From: Dyadobacter fanqingshengii
GTDB taxonomy: Bacteria; Bacteroidota; Bacteroidia; Cytophagales; Spirosomataceae
DNA: 64,000 nt
Assembly: GCF_023822005.2 (NCBI RefSeq)
Contig: NZ_CP098806.1
Location: forward strand, 1,860,001-1,924,000
Direction of reading: 5' to 3'
Position numbers and translations under genes: made by a program. Under the pieces are notes generated by a model. The model searched no databases. It worked only from the letters and a program-made list of their open reading frames with translations, and was not told where the DNA came from. Each line of letters opens with the position of its first letter. The first letter of the stretch is position 1. Below are positions 1-64,000 of this stretch, piece by piece.

Positions 1-1
1 C

Positions 2-637
2 GACGATCTGAAACTGAACTATCGCTTGCTCGTCCATGACATTGTGCCAAAAGACAACAATTTCCTTCTGGTAGCCGAAGTTTTTTATCCCGAGTATCGC
101 TACCAGAATCCTTCGATGATGGGCGGGCTGGGTTATGGCAGCATGATGGGTTACCCGTTTGGTATGGGGCTTTATAACCCTTACTTATGGAATCCGATGT
201 ACGGCGGACGCGGTTATAACCAGCAGGTTTTTGACGGATTTACTTACACGCACGCAGTCGTAGCGGATGTGGATGAAAACGGCAAATTGCTTTGGGATAA
301 CAGCATTAATTTCGATAATGTGAAAAGCATGGACCTGCGCGAAAAAATCAAGGTGCAGACTTTCACAAATGGCAATTCGCGCCTGGTTTATAGTCACAAT
401 GGAGCCATTCGCAGTAAGATCATCAAGGGAAACCAGGTGGTCGACAGCGACCGCGTGATCCCAAACGAAACCAATGTGGAAGGCGATAAAGTGAGAAAAA
501 CCAGCACAGATGACATTGATTACTGGTATGAAAACTTTTATCTGGCCTGGGGCGAACAACGCATTATCAATGCCGCCGGCGATCCGCAAACCCGCGGAAG
601 ACGCAATGTGTTTTATTTGAATAAAATTGCCTATTAA
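2..637 (+). CDS. Unrecognised protein, 5'-truncated by the window edge
   Basis: The frame is open from base 2, so the gene begins upstream of the window. A TTG at 26 is only an internal leucine codon in that reading. About 211 residues are visible. Residues near the middle form a low-complexity loop rich in Gly, Met, Tyr, Asn and Pro (bases 110-220). It is followed by a more ordered part with phrases such as VADVDENGKLLWDNS, which look like beta strands of a repeat or propeller-type protein. The C-terminus ends in aromatic-rich sequence (YWYENFYLAWGE) at the TAA. I do not recognise the family. The style fits a large secreted or surface Bacteroidota protein, but no function can be assigned. 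The methyltransferase gene follows 26 bp downstream on the same strand. Confidence 0.6.
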   Translation, partial: DDLKLNYRLLVHDIVPKDNNFLLVAEVFYPEYRYQNPSMMGGLGYGSMMGYPFGMGLYNPYLWNPMYGGRGYNQQVFDGFTYTHAVVADVDENGKLLWDNSINFDNVKSMDLREKIKVQTFTNGNSRLVYSHNGAIRSKIIKGNQVVDSDRVIPNETNVEGDKVRKTSTDDIDYWYENFYLAWGEQRIINAAGDPQTRGRRNVFYLNKIAY

Positions 638-663
638 TTCCATCCCCCCATTTCCGTTGGCTC

Positions 664-1581
664 ATGCCAACGGAAAATGCTAAAAATATTTTCATGATTT
701 TATTGGCTCCTGAGCAACATACAGATTACGAATTAATTGACACCGGCGGCTTTGAAAAGCTGGAACGATTTGGTCCATATATTTTGTCACGTCCTGAACC
801 ACAGGCAATTTGGGACAAAAGCCTTTCGGAAGCAGAATGGGAAAAGCGTTCCAATGCTGTTTTCAAGAGAGATAAAAATTCGCAGGAAAAAGGGCAGTGG
901 ATCGCCAAGGACGGCATGCCTGATAAATGGGTTTTTCAATACAGGACTAATGCGCTGCATTTGCGTTCTAAACTGGCGTTGTCTTCTTTCAAGCACGTAG
1001 GCGTGTTTCCTGAGCAGGCTACAAACTGGGATTACATTGCTAAAACGTTGAAACAGATTCCTGAAACCAAGCCTTCGGTTTTGAATCTTTTTGCTTACAC
1101 GGGCATTGCATCATTAGCCGCTAAGGCTTCGGGCGCGGACGTTACGCATGTGGATTCGGTAAAGCAGGTGATCAGCTGGTCACGGGAAAACATGGAACTG
1201 AGCGGGCTGGACAACATTCGCTGGGTTGTGGAAGATGCATTGAAATTTGTACAAAGAGAAGTGCGCCGCGGCAATCAATATAACGGCATTATCCTCGATC
1301 CACCTGCTTATGGCCGTGGCCCGGATGGGGAAAAATGGCTTTTGGAGGAAAGTCTGAACGAAATTCTTAAGCTTTGCGCTTTACTTTTGAAGAAGGAAAA
1401 TTTCTTCTTCATTATCAATTTATATTCTTTGGGTTTCTCAGCGCTGATCGTGGAAAATTTGATCAAAGCGCATTTCGGAACGCAGATCCACCATGAGTTT
1501 GGTGAGCTTTTTATTCCGGATTCCTTTGGCAAAAATCTTCCCCTGGGCGTTTTTTCAAGATTTTCAGACCAGAATGTCTAA
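664..1581 (+). CDS. Class I SAM-dependent RNA methyltransferase (RlmI/RlmK-like)
   Basis: This is a cytoplasmic Rossmann-fold methyltransferase of the kind that modifies 23S rRNA. The SAM-binding motif I is visible as VLNLFAYTGIASLAA (about residues 139-153). The acidic ribose-binding Asp follows in THVDSVK, and the catalytic DPP motif is ILDPPAYGRGPDG (about residues 210-222). The N-terminal 130 residues carry the aromatic patches typical of this group (FERFGPYI, WVFQYRT-type segments). The length of 305 residues is normal for the Bacteroidota members, which lack a PUA domain. The ATG at 664 is used here. A second ATG at 694 is equally possible, and neither has an obvious ribosome site. The stop codon overlaps the ATG of the next gene by 8 bp, so the two are probably translated together. 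The target nucleotide cannot be told from sequence. Confidence 0.8.
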   Translation: MPTENAKNIFMILLAPEQHTDYELIDTGGFEKLERFGPYILSRPEPQAIWDKSLSEAEWEKRSNAVFKRDKNSQEKGQWIAKDGMPDKWVFQYRTNALHLRSKLALSSFKHVGVFPEQATNWDYIAKTLKQIPETKPSVLNLFAYTGIASLAAKASGADVTHVDSVKQVISWSRENMELSGLDNIRWVVEDALKFVQREVRRGNQYNGIILDPPAYGRGPDGEKWLLEESLNEILKLCALLLKKENFFFIINLYSLGFSALIVENLIKAHFGTQIHHEFGELFIPDSFGKNLPLGVFSRFSDQNV

Positions 1582-2770
1582 AATTTTCGAGCGTATATTC
1601 CTTTTTATTTGCATTGTTCTGGCTGGCTTAAACCAATCCTGCCAGAGCGATGCCAGAAATTCCACGCGCATCCCGCCCGTTGTGAAAAAATCGCACGCGC
1701 AGTGGCAAAGTGATGCGCTGTTGTCGCTCACCGAGCTCATCAACCGCGGCATTGATTCGGACCAGAATTATTTCAAACGGGCGCGCATCTATTTTGAAAG
1801 GGAGCAATATTCGGAAGCGCTGGAAGATATCAACGAATCCATTTACGAACAGGAGAACGAGAGTGAATATTTCCTGTTGCGCGGAAAAATCAACCGGGAG
1901 CTCGGTGAAATCGATAAAGCCTTAGAAGATGCGCAACGCGCAGAAGCATTGCAGCAAAGCAGTCCGGAGTTATATGTGTTGCTCGCCGACGTCCTGCAAG
2001 CCAAGGGGCGTTTCAGGGAAGCCGTTAATTATTTGAACCAAGCCATGAAAATGGCGCCTTACGATGGTTCCGCTTATTATGTGAAAGGCATGCTGCAAGC
2101 ACGCCAGGGCGATTCGCTGGCGAGTATTTCGAGTTTTGAATATGCCATGAATGTCAACCCGAAACTGTTGCGGGCTTACGAGCAGAGCATTATTATATTA
2201 AGGAAACTCAAAAACCCTGCTGAGGCGCTGACCATTAACGAAAGGGCCATCAAGCGGTTCCCAAATGTGCCCAGCCTTTATTTTGAGCGGGGAGAAATTT
2301 TCAATGTGATGGCCAAACCGGACACCGCATTGATTAATTACCAAAAAGCCGTCGCACTGAAACCTGCCTACGAGGACGCGCTCATGCGTATTGCGACGGT
2401 TAGCACACAGTTGAAAGAATATTATAAAGCGATCCGGGCTTTGGAGGCGCTTTTGAAAATAAAACCAAAGTCCAAAGACATTAACAATATGCTGGGTTAT
2501 GCCTACGAAAAAGCAGGCGATTACACCAAAGCGGTTGACTATTACACCACGGCGTTGGTGCTTAGCCCGGGCGATCAGAGTGCCCGAAACGGCCTTTACC
2601 GGATCAGAAAAGAGGAAGATGCAAGCATTTATTCCAATTATGATCCCAATGCAAGCGCGAGCTCCGGCTACAAGCTGCTCGACACATCCAGGGTGAAAAT
2701 TAACGTTATACGGCCGAGAGGAACTACAAATATCCGTGTGGACTCGTCTCGAAAAGCTAAAATTGAATAG
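1574..2770 (+). CDS. Tetratricopeptide-repeat lipoprotein
   Basis: I place the start at the ATG at 1574, which overlaps the end of the methyltransferase. An upstream in-frame ATG at 1493 would add 27 residues read in another frame of that gene. From 1574 the protein opens with a hydrophobic signal (MSKIFERIFLFICIVLAGL) ending at a Cys (NQSC), a loose lipobox, so an outer- or inner-membrane lipoprotein is likely. The rest is a series of TPR units of 34 residues with the usual A/G/Y spacing, for example YFKRARIYFEREQYSEALED and MLGYAYEKAGDYTKAVDYY, roughly residues 50-350. The charged, Ser-rich tail after about residue 355 has no repeats. TPR proteins are protein-binding scaffolds; the partner is unknown. 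Confidence 0.75.
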   Translation: MSKIFERIFLFICIVLAGLNQSCQSDARNSTRIPPVVKKSHAQWQSDALLSLTELINRGIDSDQNYFKRARIYFEREQYSEALEDINESIYEQENESEYFLLRGKINRELGEIDKALEDAQRAEALQQSSPELYVLLADVLQAKGRFREAVNYLNQAMKMAPYDGSAYYVKGMLQARQGDSLASISSFEYAMNVNPKLLRAYEQSIIILRKLKNPAEALTINERAIKRFPNVPSLYFERGEIFNVMAKPDTALINYQKAVALKPAYEDALMRIATVSTQLKEYYKAIRALEALLKIKPKSKDINNMLGYAYEKAGDYTKAVDYYTTALVLSPGDQSARNGLYRIRKEEDASIYSNYDPNASASSGYKLLDTSRVKINVIRPRGTTNIRVDSSRKAKIE

Positions 2771-2829
2771 ATTTGTATTTTATGGCCCTCACAAGCCTTT
2801 GATTAATTGTCCTAGAATTAAATTTTTGA

Positions 2830-4773
2830 ATGGAAGACGCGTCTCAAGTAAAAATTACCCTGCCCGACGGAAGTGAACGGTTTTACCCAAAAGGTATTAC
2901 GGCCATGGGCATTGCGCTTAGTATCAGTGAAGGCTTGGCGCGAAATGTGATAGCTGTCAAAGTGAACAGTGAAGTTTGGGACCCTACGCGTGAGATCACG
3001 CAGGATTCCCTGGTAAAATTGCTGACGTGGAATGATGAAGATGGAAAATCAACTTTCTGGCACTCTTCTGCTCACTTATTGGCCGAGGCATTGGAAGCAT
3101 TGTATCCGGGCGTAAAATTCGGAACGGGACCTTCGATTGAAAAGGGCTTTTACTATGACGTCGATTTGGGCGACAAATCCATCTCACAAGATGATTTTCC
3201 AAAGATCGAAGCGAAGATGCTTGAACTGGCACGTCAGAAAAATGAATATGTCAGAAAGCCGATCAGCAAGGCTGATGCTTTGGAATTGTTTACCAAAAAA
3301 GGTGACGAATACAAACTGGAACTGATTGATGGCCTGGAAGATGGCTCCATCACTTTATATGAGCAAGGCGGCTTTACCGACCTTTGCCGCGGCCCGCACA
3401 TTCCTAACACGGGCTTCATCAAAGCAGTTAAGCTGACCAACATTGCTGGCGCCTATTGGCGTAACAAGCAGGAAAACAAAATGTTAACCCGGATTTACGG
3501 GATTACTTTTCCAAAACAAAAAGAACTGGAAGAGTATGTAACATTAATGGAAGAAGCGAAAAAACGCGACCACAGAAAACTGGGTAAAGAGCTTGAATTG
3601 TTCGCATTCTCGGAAAAAGTAGGTCAGGGACTTCCATTATGGCTGCCGAAAGGTGCTATGCTACGTGAGCGTCTGCAATCGTTTTTAAGCAAAGCGCAAT
3701 CGCGCGCGGGTTATTTGCCCGTGATCACGCCTAACATTGGTAGCAAAGAGCTCTACGTTACTTCCGGTCACTGGGAAAAGTATGGTAAAGATTCTTTCCA
3801 ACCGATCAAGACGCCGAACCCAGGTGAAGAATATTTACTGAAACCAATGAACTGCCCGCATCACTGCGAAATTTATAAAACCTCTCCCCGCTCCTACAAA
3901 GACCTGCCATTGCGGTTTTCGGAGTTTGGAACGGTTTACAGATATGAGCAGAGCGGCGAGCTGCACGGGCTTACACGTGTTCGCGGATTTACGCAGGATG
4001 ACGCACACATTTTCTGCCGTCCGGATCAGGTTAAGGAAGAGTTTGTCCGCGTGATTGACCTTGTATTATATGTTTTCAAATCACTGGGTTTTGAAGATTA
4101 CAGCGCACAAATTTCGCTTCGTGATCCAAATGACAAGGTGAAATATATAGGAAAAGACGAAGATTGGGAAAGAGCTGAAAGTGCGATCGTTGAAGCTGCT
4201 CAGGAACGTGGATTGAGCACGGTCACCGAATTAGGCGAAGCAGCTTTCTACGGCCCGAAACTGGATTTCATGGTCCGTGACGCATTGGGCAGAAAATGGC
4301 AGCTCGGTACGATCCAGGTGGATTACCAGATGCCGAAACGCTTCGGACTGGAATATACAGGATCCGACAACCAGAAGCATCAGCCCGTAATGATCCACCG
4401 CGCACCATTCGGTTCGATGGAAAGATTCATTGCCATCCTGATCGAAAACACCGCCGGACAGTTCCCATTGTGGCTTTCGCCCGATCAAATCGCGATTTTG
4501 CCGATTTCTGAGAAGTTTGCCGATTATGCGGAAGAAGTATTTTTCAAATTGCAGGATCACGACATTCGCGGCTTTGTAGACCACCGGGATGAGAAGATTG
4601 GCCGCAAGATCCGCGACGCGGAAGTTACCAAGGTTCCTTTCATGCTGATTGTCGGTGAGAAAGAGGCCGCAGAAGGCAAACTGTCAGTGCGCAGGAAGGG
4701 CGAAGGTGACTTGGGAAGTATGACAGTGGAGGAATTTGTCAGCTTTTTCAAGAAAGAAGCTGCCATTATTTGA
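2830..4773 (+). CDS. thrS: Threonyl-tRNA synthetase
   Basis: This enzyme charges tRNA-Thr in the cytoplasm. The 647 residues match the full-length bacterial enzyme. An N-terminal TGS domain (residues 1-65, starting with [14 protein letters not shown]) precedes the editing domain with the [11 protein letters not shown] motif near residue 78. The class II catalytic core follows, with the zinc-ligand Cys in MNCPHHCE (Cys342), the DDAHIF histidine, and [13 protein letters not shown] as motif 3. The C-terminal anticodon-binding domain begins around residue 550 ([14 protein letters not shown]). thrS upstream of infC-rpmI-rplT is a classic bacterial arrangement. The 113-bp gap to infC contains a promoter-like element, so infC is probably also transcribed on its own. 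Confidence 0.97.
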
Positions 4774-4814
4774 TGATTTTCTAACTTTTTGTTATTATTC
4801 CCGCACTAAGGCAC

Positions 4815-4822
4815 TATTTTTG
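4815..4822 (+). promoter_or_regulatory. Candidate -7 element upstream of infC
   Basis: TATTTTTG is a perfect match to the Bacteroidota -7 consensus TAnnTTTG and lies 64 bp before the infC ATG. The nearest TTG that could be the -33 element is at 4789-4791, with a spacer of 23 bp, which is longer than usual. This supports a separate start for infC-rpmI-rplT, but it is only a consensus match. Confidence 0.45.
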
Positions 4823-4886
4823 TGACAGCAGTGTTAAGTTTTTTGATTTTACCAATAAAACCCAAAGAAACACCAAACCAAGTTAT

Positions 4887-5438
4887 ATGGCATTAAGACC
4901 CCCGAGTGGACGGTTAAGAGTTCCCGAAGAACCTTATAAAATAAACGAACGAATTACAGCAAAAGAAGTGCGTCTGGTTGGAGAGAATATTGAACCAGGC
5001 ATAGTTGATATCAATACTGCCCGCGCGCTTGCGAAGGCACAAAGCCTTGATTTAGTTGAAATTGCGCCAACAGCGGTTCCGCCTGTTTGCAAGGTGGTAG
5101 ACTATTCGAAGTTCAAATACGAGCAGAAGAAAAAGCAGAAAGAAATCAAGGCTAAGGCAATGAAAGTTGTCATTAAAGAGATCCGTTTCGGACCGAATAC
5201 CGATGATCACGATTTTGATTTTAAATTAAAGCATGCGATAAATTTCCTTAAAGAAGGTTCGAAAGTGAAAGCTTACGTGCATTTCGTTGGACGTACCATT
5301 GTTTTCAAAGAGAGAGGGGTAAACTTGCTGAATAAGTTTTCAGAAGCCCTTACAGACTATGGTAAGCTTGAAATGGAGCCGAAACTGGAAGGAAAAAGGA
5401 TGACGATCATTCTCGCGCCTGCACCAGCTAAAAAATAA
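4887..5438 (+). CDS. infC: Translation initiation factor IF-3
   Basis: IF-3 binds the 30S subunit and enforces correct initiation. The 183-residue product shows the N-terminal domain signature [20 protein letters not shown] (about residues 17-36) and a lysine-rich linker ([17 protein letters not shown]). The C-terminal domain contains [21 protein letters not shown] and the conserved [12 protein letters not shown] segment. Length and domain order are complete. The start is an ordinary ATG, whereas some bacteria use the rare AUU start that gives infC autoregulation. In this strain IF-3 autocontrol through an unusual start codon is therefore not expected. It lies between thrS and the ribosomal protein genes, as in most bacteria. 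Confidence 0.96.
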
Positions 5439-5489
5439 TCTGGCAGACCCGATAATTCGGTTCTTCCTACATATATAAATTTTGAATGC

Positions 5490-5523
5490 ATCGTGTCTTT
5501 GACTTTGTCGGGGACACGATTTT
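5490..5523 (+). terminator. Hairpin between infC and rpmI (terminator or attenuator)
   Basis: ATCGTGTC (5490-5497) and GACACGAT (5513-5520) form a perfect 8-bp stem around a 15-nt loop, followed by a short T-rich stretch. It may end or attenuate infC transcripts. It could also serve in ribosomal-protein feedback, because L20 is known to bind mRNA leaders in other bacteria; that role here is inference. Confidence 0.55.
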
Positions 5524-5543
5524 CATTTTAGAAACATTTTGGC

Positions 5544-5551
5544 TAATTTTG
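5544..5551 (+). promoter_or_regulatory. Candidate -7 element for rpmI-rplT
   Basis: TAATTTTG matches TAnnTTTG perfectly and lies 42 bp before the rpmI ATG, just after the infC-rpmI hairpin. No convincing -33 TTG is seen at the right distance. Together with the hairpin it suggests that rpmI-rplT has its own start. Confidence 0.45.
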
Positions 5552-5592
5552 CGCGCTGTTTTATATTTTATCAATTAATATTTTTTTGAATC

Positions 5593-5787
5593 ATGCCTAA
5601 AATGAAAAGCAATTCCGGTGCTAAAAAGCGTTTCGCGCTGACCGGCACTGGCAAAATCAAACGCAAACACGCGTTTCACAGCCACATCCTGACAAAGAAA
5701 TCAAACAAGCGTAAGCGTGGTTTGGTTAAAACTGGTCTTATAGATGTGTCTAATGTTAAGCAGGTGATGGCTATGCTCGCGAAATAA
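5593..5787 (+). CDS. rpmI: 50S ribosomal protein L35
   Basis: The 64-residue basic protein begins [14 protein letters not shown] and carries the L35 signature around [20 protein letters not shown] (residues 24-43). It is a structural component of the large ribosomal subunit. Length and order next to L20 are standard. The gene is separated from infC by a hairpin and a promoter-like element, and from rplT by about 100 bp. Confidence 0.97.
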
Positions 5788-5890
5788 TTCGCAGCCATTA
5801 ATTAGAATATCAATTCTGGTTTTTTGTTCAACCCGATAGAAGGCATTTCAAGACTCAAAAGAGCGCCGACCATCAAAAACAGTTAATTTT

Positions 5891-6235
5891 ATGCCACGTT
5901 CAGTAAATCACGTTGCGTCACGTGCAAGACGTAAAAAAGTATTAAAACTTGCGAAAGGCTATTTCGGCCGTCGTAAAAATGTATGGACAGTAGCTAAAAA
6001 CGCAGTAGAGCGCGGTTTGGCATACGCATACAAAGGTCGTAAGCAAAAGAAGCGTAATTTCCGTGCATTGTGGATCCAGCGTATCAACGCAGGAGCCCGT
6101 CTTCACGGTTTATCATATTCTGCTTTCATCGGCAAGCTTAGCGCTAGCGGCATTGAGCTAAACCGTAAAGTTCTCGCTGATTTGGCGATGAATCATCCGG
6201 AAGCATTCAAAGCGATCGTTGATCAGGTAAAATAA
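5891..6235 (+). CDS. rplT: 50S ribosomal protein L20
   Basis: The 114-residue protein has the L20 signature throughout: [20 protein letters not shown] at the start, [20 protein letters not shown], and [16 protein letters not shown] (about residues 54-69). L20 binds 23S rRNA early in 50S assembly. In other bacteria it also represses its own operon by binding the mRNA leader. The gene is followed within 10 bp by a strong intrinsic terminator that closes the translation block. Confidence 0.97.
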
Positions 6236-6242
6236 AACAGCA

Positions 6243-6269
6243 TCCCGCCTCACCGGCGGGATTTTTTTT
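6243..6269 (+). terminator. Intrinsic terminator of the infC-rpmI-rplT unit
   Basis: TCCCGCC (6243-6249) pairs with GGCGGGA (6255-6261) around a 5-nt loop and is followed by eight T residues (6262-6269). This is a textbook Rho-independent terminator immediately after rplT. Confidence 0.9.
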
Positions 6270-6335
6270 GCCTTCCCGATAGTCTTCACAATTTTTTAAC
6301 TCCCGAAATAATAAAAGGTTGGTACTTTAGTGTTT

Positions 6336-6355
6336 TTGTCAGGTATTACTGACAA
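6336..6355. repeat. Inverted repeat in the leader of the phospholipase C gene
   Basis: TTGTCAG (6336-6342) and CTGACAA (6349-6355) form a perfect 7-bp inverted repeat with a 6-nt spacer, 23 bp before the ATG of the phospholipase gene. It could be an operator or a leader hairpin. A near-consensus element TACTTTAG lies just upstream (about 6323-6330). Confidence 0.45.
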
Positions 6356-6378
6356 CATCAAACCTAAAACCCTACCCC

Positions 6379-8922
6379 ATGGAATCCAGAAGGGAGTTTA
6401 TAAAAAAAGCCACCATGCTCACCGGCGCAGCCGGCATGTTTAGTGCGCTGCCGCCTTCCATTCAAAGGGCGCTTGCCATTGATCCCAAAAAAGGAAGCAC
6501 TTACCTCGACGCCGAACACGTGGTGATCCTGATGCAGGAAAACCGTTCGTTTGACCATTGCTATGGCTCGCTTCGTGGTGTGCGGGGCTTTAACGATCCC
6601 AGGGCTATCACTTTGCCCAATAAAAATCTCGTCTGGCTGCAAACCAATGCATTTGGCGAAACGTTCGCCCCATTCCGTTTGAATATGAGGGAATCGAATG
6701 CGACCTGGATGGGTTCATTGCCGCATTCCTGGCCGAACCAGGTCGATGCGCGTAACGGCGGAAAATATGATAAATGGCTCATTGCGAAACAGCCCGGCCA
6801 TAAAGATTATGCTAAAATGCCTTTGACCCAGGGCTTTTACAATCGCGAAGACATTCCTTTTTACTATGCGTTAGCCGATGCTTTTACAGTTTGTGATCAG
6901 AATTTCTGTTCTTCACTTACCGGCACGACGCCTAACAGACTTTATCTCTGGTCCGGAACGGTTCGCGAAAAACCAAGCCCTGAACATTATGCTAACATTC
7001 GAAATGAGAATGTTTCTGACGATGCAGAAGCGTCATGGACAACATTCCCTGAGCGCTTGGAAGACAATGGCGTTTCATGGAGAATTTATCAAAATGAGCT
7101 CAGCATTAACACCGGTTTAACGGGTGAGGAAGATTCCTGGCTTGCCAACTTTACGGACAATCCGATTGAATGGTTCAGCCAGTATGAAATCCGTTATCAC
7201 ACGGGTTATCAGAAATATCAAAAGACAAGATTAGGTGCATTGCCAGCGGAAATCAAAGAGACGGAAGCGAAACTGACAAAGGCTGTAAAAGGAAAGGAAG
7301 CGACTGATCTTGAAAAGTCGTTGAATTTAAAGCAAAAAGAGCTTGTATTTGCCCAGGAAGAATTGAAAAGATGGACGCCGGAAAACTACGAAAAGCTCTC
7401 GCAGCGCACAAAAAACATTCATCAAAAAGCATTTACAACCAATAAAAATGACCCCGATTATCGCAAGGTAACCACGGTAAAATATCTCGACGGCGACATT
7501 GAACATGAAGCGAAAGCGCCGCAGGGCGATGTTTTACACCAATTTCGCAGCGATGTAAAAAGTGGCAATCTTCCCACGGTTTCCTGGCTTGTGGCTCCCG
7601 AAAATTTTTCAGATCATCCGACTTCGCCCTGGTACGGTGCATGGTATGTGTCCGAAGTATTGGACATTCTTACGGCTGACCCGGAAGTTTGGAAGAAAAC
7701 CATTTTCATCCTTTGCTACGATGAGAATGACGGCTATTTCGATCACGTCCCGCCATTTGTAGTGCCCAATCCATATAAAGAAGACAGCGGCGCTGTTTCA
7801 GAAGGCATCGATTGCAAAACCGAATTTGTAACGATGCAGCAGGATATGACCAAAAAAGAAAAAAAGGAGTGCAGGGAAAGCCCTATCGGACTTGGCTTCC
7901 GTGTTCCGCTGGTCGTTGCTTCTCCATGGAACCGCGGCGGCAATGTATGCTCGGAGGTTTTTGACCATACTTCCATTTTGCAGTTTTTGGAAAAATTCAC
8001 AAGCCATAAATCAGGCAAGAAGATTGAGGAAAGCAACATTAGTGCCTGGCGGAGGACCATTTGCGGTGACCTTACTTCCACCTTCGCTCCTTACGATGGC
8101 GAAAAAATTCCATTGCCAACATTCCTGGCGCGCAACGAATTCATGGAAGGCATTTATAACGCTCAGTTCAAAAAGCTTCCCAGCGCCTATAAAGCTTTGT
8201 CCAAAGCTGAAATTGATGAAATTAATAAAAACCCTTTGGCCTCTTCATTGATGCCGAAGCAGGAAAAAGGAACGCGTCCCTCCTGCCCGATTCCTTACGA
8301 GTTAGCGGCCGAAGGCAAGTTTAATACTGCCAAAAATGCATTTGAGATCGAGCTCGAAGCCAAAAATGGCATATTCCGCGACAAGGCTGCCGGTGCCCCA
8401 TTCATGATTTACGCGCCTGGGAAATACAAAAATGAAGAGGTTAAGGTCTGGAATTATGCTGTAAAAGCAGGCGATGCACTCACCGGATCGTGGAAACCGG
8501 AAGATTTTGAAGGTGGAAAATATCATTTACGGGTTTATGGGCCTAATGGCTTTTTCCGGGAATTCCAGGGTACGAAGGCGTCTGGTAATGTGAAGGTTGG
8601 TTTTCTTTATGAGCTGGATAAAAATAATAAACCAACCGGCAACATTCAGCTAAAAATGGAGGCTGATCAACTCGCTTCAAAAAGCACCTTTGTGATCCTG
8701 GATAATGCATATGGTGCTAACAATCAGCTCATAACATTTGGTGACGACCAAGCGTCCGCAGGTTTTGAAAAAACATTGATCTTAAATCTTGATAAAAGCT
8801 TCCAATGGTATGACTTCTCCGTCCTGCTGGAAGAGCAGCCCGACTTCCTGGTGCGCCTTGCCGGGCATGTTGAAACGGGTCGCATAAGCACAAGTGACCC
8901 GCTTATGGGCGAGTTGTCTTAA
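6379..8922 (+). CDS. Phosphocholine-specific phospholipase C, Tat-exported
   Basis: This enzyme would hydrolyse phosphatidylcholine or sphingomyelin outside the cytoplasm. The N-terminus carries a twin-arginine signal (SRREFIKKA, residues 3-11) followed by a hydrophobic stretch, so folded export by Tat is expected. The phosphoesterase domain begins with HVVILMQENRSFDHCYGSLRG (residues 49-69), the metal-binding start typical of the PlcH/PlcN and acid phosphatase AcpA superfamily. Further catalytic-core motifs are VCDQNFCSSLTGTTPNR, SWLVAPENFSDHPTS and CYDENDGYFDHVPP. Two C-terminal beta-rich repeats (about residues 640-845) match the DUF756 pair of bacterial PLCs. The 847-residue length is typical of Bacteroidota members. 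It stands alone between two terminators. Confidence 0.9.
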   Translation: MESRREFIKKATMLTGAAGMFSALPPSIQRALAIDPKKGSTYLDAEHVVILMQENRSFDHCYGSLRGVRGFNDPRAITLPNKNLVWLQTNAFGETFAPFRLNMRESNATWMGSLPHSWPNQVDARNGGKYDKWLIAKQPGHKDYAKMPLTQGFYNREDIPFYYALADAFTVCDQNFCSSLTGTTPNRLYLWSGTVREKPSPEHYANIRNENVSDDAEASWTTFPERLEDNGVSWRIYQNELSINTGLTGEEDSWLANFTDNPIEWFSQYEIRYHTGYQKYQKTRLGALPAEIKETEAKLTKAVKGKEATDLEKSLNLKQKELVFAQEELKRWTPENYEKLSQRTKNIHQKAFTTNKNDPDYRKVTTVKYLDGDIEHEAKAPQGDVLHQFRSDVKSGNLPTVSWLVAPENFSDHPTSPWYGAWYVSEVLDILTADPEVWKKTIFILCYDENDGYFDHVPPFVVPNPYKEDSGAVSEGIDCKTEFVTMQQDMTKKEKKECRESPIGLGFRVPLVVASPWNRGGNVCSEVFDHTSILQFLEKFTSHKSGKKIEESNISAWRRTICGDLTSTFAPYDGEKIPLPTFLARNEFMEGIYNAQFKKLPSAYKALSKAEIDEINKNPLASSLMPKQEKGTRPSCPIPYELAAEGKFNTAKNAFEIELEAKNGIFRDKAAGAPFMIYAPGKYKNEEVKVWNYAVKAGDALTGSWKPEDFEGGKYHLRVYGPNGFFREFQGTKASGNVKVGFLYELDKNNKPTGNIQLKMEADQLASKSTFVILDNAYGANNQLITFGDDQASAGFEKTLILNLDKSFQWYDFSVLLEEQPDFLVRLAGHVETGRISTSDPLMGELS

Positions 8923-8936
8923 ATTCCCACCTTATA

Positions 8937-8970
8937 AAAGTGTCAGACCGCAAGCCGGCCTGACACTTTG
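8937..8970. terminator. Terminator hairpin after phospholipase C
   Basis: AAAGTGTCAG (8937-8946) and CTGACACTTT (8960-8969) form a perfect 10-bp stem with a 13-nt loop, 15 bp after the stop codon. The 3' arm ends in TTT, but there is no long T tract, so termination may be imperfect. Confidence 0.7.
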
Positions 8971-9094
8971 TCACTTCTGATTTATTCTATTCTTACTGGT
9001 ACGAGGTTTTTAGTAAAGCCTCAGAACAGCTGGTGTGCTAACGCCCTCAGCAAATTAGTCAGCATCAAATTATACTTAACTTTAATATATAACA

Positions 9095-11014
9095 ATGGGA
9101 AAAATTATTGGCATAGACTTAGGAACAACGAACTCCTGTGTGGCTGTCATGGAGGGTAACGAGCCGGTTGTAATTGCAAACAGCGAAGGTGCCCGCACAA
9201 CCCCGTCAGTGGTTGCATTCATGGATAATGGTGAACGCAAAATCGGTGCACCAGCCAAACGCCAGGCGATCACGAATCCCAAGCATACTATCAGCTCCAT
9301 AAAAAGATTCATGGGCAAAAAATACGATGACGTAACCAGCGAACAAAAAACAGTTGCGTACACCGTTGATAAAGGTCCAAACAACACACCTCGTATCCCC
9401 ATCGGAGACAGGTTATATACTCCACAAGAAGTATCTGCATTCATTTTGCAGAAAATGAGACAAACTGCTGAGGACTATCTGGGTCAGGAAGTGACCGAAG
9501 CGGTTATTACCGTTCCTGCTTACTTCAATGATGCAGAACGTCAGGCTACTAAAGAAGCGGGTCAGATTGCGGGTCTTGATGTGAAACGTATCATCAACGA
9601 ACCTACTGCTGCTGCGCTTGCATACGGTCTGGACAAGCAACACCTTGATATGAAAATCGCTGTGTTTGACTTGGGTGGTGGTACTTTTGACGTTTCGATC
9701 CTTGAATTGGGTGATGGCGTTTTCGAAGTAAAATCTACGGATGGTGATACCCACCTTGGTGGTGACGACTTTGACCAGGTAATCATTAACTGGCTTGCAG
9801 ACGAATTCCAAAAAGACGAAGCTGTGGATTTAAGAAGAGATCCGATGGCATTGCAACGTCTGAAAGAAGCTGCGGAAAAAGCAAAAGTGGAATTGTCAAG
9901 CTCAACACAAACTGAGATCAACCTGCCTTATATTTTCCCGGTTGATGGCATTCCAAAACACCTTGTTCGCACATTAACCCGTGCGAAATTCGAGCAACTT
10001 GCGGATACATTGTTCCAAAGAATGATGGAGCCTTGCAAGAAAGCGATGAAAAACGCAGGTTATACAAATAACGATATCAACGAAGTGATCTTGGTTGGTG
10101 GATCTACACGTATCCCTCGTGTGCAGGAGGAAGTGGAGAAATTCTTCGGCAGAAAACCTTCGAAAGGCGTTAACCCGGATGAAGCGGTGGCCATTGGTGC
10201 TGCGATCCAGGGTGGTGTTTTGACTGGTGAAGTGAAAGACGTACTTCTTTTGGACGTTATTCCATTGTCTTTGGGTATCGAAACATTGGGCGGTGTATTC
10301 ACTAAACTGATCGATGCGAACACGACAATCCCATCCAAAAAGACCGAAACATTCTCGACTGCTGCTGATAACCAGCCATCTGTTGAGATTCATGTATTGC
10401 AAGGTGAACGCCCGATGGCTACCCAGAACCGTACATTAGGACGTTTCCACTTGTCGGACATTCCACCGGCACAACGCGGAACGCCACAAATTGAAGTAAC
10501 ATTTGACGTCGATGCAAACGGTATCCTGCATGTGTCTGCGAAAGATAAAGGCACAAACAAAGAGCAGAAAATCCGTATCGAAGCGTCAAGCGGCTTAACC
10601 GACGCAGAAATCACACGGATGCGTGAAGAAGCGAAAGCGAACGAAGCAGCTGATAAAGCGGAACGTGAAAAAATCGAGAAAATCAACGCTGCCGACAGCC
10701 TGATCTTCTCTACAGATAAACAATTAAAAGAATTCGGCGACAAGCTTTCTGCTGGAAACAAAACAGCAATTGAAGGAGCATTAGCGGAATTGAGAACCGC
10801 GCACCAAAGCCAGGATCTTGCAGGAATTGACACTGCAATGGAGAAATTGAATGGCGCATGGCAAGCCGCTTCTCAGGAAATGTACGCACAAGGCGGTGCA
10901 GAAGGCCAACCCGCAGACGCGCAGCCAGGCGGACCAACCGGTAACCCAGGCGCTGCGAACAACGGCAATCCTACCGACGATGTGACGGATGTAAATTTCG
11001 AGGAAGTCAAATAA
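9095..11014 (+). CDS. dnaK: Chaperone DnaK (Hsp70)
   Basis: This is the ATP-dependent cytoplasmic chaperone. The nucleotide-binding domain starts with [20 protein letters not shown] and holds the phosphate loops [17 protein letters not shown] (about residues 190-210) and [21 protein letters not shown]. The linker [18 protein letters not shown] (about residues 385-402) leads into the substrate-binding domain. The last 40 residues are rich in Gly, Pro, Ala and Asn and end in the typical acidic [12 protein letters not shown]. The 639 residues are full length. dnaJ and grpE are not adjacent. The gene is flanked by terminators, so it is a single-gene unit. No CIRCE element was seen upstream. Confidence 0.98.
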
Positions 11015-11030
11015 TAAGGCAACTTGAAGA

Positions 11031-11064
11031 AATCCCCGTCTTTAACCAGATGGGGATTTTTTTT
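11031..11064 (+). terminator. Intrinsic terminator of dnaK
   Basis: AATCCCC (11031-11037) pairs with GGGGATT (11052-11058). Inside this, TCT/AGA extends the stem across one G-T pair. A run of T residues follows to 11064. It lies 17 bp after the dnaK stop. Confidence 0.88.
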
Positions 11065-11207
11065 ACACGACATTTTAAGAAATGTGGGTAAATGATTCCT
11101 GCAAAAAGTTGAAAAAACATCAGTCGTTTCTGGCATTAATTTTTATTCATTTGAGTTACATATTCATCAGGCTATTTAAACCATTGCATTAAAATTTGAA
11201 AACCAAT

Positions 11208-11423
11208 ATGGACAATAGGATCGCGTTACCAGAGTTGATGTATTTATCTCCTACGACCCGTGAAAAAGCGGTCACCATTGCGCAGGAGCTTTTAAGAACA
11301 AATAATATTTCTCCTCGTGAGGCGGTTTCAAAAGCAATTTTAATTGCAAAAAACTGGGCGGTTAAAAACGTAAACCGTCGCGTCTGGAAAAAGCTGAAGT
11401 CATTTGAAAAAGAGATTATATGA
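11208..11423 (+). CDS. Small basic helical protein, unrecognised
   Basis: The ATG at 11208 gives 71 residues. An in-frame TTG at 11196 would add four. The sequence is predicted helical and basic: MDNRIALPELMYLSPTTREK, then AVTIAQELLRTN, and a C-terminal KNVNRRVWKKLKSFEKEII. The middle part (SPREAVSKAILIAKNWAVKN) resembles short uncharacterised proteins seen next to metabolic genes, but I cannot name a family. The stop codon overlaps the ATG of the following SDR gene in an ATGA, so the two are likely translationally coupled. Absence of a signal or membrane segment suggests a cytoplasmic protein. A role as a partner or regulator of the dehydrogenase is possible but unproven. Confidence 0.6.
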   Translation: MDNRIALPELMYLSPTTREKAVTIAQELLRTNNISPREAVSKAILIAKNWAVKNVNRRVWKKLKSFEKEII

Positions 11424-12244
11424 TAGGTTTGGATCTGAAATTTAAAGATCAGGTTGCGATCGTTACAGGATCAAGTTCAGGAATTGGTAAAGCGTGCGCC
11501 ATCCACCTGGCTGAGCTCGGTGCCAAAGTGGTGGTCAATTACAGTTCCAATCTGGAAGAAGGTGAAAAGACGCTGAATGAGATTCTTTCAAAAGGCGGAA
11601 CCGGCATTCTGGTCAAAGCGGATGTGAGCCATGAAGAGGAAGTAAAAGCACTTTTCAATGAAACCATCAGCAAGTTTGGTCGGATCGACATTGTTATCAG
11701 CAACGCAGGTCTGCAAAAGGACTCTTCGTTTTTGGAAATGACGTTGGAGCAGTGGCAGAAAGTGATTGATGTAAACCTTACAGGTCAGTTTCTGGTTTGC
11801 CGTGAGGCCGCGAGGCAGTTCGTAGCGCAGGAAAAAGCTGCTACCGAAGTAAATCACAGCGAACTTTCGATTGGCAAAATTATCCTGATGAGTTCTGTGC
11901 ACGACGTGATCCCCTGGGCCGGACATGTTAATTATGCGGCATCAAAGGGCGGCATAATGATGTTCATGAAGTCCATTTCGCAAGAACTCGCACCTTATAA
12001 GATACGGGTAAATTCTGTTAGCCCGGGTGCGATTAAAACTTCGATTAATAAAGAAGTTTGGTCTGATCCTGATAAATACAAAGGACTGTTACAATTGATC
12101 CCATACAAAAGAATTGGAACGCCGCAGGATGTAGCAAAGGCAGTCGCATGGCTTGCGTCTGATGATTCTGATTACGTCAATGGCGAAACGCTGTACATTG
12201 ACGGCGGTATGACCCTTTATCCGGAATTTGCGGACAATGGTTAA
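11420..12244 (+). CDS. Short-chain dehydrogenase/reductase (glucose-1-dehydrogenase-like)
   Basis: This is a classical SDR of 274 residues. It has the NAD(P)-binding GSSSGIG motif (residues 17-23), the structural NAG at 95-97 and the catalytic triad Ser159, Tyr172 and Lys176 (NYAASKGG). The C-terminal signature PGAIKTSIN and the YVNGETLYIDGGM ending are those of the group annotated as glucose 1-dehydrogenase or 3-oxoacyl-ACP reductase-like. The sugar assignment is a family label only. It is about 15 residues longer than usual because of an insertion around residues 138-150. Translation is coupled to the small ORF before it, and a strong hairpin follows the stop. Confidence 0.88.
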   Translation: MIGLDLKFKDQVAIVTGSSSGIGKACAIHLAELGAKVVVNYSSNLEEGEKTLNEILSKGGTGILVKADVSHEEEVKALFNETISKFGRIDIVISNAGLQKDSSFLEMTLEQWQKVIDVNLTGQFLVCREAARQFVAQEKAATEVNHSELSIGKIILMSSVHDVIPWAGHVNYAASKGGIMMFMKSISQELAPYKIRVNSVSPGAIKTSINKEVWSDPDKYKGLLQLIPYKRIGTPQDVAKAVAWLASDDSDYVNGETLYIDGGMTLYPEFADNG

Positions 12245-12267
12245 AACAAGTTACACTTCATCACAAA

Positions 12268-12298
12268 AAAAGCGCCGGGATTGTATTCCGGCGCTTTT
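12268..12298. terminator. Bidirectional terminator between SDR and hydrolase genes
   Basis: AAAAGCGCCGG (12268-12278) pairs perfectly with CCGGCGCTTTT (12288-12298), and two more pairs form inside. The A run on one side and T run on the other let it work for both convergent genes (SDR on plus, hydrolase on minus). Confidence 0.88.
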
Positions 12299-12316
12299 CA
12301 TTTGAAGCAACAAATA

Positions 12317-14770
12317 TCAATTATTTACAAACTCGCCTTTTTCAACCGACCAGTCATTTCCAAAAAAACCAGCCATTTTCACTTCCTTAATGCCATCTTT
12401 CAGCATACCAGGCGAGAAGATCATCAGATCAGGAAAACCGCTTCCGCCGCTGAAGTATTGATTTGCATTCGCTGCCTGGAATCCTTTCTTGCTTGTTCCG
12501 GCAATCACAGCCACGGATGCAATGTCGCTATCCGGTCTCGGATAGACGAAATAGGTTGCCAGATCTCCGGTAAACTGCTTTTCTCCCACGGTGATCTTGC
12601 CTTTGGTAACACTTACCGGACAATCTTTCAATAATGAGTTCCATGCCGCATTCGTGTCTTGATTTCCGTACAAGATTACGCCGCGATCTTTGAAATTTTG
12701 CGGCAAAAAATCCTTATCCGCGATAACGTCAACAGCTCCATTTCCCCGGTAATACCACGATTCAGCATCAAATTTTGCCTTTTCCAGAGCCCAGATGGCT
12801 TCCTCTCTGCTTCCGCCCGTTGCATATACGAACACCATTCTGTTCCTGAAAGCGTCCTTAAACGTGCCGTTTCTCAAAATGTTTTTCTGTGTCTTGGTCG
12901 GTGCTTCGGCAAGTTGCCAGTTATTCTGTTTTTTCAAATAAATGGTTTCGTTCTCTTTCTTAACCTTATATTCCAAAGCTGCTAGACTGTCCAATGTGAC
13001 GCTTACATCGGTCCCGACAGGAAATGCGCCCAGATCCAAAGAAAGCAAGGCAACATTATCTGTCTTACCGGTAATCGTCTTAGTTTTTTTGTCCGAATTC
13101 AGTTGTACTCTGCTGTATTTAAGCGTAGTAAGTTGCTGATGCACAGCCGCCCAACGCATTTTCGACGAAATTCCGGGGTTAGCCGTTGTAAAGTCTATCG
13201 CATTCACCGCTGTATCTGCAGGGATCGAATGCCAGCTGAAAAAGTTAAAGATCGGAGGCCAGTCCACGCTGATATCGCCATACCAGTGTTCTCCGCCAAT
13301 ATGCTCGTAATAGCTGAAATCCCTGTGAAATTTGCCTAGAATGTCGCGCATTTGTCTAGCATATGTTACAGGCACGGTCCTGTCTGCATCCCCGTGTGCC
13401 ACATATACGCCCAGGCTTTTGTAGTTGGAAGTCAGCGCAAGCACATTGCTCGGGTTACTGGCGCGGAGCAACACCGCTTCGATGGGTGAGCCTGCGCTGT
13501 CAGGGATCACGCCGTCATGCGAGCCATAAGAGGATAATGTCGGATAACCGGCAGATGGAGCGATTGCAGCCCATTTGTCGGGATATGTTGCGCCAAGAAA
13601 CCATGTTCCGTGGCCGCCCATGGAGTGACCGGTCAGGAAAATCTTTGCTGGATCAGGAGTATACTGTATTTTGGCAATGTCCAGAACTTCCAATGCGTCC
13701 AACCTTCCCCAATCTTCCCAGTTGAAACCTCTTGGGCGTCTGTTTGTGGGTGCAACCAAAACGCCCCAATCTTTTGGCTTATATGCCCTCGCCTGACTGA
13801 TGGCTTGAACTTCTGCACCGTGGACGGAGAAAAATAACGCTGGTTTCTCAGTGGAACCGGATTTCAACTGCGGCGACACTGCATAATATTGAACACTTCC
13901 ATCCAATTCACTGACAAATGTCCTGCTATATTGCTTTCCTTCCTCAACAGACTGAATGCTAACACTCTTTGAATCAATCACTTTACCCGCTTGTGTTAAA
14001 GTAACGACCACGTCCTGTTTACCAGTCTGAACGCCGGAAGCATTTACGACAAACCCGATCTTTCGCAAAGACAATGCAGGAATGGAAGGCAAATGGGTGA
14101 CAACTTCTTTTCCCGAAACCACCGCTTTGATTTGCAAACCGGTGAGCACTTTCGGGCTTGTGTTCGCCACAACCAGGCCGATCCAAAGCGAATCATTCTT
14201 TAAGCCCGGAACGACATCCGGCAATGTTGCGTCCTTTGTATCGATAAAAACAGGCTTTTCGGGAAATGTCAGATTTGCCGCAATGCCGCCGAATCTCCCG
14301 AAACGTGCTACCCGCGCATAGATTTCGTTCGTTCCTTTTTTCAAACGCACCGGCAGGTTCATCCATCCATAACGATACATATCCCCGCCGCGCGGCACGC
14401 CATTGAAGAAAAGCATATCATTGCCTGTCACAGTCAGGATTGCGGTTTGCTCTTTCTCAGATTGATAAGTCAGATAAACGTATCCATTGGAAAAAGAATC
14501 ACCGCGTAAACGGTGCGATGTGTCGGCTTTCACTTTCCGCCAGTTAATGTCCTCGCCTTTGGCGTTTTTAAGCAGCAAAGCGCCTTCTTGCGGTTTTGCC
14601 AATGTCCCGTTGTAAAGTTGAAACGCGAGCTGGTCGGTATACAATGCTTCCCGGCCGTATTGATGACAAGGCCCGGCTGCCAGTCCTTCGTCCAGATGGA
14701 TAATTCTCTGAGCAAGGCCTGTAATGGAAAGGGTCAGTAATAGAGTGAGTGAAAAGTAAATTCGTCTCAT
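12317..14770 (-). CDS. Secreted alpha/beta-hydrolase (esterase/prolyl-oligopeptidase-like)
   Basis: The 817-residue protein opens with a signal peptide (MRRIYFSLTLLLTLSITGLAQ). The first 280 residues are beta-rich, with an NGVPRGGDMYRYGW segment that resembles a carbohydrate- or ligand-binding sandwich. The alpha/beta-hydrolase domain follows. Its nucleophile elbow is GHSMGG with Ser383, a candidate acid is the Asp in HGDADRTVPV, and a candidate His is in GGEHWYGD. The arrangement resembles feruloyl-esterase or PHB-depolymerase-type hydrolases fused to accessory domains. The C-terminal third (after about residue 560) contains a second mixed domain with DFTTANPG and YFVYPRPDSD. The substrate is unknown. 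It is a single gene ending at a shared bidirectional terminator, with a 165-bp AT-rich upstream region. Confidence 0.75.
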   Translation of the reverse strand: MRRIYFSLTLLLTLSITGLAQRIIHLDEGLAAGPCHQYGREALYTDQLAFQLYNGTLAKPQEGALLLKNAKGEDINWRKVKADTSHRLRGDSFSNGYVYLTYQSEKEQTAILTVTGNDMLFFNGVPRGGDMYRYGWMNLPVRLKKGTNEIYARVARFGRFGGIAANLTFPEKPVFIDTKDATLPDVVPGLKNDSLWIGLVVANTSPKVLTGLQIKAVVSGKEVVTHLPSIPALSLRKIGFVVNASGVQTGKQDVVVTLTQAGKVIDSKSVSIQSVEEGKQYSRTFVSELDGSVQYYAVSPQLKSGSTEKPALFFSVHGAEVQAISQARAYKPKDWGVLVAPTNRRPRGFNWEDWGRLDALEVLDIAKIQYTPDPAKIFLTGHSMGGHGTWFLGATYPDKWAAIAPSAGYPTLSSYGSHDGVIPDSAGSPIEAVLLRASNPSNVLALTSNYKSLGVYVAHGDADRTVPVTYARQMRDILGKFHRDFSYYEHIGGEHWYGDISVDWPPIFNFFSWHSIPADTAVNAIDFTTANPGISSKMRWAAVHQQLTTLKYSRVQLNSDKKTKTITGKTDNVALLSLDLGAFPVGTDVSVTLDSLAALEYKVKKENETIYLKKQNNWQLAEAPTKTQKNILRNGTFKDAFRNRMVFVYATGGSREEAIWALEKAKFDAESWYYRGNGAVDVIADKDFLPQNFKDRGVILYGNQDTNAAWNSLLKDCPVSVTKGKITVGEKQFTGDLATYFVYPRPDSDIASVAVIAGTSKKGFQAANANQYFSGGSGFPDLMIFSPGMLKDGIKEVKMAGFFGNDWSVEKGEFVNN

Positions 14771-14935
14771 TAAGGCAAAGGAGTTTGTGATCTTCTAAAT
14801 TATTAAAAATAATTACTAATATGGGGCGACATATTTAAATAAGTAATTAGTAAATTTTTCAGAAGAATTCTAACACCGTTAAAAAAGAGTAAAGTTTGAA
14901 ATCACTTAAATTGCGGACTTAAATTGATCTTCCTC

Positions 14936-16953
<2,018 letters not shown>

Positions 16954-16987
16954 TTATGGCGTTATGTTTATAAATCAATTTTCAGGA

Positions 16988-17003
16988 CCGCATAATAATG
17001 CGG
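16988..17003. repeat. Perfect hairpin in the leader of pgi
   Basis: CCGCAT (16988-16993) and ATGCGG (16998-17003) form a 6-bp stem with a 4-nt loop, about 40 bp upstream of the pgi ATG and downstream of the proposed start site. There is no adjacent T tract, so it is more likely a leader structure than a terminator. Confidence 0.4.
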
Positions 17004-17023
17004 CCGTAACATTCTTTCCGATG

Positions 17024-17031
17024 CAAAAATA
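17024..17031 (-). promoter_or_regulatory. Candidate -7 element for pgi
   Basis: Read on the minus strand, this is TATTTTTG, a perfect TAnnTTTG match 74 bp upstream of the pgi ATG. No clear TTG is seen at the expected -33 position. Confidence 0.4.
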
Positions 17032-17061
17032 TGATTTTACACCACTTGAAACGACTTTTAC

Positions 17062-17901
17062 TTAACTCACTGCATCACAAACCCCTTTGAAATATCCCAC
17101 CGATTCGGCAATCCCTGCCAGTGGATCTTTCATATCTTTCTCATATTCAAGACTACAGCAGCCGTCATACTTTACCTTTCTGAGCATTTTCACAAATGCA
17201 GGAATATCAATAATTCCGCGTCCCAGCTCGCATGTTTTCCCGTCCTTGGTGGCGGCAGTGACATTTTTTAAATGTATATCAAAAATCCTTTTGGAATATT
17301 TACCCAGATCCGCCACCGAGTCCTGGTTATCGCGTCGGTTATGGCCCATATCGAAACAAATGCCTAACCCCGGATCGAGATCTTTGATGAGGTTGTTGAT
17401 GGATGTTGCATTGGGATAAAGCTTGTCCTCAGGACCATGGTTATGGATCGCATAACGAATGCCTGTTTCCTTTACCTTGTCACTTACGTATTTAAGATCC
17501 TCGTGGTTGGGAATGCCAACGATCAGCTTCACGCCCACCCTTTTGGCATAATCAAATGCGTTATCAATATCCTGAGGTGTTTTTGTATAGATCGGCCCCA
17601 CCGCATATCCGGTCACCCCAGCTTGTTTCAGTTTTTCATGAAATGCCGTAATTTCCTCAGCAGTGCTTTTGTATGGTAAATGAAAATCTTTGATACACAA
17701 ATAATGTACGTCCGTTTTCTTCATCATTTCCAGTGACTCATCCAGCTTGAAATTCACGAAGCTAAATCCGGCCATGACCAACCTGAATGTGTCTGGCTTT
17801 TTTTCAAACACAAAATCCTCAGCAAAAGCCGATTGGGACAAAACGCCGCCGGTAACCAATCCGGCAATTCCTTTCTTTACAAAAGCTCTTCTCGTATCCA
17901 T
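17062..17901 (-). CDS. Sugar phosphate isomerase/epimerase-like TIM-barrel protein, exported
   Basis: The 279-residue protein begins with a twin-arginine-like signal (TRRAFVKKGIAGLV, residues 3-16) and a cleavage-like AFAED site, so it probably works in the periplasm. The rest is a xylose-isomerase-like TIM barrel. Strands carry HYLCIKDFHLPY, LIVGIPNHEDL, YAIHNHGPEDK, LGICFDMGHNRR and IFDIHLKNVT, and these His, Asp and Glu residues are the usual divalent-metal ligands. The last strand is CCSLEYEKDMKDP. Such proteins are common in Bacteroidota sugar clusters and may act on keto sugars, but the substrate is not known. It follows the DUF5009 membrane protein by 67 bp on the same strand and is probably co-transcribed with it. 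Confidence 0.8.
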   Translation of the reverse strand: MDTRRAFVKKGIAGLVTGGVLSQSAFAEDFVFEKKPDTFRLVMAGFSFVNFKLDESLEMMKKTDVHYLCIKDFHLPYKSTAEEITAFHEKLKQAGVTGYAVGPIYTKTPQDIDNAFDYAKRVGVKLIVGIPNHEDLKYVSDKVKETGIRYAIHNHGPEDKLYPNATSINNLIKDLDPGLGICFDMGHNRRDNQDSVADLGKYSKRIFDIHLKNVTAATKDGKTCELGRGIIDIPAFVKMLRKVKYDGCCSLEYEKDMKDPLAGIAESVGYFKGVCDAVS

Positions 17902-17968
17902 TATTTATCGATTAAAAATCCTCGTACAATAGAAAAGACGATGCGCCTCAGATTTACCACCCATTTTT

Positions 17969-19174
17969 TCAAATCTTAAGTCTGATACCCATCCGATTGA
18001 TCAAGCCGGTTACAATAATGACAAGCAAGGCAAAACAAAATGACTTAACCAGCCCAATAATGCCCGTCCTGAGAAATACGGGCAGACTAAAATGAATGAG
18101 CGTCAGCACCGCATACCAGACGTAGGGCACGAGATAGCAGGTTAATGTGGCTGTTCCCGCAGGTTTGATCATGTTTGCCCAGTCTTTTACTTTTTTCAGG
18201 TCTACCAGCCAGAACAGCACTGCAAAAACGATGAACGCAATGCCGCTGCAAATCCCAACCCAGGCCGGCGTTGCCCTGATCTTGGAAATGCCCCAAAACG
18301 GACGCGTTCCAAATCCGTAAGCCAGGCAAACAATGCCGAGAATGATCAGGATTGCCAGATACGTAGCAGTAATGCCGTTTTTCCTGCTGTAAAGCCGATA
18401 AATGACCGATGCTACAACGCCTGCCATTGTAAAAGCCGGCATCGCCCCGCTCCCAACAATCCAGACGTAATCTTTGACAGGATCCAAAAAGGAAAGTAAT
18501 CCCGCAAAGTCTGCAATGTTGAACAATATAAGAAACAGCCAGCCGACAACATTGAATACCAAATTATCGCCTGCCATAAAATAAATCACCGCACAGATCA
18601 GGTAAGCCCAACCGATCAGCCCAAGAATGCCATACCAATGCGTGCCCATCCAGGACGGGTTCGCCTCATCGCCACCCTTGTAAATGGCAGCCAGGCCCAC
18701 CAGAAGCAGATAGCCCAGAATTTTCAGGCCCATATAAAGCGATTTTTTACCGAGATCATTGGGATACACATTCCAGATCAGAAAGAAAGCCACCACCATC
18801 AAAATCTCCCACACATATTTGTTCACCCACATGCCGGAGCTTACGATATTTTCAAAATTCACAATGAAAACGCCCATTAACAGGAGCGCAAATGTGCGTT
18901 CGCCAATGTGGAACAGGATCGTTCCATTGCTATCCCCTTTCGATTTTCTGTTTGCGATCGCAAAGGGAATAGACAAGCCAACAATGAACAAAAACACAGG
19001 AAACACGACATCCGAAAGACCCATGGCGTCGTCGGAGCCCTTGCTGTGCTCCATCCATTCCGGAACGCCGGTAAGCGTCCAGAAATCGTTTACAAAAATC
19101 ATGAGCAGCATGGTTAGCGCGCGAAAAATGTCAATAGAATCGAGGCGCAGTGAGGCGGGCGATAAAGTTTTCAT
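17969..19174 (-). CDS. DUF5009-type membrane acyltransferase (NagX/HGSNAT-like)
   Basis: The protein of about 401 residues starts at the ATG at 19174; a TTG just before it is less likely. It is a multi-pass membrane protein with roughly ten hydrophobic segments. The N-terminal SIDIFRALTMLLMIFVNDFW and SDVVFPVFLFIVGLSIPFAI are hallmark sequences of the DUF1624/DUF5009 family, related to heparan-alpha-glucosaminide N-acetyltransferase. The family is thought to move acetyl groups across the membrane onto amino sugars, though most bacterial members are untested. It is followed by the TIM-barrel isomerase-like gene on the same strand, which supports a role in sugar processing in the envelope. Confidence 0.8.
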   Translation of the reverse strand: MKTLSPASLRLDSIDIFRALTMLLMIFVNDFWTLTGVPEWMEHSKGSDDAMGLSDVVFPVFLFIVGLSIPFAIANRKSKGDSNGTILFHIGERTFALLLMGVFIVNFENIVSSGMWVNKYVWEILMVVAFFLIWNVYPNDLGKKSLYMGLKILGYLLLVGLAAIYKGGDEANPSWMGTHWYGILGLIGWAYLICAVIYFMAGDNLVFNVVGWLFLILFNIADFAGLLSFLDPVKDYVWIVGSGAMPAFTMAGVVASVIYRLYSRKNGITATYLAILIILGIVCLAYGFGTRPFWGISKIRATPAWVGICSGIAFIVFAVLFWLVDLKKVKDWANMIKPAGTATLTCYLVPYVWYAVLTLIHFSLPVFLRTGIIGLVKSFCFALLVIIVTGLINRMGIRLKI

Positions 19175-19378
19175 CAAAGGATTCAGGAGTAAAATTTAGG
19201 AACCCAATATACACGAAATATGGCATTAGAAGGAATGCATTTCTTTTGTAGAACTAAATCAACATCACTTTTGGCTGTCTTACGGTTGGATTTTACTGCT
19301 TAGCCTATTTGAACCGGTTGCACCTTATTTAAGTAATTAATTTTAATTGAAATATCCTACCCTTACCCTCTGATCATT

Positions 19379-21193
19379 TTGAAGGCGAATACACTTCTGT
19401 TCGAAATTGCCTGGGAAGTCTGCAATCAGATCGGCGGGATATTCACGTTCATCAAGTCCAAAGTCCCAACCATGACGGACACCTATGGCGACAATTATTT
19501 CCTCATCGGGCCTTACATTCCTGAAAAAGCTAAGCTCGATTTCCGCCCGATCCGCGACCTGGATAACACGCCGCTTTCGAACGCGATTCAGCACATCAAA
19601 ATGCTGGGTTTTGAAATACATTATGGCTACTGGCTGCTCGAAGAAGCGCATCCAAAAGTGATTTTGATCAATCCGGTTATTAACATGGAAGCGCTTCATG
19701 CGGCCAAAGCAACATTATGGCAGCATCACGAAATATCTGCGCTCGAAAGCAATGCATTACTGGATCAAGTAATTGGTTTTGGGGAAGTTACCCGCCTCTT
19801 ATTAACCAAATTAATTGAAGAAATTGACATTAACCAGGATGTGATCGCACATTATCACGAGTGGATGTCGGCCACGAGCCTGCCTGAGCTCTCCTGGCGG
19901 CAAGCTCGGCTCGCGACCGTTTTTACTACGCACGCCACACTGCTCGGCCGTTATCTGGCTTCGAACGAACCCGATTATTTTTCCAAAATTTCAACCTTCG
20001 ACTGGACGCAAAAGGCCAGGGAATATGGCATAGAAACGCAGGCGAAAATAGAAAGGAATGTGGCTAAACACGCGAATGTGCTGGTTACTAACAGCGCATT
20101 GACCGCGACAGAATGTGAAACATTTTTAGGTCGACGCCCCGACAGTATAGTGCATAGCGGCATCCACCGGAAGCCCGGTGTTGGCCACGAAGTTTTTGAG
20201 AAACATTTGCAGAACCGGGAAAAGATCGACGCATTTATTAAGGCGCTCTTTTCACCCAGTTATCAGCTCAAAAGCGATAAAACGCTGTATTTTTTCACGT
20301 CCGGCAGATACGAATTCCGCAACAAAGGTTTTGATATAACCTTGCAGGCAATCGCCCGGCTCAATGAGGTGCTTGTTCGCAGGCAGTCCGATATCCGTGT
20401 TGTTTTGTTTATCATTACCAAAAAGCCTTTTTACAACATTAAGCCCGATGTCCTCGAAGCACGGCAGCGATTTCAGGAGTTGCAAAAAATCTGTAAAAAG
20501 ATCAGCGCCAAGCTCGGGCCAAGAATGTACGCCAATGTTACTGGCTCAGCCGGTCATAAGCTGCCCGACTTGAACCAACTCATTGACGATGAGTTACAAA
20601 TGACGTGGCGACAAGCACTCGCAAATTTTAAGAGAAAAGGCCTGCCTCCCGTAACGACACATCATCTGCTCGAACAAGACGACATTACCATGTTCTGCGA
20701 CCAGGCCGGATTAAATAACAAAGAAGAAGATCGTGTCAAAGTGATCTATCATCCCGATTTCATCGAAAGAGCAATCTCATTATTCTCAATGGATTATCTG
20801 GAATTTGTAAGAGGCTGTCATTTGGGTGTTTTCCCATCCCTATACGAGCCTTGGGGCAATGCAGCAATGGAAACGGTGCTTCATGGAACACCCGTGGTGA
20901 CCAGTGACATTTCCGGTTTTGGACGTTTTGCAAGCGAAACCGCCGATATGGACGGAAATCATCAAATAAAAACCATAAAACGCCGCGAACAATCGAGCGA
21001 AGACGCAGTCATTCAGCTCACCGAAATTTTCACTCAATTCGTCGAAGAGTTTGAAGATCAGTCCTATATCCCCCGCGCTACCCTACCCAAGCCCTTCCTG
21101 GACACGCTATGCTGGTCCGAGCTGCAACAGCGATATCATGAAAATTACAGACTGGCACTTTTAAGATCCCAGCCTGTTGCAGGGTTGTATTAA
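19379..21193 (+). CDS. Glycogen synthase, GT3 (eukaryote-like) family
   Basis: The 604-residue protein begins LLFEIAWEVCNQIGGIFTFI, the hallmark of GT3 glycogen synthases rather than the bacterial GT5 GlgA. It would extend alpha-1,4-glucan from a nucleotide sugar. The C-terminal Rossmann domain holds the GT signature SLYEPWGNAAMETVLHGTPV with the paired Glu residues (about residues 480-500). The acceptor-side part has FTSGRYEFRNKGFDITLQAI. No ATG lies near the start, and an in-frame stop at 19334 limits the choice, so TTG at 19379 is the best start. The gene converges on the end of the 23-gene minus-strand run and overlaps its last gene by 4 bp. GlgX lies in that run, so the locus carries both glycogen synthesis and debranching. 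Confidence 0.88.
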   Translation: MKANTLLFEIAWEVCNQIGGIFTFIKSKVPTMTDTYGDNYFLIGPYIPEKAKLDFRPIRDLDNTPLSNAIQHIKMLGFEIHYGYWLLEEAHPKVILINPVINMEALHAAKATLWQHHEISALESNALLDQVIGFGEVTRLLLTKLIEEIDINQDVIAHYHEWMSATSLPELSWRQARLATVFTTHATLLGRYLASNEPDYFSKISTFDWTQKAREYGIETQAKIERNVAKHANVLVTNSALTATECETFLGRRPDSIVHSGIHRKPGVGHEVFEKHLQNREKIDAFIKALFSPSYQLKSDKTLYFFTSGRYEFRNKGFDITLQAIARLNEVLVRRQSDIRVVLFIITKKPFYNIKPDVLEARQRFQELQKICKKISAKLGPRMYANVTGSAGHKLPDLNQLIDDELQMTWRQALANFKRKGLPPVTTHHLLEQDDITMFCDQAGLNNKEEDRVKVIYHPDFIERAISLFSMDYLEFVRGCHLGVFPSLYEPWGNAAMETVLHGTPVVTSDISGFGRFASETADMDGNHQIKTIKRREQSSEDAVIQLTEIFTQFVEEFEDQSYIPRATLPKPFLDTLCWSELQQRYHENYRLALLRSQPVAGLY

Positions 21194-22377
21194 CTCACCC
21201 CCGGCAAATATCTTAGCGATAGCATGGTAATGTCATCGAACTGCGTTGCTGGGCCGATAAAATCGATGAGGCTTTCCAATGTGGCTTCGTTCATTTCCTT
21301 GGCGGTCTCTTTTGTGGAACCTTCGCCGGTTGTGAAGAAATCCTGCAAGTAATGCAGGCCGTAACGTGCTCCTGCCAGGTTATTGGCGTCGGTTACGCCG
21401 TCTGTGTAAAGTATAAATTTGTCTCCCGGGTGCAAGGTGAGCGTGTGTGACTCGAATTCGAATGTCGGATCGAAACACAGGGCCATGCCTCCCTCCTTTT
21501 TGACAAGCTCCGTTTCGCCGTTGGCGCGAACGATTACGGGCGGTTCGTGACCTGCATCCACGTATTCGACAACACCGGTTTTGACATTTAAAATACAAAC
21601 AAAGGCCGTCACGAACATATATGAGGAATTATCTTCGCTTAAAAACTCATTGACGATCTTCACCTTTTCTGTTATAGAATCGCCGTTACGGTTGGAAAAC
21701 TGGCTTTTGAAAATGGCTTTACTGATCGCCATGAATAACGCTGCGGGCACGCCTTTGTCTGAAACATCGCCGATCATAAAGAATAAATGCTCGGAATCCA
21801 TCATGAAATAATCATACAAATCGCCACCCACAACCTTGGCAGGATGAATAAATGCATGCAGATCCACACCCGCTTTGCCAATGTTGGCAGGAACCGTTTT
21901 CGGTAACATCGACATCTGAATTTCCTTTGCCACGCTCAGATCGTTCTGGATCGCGATCAGTTGCTCACGGCCTTTTTCCAGGCTCGTCAACATTTCAATG
22001 TGTTCCACCGTCTTGGAAATGGTAATTTCCAGATCTTCGAAGTTTACGGGCTTGGTCACAAAATCAAATGCGCCGCGATTCATCGCCGTCCGGATGTTGT
22101 CCATATCACCATATGCCGACACCATGATCGATTTCAGCAACGGATTTTGTTTTTCATTGACCTTCGAAAGGAACGTCAGCCCGTCCATGCCCGGCATGTT
22201 GATGTCAGAAAGAATAAGTGCGATGTCGTCAGATTCTTCCAGCCGCTCCAATGCCTCAATCCCGTTATTAGCAAACACAAATTCGTATTTCTTATCCCGG
22301 ATCTGCTTGCGGAACAATTGAAGAATCAACATCTCCATGTCCTGTTCGTCATCTACACTTAATATCCTGATAGCCAT
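21190..22377 (-). CDS. REC-SpoIIE response-regulator phosphatase (RsbU/IcfG-type)
   Basis: The 395-residue protein is a fused response regulator and PP2C phosphatase. The receiver is intact, with the acidic pair Asp9-Asp10, phosphoacceptor Asp58 (SDINMPGMDG), Ser87 and Lys109 (TKP). A coiled linker (about 112-150) leads to the SpoIIE domain, which keeps its metal-binding motifs GGDLYDYF (Asp186, Asp189), GDVSDKG (Asp204, Asp207) and YTDGVTDA. It is therefore expected to dephosphorylate STAS antagonists when its receiver is phosphorylated. The two STAS proteins encoded at 36679 and 39156 are the natural substrates, and the kinase encoded just upstream (22448) is the likely phosphodonor. It is the last gene of the large run and overlaps the convergent glycogen synthase by 4 bp. 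Confidence 0.9.
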   Translation of the reverse strand: MAIRILSVDDEQDMEMLILQLFRKQIRDKKYEFVFANNGIEALERLEESDDIALILSDINMPGMDGLTFLSKVNEKQNPLLKSIMVSAYGDMDNIRTAMNRGAFDFVTKPVNFEDLEITISKTVEHIEMLTSLEKGREQLIAIQNDLSVAKEIQMSMLPKTVPANIGKAGVDLHAFIHPAKVVGGDLYDYFMMDSEHLFFMIGDVSDKGVPAALFMAISKAIFKSQFSNRNGDSITEKVKIVNEFLSEDNSSYMFVTAFVCILNVKTGVVEYVDAGHEPPVIVRANGETELVKKEGGMALCFDPTFEFESHTLTLHPGDKFILYTDGVTDANNLAGARYGLHYLQDFFTTGEGSTKETAKEMNEATLESLIDFIGPATQFDDITMLSLRYLPGVS

Positions 22378-22447
22378 TATATTGTAATTTTTAAAATTGA
22401 TATCTTGAAAAATAAAATCTCTTTTTTAATGCTTAACACTGAATTTT

Positions 22448-23278
22448 TCAGCCAGGAACCACAATCCTGAATTCCGTTTTCTGACCCAGAACAGAAGTCA
22501 CATCAATGCTTCCCTTATGCGTGTCCGTCACGCTGGTATAGGTAAGCGAAAGTCCGAGCCCGGTCCCTTTCCCTTGTGGTTTTGTTGTAAAAAATGGCTG
22601 AAAAAGCTTCGCGACAATGTCTTCCGGAATGCCTATTCCATTGTCACAGATCTTAATTTCCACTTCCTGGTCAACTCGGTGCGTTGTGACTTCAATGACT
22701 GGCTCGTATCCTTCCGGCTGCCGTTTAACCTTTTCATTGACGGCATAGCAAGCATTATTCACCAGATTCACGATCACCCGCCCGAATTCGCCCTTCGCCA
22801 GCTTCACATTCCCCACCTGCGGGTCCAGGTTATATTTGAGCGTGACGTTGAATGCGCTATCATCCGCACGCACACCCTGGTAAGCGAGCTTGCTGTATTC
22901 TTCCAGCAGTTGGTTCAGGTCCGTGGGTTCAAGGACGGCCGCGTCGGAGCGGGCCTGTGCGAGCATGCCCTGAATGATCCGTTCTATGCGTTTCCCGTTT
23001 TCGTTGATCTTGAGAAGGTTTTGGGAAAGTGTTTCCAGCAAGTCCTTCTCGTCGGCAAGGTCCGCGTCGTTCATGGCAGACAGTGGTTTCTGGCAAATGT
23101 CCAGGATTTCGCCTACCAATCCCTGCGACAGGCGGGAGAAGTTATTGACAAAACTCACCGGATTTTTGATCTCATGTAAAATTCCGGCGCTGAGTTGCCC
23201 TATCTCGGCGAGCCTGTTGAGCTCAATGATTTTCTGCTGATAAAGTTCAATGTCGTGTTCCGTTGTTCCGGCTCCCAT
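22448..23278 (-). CDS. Soluble sensor histidine kinase (HisKA/HATPase)
   Basis: The short 276-residue kinase has no membrane segment and almost no N-terminal sensor: the dimerisation helix starts at about residue 15. The phosphoacceptor is His35 in AGILHEIKNPVSFVNNFS. The ATPase domain is complete, with the N box (GRVIVNLVNNACYA), the G1 box (CDNGIGIPED), the F box (LFQPFFTT) and the G2 box (GKGTGLGLSLTYT). It lies between the large propeller kinase and the REC-SpoIIE phosphatase, so it is the obvious donor for that receiver. Its C-terminal half resembles the upstream propeller kinase, which has lost its His. The two may have arisen by duplication and may form a mixed complex. Confidence 0.88.
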   Translation of the reverse strand: MGAGTTEHDIELYQQKIIELNRLAEIGQLSAGILHEIKNPVSFVNNFSRLSQGLVGEILDICQKPLSAMNDADLADEKDLLETLSQNLLKINENGKRIERIIQGMLAQARSDAAVLEPTDLNQLLEEYSKLAYQGVRADDSAFNVTLKYNLDPQVGNVKLAKGEFGRVIVNLVNNACYAVNEKVKRQPEGYEPVIEVTTHRVDQEVEIKICDNGIGIPEDIVAKLFQPFFTTKPQGKGTGLGLSLTYTSVTDTHKGSIDVTSVLGQKTEFRIVVPG

Positions 23279-23314
23279 AGTCCTGGTTATTTAAAATTTG
23301 CAGCATTTAGCGTG

Positions 23315-26300
23315 TTAAGCGACCACCGGGAGGAAAATTTCTATCTCGGTAAACACTCCTTCCAATGAATTTACCGACATGCGCCCTTTGTGATATTCAA
23401 TAATGTCCTTACTCATATACAAGCCTAGCCCCGTTCCTTTTGACGTAGGTTTTGTTGTAAAAAATGGGTTGAAAAGCTGCTCCTGCTCCTTGGCAGGGAT
23501 GCCTTTGCCATTGTCCCGAATGATAATGCAGACACCGCCTGCAATCAGTTTGGAAGAAATCAAAACTTGCGGCTGAAATGTTTTATCAATCCTGGCCTTT
23601 TCCAGCAGCGCATAACACGCATTACTGATGACATTGATGATTACCTGCGCAAACTCGTATGGCAACAGGCTCACTTTAACCGGATTGTCATATAAAGCCA
23701 TTTCCAGCTTTACGGAGGCGTCTTTATACTCGTTCAATGCTTCCTGAATGGCTGACTTTGCCTTCGCTTCCAGGAATGGATTGAGTTCGGTTACCATAAA
23801 ATCGGTTGATTTCCCTTTCAACAACTTCTGCATATCCTTCACAATACGCGTCGTGCTGTTGCCGTGTTCGTAAATCTTTTCCAGATTTTTTTGAAGCATT
23901 GAAAAACCGCTATCCAGGTCATCTTTTTCATCTTCCGACAATCCATCCTGGTGTTTATCAGTGACTTCTGTTATTTCTTTCAGCAGTTTCCCTGAGGATT
24001 GCGAGAAGTTATTGATGTAATTCAACGGATTCAAAATCCTGTCGACAATTCCTTTGGTCAGGCTGCCCACCGATGCCAGCCGCTCCTGACGAATGAGTTC
24101 TTCCTGCGTCGATTTCAGGTTGGACAGTGTGTTTTCAAGATTTTCAAGAATATTGGTTTTAATGTATGCGCCGATCAAATGCTCTTTCAGGTTTTTGACC
24201 ACATTAAAATCCCGCTCCGAAAATGCGTTCTCACGGTCTGTGTTTTCTAATGTAATGTAGCTTTTCACATCGCCATCCACCCGGATCAGGATTGTGATCA
24301 GCGACTTAGGTGAGAAAAGTTCGTCTATCGAATCATCCACATTCTGGCTGCGGAAGTCATTTTTCAGGAAAATGTCTTCGAGAATTTCTTCCCCCTCTTC
24401 TACATATCGCTGCTCGGCTTGCTTTGATGTGAGCCTGATATCGTCCACCTTCGCATTTTCCACGGCACCCGCAAGCGCGATAAACTGGTAGTTGTCAGCA
24501 GCTTTGTTATAAATCAATGCGGATGCGCCGTTCACATTCTGGAATTCACAGAGTTTGTTTAAAACCAGCTGAAAAAGTCGCCCGGTGTTCACTTCGCCGT
24601 TGATCGATTTTACAAATTCATCGATCCGTTCCAATTGATCATTCGTCGCCGACAATTCTTCTGACTGCAATTCCAGCTCTTCTTTCTGATTAACCACTTC
24701 CTCCGTACGTTCGCGGATCCTTGTTTCCAATTCTTCCTTCTCTCTCAAAATTCTCCTTAACCGCCACCGAACCGCGTAATAACTTAATGACCCAAACAAA
24801 ACCAGGTAAAGCGCGATCATATACCACTGCCGGAACCACGGAACGCGGATCTTGAATGCAAGGGAAGTCGCCTTTGAAACATGGTTGTAAACATCCTTTG
24901 CCCGCACTTTGAATGTGTATGTTCCGGATGGCAAACCGCTGTATTCTTTCCGCGTCAACGGACTCCAGTCTGACCAGTCTTTATCATAATTTTCAAGAAT
25001 ATACTGATAATCAACCTCCTGATTACTATGATAACTGGGCAACGCAAATTCGAAGATCAGGTTGTTCTGGCGGTGGCTAAGCGTTTTTGTGATCTCGCCA
25101 TCCTGGGCATATTCCAGCAAACTATCCTGCGTTGCAACGCTTCTGAGCAACACCGGATATTCGTAAATGTATTGATCACGAACACCCATATCGAGCCGGT
25201 AAAGTCCCTGGTCCCCGCCGAGCCATGCATTGCCATTTTCATCCGGAAATATGATCTGAAACGGAACATCGGCGATGGGCATTAATGGTGTTTCTACCAG
25301 CTCGAATCCGCCCGAAGGCTTCTTTTTGAAGAATGAAGCAGATTTTTTATCCCCGCGCGTTGTCCAAACATTGCCCTTACTATCTCCCCGAACGCGGTCG
25401 AACCACGTTTTTTCTGTATTCAACCATTTTGCACGCGCGAAACGGTCGGATTGCGGTTGATACTCGTAAAGCCCGTCTTTATTAGAAACCATTAAGTTGT
25501 CTTCATACAAAGCCAGCTTATTATATAATGGGCTTGAAATGCCTTGCGCAGCCGAAAAACGTTTGACATTACCGGATTTGCCGTCCAATTTAATTATGCC
25601 ATTAGAAAGCGTTTCAAGCCAGAAAGTCTCAGCGGGAAATTCCGTTACGCCAACAATTTGTTCGTTTACCGCCTTCACCCGTTCCGACCGCCATCCATTT
25701 CCCGTCTGGCTTAGTTTGATCAAGCCGTCCTGCATACCCACAAACAATTCATTAGCAGACTTTGAAGCTGTGACGCTTAATGAAAAATTGGAGGATATTT
25801 TGTCAATCCCTGCGCCTTTGCTCCATTGAAAAAGTCCTTTATTAGAAGCAATGTATAGCGAGCCGTTTGCTTCATCAAAGCCCAGAACGCTTCCCGAAAA
25901 GCCTTCAATATGAACGATCTTATTGTTTTCAATATAATACAAGCCATACAATGTGCCTATCACAATGCGCCCCTGAAAGCGCCTGATCGAGGTTACTGAA
26001 CCTTTCAGGCCATCTTCGTTACCAAAAACCGAAACAGGTGAAGGCAAATCAAAACGCGCGATACCGTTATTGAGCGCGAGCCAGAGATTATGTTCCCGAT
26101 CCTTGAACATGGCTGTAACCTGGCTTTCTTCCAAGTCTGCACCCGTATAAACCGGATATTGCACATTCCCATCCGAATCAGTCACCAGCATCCCGCCCGT
26201 AGCCATGCTGATGGCAACCGTCCCGTCTTGTAATTTGCTTGCATAAGTGGCCTGGTTACGGATCAGAACAGGATTTGCATTTCCTTCAAGGACTTCAATC

Positions 26301-27028
26301 CGGTTATTTTTCAGTTTAAAAATCCCCTGACTTGTGGTGATCAAAAGCGCAGATCCGTCGCCTAGCTGCACTACGGAAGTCAGATCCAGCAAAACGGGAA
26401 CATTGTCATTTTGCTCAATTTTAGAGATCTGGCGGCCGTTAACCAGCATCATTCCCCTGTTTTTTGCATAGACAAGCATTTCATTCCTGAGGGCAAAAGC
26501 TGCCTGGATTTTCAGGTTGTGTTTAAATGGTGCTACCTTCAATCCATCCCAATAAAAATTGATCTGATCTGTTATGAACCAGGCGCCGGCCTTTGTAGGA
26601 ATGATCTGAATCACCTGAGTAAATTTCTCTTTCAGCTTGCCCGAAAGATCTACAAATTGCTGAACACCAAACCTGTCATTTCCCAGGTAACCAAATTCCC
26701 CGTTCGCCCCCACAAGCACACGGCCTTTGGCATCAGTCGCCAGGGCCGACACGCGGGTAACATTTGTAGTTTGGATCGTTTTCCATAAAACGCCGTCATA
26801 TTCCAGCACGCCCGCAAAATTGGCAAAATACATCACACCCGACTTATCCTGCGCTATCGCAAAATTCTGGTCATGGGCACGATATTCTGATGACTGGTAA
26901 AAGCCAGACAATGGCCTTCCCACCTCCGGCTTTGCCGCATTGATCTGCTGTGCCCGGAGCTCTGTTGCGCCGGTCAGCAAAATCAGAATGACCAATAAAT
27001 TACTAAGCCTCAACGCTTTCCACCACAT
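23315..27028 (-). CDS. Two-component propeller sensor with degenerate kinase domain
   Basis: The 1237-residue protein has a signal peptide (residues 1-27), a long periplasmic region with Reg_prop-type beta-propeller repeats (about 40-620) and a Y_Y_Y domain (YILENYDKDWSDWSP). A transmembrane helix follows (about 731-751), then a coiled coil, a GAF-like region (about 815-960) and a kinase core. The dimerisation helix reads GSLTKGIVDRILNPLNYINN. The position that is normally His in AHEIxNPL is Asp996 (codon GAC at 24041-24043) and the next Glu is Arg, so phosphoacceptor activity should be lost. The ATPase domain looks intact (INVISNACYA, RDNGKGIP, LFNPFFTT, GKGTGLGLYM). It may activate or restrain the soluble kinase encoded next. 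It overlaps the preceding transporter gene by 26 bp. Confidence 0.88.
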   Translation of the reverse strand: MWWKALRLSNLLVILILLTGATELRAQQINAAKPEVGRPLSGFYQSSEYRAHDQNFAIAQDKSGVMYFANFAGVLEYDGVLWKTIQTTNVTRVSALATDAKGRVLVGANGEFGYLGNDRFGVQQFVDLSGKLKEKFTQVIQIIPTKAGAWFITDQINFYWDGLKVAPFKHNLKIQAAFALRNEMLVYAKNRGMMLVNGRQISKIEQNDNVPVLLDLTSVVQLGDGSALLITTSQGIFKLKNNRIEVLEGNANPVLIRNQATYASKLQDGTVAISMATGGMLVTDSDGNVQYPVYTGADLEESQVTAMFKDREHNLWLALNNGIARFDLPSPVSVFGNEDGLKGSVTSIRRFQGRIVIGTLYGLYYIENNKIVHIEGFSGSVLGFDEANGSLYIASNKGLFQWSKGAGIDKISSNFSLSVTASKSANELFVGMQDGLIKLSQTGNGWRSERVKAVNEQIVGVTEFPAETFWLETLSNGIIKLDGKSGNVKRFSAAQGISSPLYNKLALYEDNLMVSNKDGLYEYQPQSDRFARAKWLNTEKTWFDRVRGDSKGNVWTTRGDKKSASFFKKKPSGGFELVETPLMPIADVPFQIIFPDENGNAWLGGDQGLYRLDMGVRDQYIYEYPVLLRSVATQDSLLEYAQDGEITKTLSHRQNNLIFEFALPSYHSNQEVDYQYILENYDKDWSDWSPLTRKEYSGLPSGTYTFKVRAKDVYNHVSKATSLAFKIRVPWFRQWYMIALYLVLFGSLSYYAVRWRLRRILREKEELETRIRERTEEVVNQKEELELQSEELSATNDQLERIDEFVKSINGEVNTGRLFQLVLNKLCEFQNVNGASALIYNKAADNYQFIALAGAVENAKVDDIRLTSKQAEQRYVEEGEEILEDIFLKNDFRSQNVDDSIDELFSPKSLITILIRVDGDVKSYITLENTDRENAFSERDFNVVKNLKEHLIGAYIKTNILENLENTLSNLKSTQEELIRQERLASVGSLTKGIVDRILNPLNYINNFSQSSGKLLKEITEVTDKHQDGLSEDEKDDLDSGFSMLQKNLEKIYEHGNSTTRIVKDMQKLLKGKSTDFMVTELNPFLEAKAKSAIQEALNEYKDASVKLEMALYDNPVKVSLLPYEFAQVIINVISNACYALLEKARIDKTFQPQVLISSKLIAGGVCIIIRDNGKGIPAKEQEQLFNPFFTTKPTSKGTGLGLYMSKDIIEYHKGRMSVNSLEGVFTEIEIFLPVVA

Positions 27029-29846
27029 TTTGCCTGATATTAAGATCTTTTAAAAGGAAATTTTCAATGATATAGAACTCCGTGTCTTCCAGCGCATTGG
27101 GAATCATTGCAACGCCCATGTCGATCAGTTCGGCCACGTTCCGAATGTTACCTGCTTCCAGCGCTCCGATTTTTGAAAAATACAATTTTCCATATGTTAC
27201 CAGGATAGAAACGTCGCCGTCACCCAGGTGCTTCCGCAGGTCGATCACCTCGCCGGCTTTCTCCTGAAAATAGGCTGACGTAAGCAAGATTTTTTGCAAC
27301 TCGCCACTCAGCAAACCACCCAGGGCATACGTTTCCCGCAGGCGCCTGAGCTTGGAAATGAGCAGGTCTTCCTCGGTGGCAAGCCAATCGAGCGGCTTCA
27401 CGATTTCCAAGTGAAAAGCATCATTATTCCGCGTCATCACGTCCATCAAAGTGCGGAAACGCGTTGGATTGACAATCCTGAGGACGTAAAATGCGGTTTG
27501 GGAAATCACTTTGGAACGGGAGACGGCATTGGCAACCAAGACCGGCGTGACCACATCCGCGCTGAAATGGCGCAATTCCTGAATCGCAACGGCCTTCGTC
27601 CAACGTGAAATCCGGGTGTAATCTCTGTTGATAATGTCGATCAAGCGTTCGTCAACCGAGAGCGAAGTCAACGGATAAATCTCCGCATAACGCCGCCGCA
27701 TTTCGTCCAGCGAATAGCTGTCCAGGTACGGCAGAACTTTGTTTTTAATGTTTTCAGGCAGTAAGAGGTCGCAAATTTCGGTCAGATAATCCCTTGCATC
27801 CGTCGACTGATCGCTCTTCAGTAATGTTACGGCGTGAAATCTGGAACCATAAACGGCTTCCAGCACAATAAACGCCTTTCGCATAATGCGCAGTTTTTCC
27901 CTCTCTACATTCAGCATCAGCTGGCTGTCCGACTCATAGGCGTCCGAAAGATCGTGCTGCGCGGAGAGCAGCCAGGCGAAGGTTTTCAAATGCTCATCCA
28001 GCTCATTCAGCATGAAGGTTTGCTCCGTGCTGTTGCAAGTGTAACGCAAGTTGCGCAAGGCCTCCATGACCTTGTCTTTTACAAAACGGTTTGGGTTTTC
28101 AAGATTTCTGCGCAAAAAACGGATCGCTTCCGGGCCGCCGATCTGTTCTACGATTTTGAGCAAATGCAGCTGCCGGTAACGGTTATCATTGTTGCTTAAA
28201 AATGATTTCTCAATGTATTTCAGCAGTGGCGGGCCTGATTTTACCAGCGCCTCAAAAGCCACTGAAAAATAGCGGTCCGTTTCCATTTGTTCCATCAAAA
28301 ACGGCCATAGCTCTGCCCTTTTCAATTCTCCTGCGGTGTAAATGGCCGCCTCACGCACCCGTTTATTCTGATCCTGCAAAAGCGGGATCAGATATTTGTA
28401 AGCTAAAAATCTGCTCGCGACACCAAGTCCCAGCGCCGCTTCGATCCGATCTGCTTCTTTTGGCGAAAAAATCTGGTGCGTGAGTTGCTCAAAAGGCTTG
28501 TGCGAAATGTTCTGAGCGGGCCTATATGAAGCGCTCTTCTTCGATTTTTCCGGAAACTGGAAAACCTTGTCACGGACCATTTTCTTATACGAATTTTCAC
28601 CCAAAAATGCCGCAAATGCCCAGCAGACCGCCACGACGAGAAACAAAATGGCTAGCTGCAATGCGTCCATCCGAGAAATGTTGACCAGCCCAAATAGCAA
28701 AACACCCGCTGCCAATCCGCCCATCGCCTTAGCCCGACCTTCGATCCTTCCCTGGACATTTAACCTGAACCGTGCCTGGATAGGCTGATATAAAACCTGG
28801 TAGGCTGGCTCTGCAATGGCTTTCCTGACCGCACTCATGAAAAACCGAGAAAGCGCAATGCAGGCGAAGAAAATCGCCGCGGTGTCGTAGCTCAAACCAT
28901 AAACCACCGAGACGGCAAAACTGAAAACGAGGCTTAACGGAAGTATCAGAATGCCCAGTTTCAGGCCATATTTGTTAATGAGCTTGTTGTACAGGAACGT
29001 CTTGATAAAAAATTCAAGAATAGCGCTGATACCAAAGAAAACGCCCAGAAAACTGGCGAGCGATTCTTTATTGGGAAACACTGCGCGCGACTCGGTGAAG
29101 AAAATATATTCTACATAAAATAATGCAAAAACGGGCAGCAGCGCCAGCAGAAAGATATTTCTGTAATATTTGGAATCAACAGCCTCAGCAACCACATTGT
29201 CGGAAACCTTATTTTTGACCTCGATCCGCGTATGTTCGGTTGTCACGTATCGCTTGTGTATTTGTTTTAACAAAACAGCGCAAACGATCAGAAAACCAAC
29301 GGCAATGATTAAAAGCGAATCGATCGGCAATATCTTGACCAGTCCCGGAACCGCGAGATACATAATCACAGACGAGAAAACTTCTCCGCTGTTGATGAGG
29401 GAGGATAATCTTTTGGACTGCTGAAAATTGAAAAGCTTCACAACGATCGCCCAGAATGTGACGCCATTGACCAAAACAAAAATCCGGTTCCAGATAAAAA
29501 GGAAGAAAAACACCCATTTGCTGCCTGTTAAATGATAGGCAACGAGAAAAAAAGCAATTGAGACGATCAGGAATAGCAATGCATTTTCCGCCAGCTTATC
29601 AAATGCAATGCGTTTTTGAATGCGCGTCAAGCCAAGCCCGAGCAGATAAACGAACACGCCGCCGACCACGTAGACCTGCGGCAGCATTAACCGGTCGAAA
29701 CTGACCAGAAAGGATGAAGCCACCACCGTGTAGAACAATGCAGTTGCGCCGCCCATAAAAAAGGAATAGGCCATCAGCAGGCTTACGAGGCCTTCCTCGT
29801 CCTTTCTGATGTTGAGCATCCGCGATATGTCCTTGATTTTTTTCAC
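27003..29846 (-). CDS. MFS/ATP-ADP-translocase-like transporter fused to HEAT repeats
   Basis: The 947-residue protein starts with about twelve hydrophobic segments (residues 20-425), in the style of NTT/TLC nucleotide transporters and related MFS proteins, for example GLVSLLMAYSFFMGGATALF and AIFFACIALSRFFMSAVRKA. A long soluble part follows. HEAT-like helical repeats occupy about residues 455-640 (PLLQDQNKRVREAAIYTAGE; AIRFLRRNLENPNRFVKDKV). Further helices lead to a C-terminal segment (VSILVTYGKLYFSKIG) that may be a degenerate cyclic-nucleotide-binding fold. Such fusions are annotated in several phyla without known function. Its place in a signalling run, overlapping the propeller kinase, suggests that the membrane part serves as a sensor or signal transmitter. 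Nucleotide transport is only a family-level guess. Confidence 0.75.
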   Translation of the reverse strand: MKKIKDISRMLNIRKDEEGLVSLLMAYSFFMGGATALFYTVVASSFLVSFDRLMLPQVYVVGGVFVYLLGLGLTRIQKRIAFDKLAENALLFLIVSIAFFLVAYHLTGSKWVFFFLFIWNRIFVLVNGVTFWAIVVKLFNFQQSKRLSSLINSGEVFSSVIMYLAVPGLVKILPIDSLLIIAVGFLIVCAVLLKQIHKRYVTTEHTRIEVKNKVSDNVVAEAVDSKYYRNIFLLALLPVFALFYVEYIFFTESRAVFPNKESLASFLGVFFGISAILEFFIKTFLYNKLINKYGLKLGILILPLSLVFSFAVSVVYGLSYDTAAIFFACIALSRFFMSAVRKAIAEPAYQVLYQPIQARFRLNVQGRIEGRAKAMGGLAAGVLLFGLVNISRMDALQLAILFLVVAVCWAFAAFLGENSYKKMVRDKVFQFPEKSKKSASYRPAQNISHKPFEQLTHQIFSPKEADRIEAALGLGVASRFLAYKYLIPLLQDQNKRVREAAIYTAGELKRAELWPFLMEQMETDRYFSVAFEALVKSGPPLLKYIEKSFLSNNDNRYRQLHLLKIVEQIGGPEAIRFLRRNLENPNRFVKDKVMEALRNLRYTCNSTEQTFMLNELDEHLKTFAWLLSAQHDLSDAYESDSQLMLNVEREKLRIMRKAFIVLEAVYGSRFHAVTLLKSDQSTDARDYLTEICDLLLPENIKNKVLPYLDSYSLDEMRRRYAEIYPLTSLSVDERLIDIINRDYTRISRWTKAVAIQELRHFSADVVTPVLVANAVSRSKVISQTAFYVLRIVNPTRFRTLMDVMTRNNDAFHLEIVKPLDWLATEEDLLISKLRRLRETYALGGLLSGELQKILLTSAYFQEKAGEVIDLRKHLGDGDVSILVTYGKLYFSKIGALEAGNIRNVAELIDMGVAMIPNALEDTEFYIIENFLLKDLNIRQNVVESVEA

Positions 29847-29849
29847 AAA

Positions 29850-30434
29850 TTATTTCTCTAAGTCCTTGATCATAAAATAGATCTGACGTTCGGGCATCTG
29901 GTATAACGGCCTGATTTTCCCCAAATACAAAAACCCAAGATCTTCCAATGGTTTGATGCGGGAAGCGACGGGCTGGGCAATGATCATTTTGATGCCGTGC
30001 GTCGCTGCAAAATTGATCCGCGCTTCGTCCAGCAATGTGGAAAATCCATTTCCACGATATCCCGGGGCAACCACCAACCTGTTCAAAGATGCATAAGGGC
30101 CATTTCCAAAACCTTCCAGGATCGAGCCGTCAAAAAGATCGGCGTGCGGAATGGAGCTGTAATCGTGATGAAAACTCATGCGGGCAGCAGCCACAATTTC
30201 TTTGTTATGCAGGATTACCCAATGATGCGCCAGCAGATCTTCGTCGTCCAGCCAGGCTTTGTGGGAGAAAAAATCCTGGCTTATCCCCTGCTCATCCTTC
30301 CAGGCCAACACCCGGAGCGCCCCCATTTCATCCAGCCGTTCGGGATAGTCCAGCTTCATGAGCAGAAACTCCGAATTTCTGATTTCAAACCTTGTTTCCA
30401 TTAAGCGAGGGGGGTTTATATACACCGATTCCAT
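29850..30434 (-). CDS. GNAT-family N-acetyltransferase
   Basis: The 194-residue protein has the GNAT fold. Motif A, which binds acetyl-CoA, is visible as LNRLVVAPGYRGNGFSTLLD (about residues 117-136), with the R-G-N-G-F pyrophosphate loop. It is preceded by the strand EIVAAARMSFHHDY. The N-terminal ALRVLAWKDEQGIS resembles the substrate-side start of acyl-amino-acid or autoinducer-type GNATs, but that is weak. A start at the Met at residue 12 is also possible. It sits 3-5 bp from its neighbours inside the large run, between the TonB receptor and the transporter-HEAT gene. The substrate is unknown; it could modify a protein of the same pathway or a small signal molecule. Confidence 0.8.
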   Translation of the reverse strand: MESVYINPPRLMETRFEIRNSEFLLMKLDYPERLDEMGALRVLAWKDEQGISQDFFSHKAWLDDEDLLAHHWVILHNKEIVAAARMSFHHDYSSIPHADLFDGSILEGFGNGPYASLNRLVVAPGYRGNGFSTLLDEARINFAATHGIKMIIAQPVASRIKPLEDLGFLYLGKIRPLYQMPERQIYFMIKDLEK

Positions 30435-30439
30435 TTCAG

Positions 30440-33067
30440 TTATTTCCTGTTTGTATCAAAAAGAAGTCCGATGGAGTACACGCGCCCTTCCTGCGGGTAA
30501 CGCGATGCGGACGTGACGCCCTCGGCCGCACGGATGCCAGGCACAAAATATGCATGGTTAAGCACATTGGACACCTGCACCTGTAAACTCAACGCATTCA
30601 AAATATTATGGTAGGTGAATGTTGAATTAAGCAGATAAATCGCGTCAAACCTGGTGATCGGGTTGCTGCTGCCAGACGTTCCGATGCCTGACTTGCGCGC
30701 GCTGACATAATTATTGGTGATGCTAATGCTCAGGTTTTTAACCGGCTCATACACAGCCCCTAGATTGGCAGACCAGGGCGCGATGTCGCTTACCGGAATT
30801 TTCTGGCCTTCCACTTTGCTGAGATCGCGCGGTTTGCTGTAAGTAAAATTACCCCAGACATTCAGGTTCTTCACGTCATATCTGGCCTCCGACTGGATGC
30901 CCATAATGCGCTGCTTACCCAATGCCTGAAATTGTTGGGTAGCAACGCCAGCCGGGGTTGTGGCCGCCGCGAGACCCACTGCATTGCTATAATTAGCAAT
31001 GTAACCCGCCACATTGAACGACATGGCTTTGCTAAACCGGACCGAAACGCTGCCTTCCACATTTTTCACGCGTTCGGGCTGCAAAGTGGGGTTATTAAGC
31101 TGTCGCTCGCGGTTCGTGGCATATTTTTGAAGATAAGAAGCATCCTTAAAAGCCTCAGTATAAATGCCTTTGAATACAAATTTCCCTTTTGAATAAATCA
31201 AGCTCAACCGCGGATTGAACACGAAACCATAACCGCCATTGGAACGGATCTGATTATGATCCAATCGAGAACCGAGCACCATTTTCATGCTTTCCGTCCA
31301 GTTGTAAGTGGCTTGTGTGAATATGCCAATGTCGAAAACCCTGAAATTATCGCCGCCCGCCAGCGTGGAATCCGGGCGACCCGTCTCGTCTGCATTTTCT
31401 GTCTGGGCTGTGATGTAATTGGCCTGGATAATGCTGTTCCGGATTTCAATGCCGCTGTTAATGTCGAGCTTGGGCAATGGCGTGAGCAACACGCGGAACT
31501 CGTTACGCAACTGGTTGGAAACGCGATACCAGTAAGGGATTGAGTAAGTTGGCTTGCGCTCGTTCAGCAGGTCGATAATGCCGTAACTTCCATTGAAATA
31601 ACCGCGATAAGTGGGCAAGTTGGTCGCTCCATTCAGCTCGTGAAGCCGATAGGAAGTCAGGTTCATGATCTGGACCTTTTCCGAGATAAATTTATTGTAG
31701 GTCAATGAAAACGCCTTGTTATTGGCCACCCAGCGTGAGAGTTCGGGCGTTACAATCCGCGAACGATTGGTATACCAGGGCGTTGCGCCTTCATCCGTTT
31801 TCCAGCTCATGAGCGAGATCATGAAATCCTTGAACTCGATTTTGGCACGGATGTAAAAGTTTTTGGAATCATCGTTGAAACCAACCTGACTCCCGTTCAC
31901 ATTGGCCTGGAATAAATTCACATTATCCAACTGAGCAGCCTTTGCTTTTCCTGCATTGGTAAGACTCAGCGCATTAGCAGCACCACTTGCATCGTAGCCA
32001 ATTTGATATAAATCATTGTTTGGAAAAAGCGTTGTGAGTTTGTTGTTGGTAATGTATGTCTGTGCTGCTGTGCCGTTAACATTTTGTTGCGCAGGATAAT
32101 TTTCTGCTGTTCTGGGGTCATAGTTCCATTCCGGATATTTGCTGTAATCCAGCTCATTGGACGAGAAATAGCGGGATGTAACAGACACCGCAACGTCCTT
32201 CGTCCGAACTGTCACGACGCCATCCACGAGTTTTGTATTCAATGATCCATAGCGAACCTGACCATTTGCAGAGACGACCATTTTCTTGCCCTCCGGCATC
32301 TCGCGATCCAGGAACCGCTTGGTAATGAGATTAATAACCCCCATAAAAGCATTGGCGCCATACATGGTGGAGGCAGGACCGTAGATCACTTCTACGCGCT
32401 CGATATCGGATAGCGAATATTGTCTGGAAATGGGAATGTTGTCTGAATTCAAATCGTTTTCCTCCACGCCGTCCACCAGCAGAATGGTGCGGTCGTTGGA
32501 AGTGGAGCGGTAACCGCGCTGATAAAATGTCACATAGGAAGGCCCATTCCCCCGGATCACATCAAAGCCGGGAATGTCATTCAGCATTTGGGTCAGGTCT
32601 TTATAACCCCTTTTTACAATGTCTGTTTGGGTCAAAACGGTCACCGTCGCAGGAACTTGGAGCAGGTTTTCAGCTTTTTTGGAAACGGAAGTGATCTGGA
32701 TAATGCGGTCCATCAGGTCGCGCTGCTGGGCAACCAGATCTTTGAACTGAGGCAATGCGGAAAACTCCGGCTCGTAATTTTGATTGGCTACCAATAAATT
32801 TCGAACTGCAATAGCGGCCTGCGGCAACGAGTCGAGCGCGAGGTAAGTTAATGCAATAATCTTGTAAGCCTGCACCTGCGCGTTGGGCGAAAACTTGGTT
32901 TTCAGGCAAGGGTTCAAGGTCTGAAAAACCTCGTCAAAATTGCCCGTGCGGTATTTTCTGTCCGCCTCGGGAATGATCACGGACGCGTCGCAGTCCTCCT
33001 GCGCAAATGCGTCCGTGCCCGCGCTAGCGAGGGTTAGGATGATCAATATTTGTAAAATTCTTTTCAT
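30440..33067 (-). CDS. TonB-dependent outer-membrane receptor with N-terminal TPR-like extension
   Basis: The 875-residue protein has a signal peptide (MKRILQILIILTLASAGTDAFA). About 100 residues of TPR-like helices follow (AVIPEADRKYRTGNFDEVFQ region) in place of the usual carboxypeptidase-like beta domain. The plug domain reads PATVTVLTQTDIVKRGYKDL, then ILLVDGVEEND and VIYGPASTMYGANAFMGVIN. The rest is a 22-strand-type barrel ending with the aromatic terminus YSIGLLFDTNRK. There is no SusD partner nearby, so it is not a classical glycan-uptake pair. It lies within 1-5 bp of the P-loop/WD40 gene and the GNAT gene. It could import a ligand or, with the propeller kinase, sense one. Confidence 0.88.
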   Translation of the reverse strand: MKRILQILIILTLASAGTDAFAQEDCDASVIIPEADRKYRTGNFDEVFQTLNPCLKTKFSPNAQVQAYKIIALTYLALDSLPQAAIAVRNLLVANQNYEPEFSALPQFKDLVAQQRDLMDRIIQITSVSKKAENLLQVPATVTVLTQTDIVKRGYKDLTQMLNDIPGFDVIRGNGPSYVTFYQRGYRSTSNDRTILLVDGVEENDLNSDNIPISRQYSLSDIERVEVIYGPASTMYGANAFMGVINLITKRFLDREMPEGKKMVVSANGQVRYGSLNTKLVDGVVTVRTKDVAVSVTSRYFSSNELDYSKYPEWNYDPRTAENYPAQQNVNGTAAQTYITNNKLTTLFPNNDLYQIGYDASGAANALSLTNAGKAKAAQLDNVNLFQANVNGSQVGFNDDSKNFYIRAKIEFKDFMISLMSWKTDEGATPWYTNRSRIVTPELSRWVANNKAFSLTYNKFISEKVQIMNLTSYRLHELNGATNLPTYRGYFNGSYGIIDLLNERKPTYSIPYWYRVSNQLRNEFRVLLTPLPKLDINSGIEIRNSIIQANYITAQTENADETGRPDSTLAGGDNFRVFDIGIFTQATYNWTESMKMVLGSRLDHNQIRSNGGYGFVFNPRLSLIYSKGKFVFKGIYTEAFKDASYLQKYATNRERQLNNPTLQPERVKNVEGSVSVRFSKAMSFNVAGYIANYSNAVGLAAATTPAGVATQQFQALGKQRIMGIQSEARYDVKNLNVWGNFTYSKPRDLSKVEGQKIPVSDIAPWSANLGAVYEPVKNLSISITNNYVSARKSGIGTSGSSNPITRFDAIYLLNSTFTYHNILNALSLQVQVSNVLNHAYFVPGIRAAEGVTSASRYPQEGRVYSIGLLFDTNRK

Positions 33068-33068
33068 A

Positions 33069-36000
33069 CTATCTGATGTTCCGGGACAGTTTTTCGTAAG
33101 GAATATCCTTTCCGATGTATTGGTCCCACTCTTCCTCGGTCAGTTCTCGCTTTACTTTTTTGGAAACTTCGGCAAATAAATCGGCTGAGTTAATGTCCCA
33201 GATCCGGACAGTTTTGTCCGCTCCCGCAGCCAGTAATTTATTGCCGTCACGCGTGAATTGAATATCCATCACCCAGTAATCAAAATCGCTCAATAACACC
33301 GGCTGTTGTTTTGAAATATCCTCTTTTGCATTCCAAACGCGGATTTTCCAGTCATAGCAAGCCGTTGCAATGCGGCTTCCGTCTGGTGCGAATGCAATGC
33401 TCGTAATGCCCGATGTGTGTGTTCCCTGCGTGCCGTTCAGTGAGTTTGGAACGGGCTCATTATTGTTCATTCGTACATTATAAAGCATTCCCGAGCTCGT
33501 GCCCAAGTACAGATGTTTCTGATCCGGCGTGAATGCCATAGAGATCAGTCTGCCGCGCAGGTTTGGCAGGGTAAATTCCGTGGGTTTTGTATCCAGCTTC
33601 GTAAGATCAATGCGCATTAATTTGCCAGTTCCGGTTGCCAGAAACATAAAACGGCCGTCCGCCAGTATTTCGACCGATGCGATCTCGGTGCCGAGATTCG
33701 CATTTTTCAGGACTTCCAGTTTCTTGTCACTCACGTCCCAAAGCCTTATCTGGCCCGAGGAACTGACCGAGACCAAATGCGGCTTGTTGTTTATGTTTTT
33801 AACCGCCATGGCAAACACGATTCCGTCATGCCCAATGATGGTTTTGGCTGGCGGCGTGCCGGGCGTAAAATTGTCCCAGCGTACGATCTGGCCATTGGAA
33901 GAACCTGTAAAAAATGTCTTTCCATCTGGCATAAAAGCCACGGACCGAATGCTTTTGAACGTCTGCTTTGGATTGCGGAACAAAACCGGTTTGACCGCAG
34001 GCGTGAGATAATTCCAGAGACTCACCACGCCATCGTCGCCCGCAGTAGCAAAAAGCGAATTGCCGGCTTGCGGCTCGGCAACTACGCGTACAATGTCGTT
34101 ATGCGCGATCAATGTTGCCTTGGCCCCCGCGGCTTTGGACAGTGCATTGAAAATATCCGGGTTTTCCCGTTCCCCGCCATTTTTTATATTAAAATCATAA
34201 GCTTTTAGTGCCAGTAATGCAGTCAGCTCATCGCCCGCAGGCATTTGAAAGGACTGGATCGCGATGAAACGCGCCACTGCTTTGGAGCGCTGTTTCAATG
34301 CATCATTTCTGGAACTTTCCGCTTCTTTCTGAGCCGATTGTGCATACACTTTCTGGCGGTCCGATTCCCTTTGCGCGCTTACCGCATATTCTTTTTGGAT
34401 TTCTGTTTGTTTTTGAGATTCTACCGCCGCTTTTCTTGCATTATCAGCCTGAATCTTCTGTTCCTCAGCAATTTGTTTGGCGATTTTCGCAGCAATGCTT
34501 TCTTTCACTGCCTTTTCCTGTTCCCTTACCGCAATGCCTTTTTGCTCTTCGGTTAATGTCTTTTGCAGCTCGGCAAATGTGCCTTGTTGTTCTGCGATTT
34601 TCTTTTGTGAAATGGCTTCACGCGTCTGATCCTCAGCACGTTTCCGTTCTTCCAATGCCAGACTTTCTTTTTCCAATGCCGTTTTCTCACTCTGCTGCGC
34701 CTGGGTACGCAACACCAGCGCGACGATCAGGAATAATAATGAAACCAATGAGCTGATTCCCAGCACGGAAGCGAATATTCTTGCTTTGCGCAGCTCGCGT
34801 TTCTGACGATCTTCTTTTTGCCTTACTTCAAGCTCGTATTGTTTTTTACTATAATCTAAATAATTTGTTGCACGCTCAAAAAACGGGTCGTAACGCTGCG
34901 CCCATTCCAATGTTGGCTCGCTTTCTTTCAGCCATTTAAGCCCTAGTTGCAATTCAGGATTAACCCAAAGTCCGGTGCGTCCTTCCTGATAAAGCGAGGC
35001 CGAGTAACTGAGTTGTTTGTAAAGTTTTGCGGATTCGAGTTCTTCCTCAATCCACTTCCTGCATCGCTCCCAGAAAGTGAGCACTTTTTCAACGGAAACA
35101 TCAATAATAGAGTCGTGATCGATTTTTACGCCCGGTTTCGGTGTTAAAATGGAAACGCCGTTTTCCCTGAAAACCATGATTACATCGATCAGCAGATAAT
35201 CGGGGATGCCTGTGATCTGAATAATTTCGCGCAAAACAGTCGGGTGCAACGATGATGTGTCGCTAGGGCCCAGGACAATGAGTGATTTGAAAAGTTTGGC
35301 TGCCGCATTCCGTCTTTTTTCATCCAGCCGCTGCGTGTAAATCTCCTCCGCGTGCATCGTGATCGACTCCTGCATGGTGCCAATCGCTTCATAGTCAGCC
35401 CGGGAAACAGGTGAAGAAAATGGTTTGGTTGATTTCCAGCGATCCCAGGTGCGCATTAACGCGTGTTGCAGAATCGGCAGGAAATCAGGATTTTCAGCAA
35501 GCTCTTTCAACAATCCGGCAACGAGTTCGGGCTCAATGCTAGCGCCTGCGGATTCGACGGGACCGACAATGACCTGCTTCACTTCCTCCGCGTTCATTTT
35601 GGGAAGGAGATAATAACCCCTGTTGATGACCTCGGTCAACCCGTTAAACTCCGTGCAATGGTCTAGATAATCCGAACGCATGGTGATGACAGCGTGCACG
35701 GGAAGCTCGCGCTGGTTGATGAGCGTCAGGAGCAGTTTTACGAAGGTGTTAGTCCTTTCTTTGCCCGCAAAGTCTTCTGAAAGTTCATAGCGGAACAGCT
35801 CTTCAAACTGGTCTATAACCAGCAGAATTTTCTGACCCCGTGCAGCTGAAAGCAATGACAATGCTACTTTAGTATCGTTGATAAGCTCTTTTTCAAGCGA
35901 CAACGGATCGCGACTATCCCAGATCGGATCGTCCTCCCGCAGCGCCGCTTTCACCGCATCCACAAAATTGCGGACCGGATTTCCACCCGGCCGGAAAATG

Positions 36001-36236
36001 ATCACTTTCCAGCGGTTTGCCGCGTCGCCTTCTTCCAATGAAGGAATAAGCCCGGCCTTAATCAACGAAGATTTACCACTTCCCGAGGAGCCGATCAACG
36101 CAAGAAAGCGCCCATCCAGGAGTTTGTTTTTCAACTCCCGGATGTGCGCGTCCCTGCCGAAGAACAGTGCATGATCTTCATAATCATAACTCCTGAGGCC
36201 CGGAAATGGATTGGAAACAGTAGAATTTTCAACCAT
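33069..36236 (-). CDS. STAND-like P-loop ATPase with coiled coil and WD40 propeller
   Basis: The 1055-residue protein opens with a nSTAND1-type NTPase. Walker A is GSSGSGKS with Lys55, Walker B is KILLVIDQFEELF (136-148), and the sensor-like VITMRSDYLDHC follows. A winged-helix and helical part runs to about 480. A transmembrane helix (about 485-510: FASVLGISSLVSLLFLIVAL) leads into a long Lys/Glu/Gln-rich coiled coil (about 513-650). About seven WD40 repeats follow (roughly 705-1015; GDDGVVSLWNY, SSSGQIRLWDV, GADKTVRIWDI). The tail has RELTEEEWDQYIGKDIPYE, common at the end of such proteins. It sits 5 bp after the RsbW-like gene. It may be a ligand-gated oligomerising switch feeding the partner-switch module, but that is inference. 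Confidence 0.85.
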   Translation of the reverse strand: MVENSTVSNPFPGLRSYDYEDHALFFGRDAHIRELKNKLLDGRFLALIGSSGSGKSSLIKAGLIPSLEEGDAANRWKVIIFRPGGNPVRNFVDAVKAALREDDPIWDSRDPLSLEKELINDTKVALSLLSAARGQKILLVIDQFEELFRYELSEDFAGKERTNTFVKLLLTLINQRELPVHAVITMRSDYLDHCTEFNGLTEVINRGYYLLPKMNAEEVKQVIVGPVESAGASIEPELVAGLLKELAENPDFLPILQHALMRTWDRWKSTKPFSSPVSRADYEAIGTMQESITMHAEEIYTQRLDEKRRNAAAKLFKSLIVLGPSDTSSLHPTVLREIIQITGIPDYLLIDVIMVFRENGVSILTPKPGVKIDHDSIIDVSVEKVLTFWERCRKWIEEELESAKLYKQLSYSASLYQEGRTGLWVNPELQLGLKWLKESEPTLEWAQRYDPFFERATNYLDYSKKQYELEVRQKEDRQKRELRKARIFASVLGISSLVSLLFLIVALVLRTQAQQSEKTALEKESLALEERKRAEDQTREAISQKKIAEQQGTFAELQKTLTEEQKGIAVREQEKAVKESIAAKIAKQIAEEQKIQADNARKAAVESQKQTEIQKEYAVSAQRESDRQKVYAQSAQKEAESSRNDALKQRSKAVARFIAIQSFQMPAGDELTALLALKAYDFNIKNGGERENPDIFNALSKAAGAKATLIAHNDIVRVVAEPQAGNSLFATAGDDGVVSLWNYLTPAVKPVLFRNPKQTFKSIRSVAFMPDGKTFFTGSSNGQIVRWDNFTPGTPPAKTIIGHDGIVFAMAVKNINNKPHLVSVSSSGQIRLWDVSDKKLEVLKNANLGTEIASVEILADGRFMFLATGTGKLMRIDLTKLDTKPTEFTLPNLRGRLISMAFTPDQKHLYLGTSSGMLYNVRMNNNEPVPNSLNGTQGTHTSGITSIAFAPDGSRIATACYDWKIRVWNAKEDISKQQPVLLSDFDYWVMDIQFTRDGNKLLAAGADKTVRIWDINSADLFAEVSKKVKRELTEEEWDQYIGKDIPYEKLSRNIR

Positions 36237-36241
36237 ATATT

Positions 36242-36667
36242 TTAGGTTGCGGCAATTTTCATTACAAATTTGTTTCGGTTTTTTCCATCGGCATATTCAT
36301 AGGAAAACTCATCGACACCATTGATCGTCAGGAAAATCCCCAGGCCGCCAATGCCGCGTTCTTCCAGCGAAAGCGTCAAATCCTGCGCATTGGGCAGCTC
36401 TTTCGCCAACGGGTCAAACGGTGCGGCAATGTCTTCCAGGATCACGACCAGTTTGTCATTCGTGATCTCGCTTAGAACCTGAAAGTCAGCTTCAATGCCC
36501 GGTTCCTGATAACCGTACAAAATGATGTTTGTCGCAATTTCGTCCACCGCCAGTTTGAGGCTGTAAGTTGGTTTTTTGGCCAAACCAGCCTGCTGCGAGA
36601 GCTCACCAATGTATTCCCGAAGCGCATCGAGAGCATCAACAGTGCCGGGAAAACTTTTCGATTCCAT
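36242..36667 (-). CDS. RsbW/SpoIIAB-like serine kinase (anti-sigma factor type)
   Basis: The 141-residue GHKL ATPase has the N box LAVDEIATNIILYGYQ (Glu43 and Asn47), a G1-like segment EDIAAPFDP and the G2 box RGIGGLGIFL. This is the fold of anti-sigma kinases that phosphorylate STAS antagonists on serine. Eleven bp upstream is a STAS gene, and a second one lies beyond GlgX. The kinase and the REC-SpoIIE phosphatase (21190) form the two opposing activities of a partner switch. No sigma factor gene is near, as in the Synechocystis icfG cluster, where the homologous kinase (Slr1861, from memory) acts on two phosphoproteins. The final target may be an enzyme rather than a sigma factor. Confidence 0.9.
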   Translation of the reverse strand: MESKSFPGTVDALDALREYIGELSQQAGLAKKPTYSLKLAVDEIATNIILYGYQEPGIEADFQVLSEITNDKLVVILEDIAAPFDPLAKELPNAQDLTLSLEERGIGGLGIFLTINGVDEFSYEYADGKNRNKFVMKIAAT

Positions 36668-36678
36668 TATGCCGGATG

Positions 36679-36999
36679 TTAAACTGGATATTGATCAACA
36701 ATTGTTACGCTGTGCTGCAGACCGGTTTTGGTAAGCGTGTCTACGATCAGCTCCTGTGGTCTCACAATGTAAATGGATAATTTCGGACCGATTTTCTGCT
36801 TTGAATAAATCAAAACCCGCAGCCCGGCGGATGACATAAAGTTAAGATCCTCCATATCAAGCACCAATGAATCAATGGGCTGATTAGCGATTTTCTCAAT
36901 TTCTGTCTGAAAAACCCGCGCCGAAAGTGAGTCCAGCTCGCCATGCAGCATAAAAGTAGCCACCTGGTCTTGTATTAGAGATTCTATTTGAAAAGCCAT
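36679..36999 (-). CDS. STAS-domain anti-anti-sigma factor
   Basis: The 106-residue single-domain STAS protein has the core LVLDMEDLNFMSSAGLRVLI. The phosphorylatable serine of this family is Ser57 in SSAGLR. It would be phosphorylated by the RsbW-like kinase encoded 11 bp downstream and dephosphorylated by the SpoIIE protein at the end of the run. It is a paralogue of the STAS at 39156, and the two flank the glycogen debranching gene. This STAS-GlgX-STAS layout equals that of the Synechocystis icfG cluster (Slr1856, Slr1857, Slr1859 from memory). What the free STAS protein binds is unknown. Confidence 0.9.
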   Translation of the reverse strand: MAFQIESLIQDQVATFMLHGELDSLSARVFQTEIEKIANQPIDSLVLDMEDLNFMSSAGLRVLIYSKQKIGPKLSIYIVRPQELIVDTLTKTGLQHSVTIVDQYPV

Positions 37000-37031
37000 G
37001 ATGTTAATGTTTTTTGATGTTTTAAATAATG

Positions 37032-39152
37032 TTACTTCCCAACCAATATCACCGTCGCTCTCCCCCCTACCAAAAACCTCCCTTGATCTTCCAATTTCGG
37101 CTCCTTAGCAATGTCATAGATGTCTTCACCGGACGGCATGTCCGTGTTCACAGCCAGATGCCAGGTTTTACCATTCGGAAGCGGTGGGAGTTCGTAGTAC
37201 AATGCGTCGTAATGTGAGTTCATTGCGATGTAGATGGAGTCGTCCTGGATGGTTCCGCTTTTGGCGTGCGCACCGTCGAGCATGAATGCGATGCAACGGC
37301 TGCTGCTTGAAAAGTCGGGGTGCCAGGCCTGGGTTCCGTGGAATGTAATGTCCGCGAATCCGCTGCCTACGTAGTCTTTGTGCTGGAAATGCGTCCTGCT
37401 CCTGAGTACCGGATGTGCACGACGGAATCTCGTAATGCGCTGCGCAAAGTAAAAGATGTCCGAATTTTTCTCCATCAGGCTCCAATCCAGCCAGTTGAGC
37501 TCGTTGTCGTGGCAATAGGTGTTGTTGTTTCCCGACTTGGTAACCCCCACTTCATCGCCCGACAGGATCATAGGAACGCCCTGACTTACCATCAGGATCG
37601 ATAACGCATTCTTTATCTGCTTGTGACGCAGCTGATTAACGAACGCATCATCCGTTTCACCTTCCACCCCACAATTCCATGAATGGTTATCATTACCACC
37701 ATCATTGTTATTCTCTCCATTCGCTTCGTTGTGTTTTTCATTGTAAGCGAAGAGGTCATATAGGGTAAAACCGTCGTGGCAGGCGATGAAGTTGATGCTG
37801 GCCGTTGGACCGCGGTAATAATACAAATCAGGCCATCCCTGAATGCATTGCGCGATTTCTCCAACCAAACCTTCGTCGCCTTTCAGGAATTTGCGGATCG
37901 AATCGCGGTATTTTCCGTTCCATTCTGCCCAGCGTCCGTAAGCGGGGAATGAACCGACCTGATACAATCCGCCAGCATCCCATGCTTCGGCTACCAGCTT
38001 GCATTTGGCCAGAATCGGGTCATATGCAAGGGATTCCAAAAGGGGTGGATTGCTTAACGGCGCTCCGTTCTGATCGCGGCCGAGGATGGCGGCGAGGTCG
38101 AAACGGAAACCGTCAATGTGGTAATCGGCTGCCCAGTAACGCAGACAGTCCAGAACCATGTTCCGCACCACCGGATTGTTGCAATTCAATGTGTTGCCGG
38201 TTCCCGAGAAATTGAAATAATAACCCTCAGGCGTAAGCATGTAATAAGTTTTGTTATCAATCCCCCTGAACGAGATCGTGTGGCCACGGTGATCGCCTTC
38301 TGCTGTGTGATTGAAAACCACATCCAGCATCACTTCAATGCCGTTTTTGTGCAGTTCTTTAACCAACGTTTTCAGCTCATCCACCTGCATCCCAAACTTC
38401 CCCGTGGCAGCATAACCTGCCTTTGGCGAGAAGAAATTAACCGTGCTATAACCCCAGAAATTGACGATCAAACCGCCCGTAACCGGGTTTTCCTTGCTGT
38501 TTTCCCATTCATCAAACTCATAGATCGGCATAAGCTCTACGCAGTTGATGCCCAGCTCTTTAAGGTAAGCGATCTTGCTGCGAATGGCTGCAAATGTGCC
38601 CGGGTTTTTAACATTGGATGATGGATGCTGCGTAAAGCCGCGCACGTGCATTTCGTAAATGACCAGATCCTCAATCGGCGTTTCGAGCGGGTGGTCATTT
38701 TCCCAGTCAAAATCCTCGAAAACGAGGCGTGATCGATACGGGTAAATGTTATCCCAATTCGGCTTGGCCAACCAGGAATCCCGTCCGCCAATGGCTTTGG
38801 CGTAGGGATCGCTGAGAATAATGCTTTTGTCAAAACGATGACCTTCTTCGGGTTTGAAGGGGCCGTCCATGCGGTAACCATATTCCAGGCGCTCGTAATC
38901 CAGATCGAAAACGATCATGGAATACACATTGCCCGTTCTGAATTCTTCCGGAAAACGGATCTCGGCAAAAGGTTCCGCTTCGCCCCTTTCGAACAATACA
39001 AGCGTACAGTCGATGGCTTCGCTGGAATAAATGCTGAAATTGATCCCGTTGGGAACCATGGTTGCGCCAAATGGCAGCGCATGTCCGCGTCTGAACTTGA
39101 TCCCCTGCTGCTCGTGCGTCGGATAGTAATCAATCCTGATATCTGTTGCCAT
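37032..39152 (-). CDS. glgX: Glycogen debranching enzyme GlgX (isoamylase family, GH13)
   Basis: The 706-residue enzyme removes alpha-1,6 branches from glycogen limit dextrins. An N-terminal CBM48-type domain (about residues 18-130, starting GHALPFGATMVPNGINF) precedes the GH13 barrel. Barrel motifs are DVVFNHTAEGD, the nucleophile strand DGFRFDLAAILG, the acid/base Glu in KLVAEAWDAGG and the transition-state Asp in FIACHDGFTLYDL. The isoamylase-type EANGENNNDG loop follows. The length is near that of E. coli GlgX (about 660). It lies between two STAS genes with 3-bp and 32-bp gaps, which links glycogen breakdown directly to a partner-switch module. The GT3 glycogen synthase at 19379 supplies the opposing step. 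Confidence 0.95.
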   Translation of the reverse strand: MATDIRIDYYPTHEQQGIKFRRGHALPFGATMVPNGINFSIYSSEAIDCTLVLFERGEAEPFAEIRFPEEFRTGNVYSMIVFDLDYERLEYGYRMDGPFKPEEGHRFDKSIILSDPYAKAIGGRDSWLAKPNWDNIYPYRSRLVFEDFDWENDHPLETPIEDLVIYEMHVRGFTQHPSSNVKNPGTFAAIRSKIAYLKELGINCVELMPIYEFDEWENSKENPVTGGLIVNFWGYSTVNFFSPKAGYAATGKFGMQVDELKTLVKELHKNGIEVMLDVVFNHTAEGDHRGHTISFRGIDNKTYYMLTPEGYYFNFSGTGNTLNCNNPVVRNMVLDCLRYWAADYHIDGFRFDLAAILGRDQNGAPLSNPPLLESLAYDPILAKCKLVAEAWDAGGLYQVGSFPAYGRWAEWNGKYRDSIRKFLKGDEGLVGEIAQCIQGWPDLYYYRGPTASINFIACHDGFTLYDLFAYNEKHNEANGENNNDGGNDNHSWNCGVEGETDDAFVNQLRHKQIKNALSILMVSQGVPMILSGDEVGVTKSGNNNTYCHDNELNWLDWSLMEKNSDIFYFAQRITRFRRAHPVLRSRTHFQHKDYVGSGFADITFHGTQAWHPDFSSSSRCIAFMLDGAHAKSGTIQDDSIYIAMNSHYDALYYELPPLPNGKTWHLAVNTDMPSGEDIYDIAKEPKLEDQGRFLVGGRATVILVGK

Positions 39153-39155
39153 GGA

Positions 39156-39494
39156 TTAGTCTTGTTTTAAGAATGCAACTCCATCTTCCGGTTTTTCAAC
39201 AATGGTAAAAAAGTTGATAAAGCCCGTCGTCGACATCACGTCCTGGATCTCCTCCGAAACGCCCACCAGCACCACTTTGCCTTCCTGGGACCGGATATTC
39301 CGGTAAACCATCAGCAGCACGCGCAAACCGGCGCTGGACATGAAACCCACGTCGGTAAGGTCAATCACAATGTGCTTGCTTTTGTCCATCGCCAACTTTG
39401 CGTTTCTTTCAAATTCCGGCGCCGTTTTGCTGTCAATATCGCCGGAAACCTCAACAACCGTAATTTCTTCCTGATCCGTAATGGTAACTTTCAT
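39156..39494 (-). CDS. STAS-domain anti-anti-sigma factor
   Basis: The 112-residue STAS protein carries IVIDLTDVGFMSSAGLRVLL with phosphorylatable Ser54. It is closely related to the second STAS at 36679. The serine positions here (54 and 57) equal, as far as I remember, those reported for the two icfG-cluster phosphoproteins; this should be checked. The stop codon lies 3 bp from the GlgX ATG, so translation is probably coupled. It is preceded by the AGE-like gene, as in the cyanobacterial cluster. The presence of two STAS proteins suggests two outputs, or one output with two-step control. Confidence 0.9.
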   Translation of the reverse strand: MKVTITDQEEITVVEVSGDIDSKTAPEFERNAKLAMDKSKHIVIDLTDVGFMSSAGLRVLLMVYRNIRSQEGKVVLVGVSEEIQDVMSTTGFINFFTIVEKPEDGVAFLKQD

Positions 39495-39521
39495 CTGAAT
39501 AGTTTCTTAATGTGGTTCAAA

Positions 39522-41345
39522 TTACTTGGCCGAACTGATCTGCACTTTCACGCGGATGCGTTCCTCTGTTTCAGGAAGTTTCACGGTTAATGCATAGGCA
39601 TCGAAATCTGTATAAGGCTGATCGTCAATGAAAACCTCGCTGATATACACGCTTCCCGGAGGCAAAATATCTGGCGACACGCGCAGAATGTTGTCCTTCC
39701 ACCCGTTTGGATAAGGCTTAAAGTAGAAATAAGTTGGCTGCTTGGTGATAAGCAAATTGATATAAACTGCTGACAGATAGCAAAGTTCTGTGCTGTGATA
39801 TGCACTCATGGAGTGGCTTCCCTTGAAACGCTCTGTTCCCAAAAGATACGGCATACCATTGCCCAACACATTGAAATACACGCCGCCATCGTCATTATCC
39901 AGGAAGAATGCATTGTAAAATGCTGCCGCCTCGCGCGCTTGTTTTTCGTATTCTTTATCTCCCAAAACCCCGTACATGATCAGGTAAGCAAGAATTGCCT
40001 GCTCCTGCTGCCACCAGGCTTTGCGGTCGTGCCATACAAACTGGTGCTTGTCGCCCGTTTTCTGAACGCGTTCCACCACGTCATACCAACCTCCGCGCTG
40101 CTGATCCGAGCCAGCGGCCGGCATGAGTTCAGCGATTTTTTTGGCAAATTCCAGATATTCCTCTTTTGGCGTCAGTGATTGCTGACGGATCAAATTCCAT
40201 GCGATTTTGAGGTTGTGTCCTACTACTGCACGGTTTTGCTGCCATCCCCAGGTTTGGTCTTTGCTCCAATCTTCGAAGAATTTCTCCTGAACAAACGGAC
40301 TGTTTTCGTAATCAGGGAAATATTTGGTAATGGTGTCAAAAGTGTATTCCAAGAAATCAGCATGCTTTTGCTCGCCGCTTGCCAGCCAGAGGTTGATCAG
40401 GTAAGCCGGTGCGTGGTCACCCACAGAGTTCCAGTTTTTACGGGCTTTATTATGTGCCAACGATTCCTCGTGCGCATCCAATGTGATCGGGTGCAAGTGG
40501 GAATAGTAACCCACGCCATTGGGATCTTTGAAGTATTTTTCAAACAAATCAATGGTCTTGTCAATGTCATCGCGGATGCGCTGATCGCCCGTGATGCGGT
40601 AGGTTTGCGTGGGGCCTGCGAGTGCGTAGATCTGCTCGTACATAGGAAGCGAGTCCAGATCATCGCCAAATTCCGAAGTCAGCAACTTGGTTTCTTTCTG
40701 GCCTTCCACTTTCAAGCCGTGATACCAGTAAACAAGGTCATCGTCCTGGTCAAAAAAGCGCATGTGGTCGCGTAGATATTCTGTTCCAAGCTCTGCACCT
40801 TCCAGGAATTCGTCTTTTCCGGTCAAAAGATATGCGGATGCAAATCCGTAAACCATTCTGGAAATTGTGTCTGTTTCCTGCAAATAATCTCCTTTTTTGG
40901 AACCTCCCAAATGGAGCATTGTGCGGTAATTTTTATAGTTGATCTCCTCTTTCGGATAATCAAACTGCCATTTCAGATAGCTGGAAGCAATAGAACTGAT
41001 CTGCGTGATCCAGTAATTCTGCTCCTCGTGGCGATAAGCTTTTGGCTCCTTACCCGGGAAAATCAATTGCTGCGCTTCAAATGTTGTTTCCTCCGCGCCA
41101 GCATTGGGATAGAATGTTCCGTAAGCGAAAACATATTGTCCGTTTGTTGACAAAAACGGCGCAATGTCGCCCGGATCCTGCCAACCTTCTGTCAGGTTCT
41201 GCACGCCGCGCGCATAAGTGGAAGCGATCAGATTGATCTTGAAAGGACGCTTGTCCGACGTTTCCACGGTAAACCAGCGTTCCTCTGCATTATATCCCGT
41301 GATATAACCCGCAATGGTATCCGAAAAAGTGAAATTAATATTCAT
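39522..41345 (-). CDS. AGE-family (N-acylglucosamine 2-epimerase-like) sugar epimerase/isomerase
   Basis: The 607-residue protein has a beta-rich N-terminal domain (about residues 1-105) followed by an (alpha/alpha)6 barrel of the AGE type. The barrel shows helical repeats such as YASAYLLTGKDEFLEGAELG-like segments, RYSYEATGDQ-type loops and motif clusters WQQEQAILAYLIMYG and YHSTELCYLSAVYINL. Members isomerise mannose, fructose or GlcNAc-type sugars or disaccharides; this long form is of unknown substrate. It is at the same position as the AGE-like gene (slr1855, from memory) of the Synechocystis icfG cluster, just upstream of STAS-GlgX-STAS. A role in processing maltodextrins or free sugars from glycogen is a reasonable guess. 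No signal peptide is present. Confidence 0.8.
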   Translation of the reverse strand: MNINFTFSDTIAGYITGYNAEERWFTVETSDKRPFKINLIASTYARGVQNLTEGWQDPGDIAPFLSTNGQYVFAYGTFYPNAGAEETTFEAQQLIFPGKEPKAYRHEEQNYWITQISSIASSYLKWQFDYPKEEINYKNYRTMLHLGGSKKGDYLQETDTISRMVYGFASAYLLTGKDEFLEGAELGTEYLRDHMRFFDQDDDLVYWYHGLKVEGQKETKLLTSEFGDDLDSLPMYEQIYALAGPTQTYRITGDQRIRDDIDKTIDLFEKYFKDPNGVGYYSHLHPITLDAHEESLAHNKARKNWNSVGDHAPAYLINLWLASGEQKHADFLEYTFDTITKYFPDYENSPFVQEKFFEDWSKDQTWGWQQNRAVVGHNLKIAWNLIRQQSLTPKEEYLEFAKKIAELMPAAGSDQQRGGWYDVVERVQKTGDKHQFVWHDRKAWWQQEQAILAYLIMYGVLGDKEYEKQAREAAAFYNAFFLDNDDGGVYFNVLGNGMPYLLGTERFKGSHSMSAYHSTELCYLSAVYINLLITKQPTYFYFKPYPNGWKDNILRVSPDILPPGSVYISEVFIDDQPYTDFDAYALTVKLPETEERIRVKVQISSAK

Positions 41346-41376
41346 GCGTTAGTTGGTAAAGGTGTTTGAGAGTTTA

Positions 41377-41799
41377 TTAAGCCAAGTCTTCCTGATCCCG
41401 ATAGCCCTGGGTGATTTCGATAATATTTCCTTCCGGGTCTTTGAGCCAGACGGTTTTCCAGCCTTCAATTACGTCGTCAAAATGTAGTGGGCCGAGTGTT
41501 ATTACGGCGTCGTCTCCCATGCTTTCGACCATTGCATCTATGTCGTCTACCGAGAATGCAATGTGCCTTAGGCCAGGATAATGCGGGCCGTCGGCTTCGG
41601 ACATGGGGTAAGGGCGGTCTTCTTCGGGCGGGAAGATTTCGAGATAGATGTTGTCATCGTTTTTCAAGAAAACCAGCTCGGCGTCGTCGCCCAGACTGAT
41701 CACCCTTGCCCTGCGGAACCCGAAATATTTGGAGTAAAAATCCTCGAACTTGGCGAGGTTTTTTACGGTAAGTGCCAGGTGGAAAAATGTCGCGCTCAT
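41377..41799 (-). CDS. VOC-family (glyoxalase-like) metalloprotein
   Basis: I start at the ATG at 41799, one base after the stop of the PfpI gene. A start at 41847 would add 16 residues inside that gene. The 140-residue protein has the paired beta-alpha-beta-beta-beta modules of the vicinal oxygen chelate fold. All four usual metal-ligand positions are filled: His7 (FFHLAL), Glu54 (YLEIF), His79 (LRHIAF) and Glu128 (NIIEI). It could be a glyoxalase I-like lyase, a dioxygenase or a resistance protein. Together with two DJ-1 proteins, a ThDP enzyme and a GMC oxidoreductase in the same run, a role in dicarbonyl or keto-acid chemistry is suggested. It replaces the carboxymuconolactone-decarboxylase-like gene that I recall in the icfG cluster. 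Confidence 0.82.
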   Translation of the reverse strand: MSATFFHLALTVKNLAKFEDFYSKYFGFRRARVISLGDDAELVFLKNDDNIYLEIFPPEEDRPYPMSEADGPHYPGLRHIAFSVDDIDAMVESMGDDAVITLGPLHFDDVIEGWKTVWLKDPEGNIIEITQGYRDQEDLA

Positions 41800-41800
41800 A

Positions 41801-42379
41801 TTAATTTGGGTTAGCTGCTGACAGGGTTTCAATAATTTTTTTGGCAAACAAATGCGCGTGTCCGCCAGAGCGTCCGGTGATCAGATCGCCGTCAACAACC
41901 ACATCTTCATTGGTGTAAATAGCTCCGTAAGCCTTGGCGTCGCCGATTAGGTTATTATGGCAAACCAATTTACGGCCGCGAACGAGCTCGGTGGCTGGCG
42001 CGGTAAGCCATAATCCGTGACAAATAATGCCTTTCAGAATGCCTGGTTCTGCGAAAACACGTTTCAGGAATTCGGTTGCCGGCGGGATTTTCTCCACGTC
42101 TTCGGTGTAGCGCAACCGGTCCGAAACCATGCCCGAAGGCACTATAATGGCGTCGTAAGTGCGCAATTCTTCGTCGCTCATATTTTCAAATGTCTCCCAC
42201 ACGTCCATCGGCGCGCGATATTCGTGGCCGAGAAAGGTGAGTTTATCCTGTCCCCATAACCTTGTCAGAAAATGCAGCTCAGCGCCTTCTTCGGGAAAGC
42301 GGAATTTGTAATAGAATATTTCGTTCTCAAAATAATCGGCTTCCAACAGCACACCGATCTTTTTTCCTGCCAGTTTCAT
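41801..42379 (-). CDS. DJ-1/PfpI-family protein
   Basis: The start is the ATG at 42379, with a TTG two codons upstream as alternative. The 192-residue protein shows the DJ-1 fold: Glu13 (GVLLEADYFE), the strand YDAIIVPSG, and the nucleophile elbow GIICHGLW with Cys120-His121. The family includes glyoxalase III-type, protease-like and chaperone-like members. The C-terminal VVDGDLITGRSGGHAHLFAKK is typical of PfpI/YhbO-type proteins. The Cys-His pair favours an active enzyme. It is followed by the VOC gene (1-bp gap) and the AGE gene. A PfpI gene next to AGE-STAS-GlgX-STAS is also the layout I recall for Synechocystis (slr1854). Confidence 0.85.
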   Translation of the reverse strand: MKLAGKKIGVLLEADYFENEIFYYKFRFPEEGAELHFLTRLWGQDKLTFLGHEYRAPMDVWETFENMSDEELRTYDAIIVPSGMVSDRLRYTEDVEKIPPATEFLKRVFAEPGILKGIICHGLWLTAPATELVRGRKLVCHNNLIGDAKAYGAIYTNEDVVVDGDLITGRSGGHAHLFAKKIIETLSAANPN

Positions 42380-42407
42380 GGTCAAAGGGATTAGGGGTTA
42401 TTTTAAA

Positions 42408-42800
42408 TTAGGCTAATGTTCCGTCCGGATGCTGGACCATTCCGGCAAAATGAATCGCAATTTTTCCATCTTGCAGCACCCAGCTGTCCGCAAAACGCAT
42501 TTCACTTTTCTCTCCGCCTACTGTCATCGTGATCTGTTCAGTGATCATCAATGTTTCCGGATTCTCTGTTTCAGCCCAGAAAACAATGTCCGTTTCCAGT
42601 CCGTCGATGCCCAGAATACCTTGCATGTGCTCATTGACCTGGTCGCGGCCTTTGTAGATAACTGGCGATTTAGAGAAGCTGCTGATCAGCGTTGCGTCGT
42701 CTGTATATTGGTCGAGCAGGGCGTCAATGTTCTTGTCGAGGATGTGTTGAATGTGTTCCTTGTACATTCTGCCCAGCTTCGTATCCGGTACATTTTTCAT
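42408..42800 (-). CDS. SnoaL/NTF2-like protein
   Basis: The 130-residue protein has the cone-shaped NTF2-like layout. A helical N-terminus (MYKEHIQHILDKNIDALLDQ) leads to YTDDATLISSF, then KGRDQVNEHMQGIL, and beta strands ITMTVGGEKSEMRFADSWVL and IAIHFAGMVQHP. This fold is used by ketosteroid isomerases, polyketide cyclases and binding proteins, so the function cannot be fixed. It is one of eight such domains in the run and differs from the ester-cyclase-like ones (47466, 49109, 49549) in lacking the C-terminal GLL-QL motif. It is spaced 28-36 bp from its neighbours. Confidence 0.78.
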   Translation of the reverse strand: MKNVPDTKLGRMYKEHIQHILDKNIDALLDQYTDDATLISSFSKSPVIYKGRDQVNEHMQGILGIDGLETDIVFWAETENPETLMITEQITMTVGGEKSEMRFADSWVLQDGKIAIHFAGMVQHPDGTLA

Positions 42801-42836
42801 GATTTTATAAAAATAGAGAAGGGTTAATAACCTGAT

Positions 42837-43262
42837 TTAGAGCGTCGCAGAACCTTCGTGATATTCGAGTCCGTCGACAATGTATTTGGTGATGACCACT
42901 TTTCCAGCGTCGGTCAGTTTTACTTCCCAAGTTTGAAAAGCGTCACATTTGATGCGTTTGCTGAAAGGCTCGGGCGCATTCCAAACGCTGGCTTCCCATT
43001 GCACGACCACTTTTACCACCGCCGTGTTGCCATTAATGACCGGCTCTACCACCTTAACGGTGTGCACTTCGTCGAAGAAAATGCGGATCACGCGCTGAAA
43101 CCAGCCTTCAAATCCGGCGTAACCGTAAACTGTCGCTTCAGGGAAAACCATTTCCAGTTCCGCATCAGCCAGCAGCGGCAATACTTCAACCATCGGGACG
43201 TGAACATCCAGCTTTTTATACCAGTCAAGAGCCAGTGCTTTAATTGCTTCCTGCGTTAACAT
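42837..43262 (-). CDS. SnoaL/NTF2-like protein
   Basis: The 141-residue protein starts at the ATG at 43262. It has an N-terminal helix (KALALDWYKKLDVH), then LPLLADAELEMVFPEATVYG and GFEGWFQRVIRIFFD. The last strands are VKVVVQWEASVWN and DAFQTWEVKLTDAGKVVITK. The pattern is that of the NTF2-like superfamily, probably the SnoaL-like domain group. No catalytic Asp/His set can be named with confidence. It is the gene directly after the GMC oxidoreductase (30 bp), so it might act on its product or be a binding partner. Confidence 0.75.
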   Translation of the reverse strand: MLTQEAIKALALDWYKKLDVHVPMVEVLPLLADAELEMVFPEATVYGYAGFEGWFQRVIRIFFDEVHTVKVVEPVINGNTAVVKVVVQWEASVWNAPEPFSKRIKCDAFQTWEVKLTDAGKVVITKYIVDGLEYHEGSATL

Positions 43263-43292
43263 TGTGTTTTATTTAGGTTAATAATTGGAATA

Positions 43293-44852
43293 TCAATTGG
43301 TTAAACTTTTTGCCAAAACTGCAACTGCATGCTCCGCCAGGATCATATCAGCCGCTTTTTCCCCGATCATGAAGCAGGCCGCAACGGTGTTCCCACTCGT
43401 TACAGTCGGCATAACCGAAGCATCTGCAATGCGCAGATTTTGAATGCCGTGCACTCTCAATTCCGGGTCAACGACTGCCATTGCATCCGTTCCCATTTTG
43501 CAAGTTCCGGCTGGATGCCAGATTGTTGTGGCCTGGCTTCTGACGAATGCTTCAATGTCCGCATCTGCGCCAGGCACCATTTCTCCACCGTTCAATTCAG
43601 AAAATTTCTGTGTGTTTGCAAGTTTTCGAACCAACGCAACGGCCTTGGATAACACTGCTACATCGGCGTCTTCCTGCAAATAATTGGGGTTGATCAAAGG
43701 CAAATCCATTGGATTGCTGGAGTGCAACTTCACTTCTCCCCTGCTTTGAGGCTGGACAAGAATGGGCAGGAAAATGCAGACAGGACCGCCCAAATCCGGA
43801 AGCACCGGAGCCAATGGTCCTGGTAAACTTGGGGTGAAATTGATTTGCAGATCAACAACGCCATTGTCTTCTTTGGTATTGACAAACAGCGCATTACCAG
43901 TCAGAAGCGTTGTATTGGGCATTGGAATTTTTGATCTGAAAATCATGGGCAACTGCAAATGATCCTGCAAATTTTTTCCAACACCTGGCAAATCAGCAAC
44001 AACGGGAATGCCCGCTTCTTCAAGCTCTTCCTTTGGCCCAATGCCCGACAGAAGCAATAATTTTGGCGAGTTTAATGCACCGGCCGAAATGATGACTTCC
44101 TTATTGCAAAAAACTTGCTCTGTGGTGCCAATGTTCGTAATGTATTCTACGCCAATTGCGTTTTTATCCACAATCAAAATATTGGAAACCAAGACATTGG
44201 TAAAAACTGTCAGATTTTTTCTTTGTGAAACCGAATGCAGAAATGCCGAAGCCCCGCTGTCGCGCTTGTCATTTTTATCAATATGAAATTGCAACAATCC
44301 AGCGCCGTTTTCCTGGCGTGCACCGTTGTAATCCCAGTTTGGGCCGTCATAACCAAGCTCTGTTGCCCCGACCAAAAAATGTTCAGAACGCATCACTTCG
44401 TCCGGACAGTCGCGGATGCTAAGCTCGCCGCCTACTGCATGAAAGTCAGAAGCGCCATTTTCAGAGTTTTCTGATTTTTTAAAATAAGGCAAAACGGCTT
44501 CATAACCCCAGCCTTTTGCACCCATGGATTCCCATTGATCGAAGTTGCCGGGATTGCCCCTTACATACATCATTGCATTAATAGACGTGCTGCCACCCAG
44601 CACTTTGCCCTGATTAATCATGATCGTGCGCCCGCCGAGGCCCGGCTGTTCCGTTGTACGCATTTTCCAGTCAATGTCTGATTCCCAAAGGCTTACAAAG
44701 CCTCCCGGATCGTGAATGGCAGGCTCGTTGTCCCGGTTTCCAGCCTCGATAAGCAGCACTTGCGTCTCCGGATCAGCGCTCAGCCGATTGGCCAAGACGC
44801 TCCCGGCAGCTCCGGCTCCAACAATGATGTAATCAAAACTTAGTTGTTCCAT
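43293..44852 (-). CDS. GMC-family FAD oxidoreductase (choline/alcohol dehydrogenase-like)
   Basis: The 519-residue flavoprotein begins with the FAD-binding DYIIVGAGAAGSVLANRLS (Rossmann glycines at 12-17). The GMC signature 1 is GKVLGGSTSINAMMYVRGNP (about 82-101), and signature 2 is SAGALNSPKLLLLSGIGP. The catalytic pair is His446 (WHPAGTCKMG) and the Asn of TSGNTVAACFMIG. The family oxidises alcohols, choline or sugars with FAD; the substrate here is unknown. It shows no signal peptide, so it is cytoplasmic. It follows the ThDP enzyme by 33 bp; the pair could turn an alcohol into an aldehyde or couple aldehyde and alcohol forms of one intermediate. Confidence 0.92.
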   Translation of the reverse strand: MEQLSFDYIIVGAGAAGSVLANRLSADPETQVLLIEAGNRDNEPAIHDPGGFVSLWESDIDWKMRTTEQPGLGGRTIMINQGKVLGGSTSINAMMYVRGNPGNFDQWESMGAKGWGYEAVLPYFKKSENSENGASDFHAVGGELSIRDCPDEVMRSEHFLVGATELGYDGPNWDYNGARQENGAGLLQFHIDKNDKRDSGASAFLHSVSQRKNLTVFTNVLVSNILIVDKNAIGVEYITNIGTTEQVFCNKEVIISAGALNSPKLLLLSGIGPKEELEEAGIPVVADLPGVGKNLQDHLQLPMIFRSKIPMPNTTLLTGNALFVNTKEDNGVVDLQINFTPSLPGPLAPVLPDLGGPVCIFLPILVQPQSRGEVKLHSSNPMDLPLINPNYLQEDADVAVLSKAVALVRKLANTQKFSELNGGEMVPGADADIEAFVRSQATTIWHPAGTCKMGTDAMAVVDPELRVHGIQNLRIADASVMPTVTSGNTVAACFMIGEKAADMILAEHAVAVLAKSLTN

Positions 44853-44885
44853 TTTGAAAATGGGGAGGGTTTAACGGTCTTAAAG

Positions 44886-46595
44886 TCAATGCGAACAATT
44901 AATCTCTACCCAATCTGCCTTATGGTTGCCTTCCAGCACCAGGTCGATCAAAAAGGGCTTATCGTCGGCCAGCATTCTTTCAATTGCGGGCAAAATTTCT
45001 TCTTCTTTTTCAACCCTAACCGCTTCCACGCCCAGAGATTGCGCCAACAGGTCAAACCGGATTGCAGGAAAGGAAAGGTCAAACGGCAGCGGATGATCGT
45101 GTTTCGGAATTTCGCGTTCCTGCCAATATTGGTCAATGTTGAGTTGCAGCAACTTGTAAGAACCATTGTTGCAAACCACAAACTTGGCTCCCGTGTTATG
45201 CCGCACCGCCGACCATAATGTTTGGATCGTGTACATGCTCCCACCGTCGCCTGAGAAACCAATCACCGTTTTTTCAGGATTGGCTAATTTGGCACCGATA
45301 GCACCTGGAAAGCCTACGCCTAACGATCCACCACGTGTGAAAAAGTATTGTTTGGCAAGTTTCGGTGGAATGTAGCGGCTAACAGCGGCTGAGCTTGTCA
45401 ATGCTTCATCAAAAATGATCGTTTCATCCTGATTGAGCTTTTCAGCAAGCACCTTTGTGAACTGCGACATTTGCAGTGGCGATTTGCCCTGATGTTTGTC
45501 ATCCGCTTCTTTTTCTGCTGCGATTTTATCCTTTTTGGCATTACCGATCTGCTTTATACGTTGCGCGGCTTTTGCCTTGTTTTCCGACGTCTGCAATGCT
45601 TCAATTTTTTCAGCAAGTGCGGCCAGCGAAAGTTTGGGATCACTCACAACGCCCAGATCAACGCGGTGATTTTTGGCAATCTCATAAGCATTGAGATCGA
45701 AATGGATCACTTTTGCTTCCGGCGCATAAATTTCTCCCAATTCAGGAAAAACCTCCGGCAACATATAAGTGCCGACGATGAGATTGGCATCACCTTTCAT
45801 CGTAATCGGCTGACTGTAAGAACCGAACATGTGGCCAGTTGTGCCCTGATACAAAGGATGCGTGTTGTCCATTACCAGATCACCGAATTCTACACCATAA
45901 ACTTCTGCTCCCAAAAGCTCCGCAACGCGTGTCAGTTCAGGAATCGCATCGGAATAAGCAATGCCGTCGCCGACAAAGATCATTGGCTTCTCGGCAGCCA
46001 GCAACATTTCTGCTGATTGCGCGATCAGTTCAGGCGCAGGTGCAACGCGGGTGGACGGAATGCAGCTTGGAAACACGGGCTCATCATTAATCTCGTCCAG
46101 AATGTCCATTGGCAAGCAAACATAAACCGGCCCCATCGGAGGCGTGGAGGCTATTTTCACAGCCCTGCGAATGGTCCGCAGCAACGATTTAGATGACGTT
46201 GCCATGGTTGCATATTTGGTCACAGGCGCCATCATTGCAACGAGATCATTGGCCATTTGCGCATCCATATTCATGTATTGCACACCCGCATCCGAGCCGA
46301 TCACAACCAGCGGCGCATGACCTCTTTTAGCTTGATACACAGCTCCCACTGCATTGCCAATGCCGGGCGAACTGTGCAACTGAACCAATGTAGGCTTCTG
46401 CGTGGCGCGGGCATAACCGTCGCCCATCATGACCGCAATCGTTTCCTGCAAGGTTAGGATATATTTCATCTCGGGATACTCGGCCAGTGCGTCAAGGAAA
46501 CCTTGCTCCACCGTGCCGGGATTCCCGAACATGTAATCCATGCCATCCGCAAGGAATTGTTCAATGATCTTCTGATTCCCGGTTTTACCAGCCAT
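44886..46595 (-). CDS. Thiamine diphosphate-dependent enzyme (benzoylformate decarboxylase/acetolactate synthase-like)
   Basis: I start at the ATG at 46595 (MAGKTGNQK), which overlaps the DJ-1 gene by 11 bp; 46622 would add nine residues. The roughly 569-residue protein has the three-domain fold. The PYR domain carries catalytic Glu51 (TLQETIAVMMGDGYAR). The middle domain follows, and the PP domain has the ThDP motif GDGGSMYTIQTLWSA running to CNN (about residues 448-475). The phrase FTRGGSLGVGFPGAIGAKLA is typical. The family decarboxylates 2-keto acids or joins them; benzoylformate decarboxylase is the nearest style, but no substrate can be given. It lies between a DJ-1 gene and a GMC oxidoreductase gene in the run. 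Confidence 0.88.
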   Translation of the reverse strand: MAGKTGNQKIIEQFLADGMDYMFGNPGTVEQGFLDALAEYPEMKYILTLQETIAVMMGDGYARATQKPTLVQLHSSPGIGNAVGAVYQAKRGHAPLVVIGSDAGVQYMNMDAQMANDLVAMMAPVTKYATMATSSKSLLRTIRRAVKIASTPPMGPVYVCLPMDILDEINDEPVFPSCIPSTRVAPAPELIAQSAEMLLAAEKPMIFVGDGIAYSDAIPELTRVAELLGAEVYGVEFGDLVMDNTHPLYQGTTGHMFGSYSQPITMKGDANLIVGTYMLPEVFPELGEIYAPEAKVIHFDLNAYEIAKNHRVDLGVVSDPKLSLAALAEKIEALQTSENKAKAAQRIKQIGNAKKDKIAAEKEADDKHQGKSPLQMSQFTKVLAEKLNQDETIIFDEALTSSAAVSRYIPPKLAKQYFFTRGGSLGVGFPGAIGAKLANPEKTVIGFSGDGGSMYTIQTLWSAVRHNTGAKFVVCNNGSYKLLQLNIDQYWQEREIPKHDHPLPFDLSFPAIRFDLLAQSLGVEAVRVEKEEEILPAIERMLADDKPFLIDLVLEGNHKADWVEINCSH

Positions 46596-47412
46596 AACGC
46601 GTGAGGCCTTTGTCCAGAACATTCACAAACTGCTCTCCGAATTCGAATGAACATTGCAATGAACGGCCTGTAATAAATGGATAGTCAACGATTACGGAAG
46701 TTTCTTTACCAAAATTTCCATGATATTGTCCTTCTGGGCCAACGGCGTCGGAAAGAATGTATTCCAGCACATATGGCGGTGGCCCCATGTTCAAATCTGT
46801 GTGCAGGAAGCCGGTTCCGTCGTGGTAATCGTATTCAATGCAGTGACCTGTAACGTGTTTTCCTTTGATGATGGAATTGCGTTCGTTGAAATCACGGGCA
46901 AAAACCAACGGCGCAACGCCGTAACAGATTCCGGCAACAGGCATTTGTTTTTTGTAAAAAGCAAGGATCACATCATGGACGCGCTGGTTATTCACCATGT
47001 CAATGATCGGGCCGCTGCCGCCTACGAGGAAAACCGCGTCGTATTCTTCTGTCAGTTTGTCCTGCGCGATTTTTAGGTCGCTGTAATATTTTTCAAATGC
47101 GCGAAGGAAGTCCGGCGTCGAGAAGTAAGGACGCTGAGGGATTACTTCGGACAGGTTCAATGTATTTGCCAAACGGTTTGTCGCTTCAAAAGCATTCACT
47201 TTGTCGGCGGCAAGCTGCGTTGTAACGCACACGCCTAGTGGAGGATCTACGTAAGTGGTATCGTAGCTTGGTGGCAATGCTTCGGCCTTTTTGCCATTGG
47301 GTGTGATAAAATCAACGGTGTAACCGGCTTCTTCCAGTTTTTCGAGCGGTCCTACCAGCTCAATGCCCCAATATCCGTATTCCGATAAAATGGCGAGTAC
47401 TTTCTTTGACAT
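46585..47412 (-). CDS. DJ-1/PfpI superfamily protein (type 1 glutamine amidotransferase-like)
   Basis: The 275-residue protein is a longer DJ-1 form of the Hsp31 or type 1 GATase-like group. It begins KKVLAILSEYGYWGIELVGP, with the usual acidic residue (Glu18). The strand YDAVFLVGGSGPIIDM precedes the nucleophile elbow AGICYGVAPL with Cys163. The residue after Cys is Tyr164, where many members have His, so a classical Cys-His dyad is missing unless another His serves. The C-terminal part has GTGFLHTDLNMGPPPYVLEY and ITGRSLQCSFEFGEQF. It overlaps the ThDP gene. With the smaller DJ-1 protein at 41801 it gives two divergent copies in one run. Confidence 0.8.
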   Translation of the reverse strand: MSKKVLAILSEYGYWGIELVGPLEKLEEAGYTVDFITPNGKKAEALPPSYDTTYVDPPLGVCVTTQLAADKVNAFEATNRLANTLNLSEVIPQRPYFSTPDFLRAFEKYYSDLKIAQDKLTEEYDAVFLVGGSGPIIDMVNNQRVHDVILAFYKKQMPVAGICYGVAPLVFARDFNERNSIIKGKHVTGHCIEYDYHDGTGFLHTDLNMGPPPYVLEYILSDAVGPEGQYHGNFGKETSVIVDYPFITGRSLQCSFEFGEQFVNVLDKGLTRYGW

Positions 47413-47465
47413 AAAAATTCGGGTTAGAGGCTTTTAATGATGAGAGGAGAGTTTACAAATATTTA

Positions 47466-47921
47466 TTAATGTGCTCCGGGAGCCGTCGCTCCCGGAGGTG
47501 GCGGCACAACGCCTAACTGCTGCAAAAGACCCAGTTCGTCCACATTGGCCCAGCGCTCTGCGATCTTGCCGTCTTTCATGCGGGCAGTCGTGGTTCCAGT
47601 CAGAGTAATTGATTTTCCTGATGGCGGCATGCCCATTACGCCGCCTGTGTCGGTTCCGTTCAGTCTCCATCTGTGCACCACTTTGTCGGCTACATATATC
47701 TGATCTTCAATGCTTAGCTTCGCATCCGGCATAGCGCCGCGGAACATGCCCACGATGCCTTTGAAACTGGCTGAGCCTGGCTCTGAAACCGTTTTTCCGC
47801 CAACTTGTGAATGGTCTATCGCGTCGGATGCCAATAGATCTTCGCGCACAAGACCCGTATTCCAGGCTGTTTCGAAAAATTCTACGCAAATCGCATTGTT
47901 TTGTTCTGCTGTAAGTGACAT
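47466..47921 (-). CDS. Ester cyclase/SnoaL-like protein
   Basis: The start is set at the ATG at 47921 (MSLTAEQNNA); a TTG at 47957 lies upstream inside the next gene. The 151-residue protein has a helical N-terminus (CVEFFETAWNTGLVRED), then FKGIVGMFRGAMPDAKLSI and IYVADKVVHRWRLNGTDTGG. The last strands end in AERWANVDELGLLQQLGVV. The last motif, D-x-x-G-L-L-x-Q-L, recurs in the proteins at 49109 and 49549, showing a common origin. The Pro-rich end (PPPPGATAPG) is unlike its relatives. The closest family style is SnoaL-like polyketide cyclase/ester cyclase. Its substrate is unknown. Confidence 0.8.
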   Translation of the reverse strand: MSLTAEQNNAICVEFFETAWNTGLVREDLLASDAIDHSQVGGKTVSEPGSASFKGIVGMFRGAMPDAKLSIEDQIYVADKVVHRWRLNGTDTGGVMGMPPSGKSITLTGTTTARMKDGKIAERWANVDELGLLQQLGVVPPPPGATAPGAH

Positions 47922-47953
47922 GCTTTCTCTTTTTTTAAGGGTTGATATGCTGT

Positions 47954-49108
47954 TCAATTCACTGTATAAGGTCTTCCGCCCAAAAAGGCTTCCGCGATAG
48001 ATGCTGTATTCACATAATTATGTATCGAGGCAACTTTTCCGTCTTCATTCACGACCACAATGTGGACGACGCTGGTGTGGAACGTCAATCCGGTTGCTTT
48101 TGAAACGCCCGGCTCGTTGATTAAGACAGCCGCAACATTGTCCTGGTAAATCATCCTGACCGCTTTGAAATGCTCAAAATGCATGGTTTCGATGATCTGT
48201 TTGGCTGATTCCACAGCGGCAATCGGCCCTATGCGTTCTCCCGACCAGGCAATAATGTCCGGCGGACCGAACATGTGCCACACTACATTGGATGCAAACG
48301 CCTTTCTCACTTCTTCTGCTTTCAGGCCCTGCAATGCGGCATACATGGCCCTTGCTGATTTTACGGTTGCGGCTACATTGTCGAGAACTGCTTCGTCAAA
48401 CACAATGCTGTCCGCAGTCCGGACGGCTGCAAGTGGCTCATTGACATAATGTTGAGAACCAGCTGCATTTGCACTCACCGTAAATGGCCTTCCGCCATGC
48501 AATGCTTCAATGATCGGAAAAGTGTCGCGATAACATTGTAAATGCGCGATCTTGCCATTCCTGACTGTCACCCAATGCACTACGCCACCCGAAAATGGCA
48601 CGCCTGATTTTGTTTCCCCGCTTCCCTCCAGCACGATGGCAACTGTGTTTCCTTGTGCTACAAATCGGGTTAGAATCAGTTTTTCAAAAGCAATTCCTTC
48701 TTTTTGTAATTCAAAAAACCGGGTTAATCCTGCCCTTCCTTCCCACTTTCCTGCCCATGGCATAATGTCCTGCGGGCCTCCCATTTCCCAAATAACATTG
48801 TCAGCAAGAAATGATAAAAGCTCTTCTAATTCATTCTCTTGCAATGCCTTATAAAACCTTTTCAAAAACGGAACCGGATCAAGGTCAATCGCATTGACAT
48901 TTTTCAGTTCAGCCAGGATCATGAAAGAATCTGCCAGCCTGATCAATGTATCACTTGATTCCTGCTCAAAAATCAGGTCTTTCCTGGAAAGCTCGGGCTC
49001 GTCAATGATCAGCACGTCCGTGTCCGTGTCGAAATTTTCAATGATCACCGGCTTCACCGGAAGCTGCCCACCTCTGTTAACGTAATGACGGACAACTACT
49101 TTTTCCAT
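47954..49108 (-). CDS. Two-domain SnoaL/NTF2-like protein with unusual N-terminus
   Basis: The 384-residue protein begins with about 75 residues of mixed sequence (VVVRHYVNRGGQLPVKPV; ESSDTLIRLADSFMIL), which I do not recognise. Two SnoaL-like domains follow. The first runs from about residue 80 to 212 (LKRFYKALQENELEELLSFL to ALHGGRPFTV). The second runs from about 250 to 384 (SARAMYAALQGLKAEEVRKA to AFLGGRPYTV). The repeated endings GGRPFTV and GGRPYTV mark an internal duplication. Both contain a G-P-x-D-I-x-x-W motif (GGPQDIMPWAG, FGPPDIIAWSG). It abuts the gene at 49109 without a gap. No enzyme activity can be assigned; binding of a small molecule is plausible. Confidence 0.8.
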   Translation of the reverse strand: MEKVVVRHYVNRGGQLPVKPVIIENFDTDTDVLIIDEPELSRKDLIFEQESSDTLIRLADSFMILAELKNVNAIDLDPVPFLKRFYKALQENELEELLSFLADNVIWEMGGPQDIMPWAGKWEGRAGLTRFFELQKEGIAFEKLILTRFVAQGNTVAIVLEGSGETKSGVPFSGGVVHWVTVRNGKIAHLQCYRDTFPIIEALHGGRPFTVSANAAGSQHYVNEPLAAVRTADSIVFDEAVLDNVAATVKSARAMYAALQGLKAEEVRKAFASNVVWHMFGPPDIIAWSGERIGPIAAVESAKQIIETMHFEHFKAVRMIYQDNVAAVLINEPGVSKATGLTFHTSVVHIVVVNEDGKVASIHNYVNTASIAEAFLGGRPYTVN

Positions 49109-49552
49109 TTATTGAATCACTTTCAATTGTTGCAACAAACCGAGACTGTCCTGAGCAACCCACATTTCAACGATCTTCCCGTTTTCAATGCGGAATATGT
49201 CAATTCCCTGATCCCTAACCCTTATGCTTGTTGTTTCCCTGCCCAAAAAGTTGCCCGTGTTTGTGGCTTCATATGACCAGCGGCTAACCACTTTATCTCC
49301 TTCTGCAAGCTCGTCGTGCAATGTGAAATGCACGTCCGGGAATGCGACAAGCGCTGTTTCGAACCACTTTTTCAATGTGGGCGGCTGGTGTGCCTGACCC
49401 GGCGGGAAATGAAAAGTCACATTTTCCACCGCGATTTCATTGAGCACATTGATATTTTTTTCATTCCAAAAGTCAAACCAGTAACGGCGGACGATGGCTT
49501 TGTTTGCTTCTGTTTTTGACAACGCTGGCGTATTTGTTTCCAATGCCATCAT
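49109..49552 (-). CDS. Ester cyclase/SnoaL-like protein
   Basis: The 147-residue protein has a helical N-terminus (RRYWFDFWNEKNINVLNEIA), then FHFPPGQAHQPPTLKKWF, FPDVHFTLHDELAEGDKVV and SRWSYEATNTGNFLGRETTS. It ends in QDSLGLLQQLKVIQ. This matches the ester cyclase-like proteins at 47466 and 49549 in order and in the final G-L-L-Q-Q-L motif. The start ATG overlaps the stop of the preceding gene in ATGA (49549-49552), so translation is coupled. The next gene begins directly after its stop. It is one of the paralogous set that fills the front of the run. Confidence 0.82.
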   Translation of the reverse strand: MMALETNTPALSKTEANKAIVRRYWFDFWNEKNINVLNEIAVENVTFHFPPGQAHQPPTLKKWFETALVAFPDVHFTLHDELAEGDKVVSRWSYEATNTGNFLGRETTSIRVRDQGIDIFRIENGKIVEMWVAQDSLGLLQQLKVIQ

Positions 49553-50412
49553 GATGGGATCGCTCCTAACTGCTGCATCAAACCAAAATCATTTTCATTC
49601 ACGTGAACGGAGAAAATCTTGCCGTTTTTAATGGTGAAAATGTCGATCCCAAAGTCTTTCACGTGGTTTCCTGTGGGAGCAGCGCCAAGGAATTCGCCCA
49701 TATGCGTTCCTTCAATGTTCCATCTGGTTGCCACCTTATTGCCTTCACCCGTCTGACGCATGATTGTAAACTTAATGTCCGGGAAAGCATTGCGTAAATA
49801 CAAGACGAAGTTTTTGAAGGCCGGAAATCCGGCGATAGGCTCAGGTTGTGTAGGAATTATAAAAGCAAAATTCGGATCCAGAATCTCTTCAAACACATCC
49901 AGATTTCCCTGGTTCATGATTTCTTCAAAATATCTTGTCGCAAGTGTTTGGTTGTGTTCAAGATCAATTTTCTCCGGTACATTATCAGATGGTAAAATCC
50001 CCAATTGAAGCAGTAAACCCAGTGTATCTTCATGACCAACCGACTCGGTAATCTTGCCATCCTTAATCGTATGCCAGGTTATGCCGTCCACTTCGAAAAA
50101 TTTTCCTGTTGCTTCCACATTGCCCTTAACCGTTAGCAAAGGTCCGCCTGTGTGCGTGCCGCCGCCTTTCCAACGGGTTACTACCCAGTCGCCGCCGGCA
50201 ACCATTTCCTGCGGGTTGAGATAAAAGTCAGGAAAGGAATCGTGCAGCATTTTGACAAGTCCGAAGAAGCCGTCCGGACCGTGGAAAGGTTCGGGATGTG
50301 TAGGCAATGTAAAAACGAAATCGTCCGACAAGATCTCATGAGCAACCTGCTCATTCATGCCGTTCATAATCTGATAAAAATATCGTCGGGAGAGTACTTT
50401 ATTGGCGTTCAT
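49549..50412 (-). CDS. Two-domain ester cyclase/SnoaL-like protein, first gene of the run
   Basis: I start at the ATG at 50412 (MNANKVLSRRYFY). The frame stays open to 50595, but the extension is hydrophobic and low quality, and it would use most of the upstream region. The 287-residue protein has two SnoaL-like domains. The first, about residues 1-139, ends in HEDTLGLLLQLGILPSD, and the second, about 140-287, ends in NENDFGLMQQLGAIPS. Each has the VATRW-type strand (DWVVTRWKGGGTHTGG; NKVATRWNIEGTHMGEFLG). It is 470 bp from the divergent pseudo-receiver gene, so the promoter of the whole run should lie in that gap. Confidence 0.8.
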   Translation of the reverse strand: MNANKVLSRRYFYQIMNGMNEQVAHEILSDDFVFTLPTHPEPFHGPDGFFGLVKMLHDSFPDFYLNPQEMVAGGDWVVTRWKGGGTHTGGPLLTVKGNVEATGKFFEVDGITWHTIKDGKITESVGHEDTLGLLLQLGILPSDNVPEKIDLEHNQTLATRYFEEIMNQGNLDVFEEILDPNFAFIIPTQPEPIAGFPAFKNFVLYLRNAFPDIKFTIMRQTGEGNKVATRWNIEGTHMGEFLGAAPTGNHVKDFGIDIFTIKNGKIFSVHVNENDFGLMQQLGAIPS

Positions 50413-50882
50413 TTTTTGAGAGTTAACCGATTCGAAGGATTTAAGTTTGAAAGCAAAAAGAGTAAGGAAAAGAAATATAATTTCGTGTCTTTGTCCCTTT
50501 TGTTCCATAAATATCCCCATAACCGCCGCGAGACGATTCAAATATTGATTGAAACTGAAAAAAATAAAGGTGAACCTGTTGATTCCCGACTTCAAACCGT
50601 CGACGTCGGGGTGAGATTTTAATAGCGGTTTTTTTTATAGCTATTTAGGCTCTCCCGGTAGTATTCTTTCTACTTTAATTTGTATAATTGCAACGCAGTA
50701 TCCACTTCATGCGAACCGCATACATTAAGCAACCGACCACGTACAATCCTTTAAATCACATACACTTGTCACTCAGGCTGGTATTCAAATATCGGTATAA
50801 AATCCTGACGCATTTCCAATAGCGGAAGCGTCCTAATTGAAGCAGCATATACTCTCTTAATAACTAATAAACGTTTATCCCA
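50413..50882. promoter_or_regulatory. 470-bp divergent regulatory region
   Basis: This gene-free stretch lies between the first NTF2-like gene of the minus-strand run and the plus-strand pseudo-receiver gene. It must hold the promoters of both units. I see a hairpin-capable pair CCCGAC (50585-50590)/GTCGGG (50605-50610), a TATAAT-like element near 50683-50688, and two GGTAT copies 14 bp apart (50780, 50794). No convincing TAnnTTTG element in the right place was found on either strand, so an alternative sigma factor or an activator is possible. LytTR proteins bind direct repeats, which could be in this region. Confidence 0.5.
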
Positions 50883-51818
50883 ATGAAACCCCTAAACCTC
50901 CTTATCGTTGCCATTCAGAAAGAATATCTCGCACTACTCGAAGATTCTCTCGGCTATGCTGGTTATAAGTTCAGCATCCGGCAGGTAGCTTCCAAACAAT
51001 CAGCCATTGAGGCATTTTATGAATCCAAGTACGACTTACTGATTTCCAACTGCCTGCTTCCCGATGGCAAGATCACCGATCTGGCCAATGTGCTCGGGAG
51101 CCAGCTTCCATGCCTGGTGATGACGGAGGGACACTGCCCTGTGACGGCAGAAAGAGTGCTTGCGGTGACAGAAACGAGTTATTATATCAATTGTTCCAAT
51201 AAACTGGGCTGGATCCCCGCGCTGGAAAATACCCTTGCAAAATGGAAAAACAACGCCCGGAAAAAGATTGCCCAGCATAATCAAAACCACGAATCGCTTT
51301 ATAAAAAAGTCCTGGCGCGATGTGAAGACGAGCTTGCGGCCAATTCACTGTCCAATGCTTTCTCCTTATTGCTGGAAGTGATGGACCTCAGCAGGATTTA
51401 TTTGTATATCAAAAACCAGCCTGCAACCGGAGATGCGCAGGACCTGACTTTAAAAATAGAGATCACTGCGCCCGGCGTGCCTGTCAAACACACAGGAAAG
51501 ACCATTAAAATTCCGGGCTTCAACCGTTGGAATGCATTATTTGATGCGAAAAAACCGGTTTTAGAACCTTCTGCGAACATGACCGGTGCAGAAATCCAGT
51601 GGTTTAGTCAGCAGGATGCCCAATCCATGCTGGCGGTTCCCGTGCAGGGCAATGTGGGCTGGACAGGCTTCATCGGGCTGGACGATACTTTAAACAACAG
51701 GGAATGGACGCAGGCAGAAATAGGTCTTATTGAGTCTGTGGCGACATTAATCCAAAAAAAGAACTCCACATCAGGAAAAACTTCAAGAAATAGCAAATTC
51801 CTGACAAGCCTGGCATGA
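50883..51818 (+). CDS. Pseudo-receiver plus GAF domain protein
   Basis: The 311-residue protein has an N-terminal receiver-like domain (1-120) and a GAF-like domain (about 140-295). The receiver lacks its active site. The acidic pair after the first strand is gone (LIVAIQKEY), the phosphoacceptor position is Asn56 (DLLISNCLLPDG), and the usual KP near the end is missing. Phosphorylation is therefore not expected. The GAF part contains RIYLYIKNQ, FNRWNALFDAKKPVLEPSA and SMLAVPVQGNVGWTGFIGLDD, a typical ligand-binding or redox-sensing layout. The stop overlaps the LytS-type kinase gene in ATGA. The protein may modulate that kinase. It is divergent from the large run. Confidence 0.8.
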   Translation: MKPLNLLIVAIQKEYLALLEDSLGYAGYKFSIRQVASKQSAIEAFYESKYDLLISNCLLPDGKITDLANVLGSQLPCLVMTEGHCPVTAERVLAVTETSYYINCSNKLGWIPALENTLAKWKNNARKKIAQHNQNHESLYKKVLARCEDELAANSLSNAFSLLLEVMDLSRIYLYIKNQPATGDAQDLTLKIEITAPGVPVKHTGKTIKIPGFNRWNALFDAKKPVLEPSANMTGAEIQWFSQQDAQSMLAVPVQGNVGWTGFIGLDDTLNNREWTQAEIGLIESVATLIQKKNSTSGKTSRNSKFLTSLA

Positions 51819-52858
51819 ACCCCGACTTGAATTATCGGAACGGGATGTCATTAGGTTGGCGTCTCTGTTTCATACTTAGCTTGTTTGCCACCATTCCGCG
51901 TCTCATTTTTGTCTGGACTTCATTATTTGACCAAGACAATATTGGCTCGGGTGTGCTGGACATTTGCATCCAGTTCATTATCAGCTTCGAATTTTCGTGG
52001 ATATTCGTCTACGTCTGCCTGCAAAACACCTACAACATTCCAAGCTGGTTCAACAGCCAGAAAACCTGGGTGCAAATTTTGTTGCTGTTCGTGCTTTTTA
52101 TGGGAATCAACGAAATTCTTTTTCAGCTTAAACTGGCGCTGGACACAGATAATTCGGATATGCTGATTTTCAGGGTGGTGTATTATTTATATCATATTCT
52201 GCTATTGCTAGCCATTCTGGGCTTCCGGAATTTTTTGCTCACGACACAGGAAAATCACCAGATAGGACTTGAAAATGAACAGCTTAAAAGGGAGCAGCTC
52301 AAAGCGCAGCTGGAAGCATTGCAAAACCAGTTGAACCCGCACTTTTTGTTCAATGCATTAAATATCCTAAACATTTCAATCGCCACCAATCCCGACCTGG
52401 CGCAACGCATTGTGCTGGACCTTTCGGACATTCTGCGATACAACCTGAAAGTTCAGAACCAGAGTCTGATCCTGCTCAAAGACGAGCTGGACGCTGCCCG
52501 CGCTTACCTGGATCTTTATAAAGCGAGGTTCGGGGGAAAGCTGGCGTTCTGTTTTCATGATATTGAAACGGCCCGGAATTGGTACATCATTCCGCTGTCC
52601 CTGCAAATACTCATTGAGAACGCGATCAAGCACAATGTGATCACTTCCAATCAGATACTGATGATCGAACTTCGGCTGAACGAGCAGGAAAAACAAATCA
52701 CCGTGTCCAATTCCGTCAACAAGAAAAACTCGCCCGGAACGGGTATAGGCCTGCAAAACCTGGACAAGCGATACAAGATCCAGACGGGCCAGAAACCATT
52801 ATTGCTAGAAGATGAGCAACATTTTACAGTAAAAGTCCCTTTGATTGAAGCTCCATGA
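51815..52858 (+). CDS. LytS/YehU-type sensor histidine kinase
   Basis: The 347-residue protein has about four membrane helices in the first 145 residues (LCFILSLFATIPRLIFVW; IIFIISFEFSWIF-type; ILLLFVLFMGINEILF; YLYHILLLLAILGF). A coiled coil follows, then the His_kinase domain of the LytS group with His176 in NQLNPHFLFNALN. The ATPase part has LQILIENAIKHNV and GTGIGLQNLDKRY. It phosphorylates LytTR-type regulators. It overlaps both neighbours by 4 bp (51815-51818 and 52855-52858), so the three genes form one tightly coupled unit. The signal is probably felt in the membrane or passed by the pseudo-receiver/GAF protein. Confidence 0.9.
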   Translation: MNPDLNYRNGMSLGWRLCFILSLFATIPRLIFVWTSLFDQDNIGSGVLDICIQFIISFEFSWIFVYVCLQNTYNIPSWFNSQKTWVQILLLFVLFMGINEILFQLKLALDTDNSDMLIFRVVYYLYHILLLLAILGFRNFLLTTQENHQIGLENEQLKREQLKAQLEALQNQLNPHFLFNALNILNISIATNPDLAQRIVLDLSDILRYNLKVQNQSLILLKDELDAARAYLDLYKARFGGKLAFCFHDIETARNWYIIPLSLQILIENAIKHNVITSNQILMIELRLNEQEKQITVSNSVNKKNSPGTGIGLQNLDKRYKIQTGQKPLLLEDEQHFTVKVPLIEAP

Positions 52859-53628
52859 CCAAAATCCTTATCATTGAAGACGAGCAGCCGGCGGGCCAGT
52901 ATTTGACGCAATTGATTCAAAAAATTGACCCTAAAACCGAAATCCTGAATGTGCTGGAAAGTGTGGAAACGGCGGTTGAATGGTTAAGCGGCAACCCCGT
53001 CCCCGACCTGATTTTCCTGGACGTGCAGCTGGGCGACGGCACTTGCTTTCAGATTTTCGAACAAATTTCCATCGGCTGCCCAGTCGTCTTCACCACCGCG
53101 CACGACGAATACGCCATGCGCGCTTTCAAGCTCAACAGCATTGATTATCTACTGAAACCCATCCGCCAGGAATCATTGCAATTCAGTCTCGAAAAATATT
53201 ATCAGCTTAACGAGGAGAATGCGATCAGCAAAGTGAAATACCTGGAAGAGCTGATGCACACCCAGATCCTGAACCGCAAAAGTCCGCGCAGAAGCTTCCT
53301 GGTGCCTTATCGCGACAAGCTGATCCCATTGAAGGATTCAGATTTTGCATGGTTAACCATTAAAAACGGCGTCGTGGTCGCCACTTTGCACGACGATAAG
53401 AATTTTGTAGTGGACAAATCGCTCGAAGAACTTGAAAACCAGCTCGATACCACGAATTTTTTCCGGGCAAACCGTCAATTTATCATATCAAGGGAATGTA
53501 TTTCTGAAATCGAATTGTATTTCAACGGCAGGCTGCTCGTCCGCACTTCCCCCTCGTCGGCAAACCAGATTCTGATCAGCAAAGAGCGTGTGCCTGTTTT
53601 CAAAAAATGGTTTGAAGAACTATCTTAA
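52855..53628 (+). CDS. LytTR-family response regulator
   Basis: The 257-residue regulator has an intact receiver (Glu8/Asp9, phosphoacceptor Asp56 in LIFLDVQLGDG, T-A-H at strand 4 and the LLKP lysine). The C-terminal LytTR DNA-binding domain spans about residues 150-257 (VPYRDKLIPLKDSDFAWLTI; FFRANRQFIISRECI; ILISKERVPVFKKWF). Such regulators bind direct repeats upstream of target promoters. It is coupled to the LytS gene and overlaps the convergent DHDPS-family gene by 4 bp. The divergent 29-kb run is a natural candidate target, but no binding site could be named. Confidence 0.9.
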   Translation: MTKILIIEDEQPAGQYLTQLIQKIDPKTEILNVLESVETAVEWLSGNPVPDLIFLDVQLGDGTCFQIFEQISIGCPVVFTTAHDEYAMRAFKLNSIDYLLKPIRQESLQFSLEKYYQLNEENAISKVKYLEELMHTQILNRKSPRRSFLVPYRDKLIPLKDSDFAWLTIKNGVVVATLHDDKNFVVDKSLEELENQLDTTNFFRANRQFIISRECISEIELYFNGRLLVRTSPSSANQILISKERVPVFKKWFEELS

Positions 53629-54686
53629 ACCGCTTTAACCTGTTGCTTTAAAAATGCTGTAACAAATTCATTATCAACTAAATGCGGATAAGCTTGCGTC
53701 ACGCGGGTAATCTCCTCTGCCTGCCCGGGGGAAAGCGTTTCGTTCGGGTTCAATGTCCAGATCCCTGCCATTAATCCCTGCCGTTTCAGCACTTCATGAA
53801 CGCCCGTAATGCAGCCGTGAAAGTTATGCGCCGGATCAAAAATGGCTGCATTCATATCCGTTACTTCAATGTTCATGCGTAGAATGCCAGAGGCATTTGC
53901 GTGGTTGTTTTGGACAAAATCCTTTGCCGCCGCCAGCACTTTTACAGCCGTTTCCGTCCACACGGCCCAATGTCCCAGCAAGCCCCCGACAAATGTTTTT
54001 TCTAAGATTGCACCATTGACCTCAAACCGGTAAGGCGTGATCAGATCGGCTACAATGTTGTCGTCGTTGCCTGTGTAAAGTGCAATGTCATTGACGCGTG
54101 AACTGTTGCAAACCGCCCGAACCACATCCAGTGTCTGATAGCGGTTAAAAGCGGCAATTTTAATCGCAAGCACATTTGGGATTTCGGCAAACTGCTGCCA
54201 GAAATCATAAGAGTAAACCCTTCCACCAATCGCCGCTTGCAGGTAAAATCCAAACACCGGAATGATTTCAGCAATGGTTTTAATGTGCGCGATTATGTCC
54301 GCCTCTGATTGATTTTTGAATGCTGCCATGCTGACCAGACCCAGGTCATAGCCGTATTTCAAAGCAATGTTCGCCTCTATAACCGCCTGGTCCGTAAGCC
54401 CTACAATGCCTGCCACTTTGATAAAAGGTCTGTCCAAACCAGCCCGCTCAATTTCCTCAGCCGCGATCCGCAGCACGGTTTCATACAAATTCACTTCCGG
54501 GTCGCGGATCTCGAATTGCGTAGTATGCACGCCTATGGCCACGCCTCCTGCCCGACTCGCCATATAATATCTGGTTAACCCGCGCTGTCTGGGCTCGTCG
54601 AGTTGCAAATCCTGTCGCAAAGCCAGCGGATGCGCCGGAATTACTGTGCCGTCAAACAACAGTTTTCTGGTTTCTATGTTAAGCAT
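53625..54686 (-). CDS. Dihydrodipicolinate synthase-family aldolase
   Basis: The 353-residue protein is a class I aldolase-like TIM barrel of the DapA/NanA superfamily, but longer than DapA (about 290). The probable Schiff-base lysine is in NVLAIKIAAFNR (about residues 170-181). The N-terminal SRAGGVAIGVHTTQFEIRD corresponds to the GGxxGxxxxT-type start. It is not the housekeeping lysine gene, because it sits in a LacI-controlled unit with an epimerase and an Nramp-like transporter. Retro-aldol cleavage of a keto sugar acid is a likely role; the substrate is unknown. It is the last gene of the unit, 27 bp after the epimerase, and it overlaps the LytTR gene by 4 bp. Confidence 0.8.
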   Translation of the reverse strand: MLNIETRKLLFDGTVIPAHPLALRQDLQLDEPRQRGLTRYYMASRAGGVAIGVHTTQFEIRDPEVNLYETVLRIAAEEIERAGLDRPFIKVAGIVGLTDQAVIEANIALKYGYDLGLVSMAAFKNQSEADIIAHIKTIAEIIPVFGFYLQAAIGGRVYSYDFWQQFAEIPNVLAIKIAAFNRYQTLDVVRAVCNSSRVNDIALYTGNDDNIVADLITPYRFEVNGAILEKTFVGGLLGHWAVWTETAVKVLAAAKDFVQNNHANASGILRMNIEVTDMNAAIFDPAHNFHGCITGVHEVLKRQGLMAGIWTLNPNETLSPGQAEEITRVTQAYPHLVDNEFVTAFLKQQVKAV

Positions 54687-54713
54687 TTCTTCTTGATTTT
54701 TATTCCAACTCCA

Positions 54714-55730
54714 TTAAAACTGCCCCTTACGCTCCTGGAAATGAGTGGGTTTATTAATCGTCTTTCCTCCTTCCTGCAACCATTGCGCAGTAATTCCGAT
54801 CATTTGTTTCAACGTCGTACGCGGGTAGCCAAATAGCCGGAAAGATTCCGCGGCATTGCTTAGTAATGCAGTCGGCTGCTCTTCATTCACGAACTGCGGT
54901 TCGGTATTGAATATACGTCCAAACTCGGCGGCCAGCCAGCGAAGCGAAACCGTTTCCGGGCCTGTAATGTTCAAAATTTTCGATGGAGATTCGCAATGCA
55001 GCAGCGAGCGAATGGCCATTTCGTTGGCATCACCCTGCCATATCACATTCACGTGGCCCGTGCGCAAGTCCACAGGTTTGCCCGCAAGAACAGATTTTGC
55101 CACTTCCAGCAAAACGCCATATTTGAAATCAATGGCATAATTTAACCTGTAAATCAACAGCGGCGTACCATGAACCGACGAGAAATATTGGAACAGCCGC
55201 TCCCTACCCAGGCAGGACTGGCCATATTCGCCCACCGGATCGGCCCGCAGCTCCTCGGTAGCGCCGCCCGAAGCAACCGTTGTAAACGGATACACATTGC
55301 CCGTGGAATAAACGACTATTTTGGAATTCTTGAATTTCTCGGCAACCCGTCCTGGCAAGTACGTGTTCATTGCCCAGGTGTAAGGCTCATTGTTGGACGT
55401 GCCAAATTTGGTTCCAGCCAGATAAAGAACATTCTCAACTTCCGGCAAAGCCTGTAACTCTGCATCATTCAAAATGTTAGCTGCAATGGTTTCAATACCA
55501 GCCGCATTCAGCTCGTCAGCCAATCCTTCATCGCTGAACCGGGAAACGCCAATGACGCGCTTATCGAGCCCGGCACGGTCGATGGCTTGCTTTGCGAGTT
55601 TCGCAATGCTCGGCCCGATCTTGCCGCCTGCTCCCAGGATCAGAATATCGCCGTTTATCTGTTTCATATCCTCAATCAGGACATCGGATGGACTCAGCCA
55701 TTTTTCCTCCAAAAGTTCGAAATCAGTCAT
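54714..55730 (-). CDS. NAD-dependent epimerase/dehydratase
   Basis: The 338-residue protein is an extended SDR. The Rossmann motif is ILILGAGGKIGPSIAKLA (about residues 30-47), with strand VIGVSRFSDEG. The later part has IVVYSTGNVYPFTT (about residues 142-155) with the Ser/Thr position and a Tyr in EYGQSCLGRERLF, where YxxxK is expected. The lysine position reads Gly/Arg instead, so the catalytic YxxxK is changed. It may be a sugar nucleotide or sugar acid epimerase of unusual chemistry, or a non-classical member. Its ATG overlaps the transporter stop by one base (TAATG), so it is coupled to it. Confidence 0.8.
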   Translation of the reverse strand: MTDFELLEEKWLSPSDVLIEDMKQINGDILILGAGGKIGPSIAKLAKQAIDRAGLDKRVIGVSRFSDEGLADELNAAGIETIAANILNDAELQALPEVENVLYLAGTKFGTSNNEPYTWAMNTYLPGRVAEKFKNSKIVVYSTGNVYPFTTVASGGATEELRADPVGEYGQSCLGRERLFQYFSSVHGTPLLIYRLNYAIDFKYGVLLEVAKSVLAGKPVDLRTGHVNVIWQGDANEMAIRSLLHCESPSKILNITGPETVSLRWLAAEFGRIFNTEPQFVNEEQPTALLSNAAESFRLFGYPRTTLKQMIGITAQWLQEGGKTINKPTHFQERKGQF

Positions 55731-56953
55731 TATTTAAAAAGCGGATTGTTGAAAAATAATTCTTTACTATTAATGATCGCCAGCGAAAAAATGATGACCA
55801 GGCCCAGGCCAGCAACCACTTTTACAAGCGGGCTGTTTACCCGATCACCCATGATCTGCTTATCATTACCGACCATATAAATGGCTGTTCCAATGAACGG
55901 GACAACGAAAATGGTAACGCTTTGCGCGAAAACGATCAGTTCCAAGGGTAATTTTCCAAATGCGACAGCAATCGCAGCACCAAAAATCATGACCAGCGCG
56001 ACCAGATAACGCACCGATTTTGCACTGAAATTACTTCCTAATCCCAGCGCATCACCCAGCAAGGTCCCGCCAACGGAAGCATTGCCGATCAATGATGAAA
56101 ATGCCGCACCAAACAATCCCACCAGGAAAAGCGTGGATGCGTTGTTCCCAAAAAGCGGCTCCAACGCCTTGGCCATGTCCGTTGCAGAATTGACAGCGAT
56201 GCCTTTCGGATTGAGAATGGCGGCGGCACAAATGATCACAATCGCACACATGACACCAAGCACAATGATCCCCGTTGTGCTGTCATTCCTGCCATTCCTA
56301 ACCTCGGGCCTGACGCGGATGCGCTCTTGAATGAGGTAACATTGATAAAGCGCACCGACAATCGAGAAGCAGGAAGCGACAAATGCGATGATCAGTCCTT
56401 GCGAACCTTCCGGGATAACCGGTGTTGTGAAGCCCTTGAAAATCTGGGAAGCATCCGGTTTTGCCCAAAAGAATGTTGTTACAAAACAGAATAACATGAC
56501 GAAAATGAGGAAGATCATTGTCTTTTCCAACACTGAATAAAAGCTCCGGAAAAATAGCAGGCTGATCCCGACAACATTGAAGAATATGATCCAGGGAACA
56601 GGCGAAGTATGATAAAGTTCTCCGATTGAAATGCCTACCCCAATGGAATTACCCGCCTGAAATGATGTGCTCACAAGAAAAACACCAATTCCCATGGCAA
56701 CAGAAGCCGGTTTCCCCCACTTCTGCCTCACCGACGAAAGCAGTGACACATTTGTAGCAATCCCGATCCGCGTAGACATGGCTGTAAAAACGGCCATAAA
56801 GAGGATCGCCGCGACTACAACCCAGAGGAGCGAATAGCCATAAACCGCCCCCAACTTGGACGTAATAGTCATTTTACTGGGCCCGAAGACCAACGCGGCA
56901 GTGATCATTCCGGGCCCGAGCGAGCGCAGCCATTTCAGGATAGAGTCTTTCAA
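55730..56953 (-). CDS. Divergent Nramp-family transporter
   Basis: The 11-helix hydrophobic protein has the Nramp layout from SLGPGMITAALVFGPSKMTI onward. The TM1 metal site DPGN is replaced by GPSK, and the TM6 region reads SSLIGNASVGGTLL without the MPH motif. It may therefore carry another substrate than Mn/Fe. The frame is open from a GTG at 57016, but that codon lies in the middle of a perfect 16-bp palindrome at the promoter. I therefore prefer the TTG at 56953 (M-K-D-S-I-L-K-W-L-R), with 57016 as alternative. The start is the weakest point. The transporter is the first enzyme-unit gene after the LacI regulator and overlaps the epimerase by one base. Confidence 0.78.
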   Translation of the reverse strand: MKDSILKWLRSLGPGMITAALVFGPSKMTITSKLGAVYGYSLLWVVVAAILFMAVFTAMSTRIGIATNVSLLSSVRQKWGKPASVAMGIGVFLVSTSFQAGNSIGVGISIGELYHTSPVPWIIFFNVVGISLLFFRSFYSVLEKTMIFLIFVMLFCFVTTFFWAKPDASQIFKGFTTPVIPEGSQGLIIAFVASCFSIVGALYQCYLIQERIRVRPEVRNGRNDSTTGIIVLGVMCAIVIICAAAILNPKGIAVNSATDMAKALEPLFGNNASTLFLVGLFGAAFSSLIGNASVGGTLLGDALGLGSNFSAKSVRYLVALVMIFGAAIAVAFGKLPLELIVFAQSVTIFVVPFIGTAIYMVGNDKQIMGDRVNSPLVKVVAGLGLVIIFSLAIINSKELFFNNPLFK

Positions 56954-57008
56954 AATTCCCGTGTTTTGTAGGTTTCGGATTACGGCCTCATATACATTAA
57001 AATAAGTA

Positions 57009-57024
57009 ACGGGCACGTGCCCGT
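57009..57024. promoter_or_regulatory. Perfect 16-bp palindrome, probable LacI-family operator
   Basis: ACGGGCACGTGCCCGT is a perfect palindrome with a central CG, the usual shape of LacI-family operators. It touches the proposed -7 element of the transporter-epimerase-aldolase unit and lies 84 bp from the end of the LacI-type gene. Binding there would block transcription start. Confidence 0.65.
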
Positions 57025-57050
57025 AAATATAAAAAAGAAATATTGAACAA
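57024..57050 (-). promoter_or_regulatory. Candidate promoter of the Nramp-like/epimerase/aldolase unit
   Basis: On the minus strand, TTG (57048-57050) and TATATTTA (57024-57031; 7 of 8 with TAnnTTTG when G is replaced by A) are 16 bp apart. The transcript would start inside the palindrome at 57009-57024. This argues against the GTG at 57016 as the translation start. Confidence 0.45.
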
Positions 57051-57107
57051 TGCTATTCTCCTAAGGAATAAAGTCGTGAAAGCATATCCAAGGCTTTCAA
57101 TTCACAT

Positions 57108-58166
57108 CTAATTTTGATAGAATTCGTAATTTTCTTTTGTTACAATGTCAATAGGCATGTAACTTAATTTGGATACGCTGGAATTCATGACCAAGGTTTG
57201 GTACAGCGCCATAATGCCGCGGTAAGCCTGGTCTTCGGGCCGGTGACAGATCAGGAAATCGATCACATTGTTTTCGAGATATTTCACGTTGTCCTTCACA
57301 AAATCATACCCGATCAGCGAAACTTCCGTGCGATGGCTGTTTTTGAGAAAAGAAGCGACTGTGTTCACGCGTGAATTGGTTACAAATGCAGCGCCAATAT
57401 CCTTATTAAGGTGAAAAACGTAAGTAAGGTGGCGTGCAACAGACTGGTAATCAGTCTCATGAATGTCAATACGGACGATCTCGTTTGGATTTTGGTTGTC
57501 GGAGAAATAAGCTCTGAAACCTTCCTCAATGGCCTCATAATTGAAATTATCAATTTCCTTCGAAATGTTGATAATCAGCACTTTCTTGTCCGGTTGCAGC
57601 CTGTAAGTGAGCAGCTTCGCTCCTACATAGCCGCTTTTATACAAGTGCGGGCCAATGTAAGAAAGGCTTTTCAGTTCGGGAATATCAGAGTCAATGAAGA
57701 CGAACGGAATTTTGCGCTGATTACATTCCTTCGCAAATTCCTGTGTTTCTGTCACGAATGATGGCGCTATTAAAATGCCATGAACATCCAGTTCCAGGAT
57801 TTCGCGTGCTTTCTGAACGTACGAATCTTTATTATTGAGGTCGAAGAAAAAGATAAGTGTCTGAATGCCATATTGCTTGATTTCCGCCTCGGCCTTGCGA
57901 ACACCGTTCAATGGCGCTTCCCAGAAATCGGTCTCCTCCGAAACCTCGGGGATCAGAATGGCAAGCGTAATAATTTTTTTAGATGCAAGCCTGCTCGCCA
58001 GAATGTTGGGCTGATAATCCAGCTCCTTTATGATATCATTGATCCGCTTCTTCGTCTTTTCCGAAACCCCCGTCCGGTTGTGCAGCACGCGGTCTACGGT
58101 GGCAGTGGATACATTGGCCCTTCTCGCAATTTCCTTCACGCCAAACAAAGTATTCTCTTTTTCCAT
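57108..58166 (-). CDS. LacI-family transcriptional regulator
   Basis: The 352-residue regulator starts at the ATG at 58166; a TTG one codon upstream is less likely. The HTH is VKEIARRANVSTATVDRVLH (residues 9-28), with the hinge helix QPNILASRLASKK near 51-63. The sugar-binding-protein-like domain follows, with HGILIAPSFV, IPFVFIDSDIP and GAAFVTNSRVNTVA. It most resembles the CcpA/ribose-repressor style. It precedes the transporter, epimerase and aldolase genes on the same strand, with a 91-bp gap holding a palindrome, and is probably their repressor. The inducer is likely a sugar or sugar acid, not identified. Confidence 0.9.
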   Translation of the reverse strand: MEKENTLFGVKEIARRANVSTATVDRVLHNRTGVSEKTKKRINDIIKELDYQPNILASRLASKKIITLAILIPEVSEETDFWEAPLNGVRKAEAEIKQYGIQTLIFFFDLNNKDSYVQKAREILELDVHGILIAPSFVTETQEFAKECNQRKIPFVFIDSDIPELKSLSYIGPHLYKSGYVGAKLLTYRLQPDKKVLIINISKEIDNFNYEAIEEGFRAYFSDNQNPNEIVRIDIHETDYQSVARHLTYVFHLNKDIGAAFVTNSRVNTVASFLKNSHRTEVSLIGYDFVKDNVKYLENNVIDFLICHRPEDQAYRGIMALYQTLVMNSSVSKLSYMPIDIVTKENYEFYQN

Positions 58167-58216
58167 CAAGGGTTAATTTGATATAATCGGGGTAAATATA
58201 AAATATTAGGGAAGAC

Positions 58217-58248
58217 TTTGAATTTACTACGACATATTCGTAGATTTA
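58217..58248 (+). promoter_or_regulatory. Candidate promoter of the BlaI-M56 unit
   Basis: TTTG (58217-58220) and TAGATTTA (58241-58248, 7 of 8 with TAnnTTTG) are separated by 20 bp, which fits Bacteroidota spacing. The first BlaI operator lies between them and the second overlaps the -7 element and start site. Confidence 0.5.
58227..58243. promoter_or_regulatory. BlaI-type operator 1
   Basis: CTACGACATATTCGTAG is a perfect inverted repeat (CTACGA, 5-bp spacer, TCGTAG). Its TACGA-N5-TCGTA core is shared with the second site 19 bp downstream. It lies 22 bp before the regulator's ATG. Confidence 0.75.
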
Positions 58249-58261
58249 CGAAAACATCGTA
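58247..58261. promoter_or_regulatory. BlaI-type operator 2
   Basis: TACGAAAACATCGTA is a perfect TACGA-N5-TCGTA inverted repeat centred 19 bp from operator 1, ending 3 bp before the ATG of the BlaI-type gene. Two dimers could bind side by side. Confidence 0.75.
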
Positions 58262-58264
58262 GAT

Positions 58265-58624
58265 ATGGAAAAACTAACGCAGCAGGAAGAGGACGCCATG
58301 CAGGCGATCTGGAAAACGGGTGAAGGGAGCGTCAAATCTTTTATGGCAGCCCTTACCGGCGCCGTGCCACCTTACACCACACTCGCCTCGACGGTTAAAA
58401 ACCTGGAAAAGAAAGGCTATTTGCAGAGCCGCCTGATCGGAAATGCGTATCAATACGCGCCTGCGATTACGGAAGAAGCTTACAAACAGCGGTTTATGGG
58501 CAACGTTGTCAAGGATTATTTCGAGGATTCTTACAAGGAACTGGTGAGCTTTTTTGTCAAGAAAAATAAGATTTCGACGGAGGATTTAAAAGAGATCATT
58601 GGATTAATAGAAGGTAAAAAATAG
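58265..58624 (+). CDS. BlaI/MecI/CopY-family repressor
   Basis: The 119-residue winged-helix protein begins KLTQQEEDAMQAIWKTGEGS and has the recognition part PPYTTLASTVKNLEKKGYLQ (about residues 38-57). The C-terminal dimerisation region is KDYFEDSYKELVSFFVKKNK. BlaI-type repressors bind short inverted repeats and are inactivated by an M56 peptidase, which is encoded 22 bp downstream. Two tandem operators directly before its ATG indicate autorepression of the pair. In Bacteroidota such pairs are numerous and most do not control beta-lactamases; the signal is unknown. Confidence 0.93.
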   Translation: MEKLTQQEEDAMQAIWKTGEGSVKSFMAALTGAVPPYTTLASTVKNLEKKGYLQSRLIGNAYQYAPAITEEAYKQRFMGNVVKDYFEDSYKELVSFFVKKNKISTEDLKEIIGLIEGKK

Positions 58625-58646
58625 TCGGTTTTAAACAAACACCGCG

Positions 58647-60581
58647 ATGACCGAATTGCCTGATTATCTCATCAAACTGTCCGTCGGACTGGCAGTTGCT
58701 TACGTTTTCTATTTTGTAGTGCTGCGGAAGCTCACGTTTTACACCTGGAACCGCTGGTATCTGCTGCTCTATTCTATGCTGGCATTTTTTATTCCGTTTA
58801 TTGATGTCAGCAGGCTTATGCCGGAGGGAAAATTGACTTATCAGCGAATCGACGATAGCGTCCCACGGCTCAACCACTTCTTACGCCAGGTATATGATGA
58901 AGCCGCGCTGGCCAGCTCACCGGCGCCGGAAGAACCAGTTGATTGGCTCCTGATCCTGTTTGTGCTTGGGATCATTGTGATGACGGGTCGGCTTTGCCTT
59001 AATTTCTACTTTTACGCCCGTATAAAGAGGGAAGCGCAGCTTGTTTCTGACGATGGAATCATGCTATATCATGTTGATCGTGAGATCGTTCCGTTTTCAT
59101 TTGGCAAGGCGGTTTTTATCAATCCAACCTTGCATTCCGAAGATGATCTGGAAAAAATTATCCTGCACGAATACGTTCATGTCCAGCAAAAACACACTTT
59201 TGACAACATTTGGGCGGAGATCCTTTGCATTCTGAACTGGTACAATCCGTTTGCGTGGCTGATCCGGTATTCTATCCGGCAAAACCTCGAATACATTGCG
59301 GACGACCAGGTTTTAAGGCATGATATCGACATTAAAAAATATCAGTATCTGTTGCTGAAAGTCACCGGCGTGCCCGAGTATCGGCTGACTAACCAATTCA
59401 ATTTCGCGTCGCTGAAACAACGGATCATAATGATGAATAAGGCCAGGACACCGAAAATTTATCTAGCCCGATTTCTATTCCTGGCGCCATTGATCATCAC
59501 AATGCTCGTTGCATTCCGGCCGGATCCGGATCGCCAGCAAATGATCAGTGGTAATCCTTTCGTGCTGCACGGTGGCGGCAAACCTCAGCCATATCTGGCG
59601 CAACTGAACGACAGCTACGGCTATTGCGCCGGGATTATCCTGGACGCGGCAACCAGAAAGCCAATTGTGGATGCGCAGATAGAGCTGGTCACCAAAGGAA
59701 GTGTTGTCAAAACCTTACGCACAGATCGGGACGGTTATTATTACAGCGATTTAAACGCAGCCCCTGGTAACGGAAGGCTTCTTTATTCACTCAAACTCCT
59801 TCATCCGGATTACCGCGATTTCGTCAGCGAATTTCATGCAGGCGATTTCAATTCAGGTTATGGACGCGTTTCCGTGCGTTTCTTATCTGCCAGAAAAGAT
59901 TCGACAGTCAGAGGTTTCTACTATGCACCGAACCATCAACAATTTCCTAAGACAGCTGAATCAGAACAGGTTAATAAGAATGTTAAGAAGTATTTGACCA
60001 GTCTTTTGCCAACTTATCGTGCTGAAATTCAACTGATAGCAGATTTTAAAAAATATCACCCGTTTCCAAAAAATGTCCTTACGAGATTCAAAAACGGTTA
60101 TTTCGACAGGAGCAAAGAACTGGTTGGTTATGAAGGCGTTACCGAACTCTACCTGGACGGCCAAAAGGCGACTTATGAAGAAGTTAATGAAGCTTTCAGG
60201 TCCTCTCCGTTTCTGTTGAGCGATACAAGAGTTTCAAAAGAATGGGGAGGTGACCACACATTTGCGAAGCTGAAATATCTCACATTCCCGTTGTATAAGG
60301 ATGCCCCGCCAGCACATTTGTTAGCCGGCAATGTTGAAATAAAGGATCTGTCGGCATTTGACATTTCGGTTTTAGACAAAGACGCCTATTTTCTGGACGG
60401 ATTCAGGCAGGTGTTTGGTGTGGGAAGCAACATTAAACCGGCTAAAAACGAGATTAGGCGAGTGGTTTTGTTCAAAGGCAGGCTAGCCCGCTACTATGAC
60501 CCGAAACTCGAAAAAGTGTGGTGGATAGAAACCAGGCCGGAGAATGAAGTATTTGGCCGGCCTGATCTTGCAAAGAAATAA
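58647..60581 (+). CDS. M56-family (BlaR1-like) membrane metallopeptidase with C-terminal extension
   Basis: The 644-residue protein has three N-terminal membrane helices (about 10-28, 40-52 and 104-122). The cytoplasmic zinc-peptidase site is HEYVH (His174, Glu175, His178), followed by a downstream acidic region (EYIADDQVLRHD). A fourth helix is at about 272-288 (FLFLAPLIITMLVAF). Outside the membrane there is no penicillin-binding sensor. Instead a carboxypeptidase-regulatory-like beta domain (about 325-410: GIILDAATRKPIVDAQIELV) is followed by 230 residues that I do not recognise. It should cleave or inactivate the BlaI-type repressor encoded just before it when its outer part senses a signal. 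Which signal is unknown. Confidence 0.88.
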   Translation: MTELPDYLIKLSVGLAVAYVFYFVVLRKLTFYTWNRWYLLLYSMLAFFIPFIDVSRLMPEGKLTYQRIDDSVPRLNHFLRQVYDEAALASSPAPEEPVDWLLILFVLGIIVMTGRLCLNFYFYARIKREAQLVSDDGIMLYHVDREIVPFSFGKAVFINPTLHSEDDLEKIILHEYVHVQQKHTFDNIWAEILCILNWYNPFAWLIRYSIRQNLEYIADDQVLRHDIDIKKYQYLLLKVTGVPEYRLTNQFNFASLKQRIIMMNKARTPKIYLARFLFLAPLIITMLVAFRPDPDRQQMISGNPFVLHGGGKPQPYLAQLNDSYGYCAGIILDAATRKPIVDAQIELVTKGSVVKTLRTDRDGYYYSDLNAAPGNGRLLYSLKLLHPDYRDFVSEFHAGDFNSGYGRVSVRFLSARKDSTVRGFYYAPNHQQFPKTAESEQVNKNVKKYLTSLLPTYRAEIQLIADFKKYHPFPKNVLTRFKNGYFDRSKELVGYEGVTELYLDGQKATYEEVNEAFRSSPFLLSDTRVSKEWGGDHTFAKLKYLTFPLYKDAPPAHLLAGNVEIKDLSAFDISVLDKDAYFLDGFRQVFGVGSNIKPAKNEIRRVVLFKGRLARYYDPKLEKVWWIETRPENEVFGRPDLAKK

Positions 60582-60699
60582 TTTATCCTAGTTCCGGCTC
60601 CGGCCTGTGCAAACAACCACAAAATGCCTTCCTGATTATCAAAAAAGAAATAAACGCTCTATATTTAAATGATCCGTCCCAGCCCATTCTCCATTTTAA

Positions 60700-62424
60700 A
60701 TGAAAAACATATTCCTTTCTTTTCTGTTGATTCCAGTCATCGTTATTGCCGCTCTCCTGCTGCGGTTTAACGCACTTGATCTTTTTAACACAAAAAACCT
60801 TGAACCAAACAGCATTGCCCTATGCGGCTCTGTTCCCGATTTGAATGTGCGGGCAGCAGCAGACGGAAAATTCATTGCGGCCATGCCGGGCTGGGGAAAT
60901 TATGCCTATCCGATCTCAACCAAAAATGACAGCGTCCAGTTTTATTTTAATCAGGGGCTGAGCATGTATTATAGTTATCATATGAAGGAATCGCTGGCAT
61001 CTTTTCAGGAAGCGGCACGCCTGGAACCGGAATGTGCGATGGCTTACTGGGGACAAGCATTGGCTATGGGACCTTATTACAATGCAGCCCATTTGTATAA
61101 AAAGCCGGAAAATATCCCGGCCGTTTTAAAGCAAATGAATGCGTTTGCGGGCACAGCAGATAAAAAAGAACAAGCGCTGATCGCTGTTATGAACCAGCGT
61201 TATTCCGAGGACGCGTCCGACGCTGACAGGAAGGCGCTTAACATTACGTATGTCGCCAAGACGCGGGAGCTAATCAATCAGTTCCCTGAGGATCAGGATA
61301 TTAAAATGCTGTTTGTAGATGCAACCATGCTCATTCACGCGTGGGATTTTTGGAATAATGATGGCACACCAAAAGCATGGACGAATGAAGTGGTAACGCT
61401 CTGTGAAACGGTTTTGAAGGAAAACCCGAACCATCCGGCGGCTTTGCATTATCACATCCACTTAACGGAAGCGTCGCGGCACCCGGAAGTGGCGCTTCCT
61501 AATGCAGATAAATTACGGGATCAGCTGCCCGGAGTTGCGCATATGGTGCATATGTCCAGTCACGAATACGAGCGAAATGGCCTTTTTCTGAAAGGCGTGG
61601 ATGTGAATGACCGGGCCGATGCGGCCTTGCTCACATATGATTCTCTGGCTAAAAACCTGAGCCTTGTGAAGCACAGCCCACATTATTTTGCTGTTCAGAC
61701 GTATTGCGCCATGAGTGCAGGCTTGTACAAAACGGGCATGCATGCCGCGAACCGACTGAGAAAAACGGTGGCGCCGACTTATGAAAATCCGTACGATCAA
61801 TATCTTTTCATGCTGCCCGAATTGACTTTGGTCAGGCTGGGAAAATGGGACGAAATATTGAATGACACCACGAAATTAGACACAAAATGGACCTATGCCG
61901 TTCTGCTCCGCAATTTCGCAAGAGGAATAGCCTATCTAAATACCGGCGCTGGCGACAAGGCAAAAGCAGAACTAAACTCACTTTTGGAAAAAGCCAAAGA
62001 CCCGATCCTGACCAAGAGACGCGTTCCCTTTAATTCATTTACACCAATCGCAAACATTGCCGGAGAAATCTTAACAGCCGCGATCGCTTTTGATGACAAA
62101 AAATATGATAAGACTATCGCCAGTCTCAACAAAGCGATTGAGATTGAGGACGGCCTGATCTACACCGAGCCGAACGATTGGCCGATTCCAGCACGTCAGT
62201 TTTTGGGCGCATACTTGCTGAAAATGAATAAACCAGCCGTCGCGGAGAAAGTTTACAGAGAAGATCTCATGTGGAATCCCGGTAACGGCTGGTCTGGCAT
62301 TGGCTTAGCCCAAAGCCTGAAAGCGCAGAAAAGAACGAAGGAACTTGCTAAAATCGAGAACAGTTATAAGCAGTCGTTTTCCGCAGCTGAACTGCTTCCA
62401 ACCGGATCAGTTTTCCTGCGTTAA
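60700..62424 (+). CDS. Membrane-anchored TPR-like protein with His-rich motifs
   Basis: The 574-residue protein has one N-terminal membrane helix (FLSFLLIPVIVIAALLLRF) and is otherwise helical. TPR-like units include FYFNQGLSMYYSYHMKESLA and YLNTGAGDKAKAELNSLLEKA. Two conserved-looking motifs, ALHYHIHLTEASRHPE (about residue 248) and VAHMVHMSSHEYERNG, hold several His and Glu residues and could bind a metal. The family is widespread and annotated only as tetratricopeptide repeat protein. It is 118 bp after the M56 gene and could belong to the same unit. The convergent Old Yellow Enzyme gene starts 3 bp after its stop, with no terminator visible. Confidence 0.75.
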   Translation: MKNIFLSFLLIPVIVIAALLLRFNALDLFNTKNLEPNSIALCGSVPDLNVRAAADGKFIAAMPGWGNYAYPISTKNDSVQFYFNQGLSMYYSYHMKESLASFQEAARLEPECAMAYWGQALAMGPYYNAAHLYKKPENIPAVLKQMNAFAGTADKKEQALIAVMNQRYSEDASDADRKALNITYVAKTRELINQFPEDQDIKMLFVDATMLIHAWDFWNNDGTPKAWTNEVVTLCETVLKENPNHPAALHYHIHLTEASRHPEVALPNADKLRDQLPGVAHMVHMSSHEYERNGLFLKGVDVNDRADAALLTYDSLAKNLSLVKHSPHYFAVQTYCAMSAGLYKTGMHAANRLRKTVAPTYENPYDQYLFMLPELTLVRLGKWDEILNDTTKLDTKWTYAVLLRNFARGIAYLNTGAGDKAKAELNSLLEKAKDPILTKRRVPFNSFTPIANIAGEILTAAIAFDDKKYDKTIASLNKAIEIEDGLIYTEPNDWPIPARQFLGAYLLKMNKPAVAEKVYREDLMWNPGNGWSGIGLAQSLKAQKRTKELAKIENSYKQSFSAAELLPTGSVFLR

Positions 62425-62427
62425 TCC

Positions 62428-63570
62428 TCATGCCGAAAGCCCTGGCGCGGTTTGCTGCATATATTGGTTCAAAACCCGCTCGGTATGCTTTAAGGTTAAG
62501 CTCGGTTTGATCAGATCTTTGAAAAAAGGAATGGTGTCCTGTCCTTTGCGAATGCGGTTTGGCCAGTCGGGATTGGCTATCGCGGCGCGGCCGATAGAAA
62601 TTAAATCGGCTTGATCGCTCGCAATCAGCGATTCGGCCAGTTCAATGTCATGCAGCCCTCCGTTGGCAATGATCGGAATTTGCGTCAGTTTTTTTGCAAT
62701 TCCGGTTGATGACAATCCGTCGGCATAGAGGCTTTCCCTTTTCCAAGAACCGCCTTCGGAGGCAATGTGAAAGTAATGCGGCTGGATTTCGCTTAAAACT
62801 TCAAATATTTCTGTTGCGGTTTTCGAGCCGCCGGGCCACCTGTATTTGAGATCATTTACTTTGCTTTCGGATAACCGGATGCCGATTATAAAATCTGCTG
62901 GCAATGCATCACGGATTGCCTGGTAAACTTCCATCAAAAACCGCAGCCGGTTGCGCACATTGCCGCCATAATGATCCGTCCGGATATTGGTATGCTCCGT
63001 GACGAATTGATCAAACAGATAACCATTCGCCGCGTGGATCTCAATGCCGTCAAAACCTGCCTCGCGGGACAACGTTGCCGCACGCACATAACCATTTTTA
63101 ACGGCCTCGAAATCTGAGTAGTCCATGGCCTGAGGCAGCGGATACGGCCCTGTTGAACCGCCCAATTCTGTGGATCGCTCGCCTACGGGTTGCACAGCGG
63201 ACGGCGCAATGTTCTCCTCCCGCAACTGCCCCAGCGCACCTGCGTGCATCAGCTGATTAATGAAAATTGTATCGTAACGATGGACTTTTTCCGTAACATT
63301 TTTCCAACCCAGCATCTGCGCTTCATTGGTAATGCCAGGCTGGTTCAGGTCCGACTGGCTGAATAATTCGTCGGTATACGTGCCTTCTGAGATGATCATT
63401 CCAAAGCCGCCTTCTGCAAATGCGCCATAGTACTGGGCCATTTCCGGTGTGGGAACGCCTTCTGCCGTGGCGCTTTTTCTGGTAAGCGGGGCAACCACGA
63501 GCCGGTTGTTCAAGGCACGACCTCCGTGCAGTTTATTTTGCTCAAAAAGGATGCTTTTTAAATTTTCCAT
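62428..63570 (-). CDS. Old Yellow Enzyme-family NADH:flavin oxidoreductase
   Basis: I start at the ATG at 63570 (MENLKSILFEQNKL); an upstream in-frame start at 63609 would add 13 residues. The roughly 380-residue FMN protein is a TIM barrel with VVAPLTRKSATAEGVPTPEM at the N-terminus. The active-site strand is FDGIEIHAANGYLFDQFV (His-x-x-Asn), followed by DHYGGNVRNRLRFLMEV. The FMN-phosphate part is IANGGLHDIELAE and DLISIGRAAIANPDWP. The enzymes reduce activated C=C bonds, for example in enones or nitro compounds. Directly upstream on the same strand is a Crp/Fnr-type regulator gene that may control it. Confidence 0.9.
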   Translation of the reverse strand: MENLKSILFEQNKLHGGRALNNRLVVAPLTRKSATAEGVPTPEMAQYYGAFAEGGFGMIISEGTYTDELFSQSDLNQPGITNEAQMLGWKNVTEKVHRYDTIFINQLMHAGALGQLREENIAPSAVQPVGERSTELGGSTGPYPLPQAMDYSDFEAVKNGYVRAATLSREAGFDGIEIHAANGYLFDQFVTEHTNIRTDHYGGNVRNRLRFLMEVYQAIRDALPADFIIGIRLSESKVNDLKYRWPGGSKTATEIFEVLSEIQPHYFHIASEGGSWKRESLYADGLSSTGIAKKLTQIPIIANGGLHDIELAESLIASDQADLISIGRAAIANPDWPNRIRKGQDTIPFFKDLIKPSLTLKHTERVLNQYMQQTAPGLSA

Positions 63571-63647
63571 AGCTTGTTTTTTTAATACAAAGCTATGGCC
63601 GCACCCCACGGATGGACGTATAACTAATTTAATAAAAAGCCTTAAAC

Positions 63648-64000
63648 TTATTTAATATCAGTGCGGGACAGGCTCTTTCTGATCTGGCTCAGAAACACCG
63701 GCGTAATGCCCAGATACGAAGCAATGTATTTCTGCGGCATCCTTTGTTCGAGGTTTGGATATTTTTGGATCAATGCTTCATAACGCTCCGCACCACTCAT
63801 TGAAATGGAGTTCAGTATGCGCTGGTTCTGCGCTATTCCCGATTTTTCATCCATAATCCGCCAATATCTTTCAAAAACCGGAATGTCCAGGTAAAGCTGA
63901 TCAAGGCTGGCTTTATCAATCTGCAACAATGTAGAAGCCTCCAAAGCCACAATGTTGCGGGTGGCCGGGACGCGCATGAGAAAACTGGTAGAATCGGTGA
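63648..64000 (-). CDS. Crp/Fnr-family regulator, N-terminus outside the window
   Basis: Only the C-terminal part is visible; the frame stays open to base 64000 (codons upstream of 63977 read T-D-S-T-S-F-L). The beginning of the visible part (ALEASTLLQIDKASLDQLYL) is the end of a cyclic-nucleotide-binding-like domain. The C-terminal HTH is RMPQKYIASYLGITPVFLSQIRKSL. In Bacteroidota this short HTH form is common, often beside flavin oxidoreductases or redox genes. The 3' end lies 77 bp upstream of the Old Yellow Enzyme ATG, so it may be co-transcribed with it. Confidence 0.85.
   Translation of the reverse strand, partial: TDSTSFLMRVPATRNIVALEASTLLQIDKASLDQLYLDIPVFERYWRIMDEKSGIAQNQRILNSISMSGAERYEALIQKYPNLEQRMPQKYIASYLGITPVFLSQIRKSLSRTDIK

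Follow-up and report, generated by a model that had tools for sequence, protein, structure and literature searches.

A run of 23 genes in Dyadobacter fanqingshengii is very probably an enlarged, mobile form of the carbon-control unit that the icfG operon represents in cyanobacteria. The gene block behaves as a single evolutionary, horizontally moving unit, wider than first reported, and belongs to the known icfG kind rather than to a new one.

We analysed a stretch of 64,000 nucleotides (the window; assembly GCF_023822005.2, contig NZ_CP098806.1, positions 1,860,001 to 1,924,000). Its ORF list assigns the 23 genes between 50412 and 21190 without exception to the minus strand, bearing out the single-strand run of the preliminary description. 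The 22 junctions span -38 to +70 bp with the chosen starts, which agrees with the claimed ceiling of about 70 bp; overlaps exist at just three of them, so that "many genes overlap" was generous wording. The gene identities given for the dicarbonyl/keto-acid enzymes, the glycogen and sugar enzymes with their switch, and the sensory block agree with Pfam/TIGRFAM-type profile matches. Pfam likewise counts the eight NTF2/SnoaL domains that had been claimed: two each in SnoA and SnoCD and one each in SnoB, SnoE, SnoI and SnoH, the last of these weak (E 0.008, below cut-off). The 23-gene boundary stood as a run and was too narrow for the unit, which also takes in a GlgA gene and a divergent LytTR operon reaching 53628. 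The features, with their coordinates in the window, are:

19379-21193, plus strand: GlgA paralogue, cluster-linked glycogen synthase (PF05693, 470 bits), tail-to-tail with the run
21190-22377, minus strand: REC-SpoIIE response-regulator phosphatase (PF00072, PF07228)
22448-23278, minus strand: HK2, histidine kinase with no predicted sensor domain (PF00512, PF02518)
23315-27028, minus strand: HK1, propeller/Y_Y_Y sensor with HATPase (PF07494, PF07495, PF02518)
27003-29846, minus strand: MFS-like membrane protein with HEAT repeats (PF13646 over cut-off, PF07690 below)
29850-30434, minus strand: GNAT acetyltransferase (PF00583)
30440-33067, minus strand: TonB-dependent receptor (PF00593, PF07715)
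33069-36236, minus strand: nSTAND1-WD40 protein (PF20703, PF00400)
36242-36667, minus strand: RsbW-type serine kinase (PF13581)
36679-36999, minus strand: STAS2 (PF01740)
37032-39152, minus strand: GlgX glycogen debranching enzyme (TIGR02100, 679 bits; cut-off 640.9)
39156-39494, minus strand: STAS1, between AGE and GlgX (PF01740)
39522-41345, minus strand: AGE-family epimerase/isomerase, 607 aa (sugar 2-epimerase barrel with extra N- and C-terminal beta parts)
41377-41799, minus strand: VOC/glyoxalase-fold protein (PF00903)
41801-42379, minus strand: DJ-1/PfpI protein (PF01965)
42408-42800, minus strand: SnoI, SnoaL_2 protein (PF12680)
42837-43262, minus strand: SnoH, weak SnoaL_2-like protein (PF12680 below cut-off)
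43293-44852, minus strand: GMC oxidoreductase (PF00732, PF05199)
44886-46622, minus strand: TPP enzyme (PF02775, PF02776, PF00205)
46585-47412, minus strand: ThiJ_like/DJ-1 protein, here ThiJ (PF17124, PF01965)
47466-47921, minus strand: SnoE, accessory SnoaL protein (PF07366)
47954-49108, minus strand: SnoCD, accessory, two SnoaL_2 domains (PF12680, two stretches)
49109-49552, minus strand: SnoB, accessory SnoaL protein (PF07366)
49549-50412, minus strand: SnoA, accessory, two SnoaL domains (PF07366, two stretches)
50657-50693, plus strand: conserved element in the divergent promoter region, a 21-bp-spaced direct repeat and candidate LytTR site
50883-51818, plus strand: GAF-domain protein, first gene of the divergent operon (PF01590 just below cut-off)
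51815-52858, plus strand: LytS-type histidine kinase (PF06580)
52855-53628, plus strand: LytTR response regulator (PF04397, PF00072)

Two papers, PMC12329169 and PMC8670252, link the icfG operon of Synechocystis sp. PCC 6803 (slr1852-slr1862) to carbon and glucose metabolism; the former cites work on its connection with carbon control going back to the 1990s. Going by those papers, the operon shares with the run an AGE epimerase, a STAS protein, GlgX2, a second STAS protein, a phosphatase and an RsbW/SpoIIAB-like kinase, a match of names and locus numbering in which gene order is taken from the locus numbers. In the run, AGE adjoins STAS1 and GlgX, the second STAS gene and the RsbW-type kinase are present, and the PP2C/SpoIIE phosphatase carries an extra REC domain. 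A DJ-1/PfpI gene precedes AGE with one gene (VOC) between them; slr1854 is presumably of the same family. The order in cyanobacterial loci (L069 and L078, for example) is DJ1-AGE-STAS1-GlgX-STAS2-SpoIIE-RsbW. Unlike icfG, the Dyadobacter unit uses REC-SpoIIE as its phosphatase, comes without any SigC-type sigma factor that we found, is patchy within its genus and is plasmid-borne in relatives. Its additions are a TonB/propeller/two-kinase input, nSTAND-WD40, the SnoaL set, ThiJ-TPP-GMC, GlgA and the LytTR system. In Synechocystis, the icfG operon is reported as salt-repressed (PMC8670252), two of its genes as ethanol-induced and one also as butanol-induced (PMC3726282 among the sources), and slr1854 is named general stress protein 18 (PMC3726282).

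The unit is present or absent as a block among 25 Dyadobacter genomes. The five genes tested (AGE, RsbW, HK2, cluster GlgA and the LytS kinase) occur in an identical set of 13, where HK2 exceeds 390 bits and the cluster-type GlgA copy 700 bits; another GlgA copy, at ~43% identity, is found in all 25. RsbW is the sole PF13581 match of stand-alone size in the source genome, and the LytTR regulator adjoins the cluster in 13/13 genomes. Absence from sister species, named in the preliminary description as grounds for refuting a single system, does occur (12/25), but it is all-or-none, and we read it as horizontal gain or loss. The idea of strict conservation was rejected, since six of the 13 cluster genomes lack the whole SnoA-E set and three (G010, G021, G023) lack GMC. 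SnoA-E are thus an accessory part of the unit; SnoH and SnoI, kept in 13/13, are the portion of the SnoaL layer whose membership held. At the GMC place, a locus with the G010 arrangement (L030, the one example read gene by gene for the three GMC-less genomes) has a xanthine-dehydrogenase/aldehyde-oxidase-type pair, a metallo-beta-lactamase-fold protein and a second ThiJ. In two genomes (G019, G022) the GlgA-to-LytTR block sits elsewhere, yet stays together. Per-gene identities are uneven within the genus, with cluster GlgA at 50-84% in ten genomes, below the other enzymes.

Beyond the genus, almost the whole gene order recurs on a Runella plasmid, and neighbourhood comparison across Cytophagales found almost the same order in other members and the core kept across phyla, as expected of a block preserved in distant genomes. 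Of 80 genome loci, 65 had sufficient flanking sequence (12 of them from Dyadobacter; eight phyla); here GlgX and a STAS1-type gene lie near AGE in all 65, STAS2 in 63, RsbW in 62, a DJ-1 match in 62 (many cyanobacterial ones at 29-35% identity), TPP in 43 and ThiJ in 41, some matches to the last two being distant paralogues. Plasmids add Deinococcus and Streptomyces (Deinococcota, Actinomycetota), which brings the core to at least ten phyla. Matches to the ThiJ protein (E up to 1e-30) come from 14 of 72,556 plasmid records, all among the 17 with full-length AGE. This overlap, together with the recurrence of the order in other species, phyla and plasmids, argues that the arrangement goes beyond chance. 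As a control, four distant AGE paralogues (116-175 bits; L123-L126) have no STAS or RsbW in 16-20 kb, and one of them has GlgX ~7 kb away. Counting against the icfG-type reading, some AGE loci (L020, L169) have no STAS found or annotated. The idea of one unit with a shared task thus gains from joint gain and loss in the genus, order in Cytophagales, a core across phyla and likeness to icfG, and is qualified by a partly optional SnoaL layer. In the literature searched, with most subscription papers outside its reach, we found no description of spread outside cyanobacteria or of AGE-STAS fusions; nor did the search find reports of an enzyme output of an icfG-type switch or of a single region-3 sigma per Dyadobacter genome (n=25).

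Transcription signals neither prove one operon nor split the run. No minus-strand terminator-like site falls in the gaps within the run, all minus-strand matches between 19000 and 54500 lying inside coding sequence; in the two regions scanned, terminator-like matches number 15 against 18.5 expected and 38 against 23.6 (sd 5.2). Sigma-70-type matches number 19 against 19.7 expected (38900-54500) and 34 against 25.0, sd 4.8 (19000-38900). Two weak minus-strand promoter-like matches (9/12) lie directly before the nSTAND gene (36267-36239) and SnoH (43316-43289). TTTG-N-TANNTTTG, which we take to be a Bacteroidota promoter pattern, has four occurrences in the window, where 3.5 would be expected. 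The direct-repeat element at 50657-50693 is present in 8/13 cluster genomes and absent from the other five; at most one of 100 shuffles was equally good, with the repeat unit derived from those very sequences. An Rfam scan of 17000-55000 gave no RNA element at gathering score, the window holds no tRNA, and G+C shows no clear step across the run.

Fusion proteins single out AGE as a candidate partner of STAS. The AGE barrel matches sugar 2-epimerases and has the (alpha/alpha)6 fold; six His are invariant across 41 sequences, and its epimerase role is putative. At 607 aa with extra N- and C-terminal beta parts, AGE is unlike the glucose 2-epimerase Runsl_4512, D-mannose isomerase and cellobiose 2-epimerases, with which it shares 13-21% identity over the barrel. 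Among the relatives of one AGE-STAS fusion, PF01740 is found in 116 of the best 120 of 4590. A model of the fused protein (45 sequences) places STAS at 611-710 with mean pLDDT of 80-92 per ten residues, at a pTM of 0.79 and with several low stretches in the barrel, so that the model does not fix the position of STAS decisively. Ten fused loci showed neither a stand-alone STAS nor an RsbW in the DNA compared. AGE-STAS also persists on a Streptomyces plasmid, whose incomplete gene table lists no GlgX, second STAS or RsbW within 12 kb of it. The fused STAS lacks the phospho-Ser in L013, L112, L113, L114, L116 and L117, so that fusions need not report phospho-control. As for the other enzymes, the closest solved relatives of the TPP enzyme are benzoylformate decarboxylases, and the best ones of GMC include alcohol and choline oxidases. 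The TPP enzyme and NHL-repeat genes in Nostoc NIES-3756 prompted the idea of a scytonemin-like pathway. The scytonemin cluster combines a ScyA-type TPP enzyme with a ScyB-type dehydrogenase; the run has a TPP enzyme but no amino-acid dehydrogenase family among its Pfam matches, and the idea was rejected.

The switch resembles sigma-B/SpoIIA switches (RsbU-RsbV-RsbW) in sequence, sharing the RsbW kinase, STAS with a phospho-Ser motif and a PP2C-type phosphatase; sequence comparison shows the candidate phospho-Ser kept in the run, STAS2 included. It differs in that Dyadobacter has no cognate region-3 sigma, two STAS genes lie beside enzymes, and relatives fuse STAS to an enzyme. PF04539 (region 3) gives one match over cut-off in each of the 25 Dyadobacter genomes, with or without the cluster, in a 287-aa frame (290 in one genome) that we read as RpoD; G000 has one further match below cut-off. 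A dedicated region-3 alternative sigma was found in none of the 25, nor a sigma gene among the Pfam matches inside the unit, and the single region-3 sigma per genome implies that no dedicated region-3 sigma accompanies the switch. ECF sigma factors and RpoD are possible targets. HK2 has the phospho-acceptor His (GILHEIKNP, motif in 15/15 homologues); in HK1, which has no HisKA match, Asp-Arg replaces the acceptor His-Glu (GIVDRILNP, 15/15 homologues). SypA of Vibrio fischeri is a STAS protein that serves directly as the output, on a target that the review PMC8256260 gives as unknown, and a STAS protein may play the same part here; in contrast to SypA as described there, adjacency and fusion suggest a candidate target enzyme. 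A defence role was rejected: PADLOC returned a single weak match, to mad3 (E 6.7e-5), for the nSTAND protein, and nothing for the two further proteins submitted.

Taken as a whole, the block is probably best explained as an enlarged, horizontally spread icfG-type carbon-control unit, and we lean towards reserve-glucan use as what it controls. The LytTR two-component system would switch the divergent promoters, and HK1 with HK2 would relay an envelope signal to REC-SpoIIE. SpoIIE may strip phosphate from STAS1 and/or STAS2, with RsbW restoring it, and STAS1 would be the dedicated partner of AGE (perhaps also of GlgX), setting AGE activity. On signal, glucan from the cluster GlgA would be debranched and its sugars redirected, with ThiJ, DJ-1, VOC, the TPP enzyme and GMC (or aldehyde oxidase) processing carbonyl/keto-acid products. 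Direct control of AGE by STAS1 is a tentative proposal. So, to the same degree, is a partner switch with an enzyme output, in which phospho-controlled STAS1 binds AGE, sets its activity and steers glucan without sigma. The AGE-STAS fusion could, just as tentatively, be the hard-wired form of this switch, a reading that would extend to cyanobacterial icfG.

The readings weighed against this one overlap with it in part, and their odds do not sum to one. Rather unlikely is a metabolic pathway cluster first and foremost (AGE, ThiJ, TPP, DJ-1, GMC, SnoaL/EthD, glucanase), making or degrading an unknown glucan-derived compound, with the switch common but dispensable. In its favour, Gemmobacter and Nostoc ATCC 53789 (35% AGE) keep much of the enzyme set without the stand-alone switch; Streptomyces NBC_00464 keeps much of the set with one STAS, and aldehyde-oxidase-type genes stand in for GMC in the example read for the three genomes lacking it. 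Yet STAS1 is universal at the 65 loci, whereas ThiJ and TPP are not. Unlikely, too, is a classical transcriptional switch, in which RsbW holds a primary or ECF sigma and the enzymes are merely regulon members. A sigma output is published for icfG, whose kinase Slr1861 binds SigC and phosphorylates Ssr1600; the same paper, PMC12329169, reports phosphorylation of Slr1856 by kinase and its dephosphorylation by phosphatase in Synechocystis, and lists the sigma targets of the two icfG STAS proteins as unknown. A title cited in PMC8256260 reports Rsb control of the Chlamydia primary sigma. Against a transcriptional switch, the unit has no sigma gene, the same single region-3 sigma accompanies genomes with and without RsbW, and enzyme-fused STAS occurs at loci that showed no RsbW. 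A patchwork of independent operons, co-transferred horizontally without a shared task, is very improbable: plasmid carriage across several phyla, uneven identities and the two internal promoter-like matches suit it, but the Runella plasmid and Dyadobacter chromosomes share most of the order and adjacency, the core persists across phyla, and the GlgA-LytTR block stays together even where relocated.

The icfG-type core is therefore no cyanobacterial speciality, with its presence in at least ten phyla. Dyadobacter, with its single region-3 sigma, offers a clean background for testing direct control of an enzyme by the switch, and AGE-STAS fusions suggest which enzyme that would be. Such direct control, if true, would account for the company that a debranching enzyme and an epimerase keep with an anti-sigma system, and reserve-carbohydrate control would join the known cargo of plasmids.

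The window covers 1,860,001-1,924,000 of contig C1 (6.25 Mb) in a two-contig genome. The 23 genes running on the minus strand from 50412 to 21190 form a single closely packed run, as the preliminary description had it, with no intergenic gap above 70 bp. The many overlaps it reported come to only three. Pfam bears out its four-layer content, including eight SnoaL/NTF2 domains. The carbonyl layer comprises a ThiJ_like protein, a TPP enzyme, a GMC oxidoreductase, a DJ-1/PfpI protein and a VOC protein, and the glucan-and-switch core comprises the AGE epimerase, STAS1, GlgX, STAS2 and RsbW. The input block contains an nSTAND1-WD40 protein, a TonB receptor, a GNAT protein, an MFS+HEAT protein, the propeller kinase HK1, the kinase HK2 and REC-SpoIIE. 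The principal genes of the run and its flanks are:

19379-21193, plus strand, linked glycogen synthase
21190-22377, minus strand, REC-SpoIIE
22448-23278, minus strand, kinase HK2
23315-27028, minus strand, kinase HK1
36242-36667, minus strand, RsbW
36679-36999, minus strand, STAS2
37032-39152, minus strand, GlgX
39156-39494, minus strand, STAS1
39522-41345, minus strand, AGE, an epimerase-family protein of 607 aa
50883-53628, plus strand, divergent operon (GAF protein, LytS-type kinase, LytTR regulator)

The unit is wider than the run. We surveyed five unit genes across 25 Dyadobacter genomes and found AGE in 13 (87–100% identity). Exactly the same 13 genomes have the divergent operon's LytS-type kinase, identical sets having a chance probability of 2e-7, and they also have RsbW, HK2 (>390 bits) and the tail-to-tail glycogen synthase (>700 bits); another glycogen synthase copy (~43% identity) is present in all 25. 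The unit adjoins phosphoglucose isomerase in 11 of the 13 genomes; in G019 and G022 it lies at other sites, yet is complete from GlgA to LytTR save for accessory genes. Around the isomerase of 11 of the 12 cluster-free genomes (G024 had no isomerase match), regions of ~20 kb hold the isomerase, usually a TIM-barrel gene, and a DUF5009 gene, with no cluster genes except one kinase match of 22% identity. The co-occurrence of the five genes thus upholds the one-unit reading and, together with the isomerase-side comparison of genomes with and without the unit, moves its natural borders from 21190 and 50412 to about 19379 and 53628.

Within these borders, the SnoaL/NTF2-type genes SnoA–E are missing as a set from six genomes (G006, G012, G020, G010, G021 and G023), and SnoH and SnoI are present in all 13 cluster-bearing ones. 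At one locus without GMC (L030:2592-8817), we observed instead a second ThiJ, a pair of the molybdopterin aldehyde-oxidase type and a protein with a metallo-beta-lactamase fold, located amid the Sno genes and ahead of DJ-1.

Genes of the unit diverge at different rates. Compared with the window copies in ten of the 12 other cluster-bearing genomes, AGE, GlgX, DJ-1, ThiJ and SnoI are 87–100% identical and SpoIIE 86–98%. Identities reach down to 47–86% for HK1, 33–90% for MFS-HEAT, 35–94% for TonB, 47–95% for nSTAND and 43–94% for the GAF protein; by this sequence measure, the sensors are the most variable part of the unit. A simple rule of variable input and fixed output is nevertheless disfavoured, because the linked glycogen synthase (50–84%), GMC (71–98%), STAS1 (73–100%) and RsbW (66–97%) also vary. 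In G015 (L145, L144), SnoA to RsbW are 95–100% identical to the window copy, nSTAND to HK2 86–92%, and HK1, HK2 and the GAF protein 82–89%; this mosaic pattern is suggestive of interspecies exchange.

The unit is patchy across Bacteroidota, with a long AGE orthologue (≥578 bits) in 13 of 395 evenly sampled genomes. Besides the window's own, we read the neighbourhoods of 12 AGE loci. Gene order in G227 resembles that of Runella. Six loci (L112–L117) have GlgX followed by an AGE with a fused STAS; four of them also carry ThiJ, TPP, DJ-1, VOC, SnoI and SnoH, L115 has only ThiJ and DJ-1 from that set, and one of the six is of insufficient length. The other five (L118–L122) encode an AGE of ~40% identity, with STAS and ThiJ genes nearby in four, RsbW or SpoIIE in three and no GlgX match near AGE in any; they are perhaps an older sister version of the unit. 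Four distantly related AGE paralogues served as controls; neither STAS nor RsbW was seen near them.

The unit also occurs on plasmids. A tblastn search with AGE against 72,556 plasmid records hit 20, 17 of them with a single place that covers 80% or more of the protein; these 17 belong to Runella, Nostoc, Gemmobacter, Deinococcus, Streptomyces, Gloeothece and Gloeocapsopsis. All 14 plasmid records matching ThiJ (E up to 1e-30) fall within these 17. Where we read the annotation around AGE (13 of the 17), a GlgX-type gene lies within 3 kb in 11, one labelled just as alpha-amylase family. An 88-kb plasmid of Runella rosea carries the whole run in nearly the same order: ThiJ-TPP-GMC has moved ahead of the SnoaL genes, and the 5' end holds a glycogen synthase. 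A conjugative Nostoc plasmid (L169) encodes a 35%-identity AGE, DJ-1, ThiJ, TPP, EthD, two GMC proteins, two alpha/beta hydrolases, two Nif11-type leader peptides and an upstream integrase gene; no switch genes are annotated near its AGE.

A scan of genomes from 84,980 species confirmed at least 523 AGE relatives. We kept the best 80 and removed 14 with short flanks and one without a full AGE, leaving 65 loci (12 from Dyadobacter), a sample biased to near relatives, the 80 having been picked for matching the window best. Within 12 kb of AGE, GlgX and STAS1 match at all 65, STAS2 at 63, RsbW and DJ-1 at 62, TPP at 43, and ThiJ and VOC at 41, some ThiJ, TPP and DJ-1 matches being paralogues of 22–35% identity; SpoIIE matches at 32 and may sit outside the fetched flank in many Bacteroidota. 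By record titles and taxonomy, the loci span Bacteroidota, Cyanobacteriota, Chloroflexota, Nitrospirota, Acidobacteriota, Thermodesulfobacteriota, Myxococcota (one) and Pseudomonadota. The core was also observed in Candidatus Contendobacter and Accumulibacter (L095, L097, L100, L101), relatives known for storing glycogen and polyphosphate.

Both STAS proteins appear equipped for a partner switch. They keep a serine in SSAGLR/ASAGLR or close variants, in every STAS1 compared and every STAS2 but one, which returned no motif; this serine presumably aligns with the phosphorylated serine of SpoIIAA and RsbV. In the window's genome there are one RsbW of a size to stand alone, two SpoIIE matches and five STAS matches. 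The second SpoIIE, far from the window (L164, G000:C1:365000-382000), adjoins a STAS gene (114-aa frame), with no RsbW-type match beside it. That genome has a single region-3 sigma factor over the cut-off (287-aa frame). Since all 25 Dyadobacter genomes have just one (290 aa in one of them), with or without the cluster, RsbW has been gained or lost without a dedicated sigma factor. ECF sigma factors lack region 3; they and RpoD are possible switch targets, the survey having covered the region-3 type.

Fusions hint at a partner. Nostoc, Gloeothece, Gemmobacter and several Bacteroidota have an AGE with a STAS-like part at its C-terminus, confirmed by Pfam in L016, L112 and L115; in the Gemmobacter locus L013, Pfam gave no confirmation and the assignment comes from alignment. 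Among the best 120 of 4590 relatives of one fusion, 116 contain PF01740. In the tree, its six fused proteins and the unfused Gloeocapsopsis protein form one clade (support 96/90) across three phyla, suggesting that a single fusion was followed by transfer and by one loss. The phospho-site is Ser/Thr in 39 of 45 aligned fusions and lost in L013, L112, L113, L114, L116 and L117. Searching ten fused loci (L013, L016, L017, L019, L112–L117; L117 is short) by tblastn, which weak homologues could escape, found no stand-alone STAS or RsbW at those loci. On a Streptomyces plasmid, AGE is retained and a STAS gene overlaps it; the annotation within 12 kb shows neither GlgX nor RsbW nor a second STAS. 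The fusions, the fused loci and the Streptomyces pair suggest, short of proof, that STAS1 has AGE as its partner.

The input side may use a split kinase. HK1 carries an ATPase domain (Pfam) and has Asp-Arg at the position of the HK2 His-Glu, in 15 of 15 homologues of each, which suggests an acceptor-less sensor and an acceptor-His protein as a candidate pair; this pair would feed REC-SpoIIE. In the divergent promoter region (50657-50693 in the window), eight of 13 genomes have a direct repeat of AGTATNATT with 21-bp spacing and 0–2 mismatches, the unit having been derived from the same promoter sequences on which it was scored. Such spacing suits LytTR proteins. The repeat was not found in this region of the other five genomes; G010 has a different repeat pair there, with 22-bp spacing and on the opposite strand.

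By names and gene numbering from papers, the core corresponds to the Synechocystis icfG operon. Nostoc/Calothrix loci L069 and L078 read DJ1-AGE-STAS1-GlgX-STAS2-SpoIIE-RsbW, agreeing with the slr numbering of that operon. PMC8670252 describes Slr1855 as an N-acetylglucosamine 2-epimerase and reports that salt represses the operon slr1852-1862. Because of GlgX, the glycogen synthase linked to the run and the phenotype published for the icfG operon, we propose that the unit's function may be reserve-glucan control.
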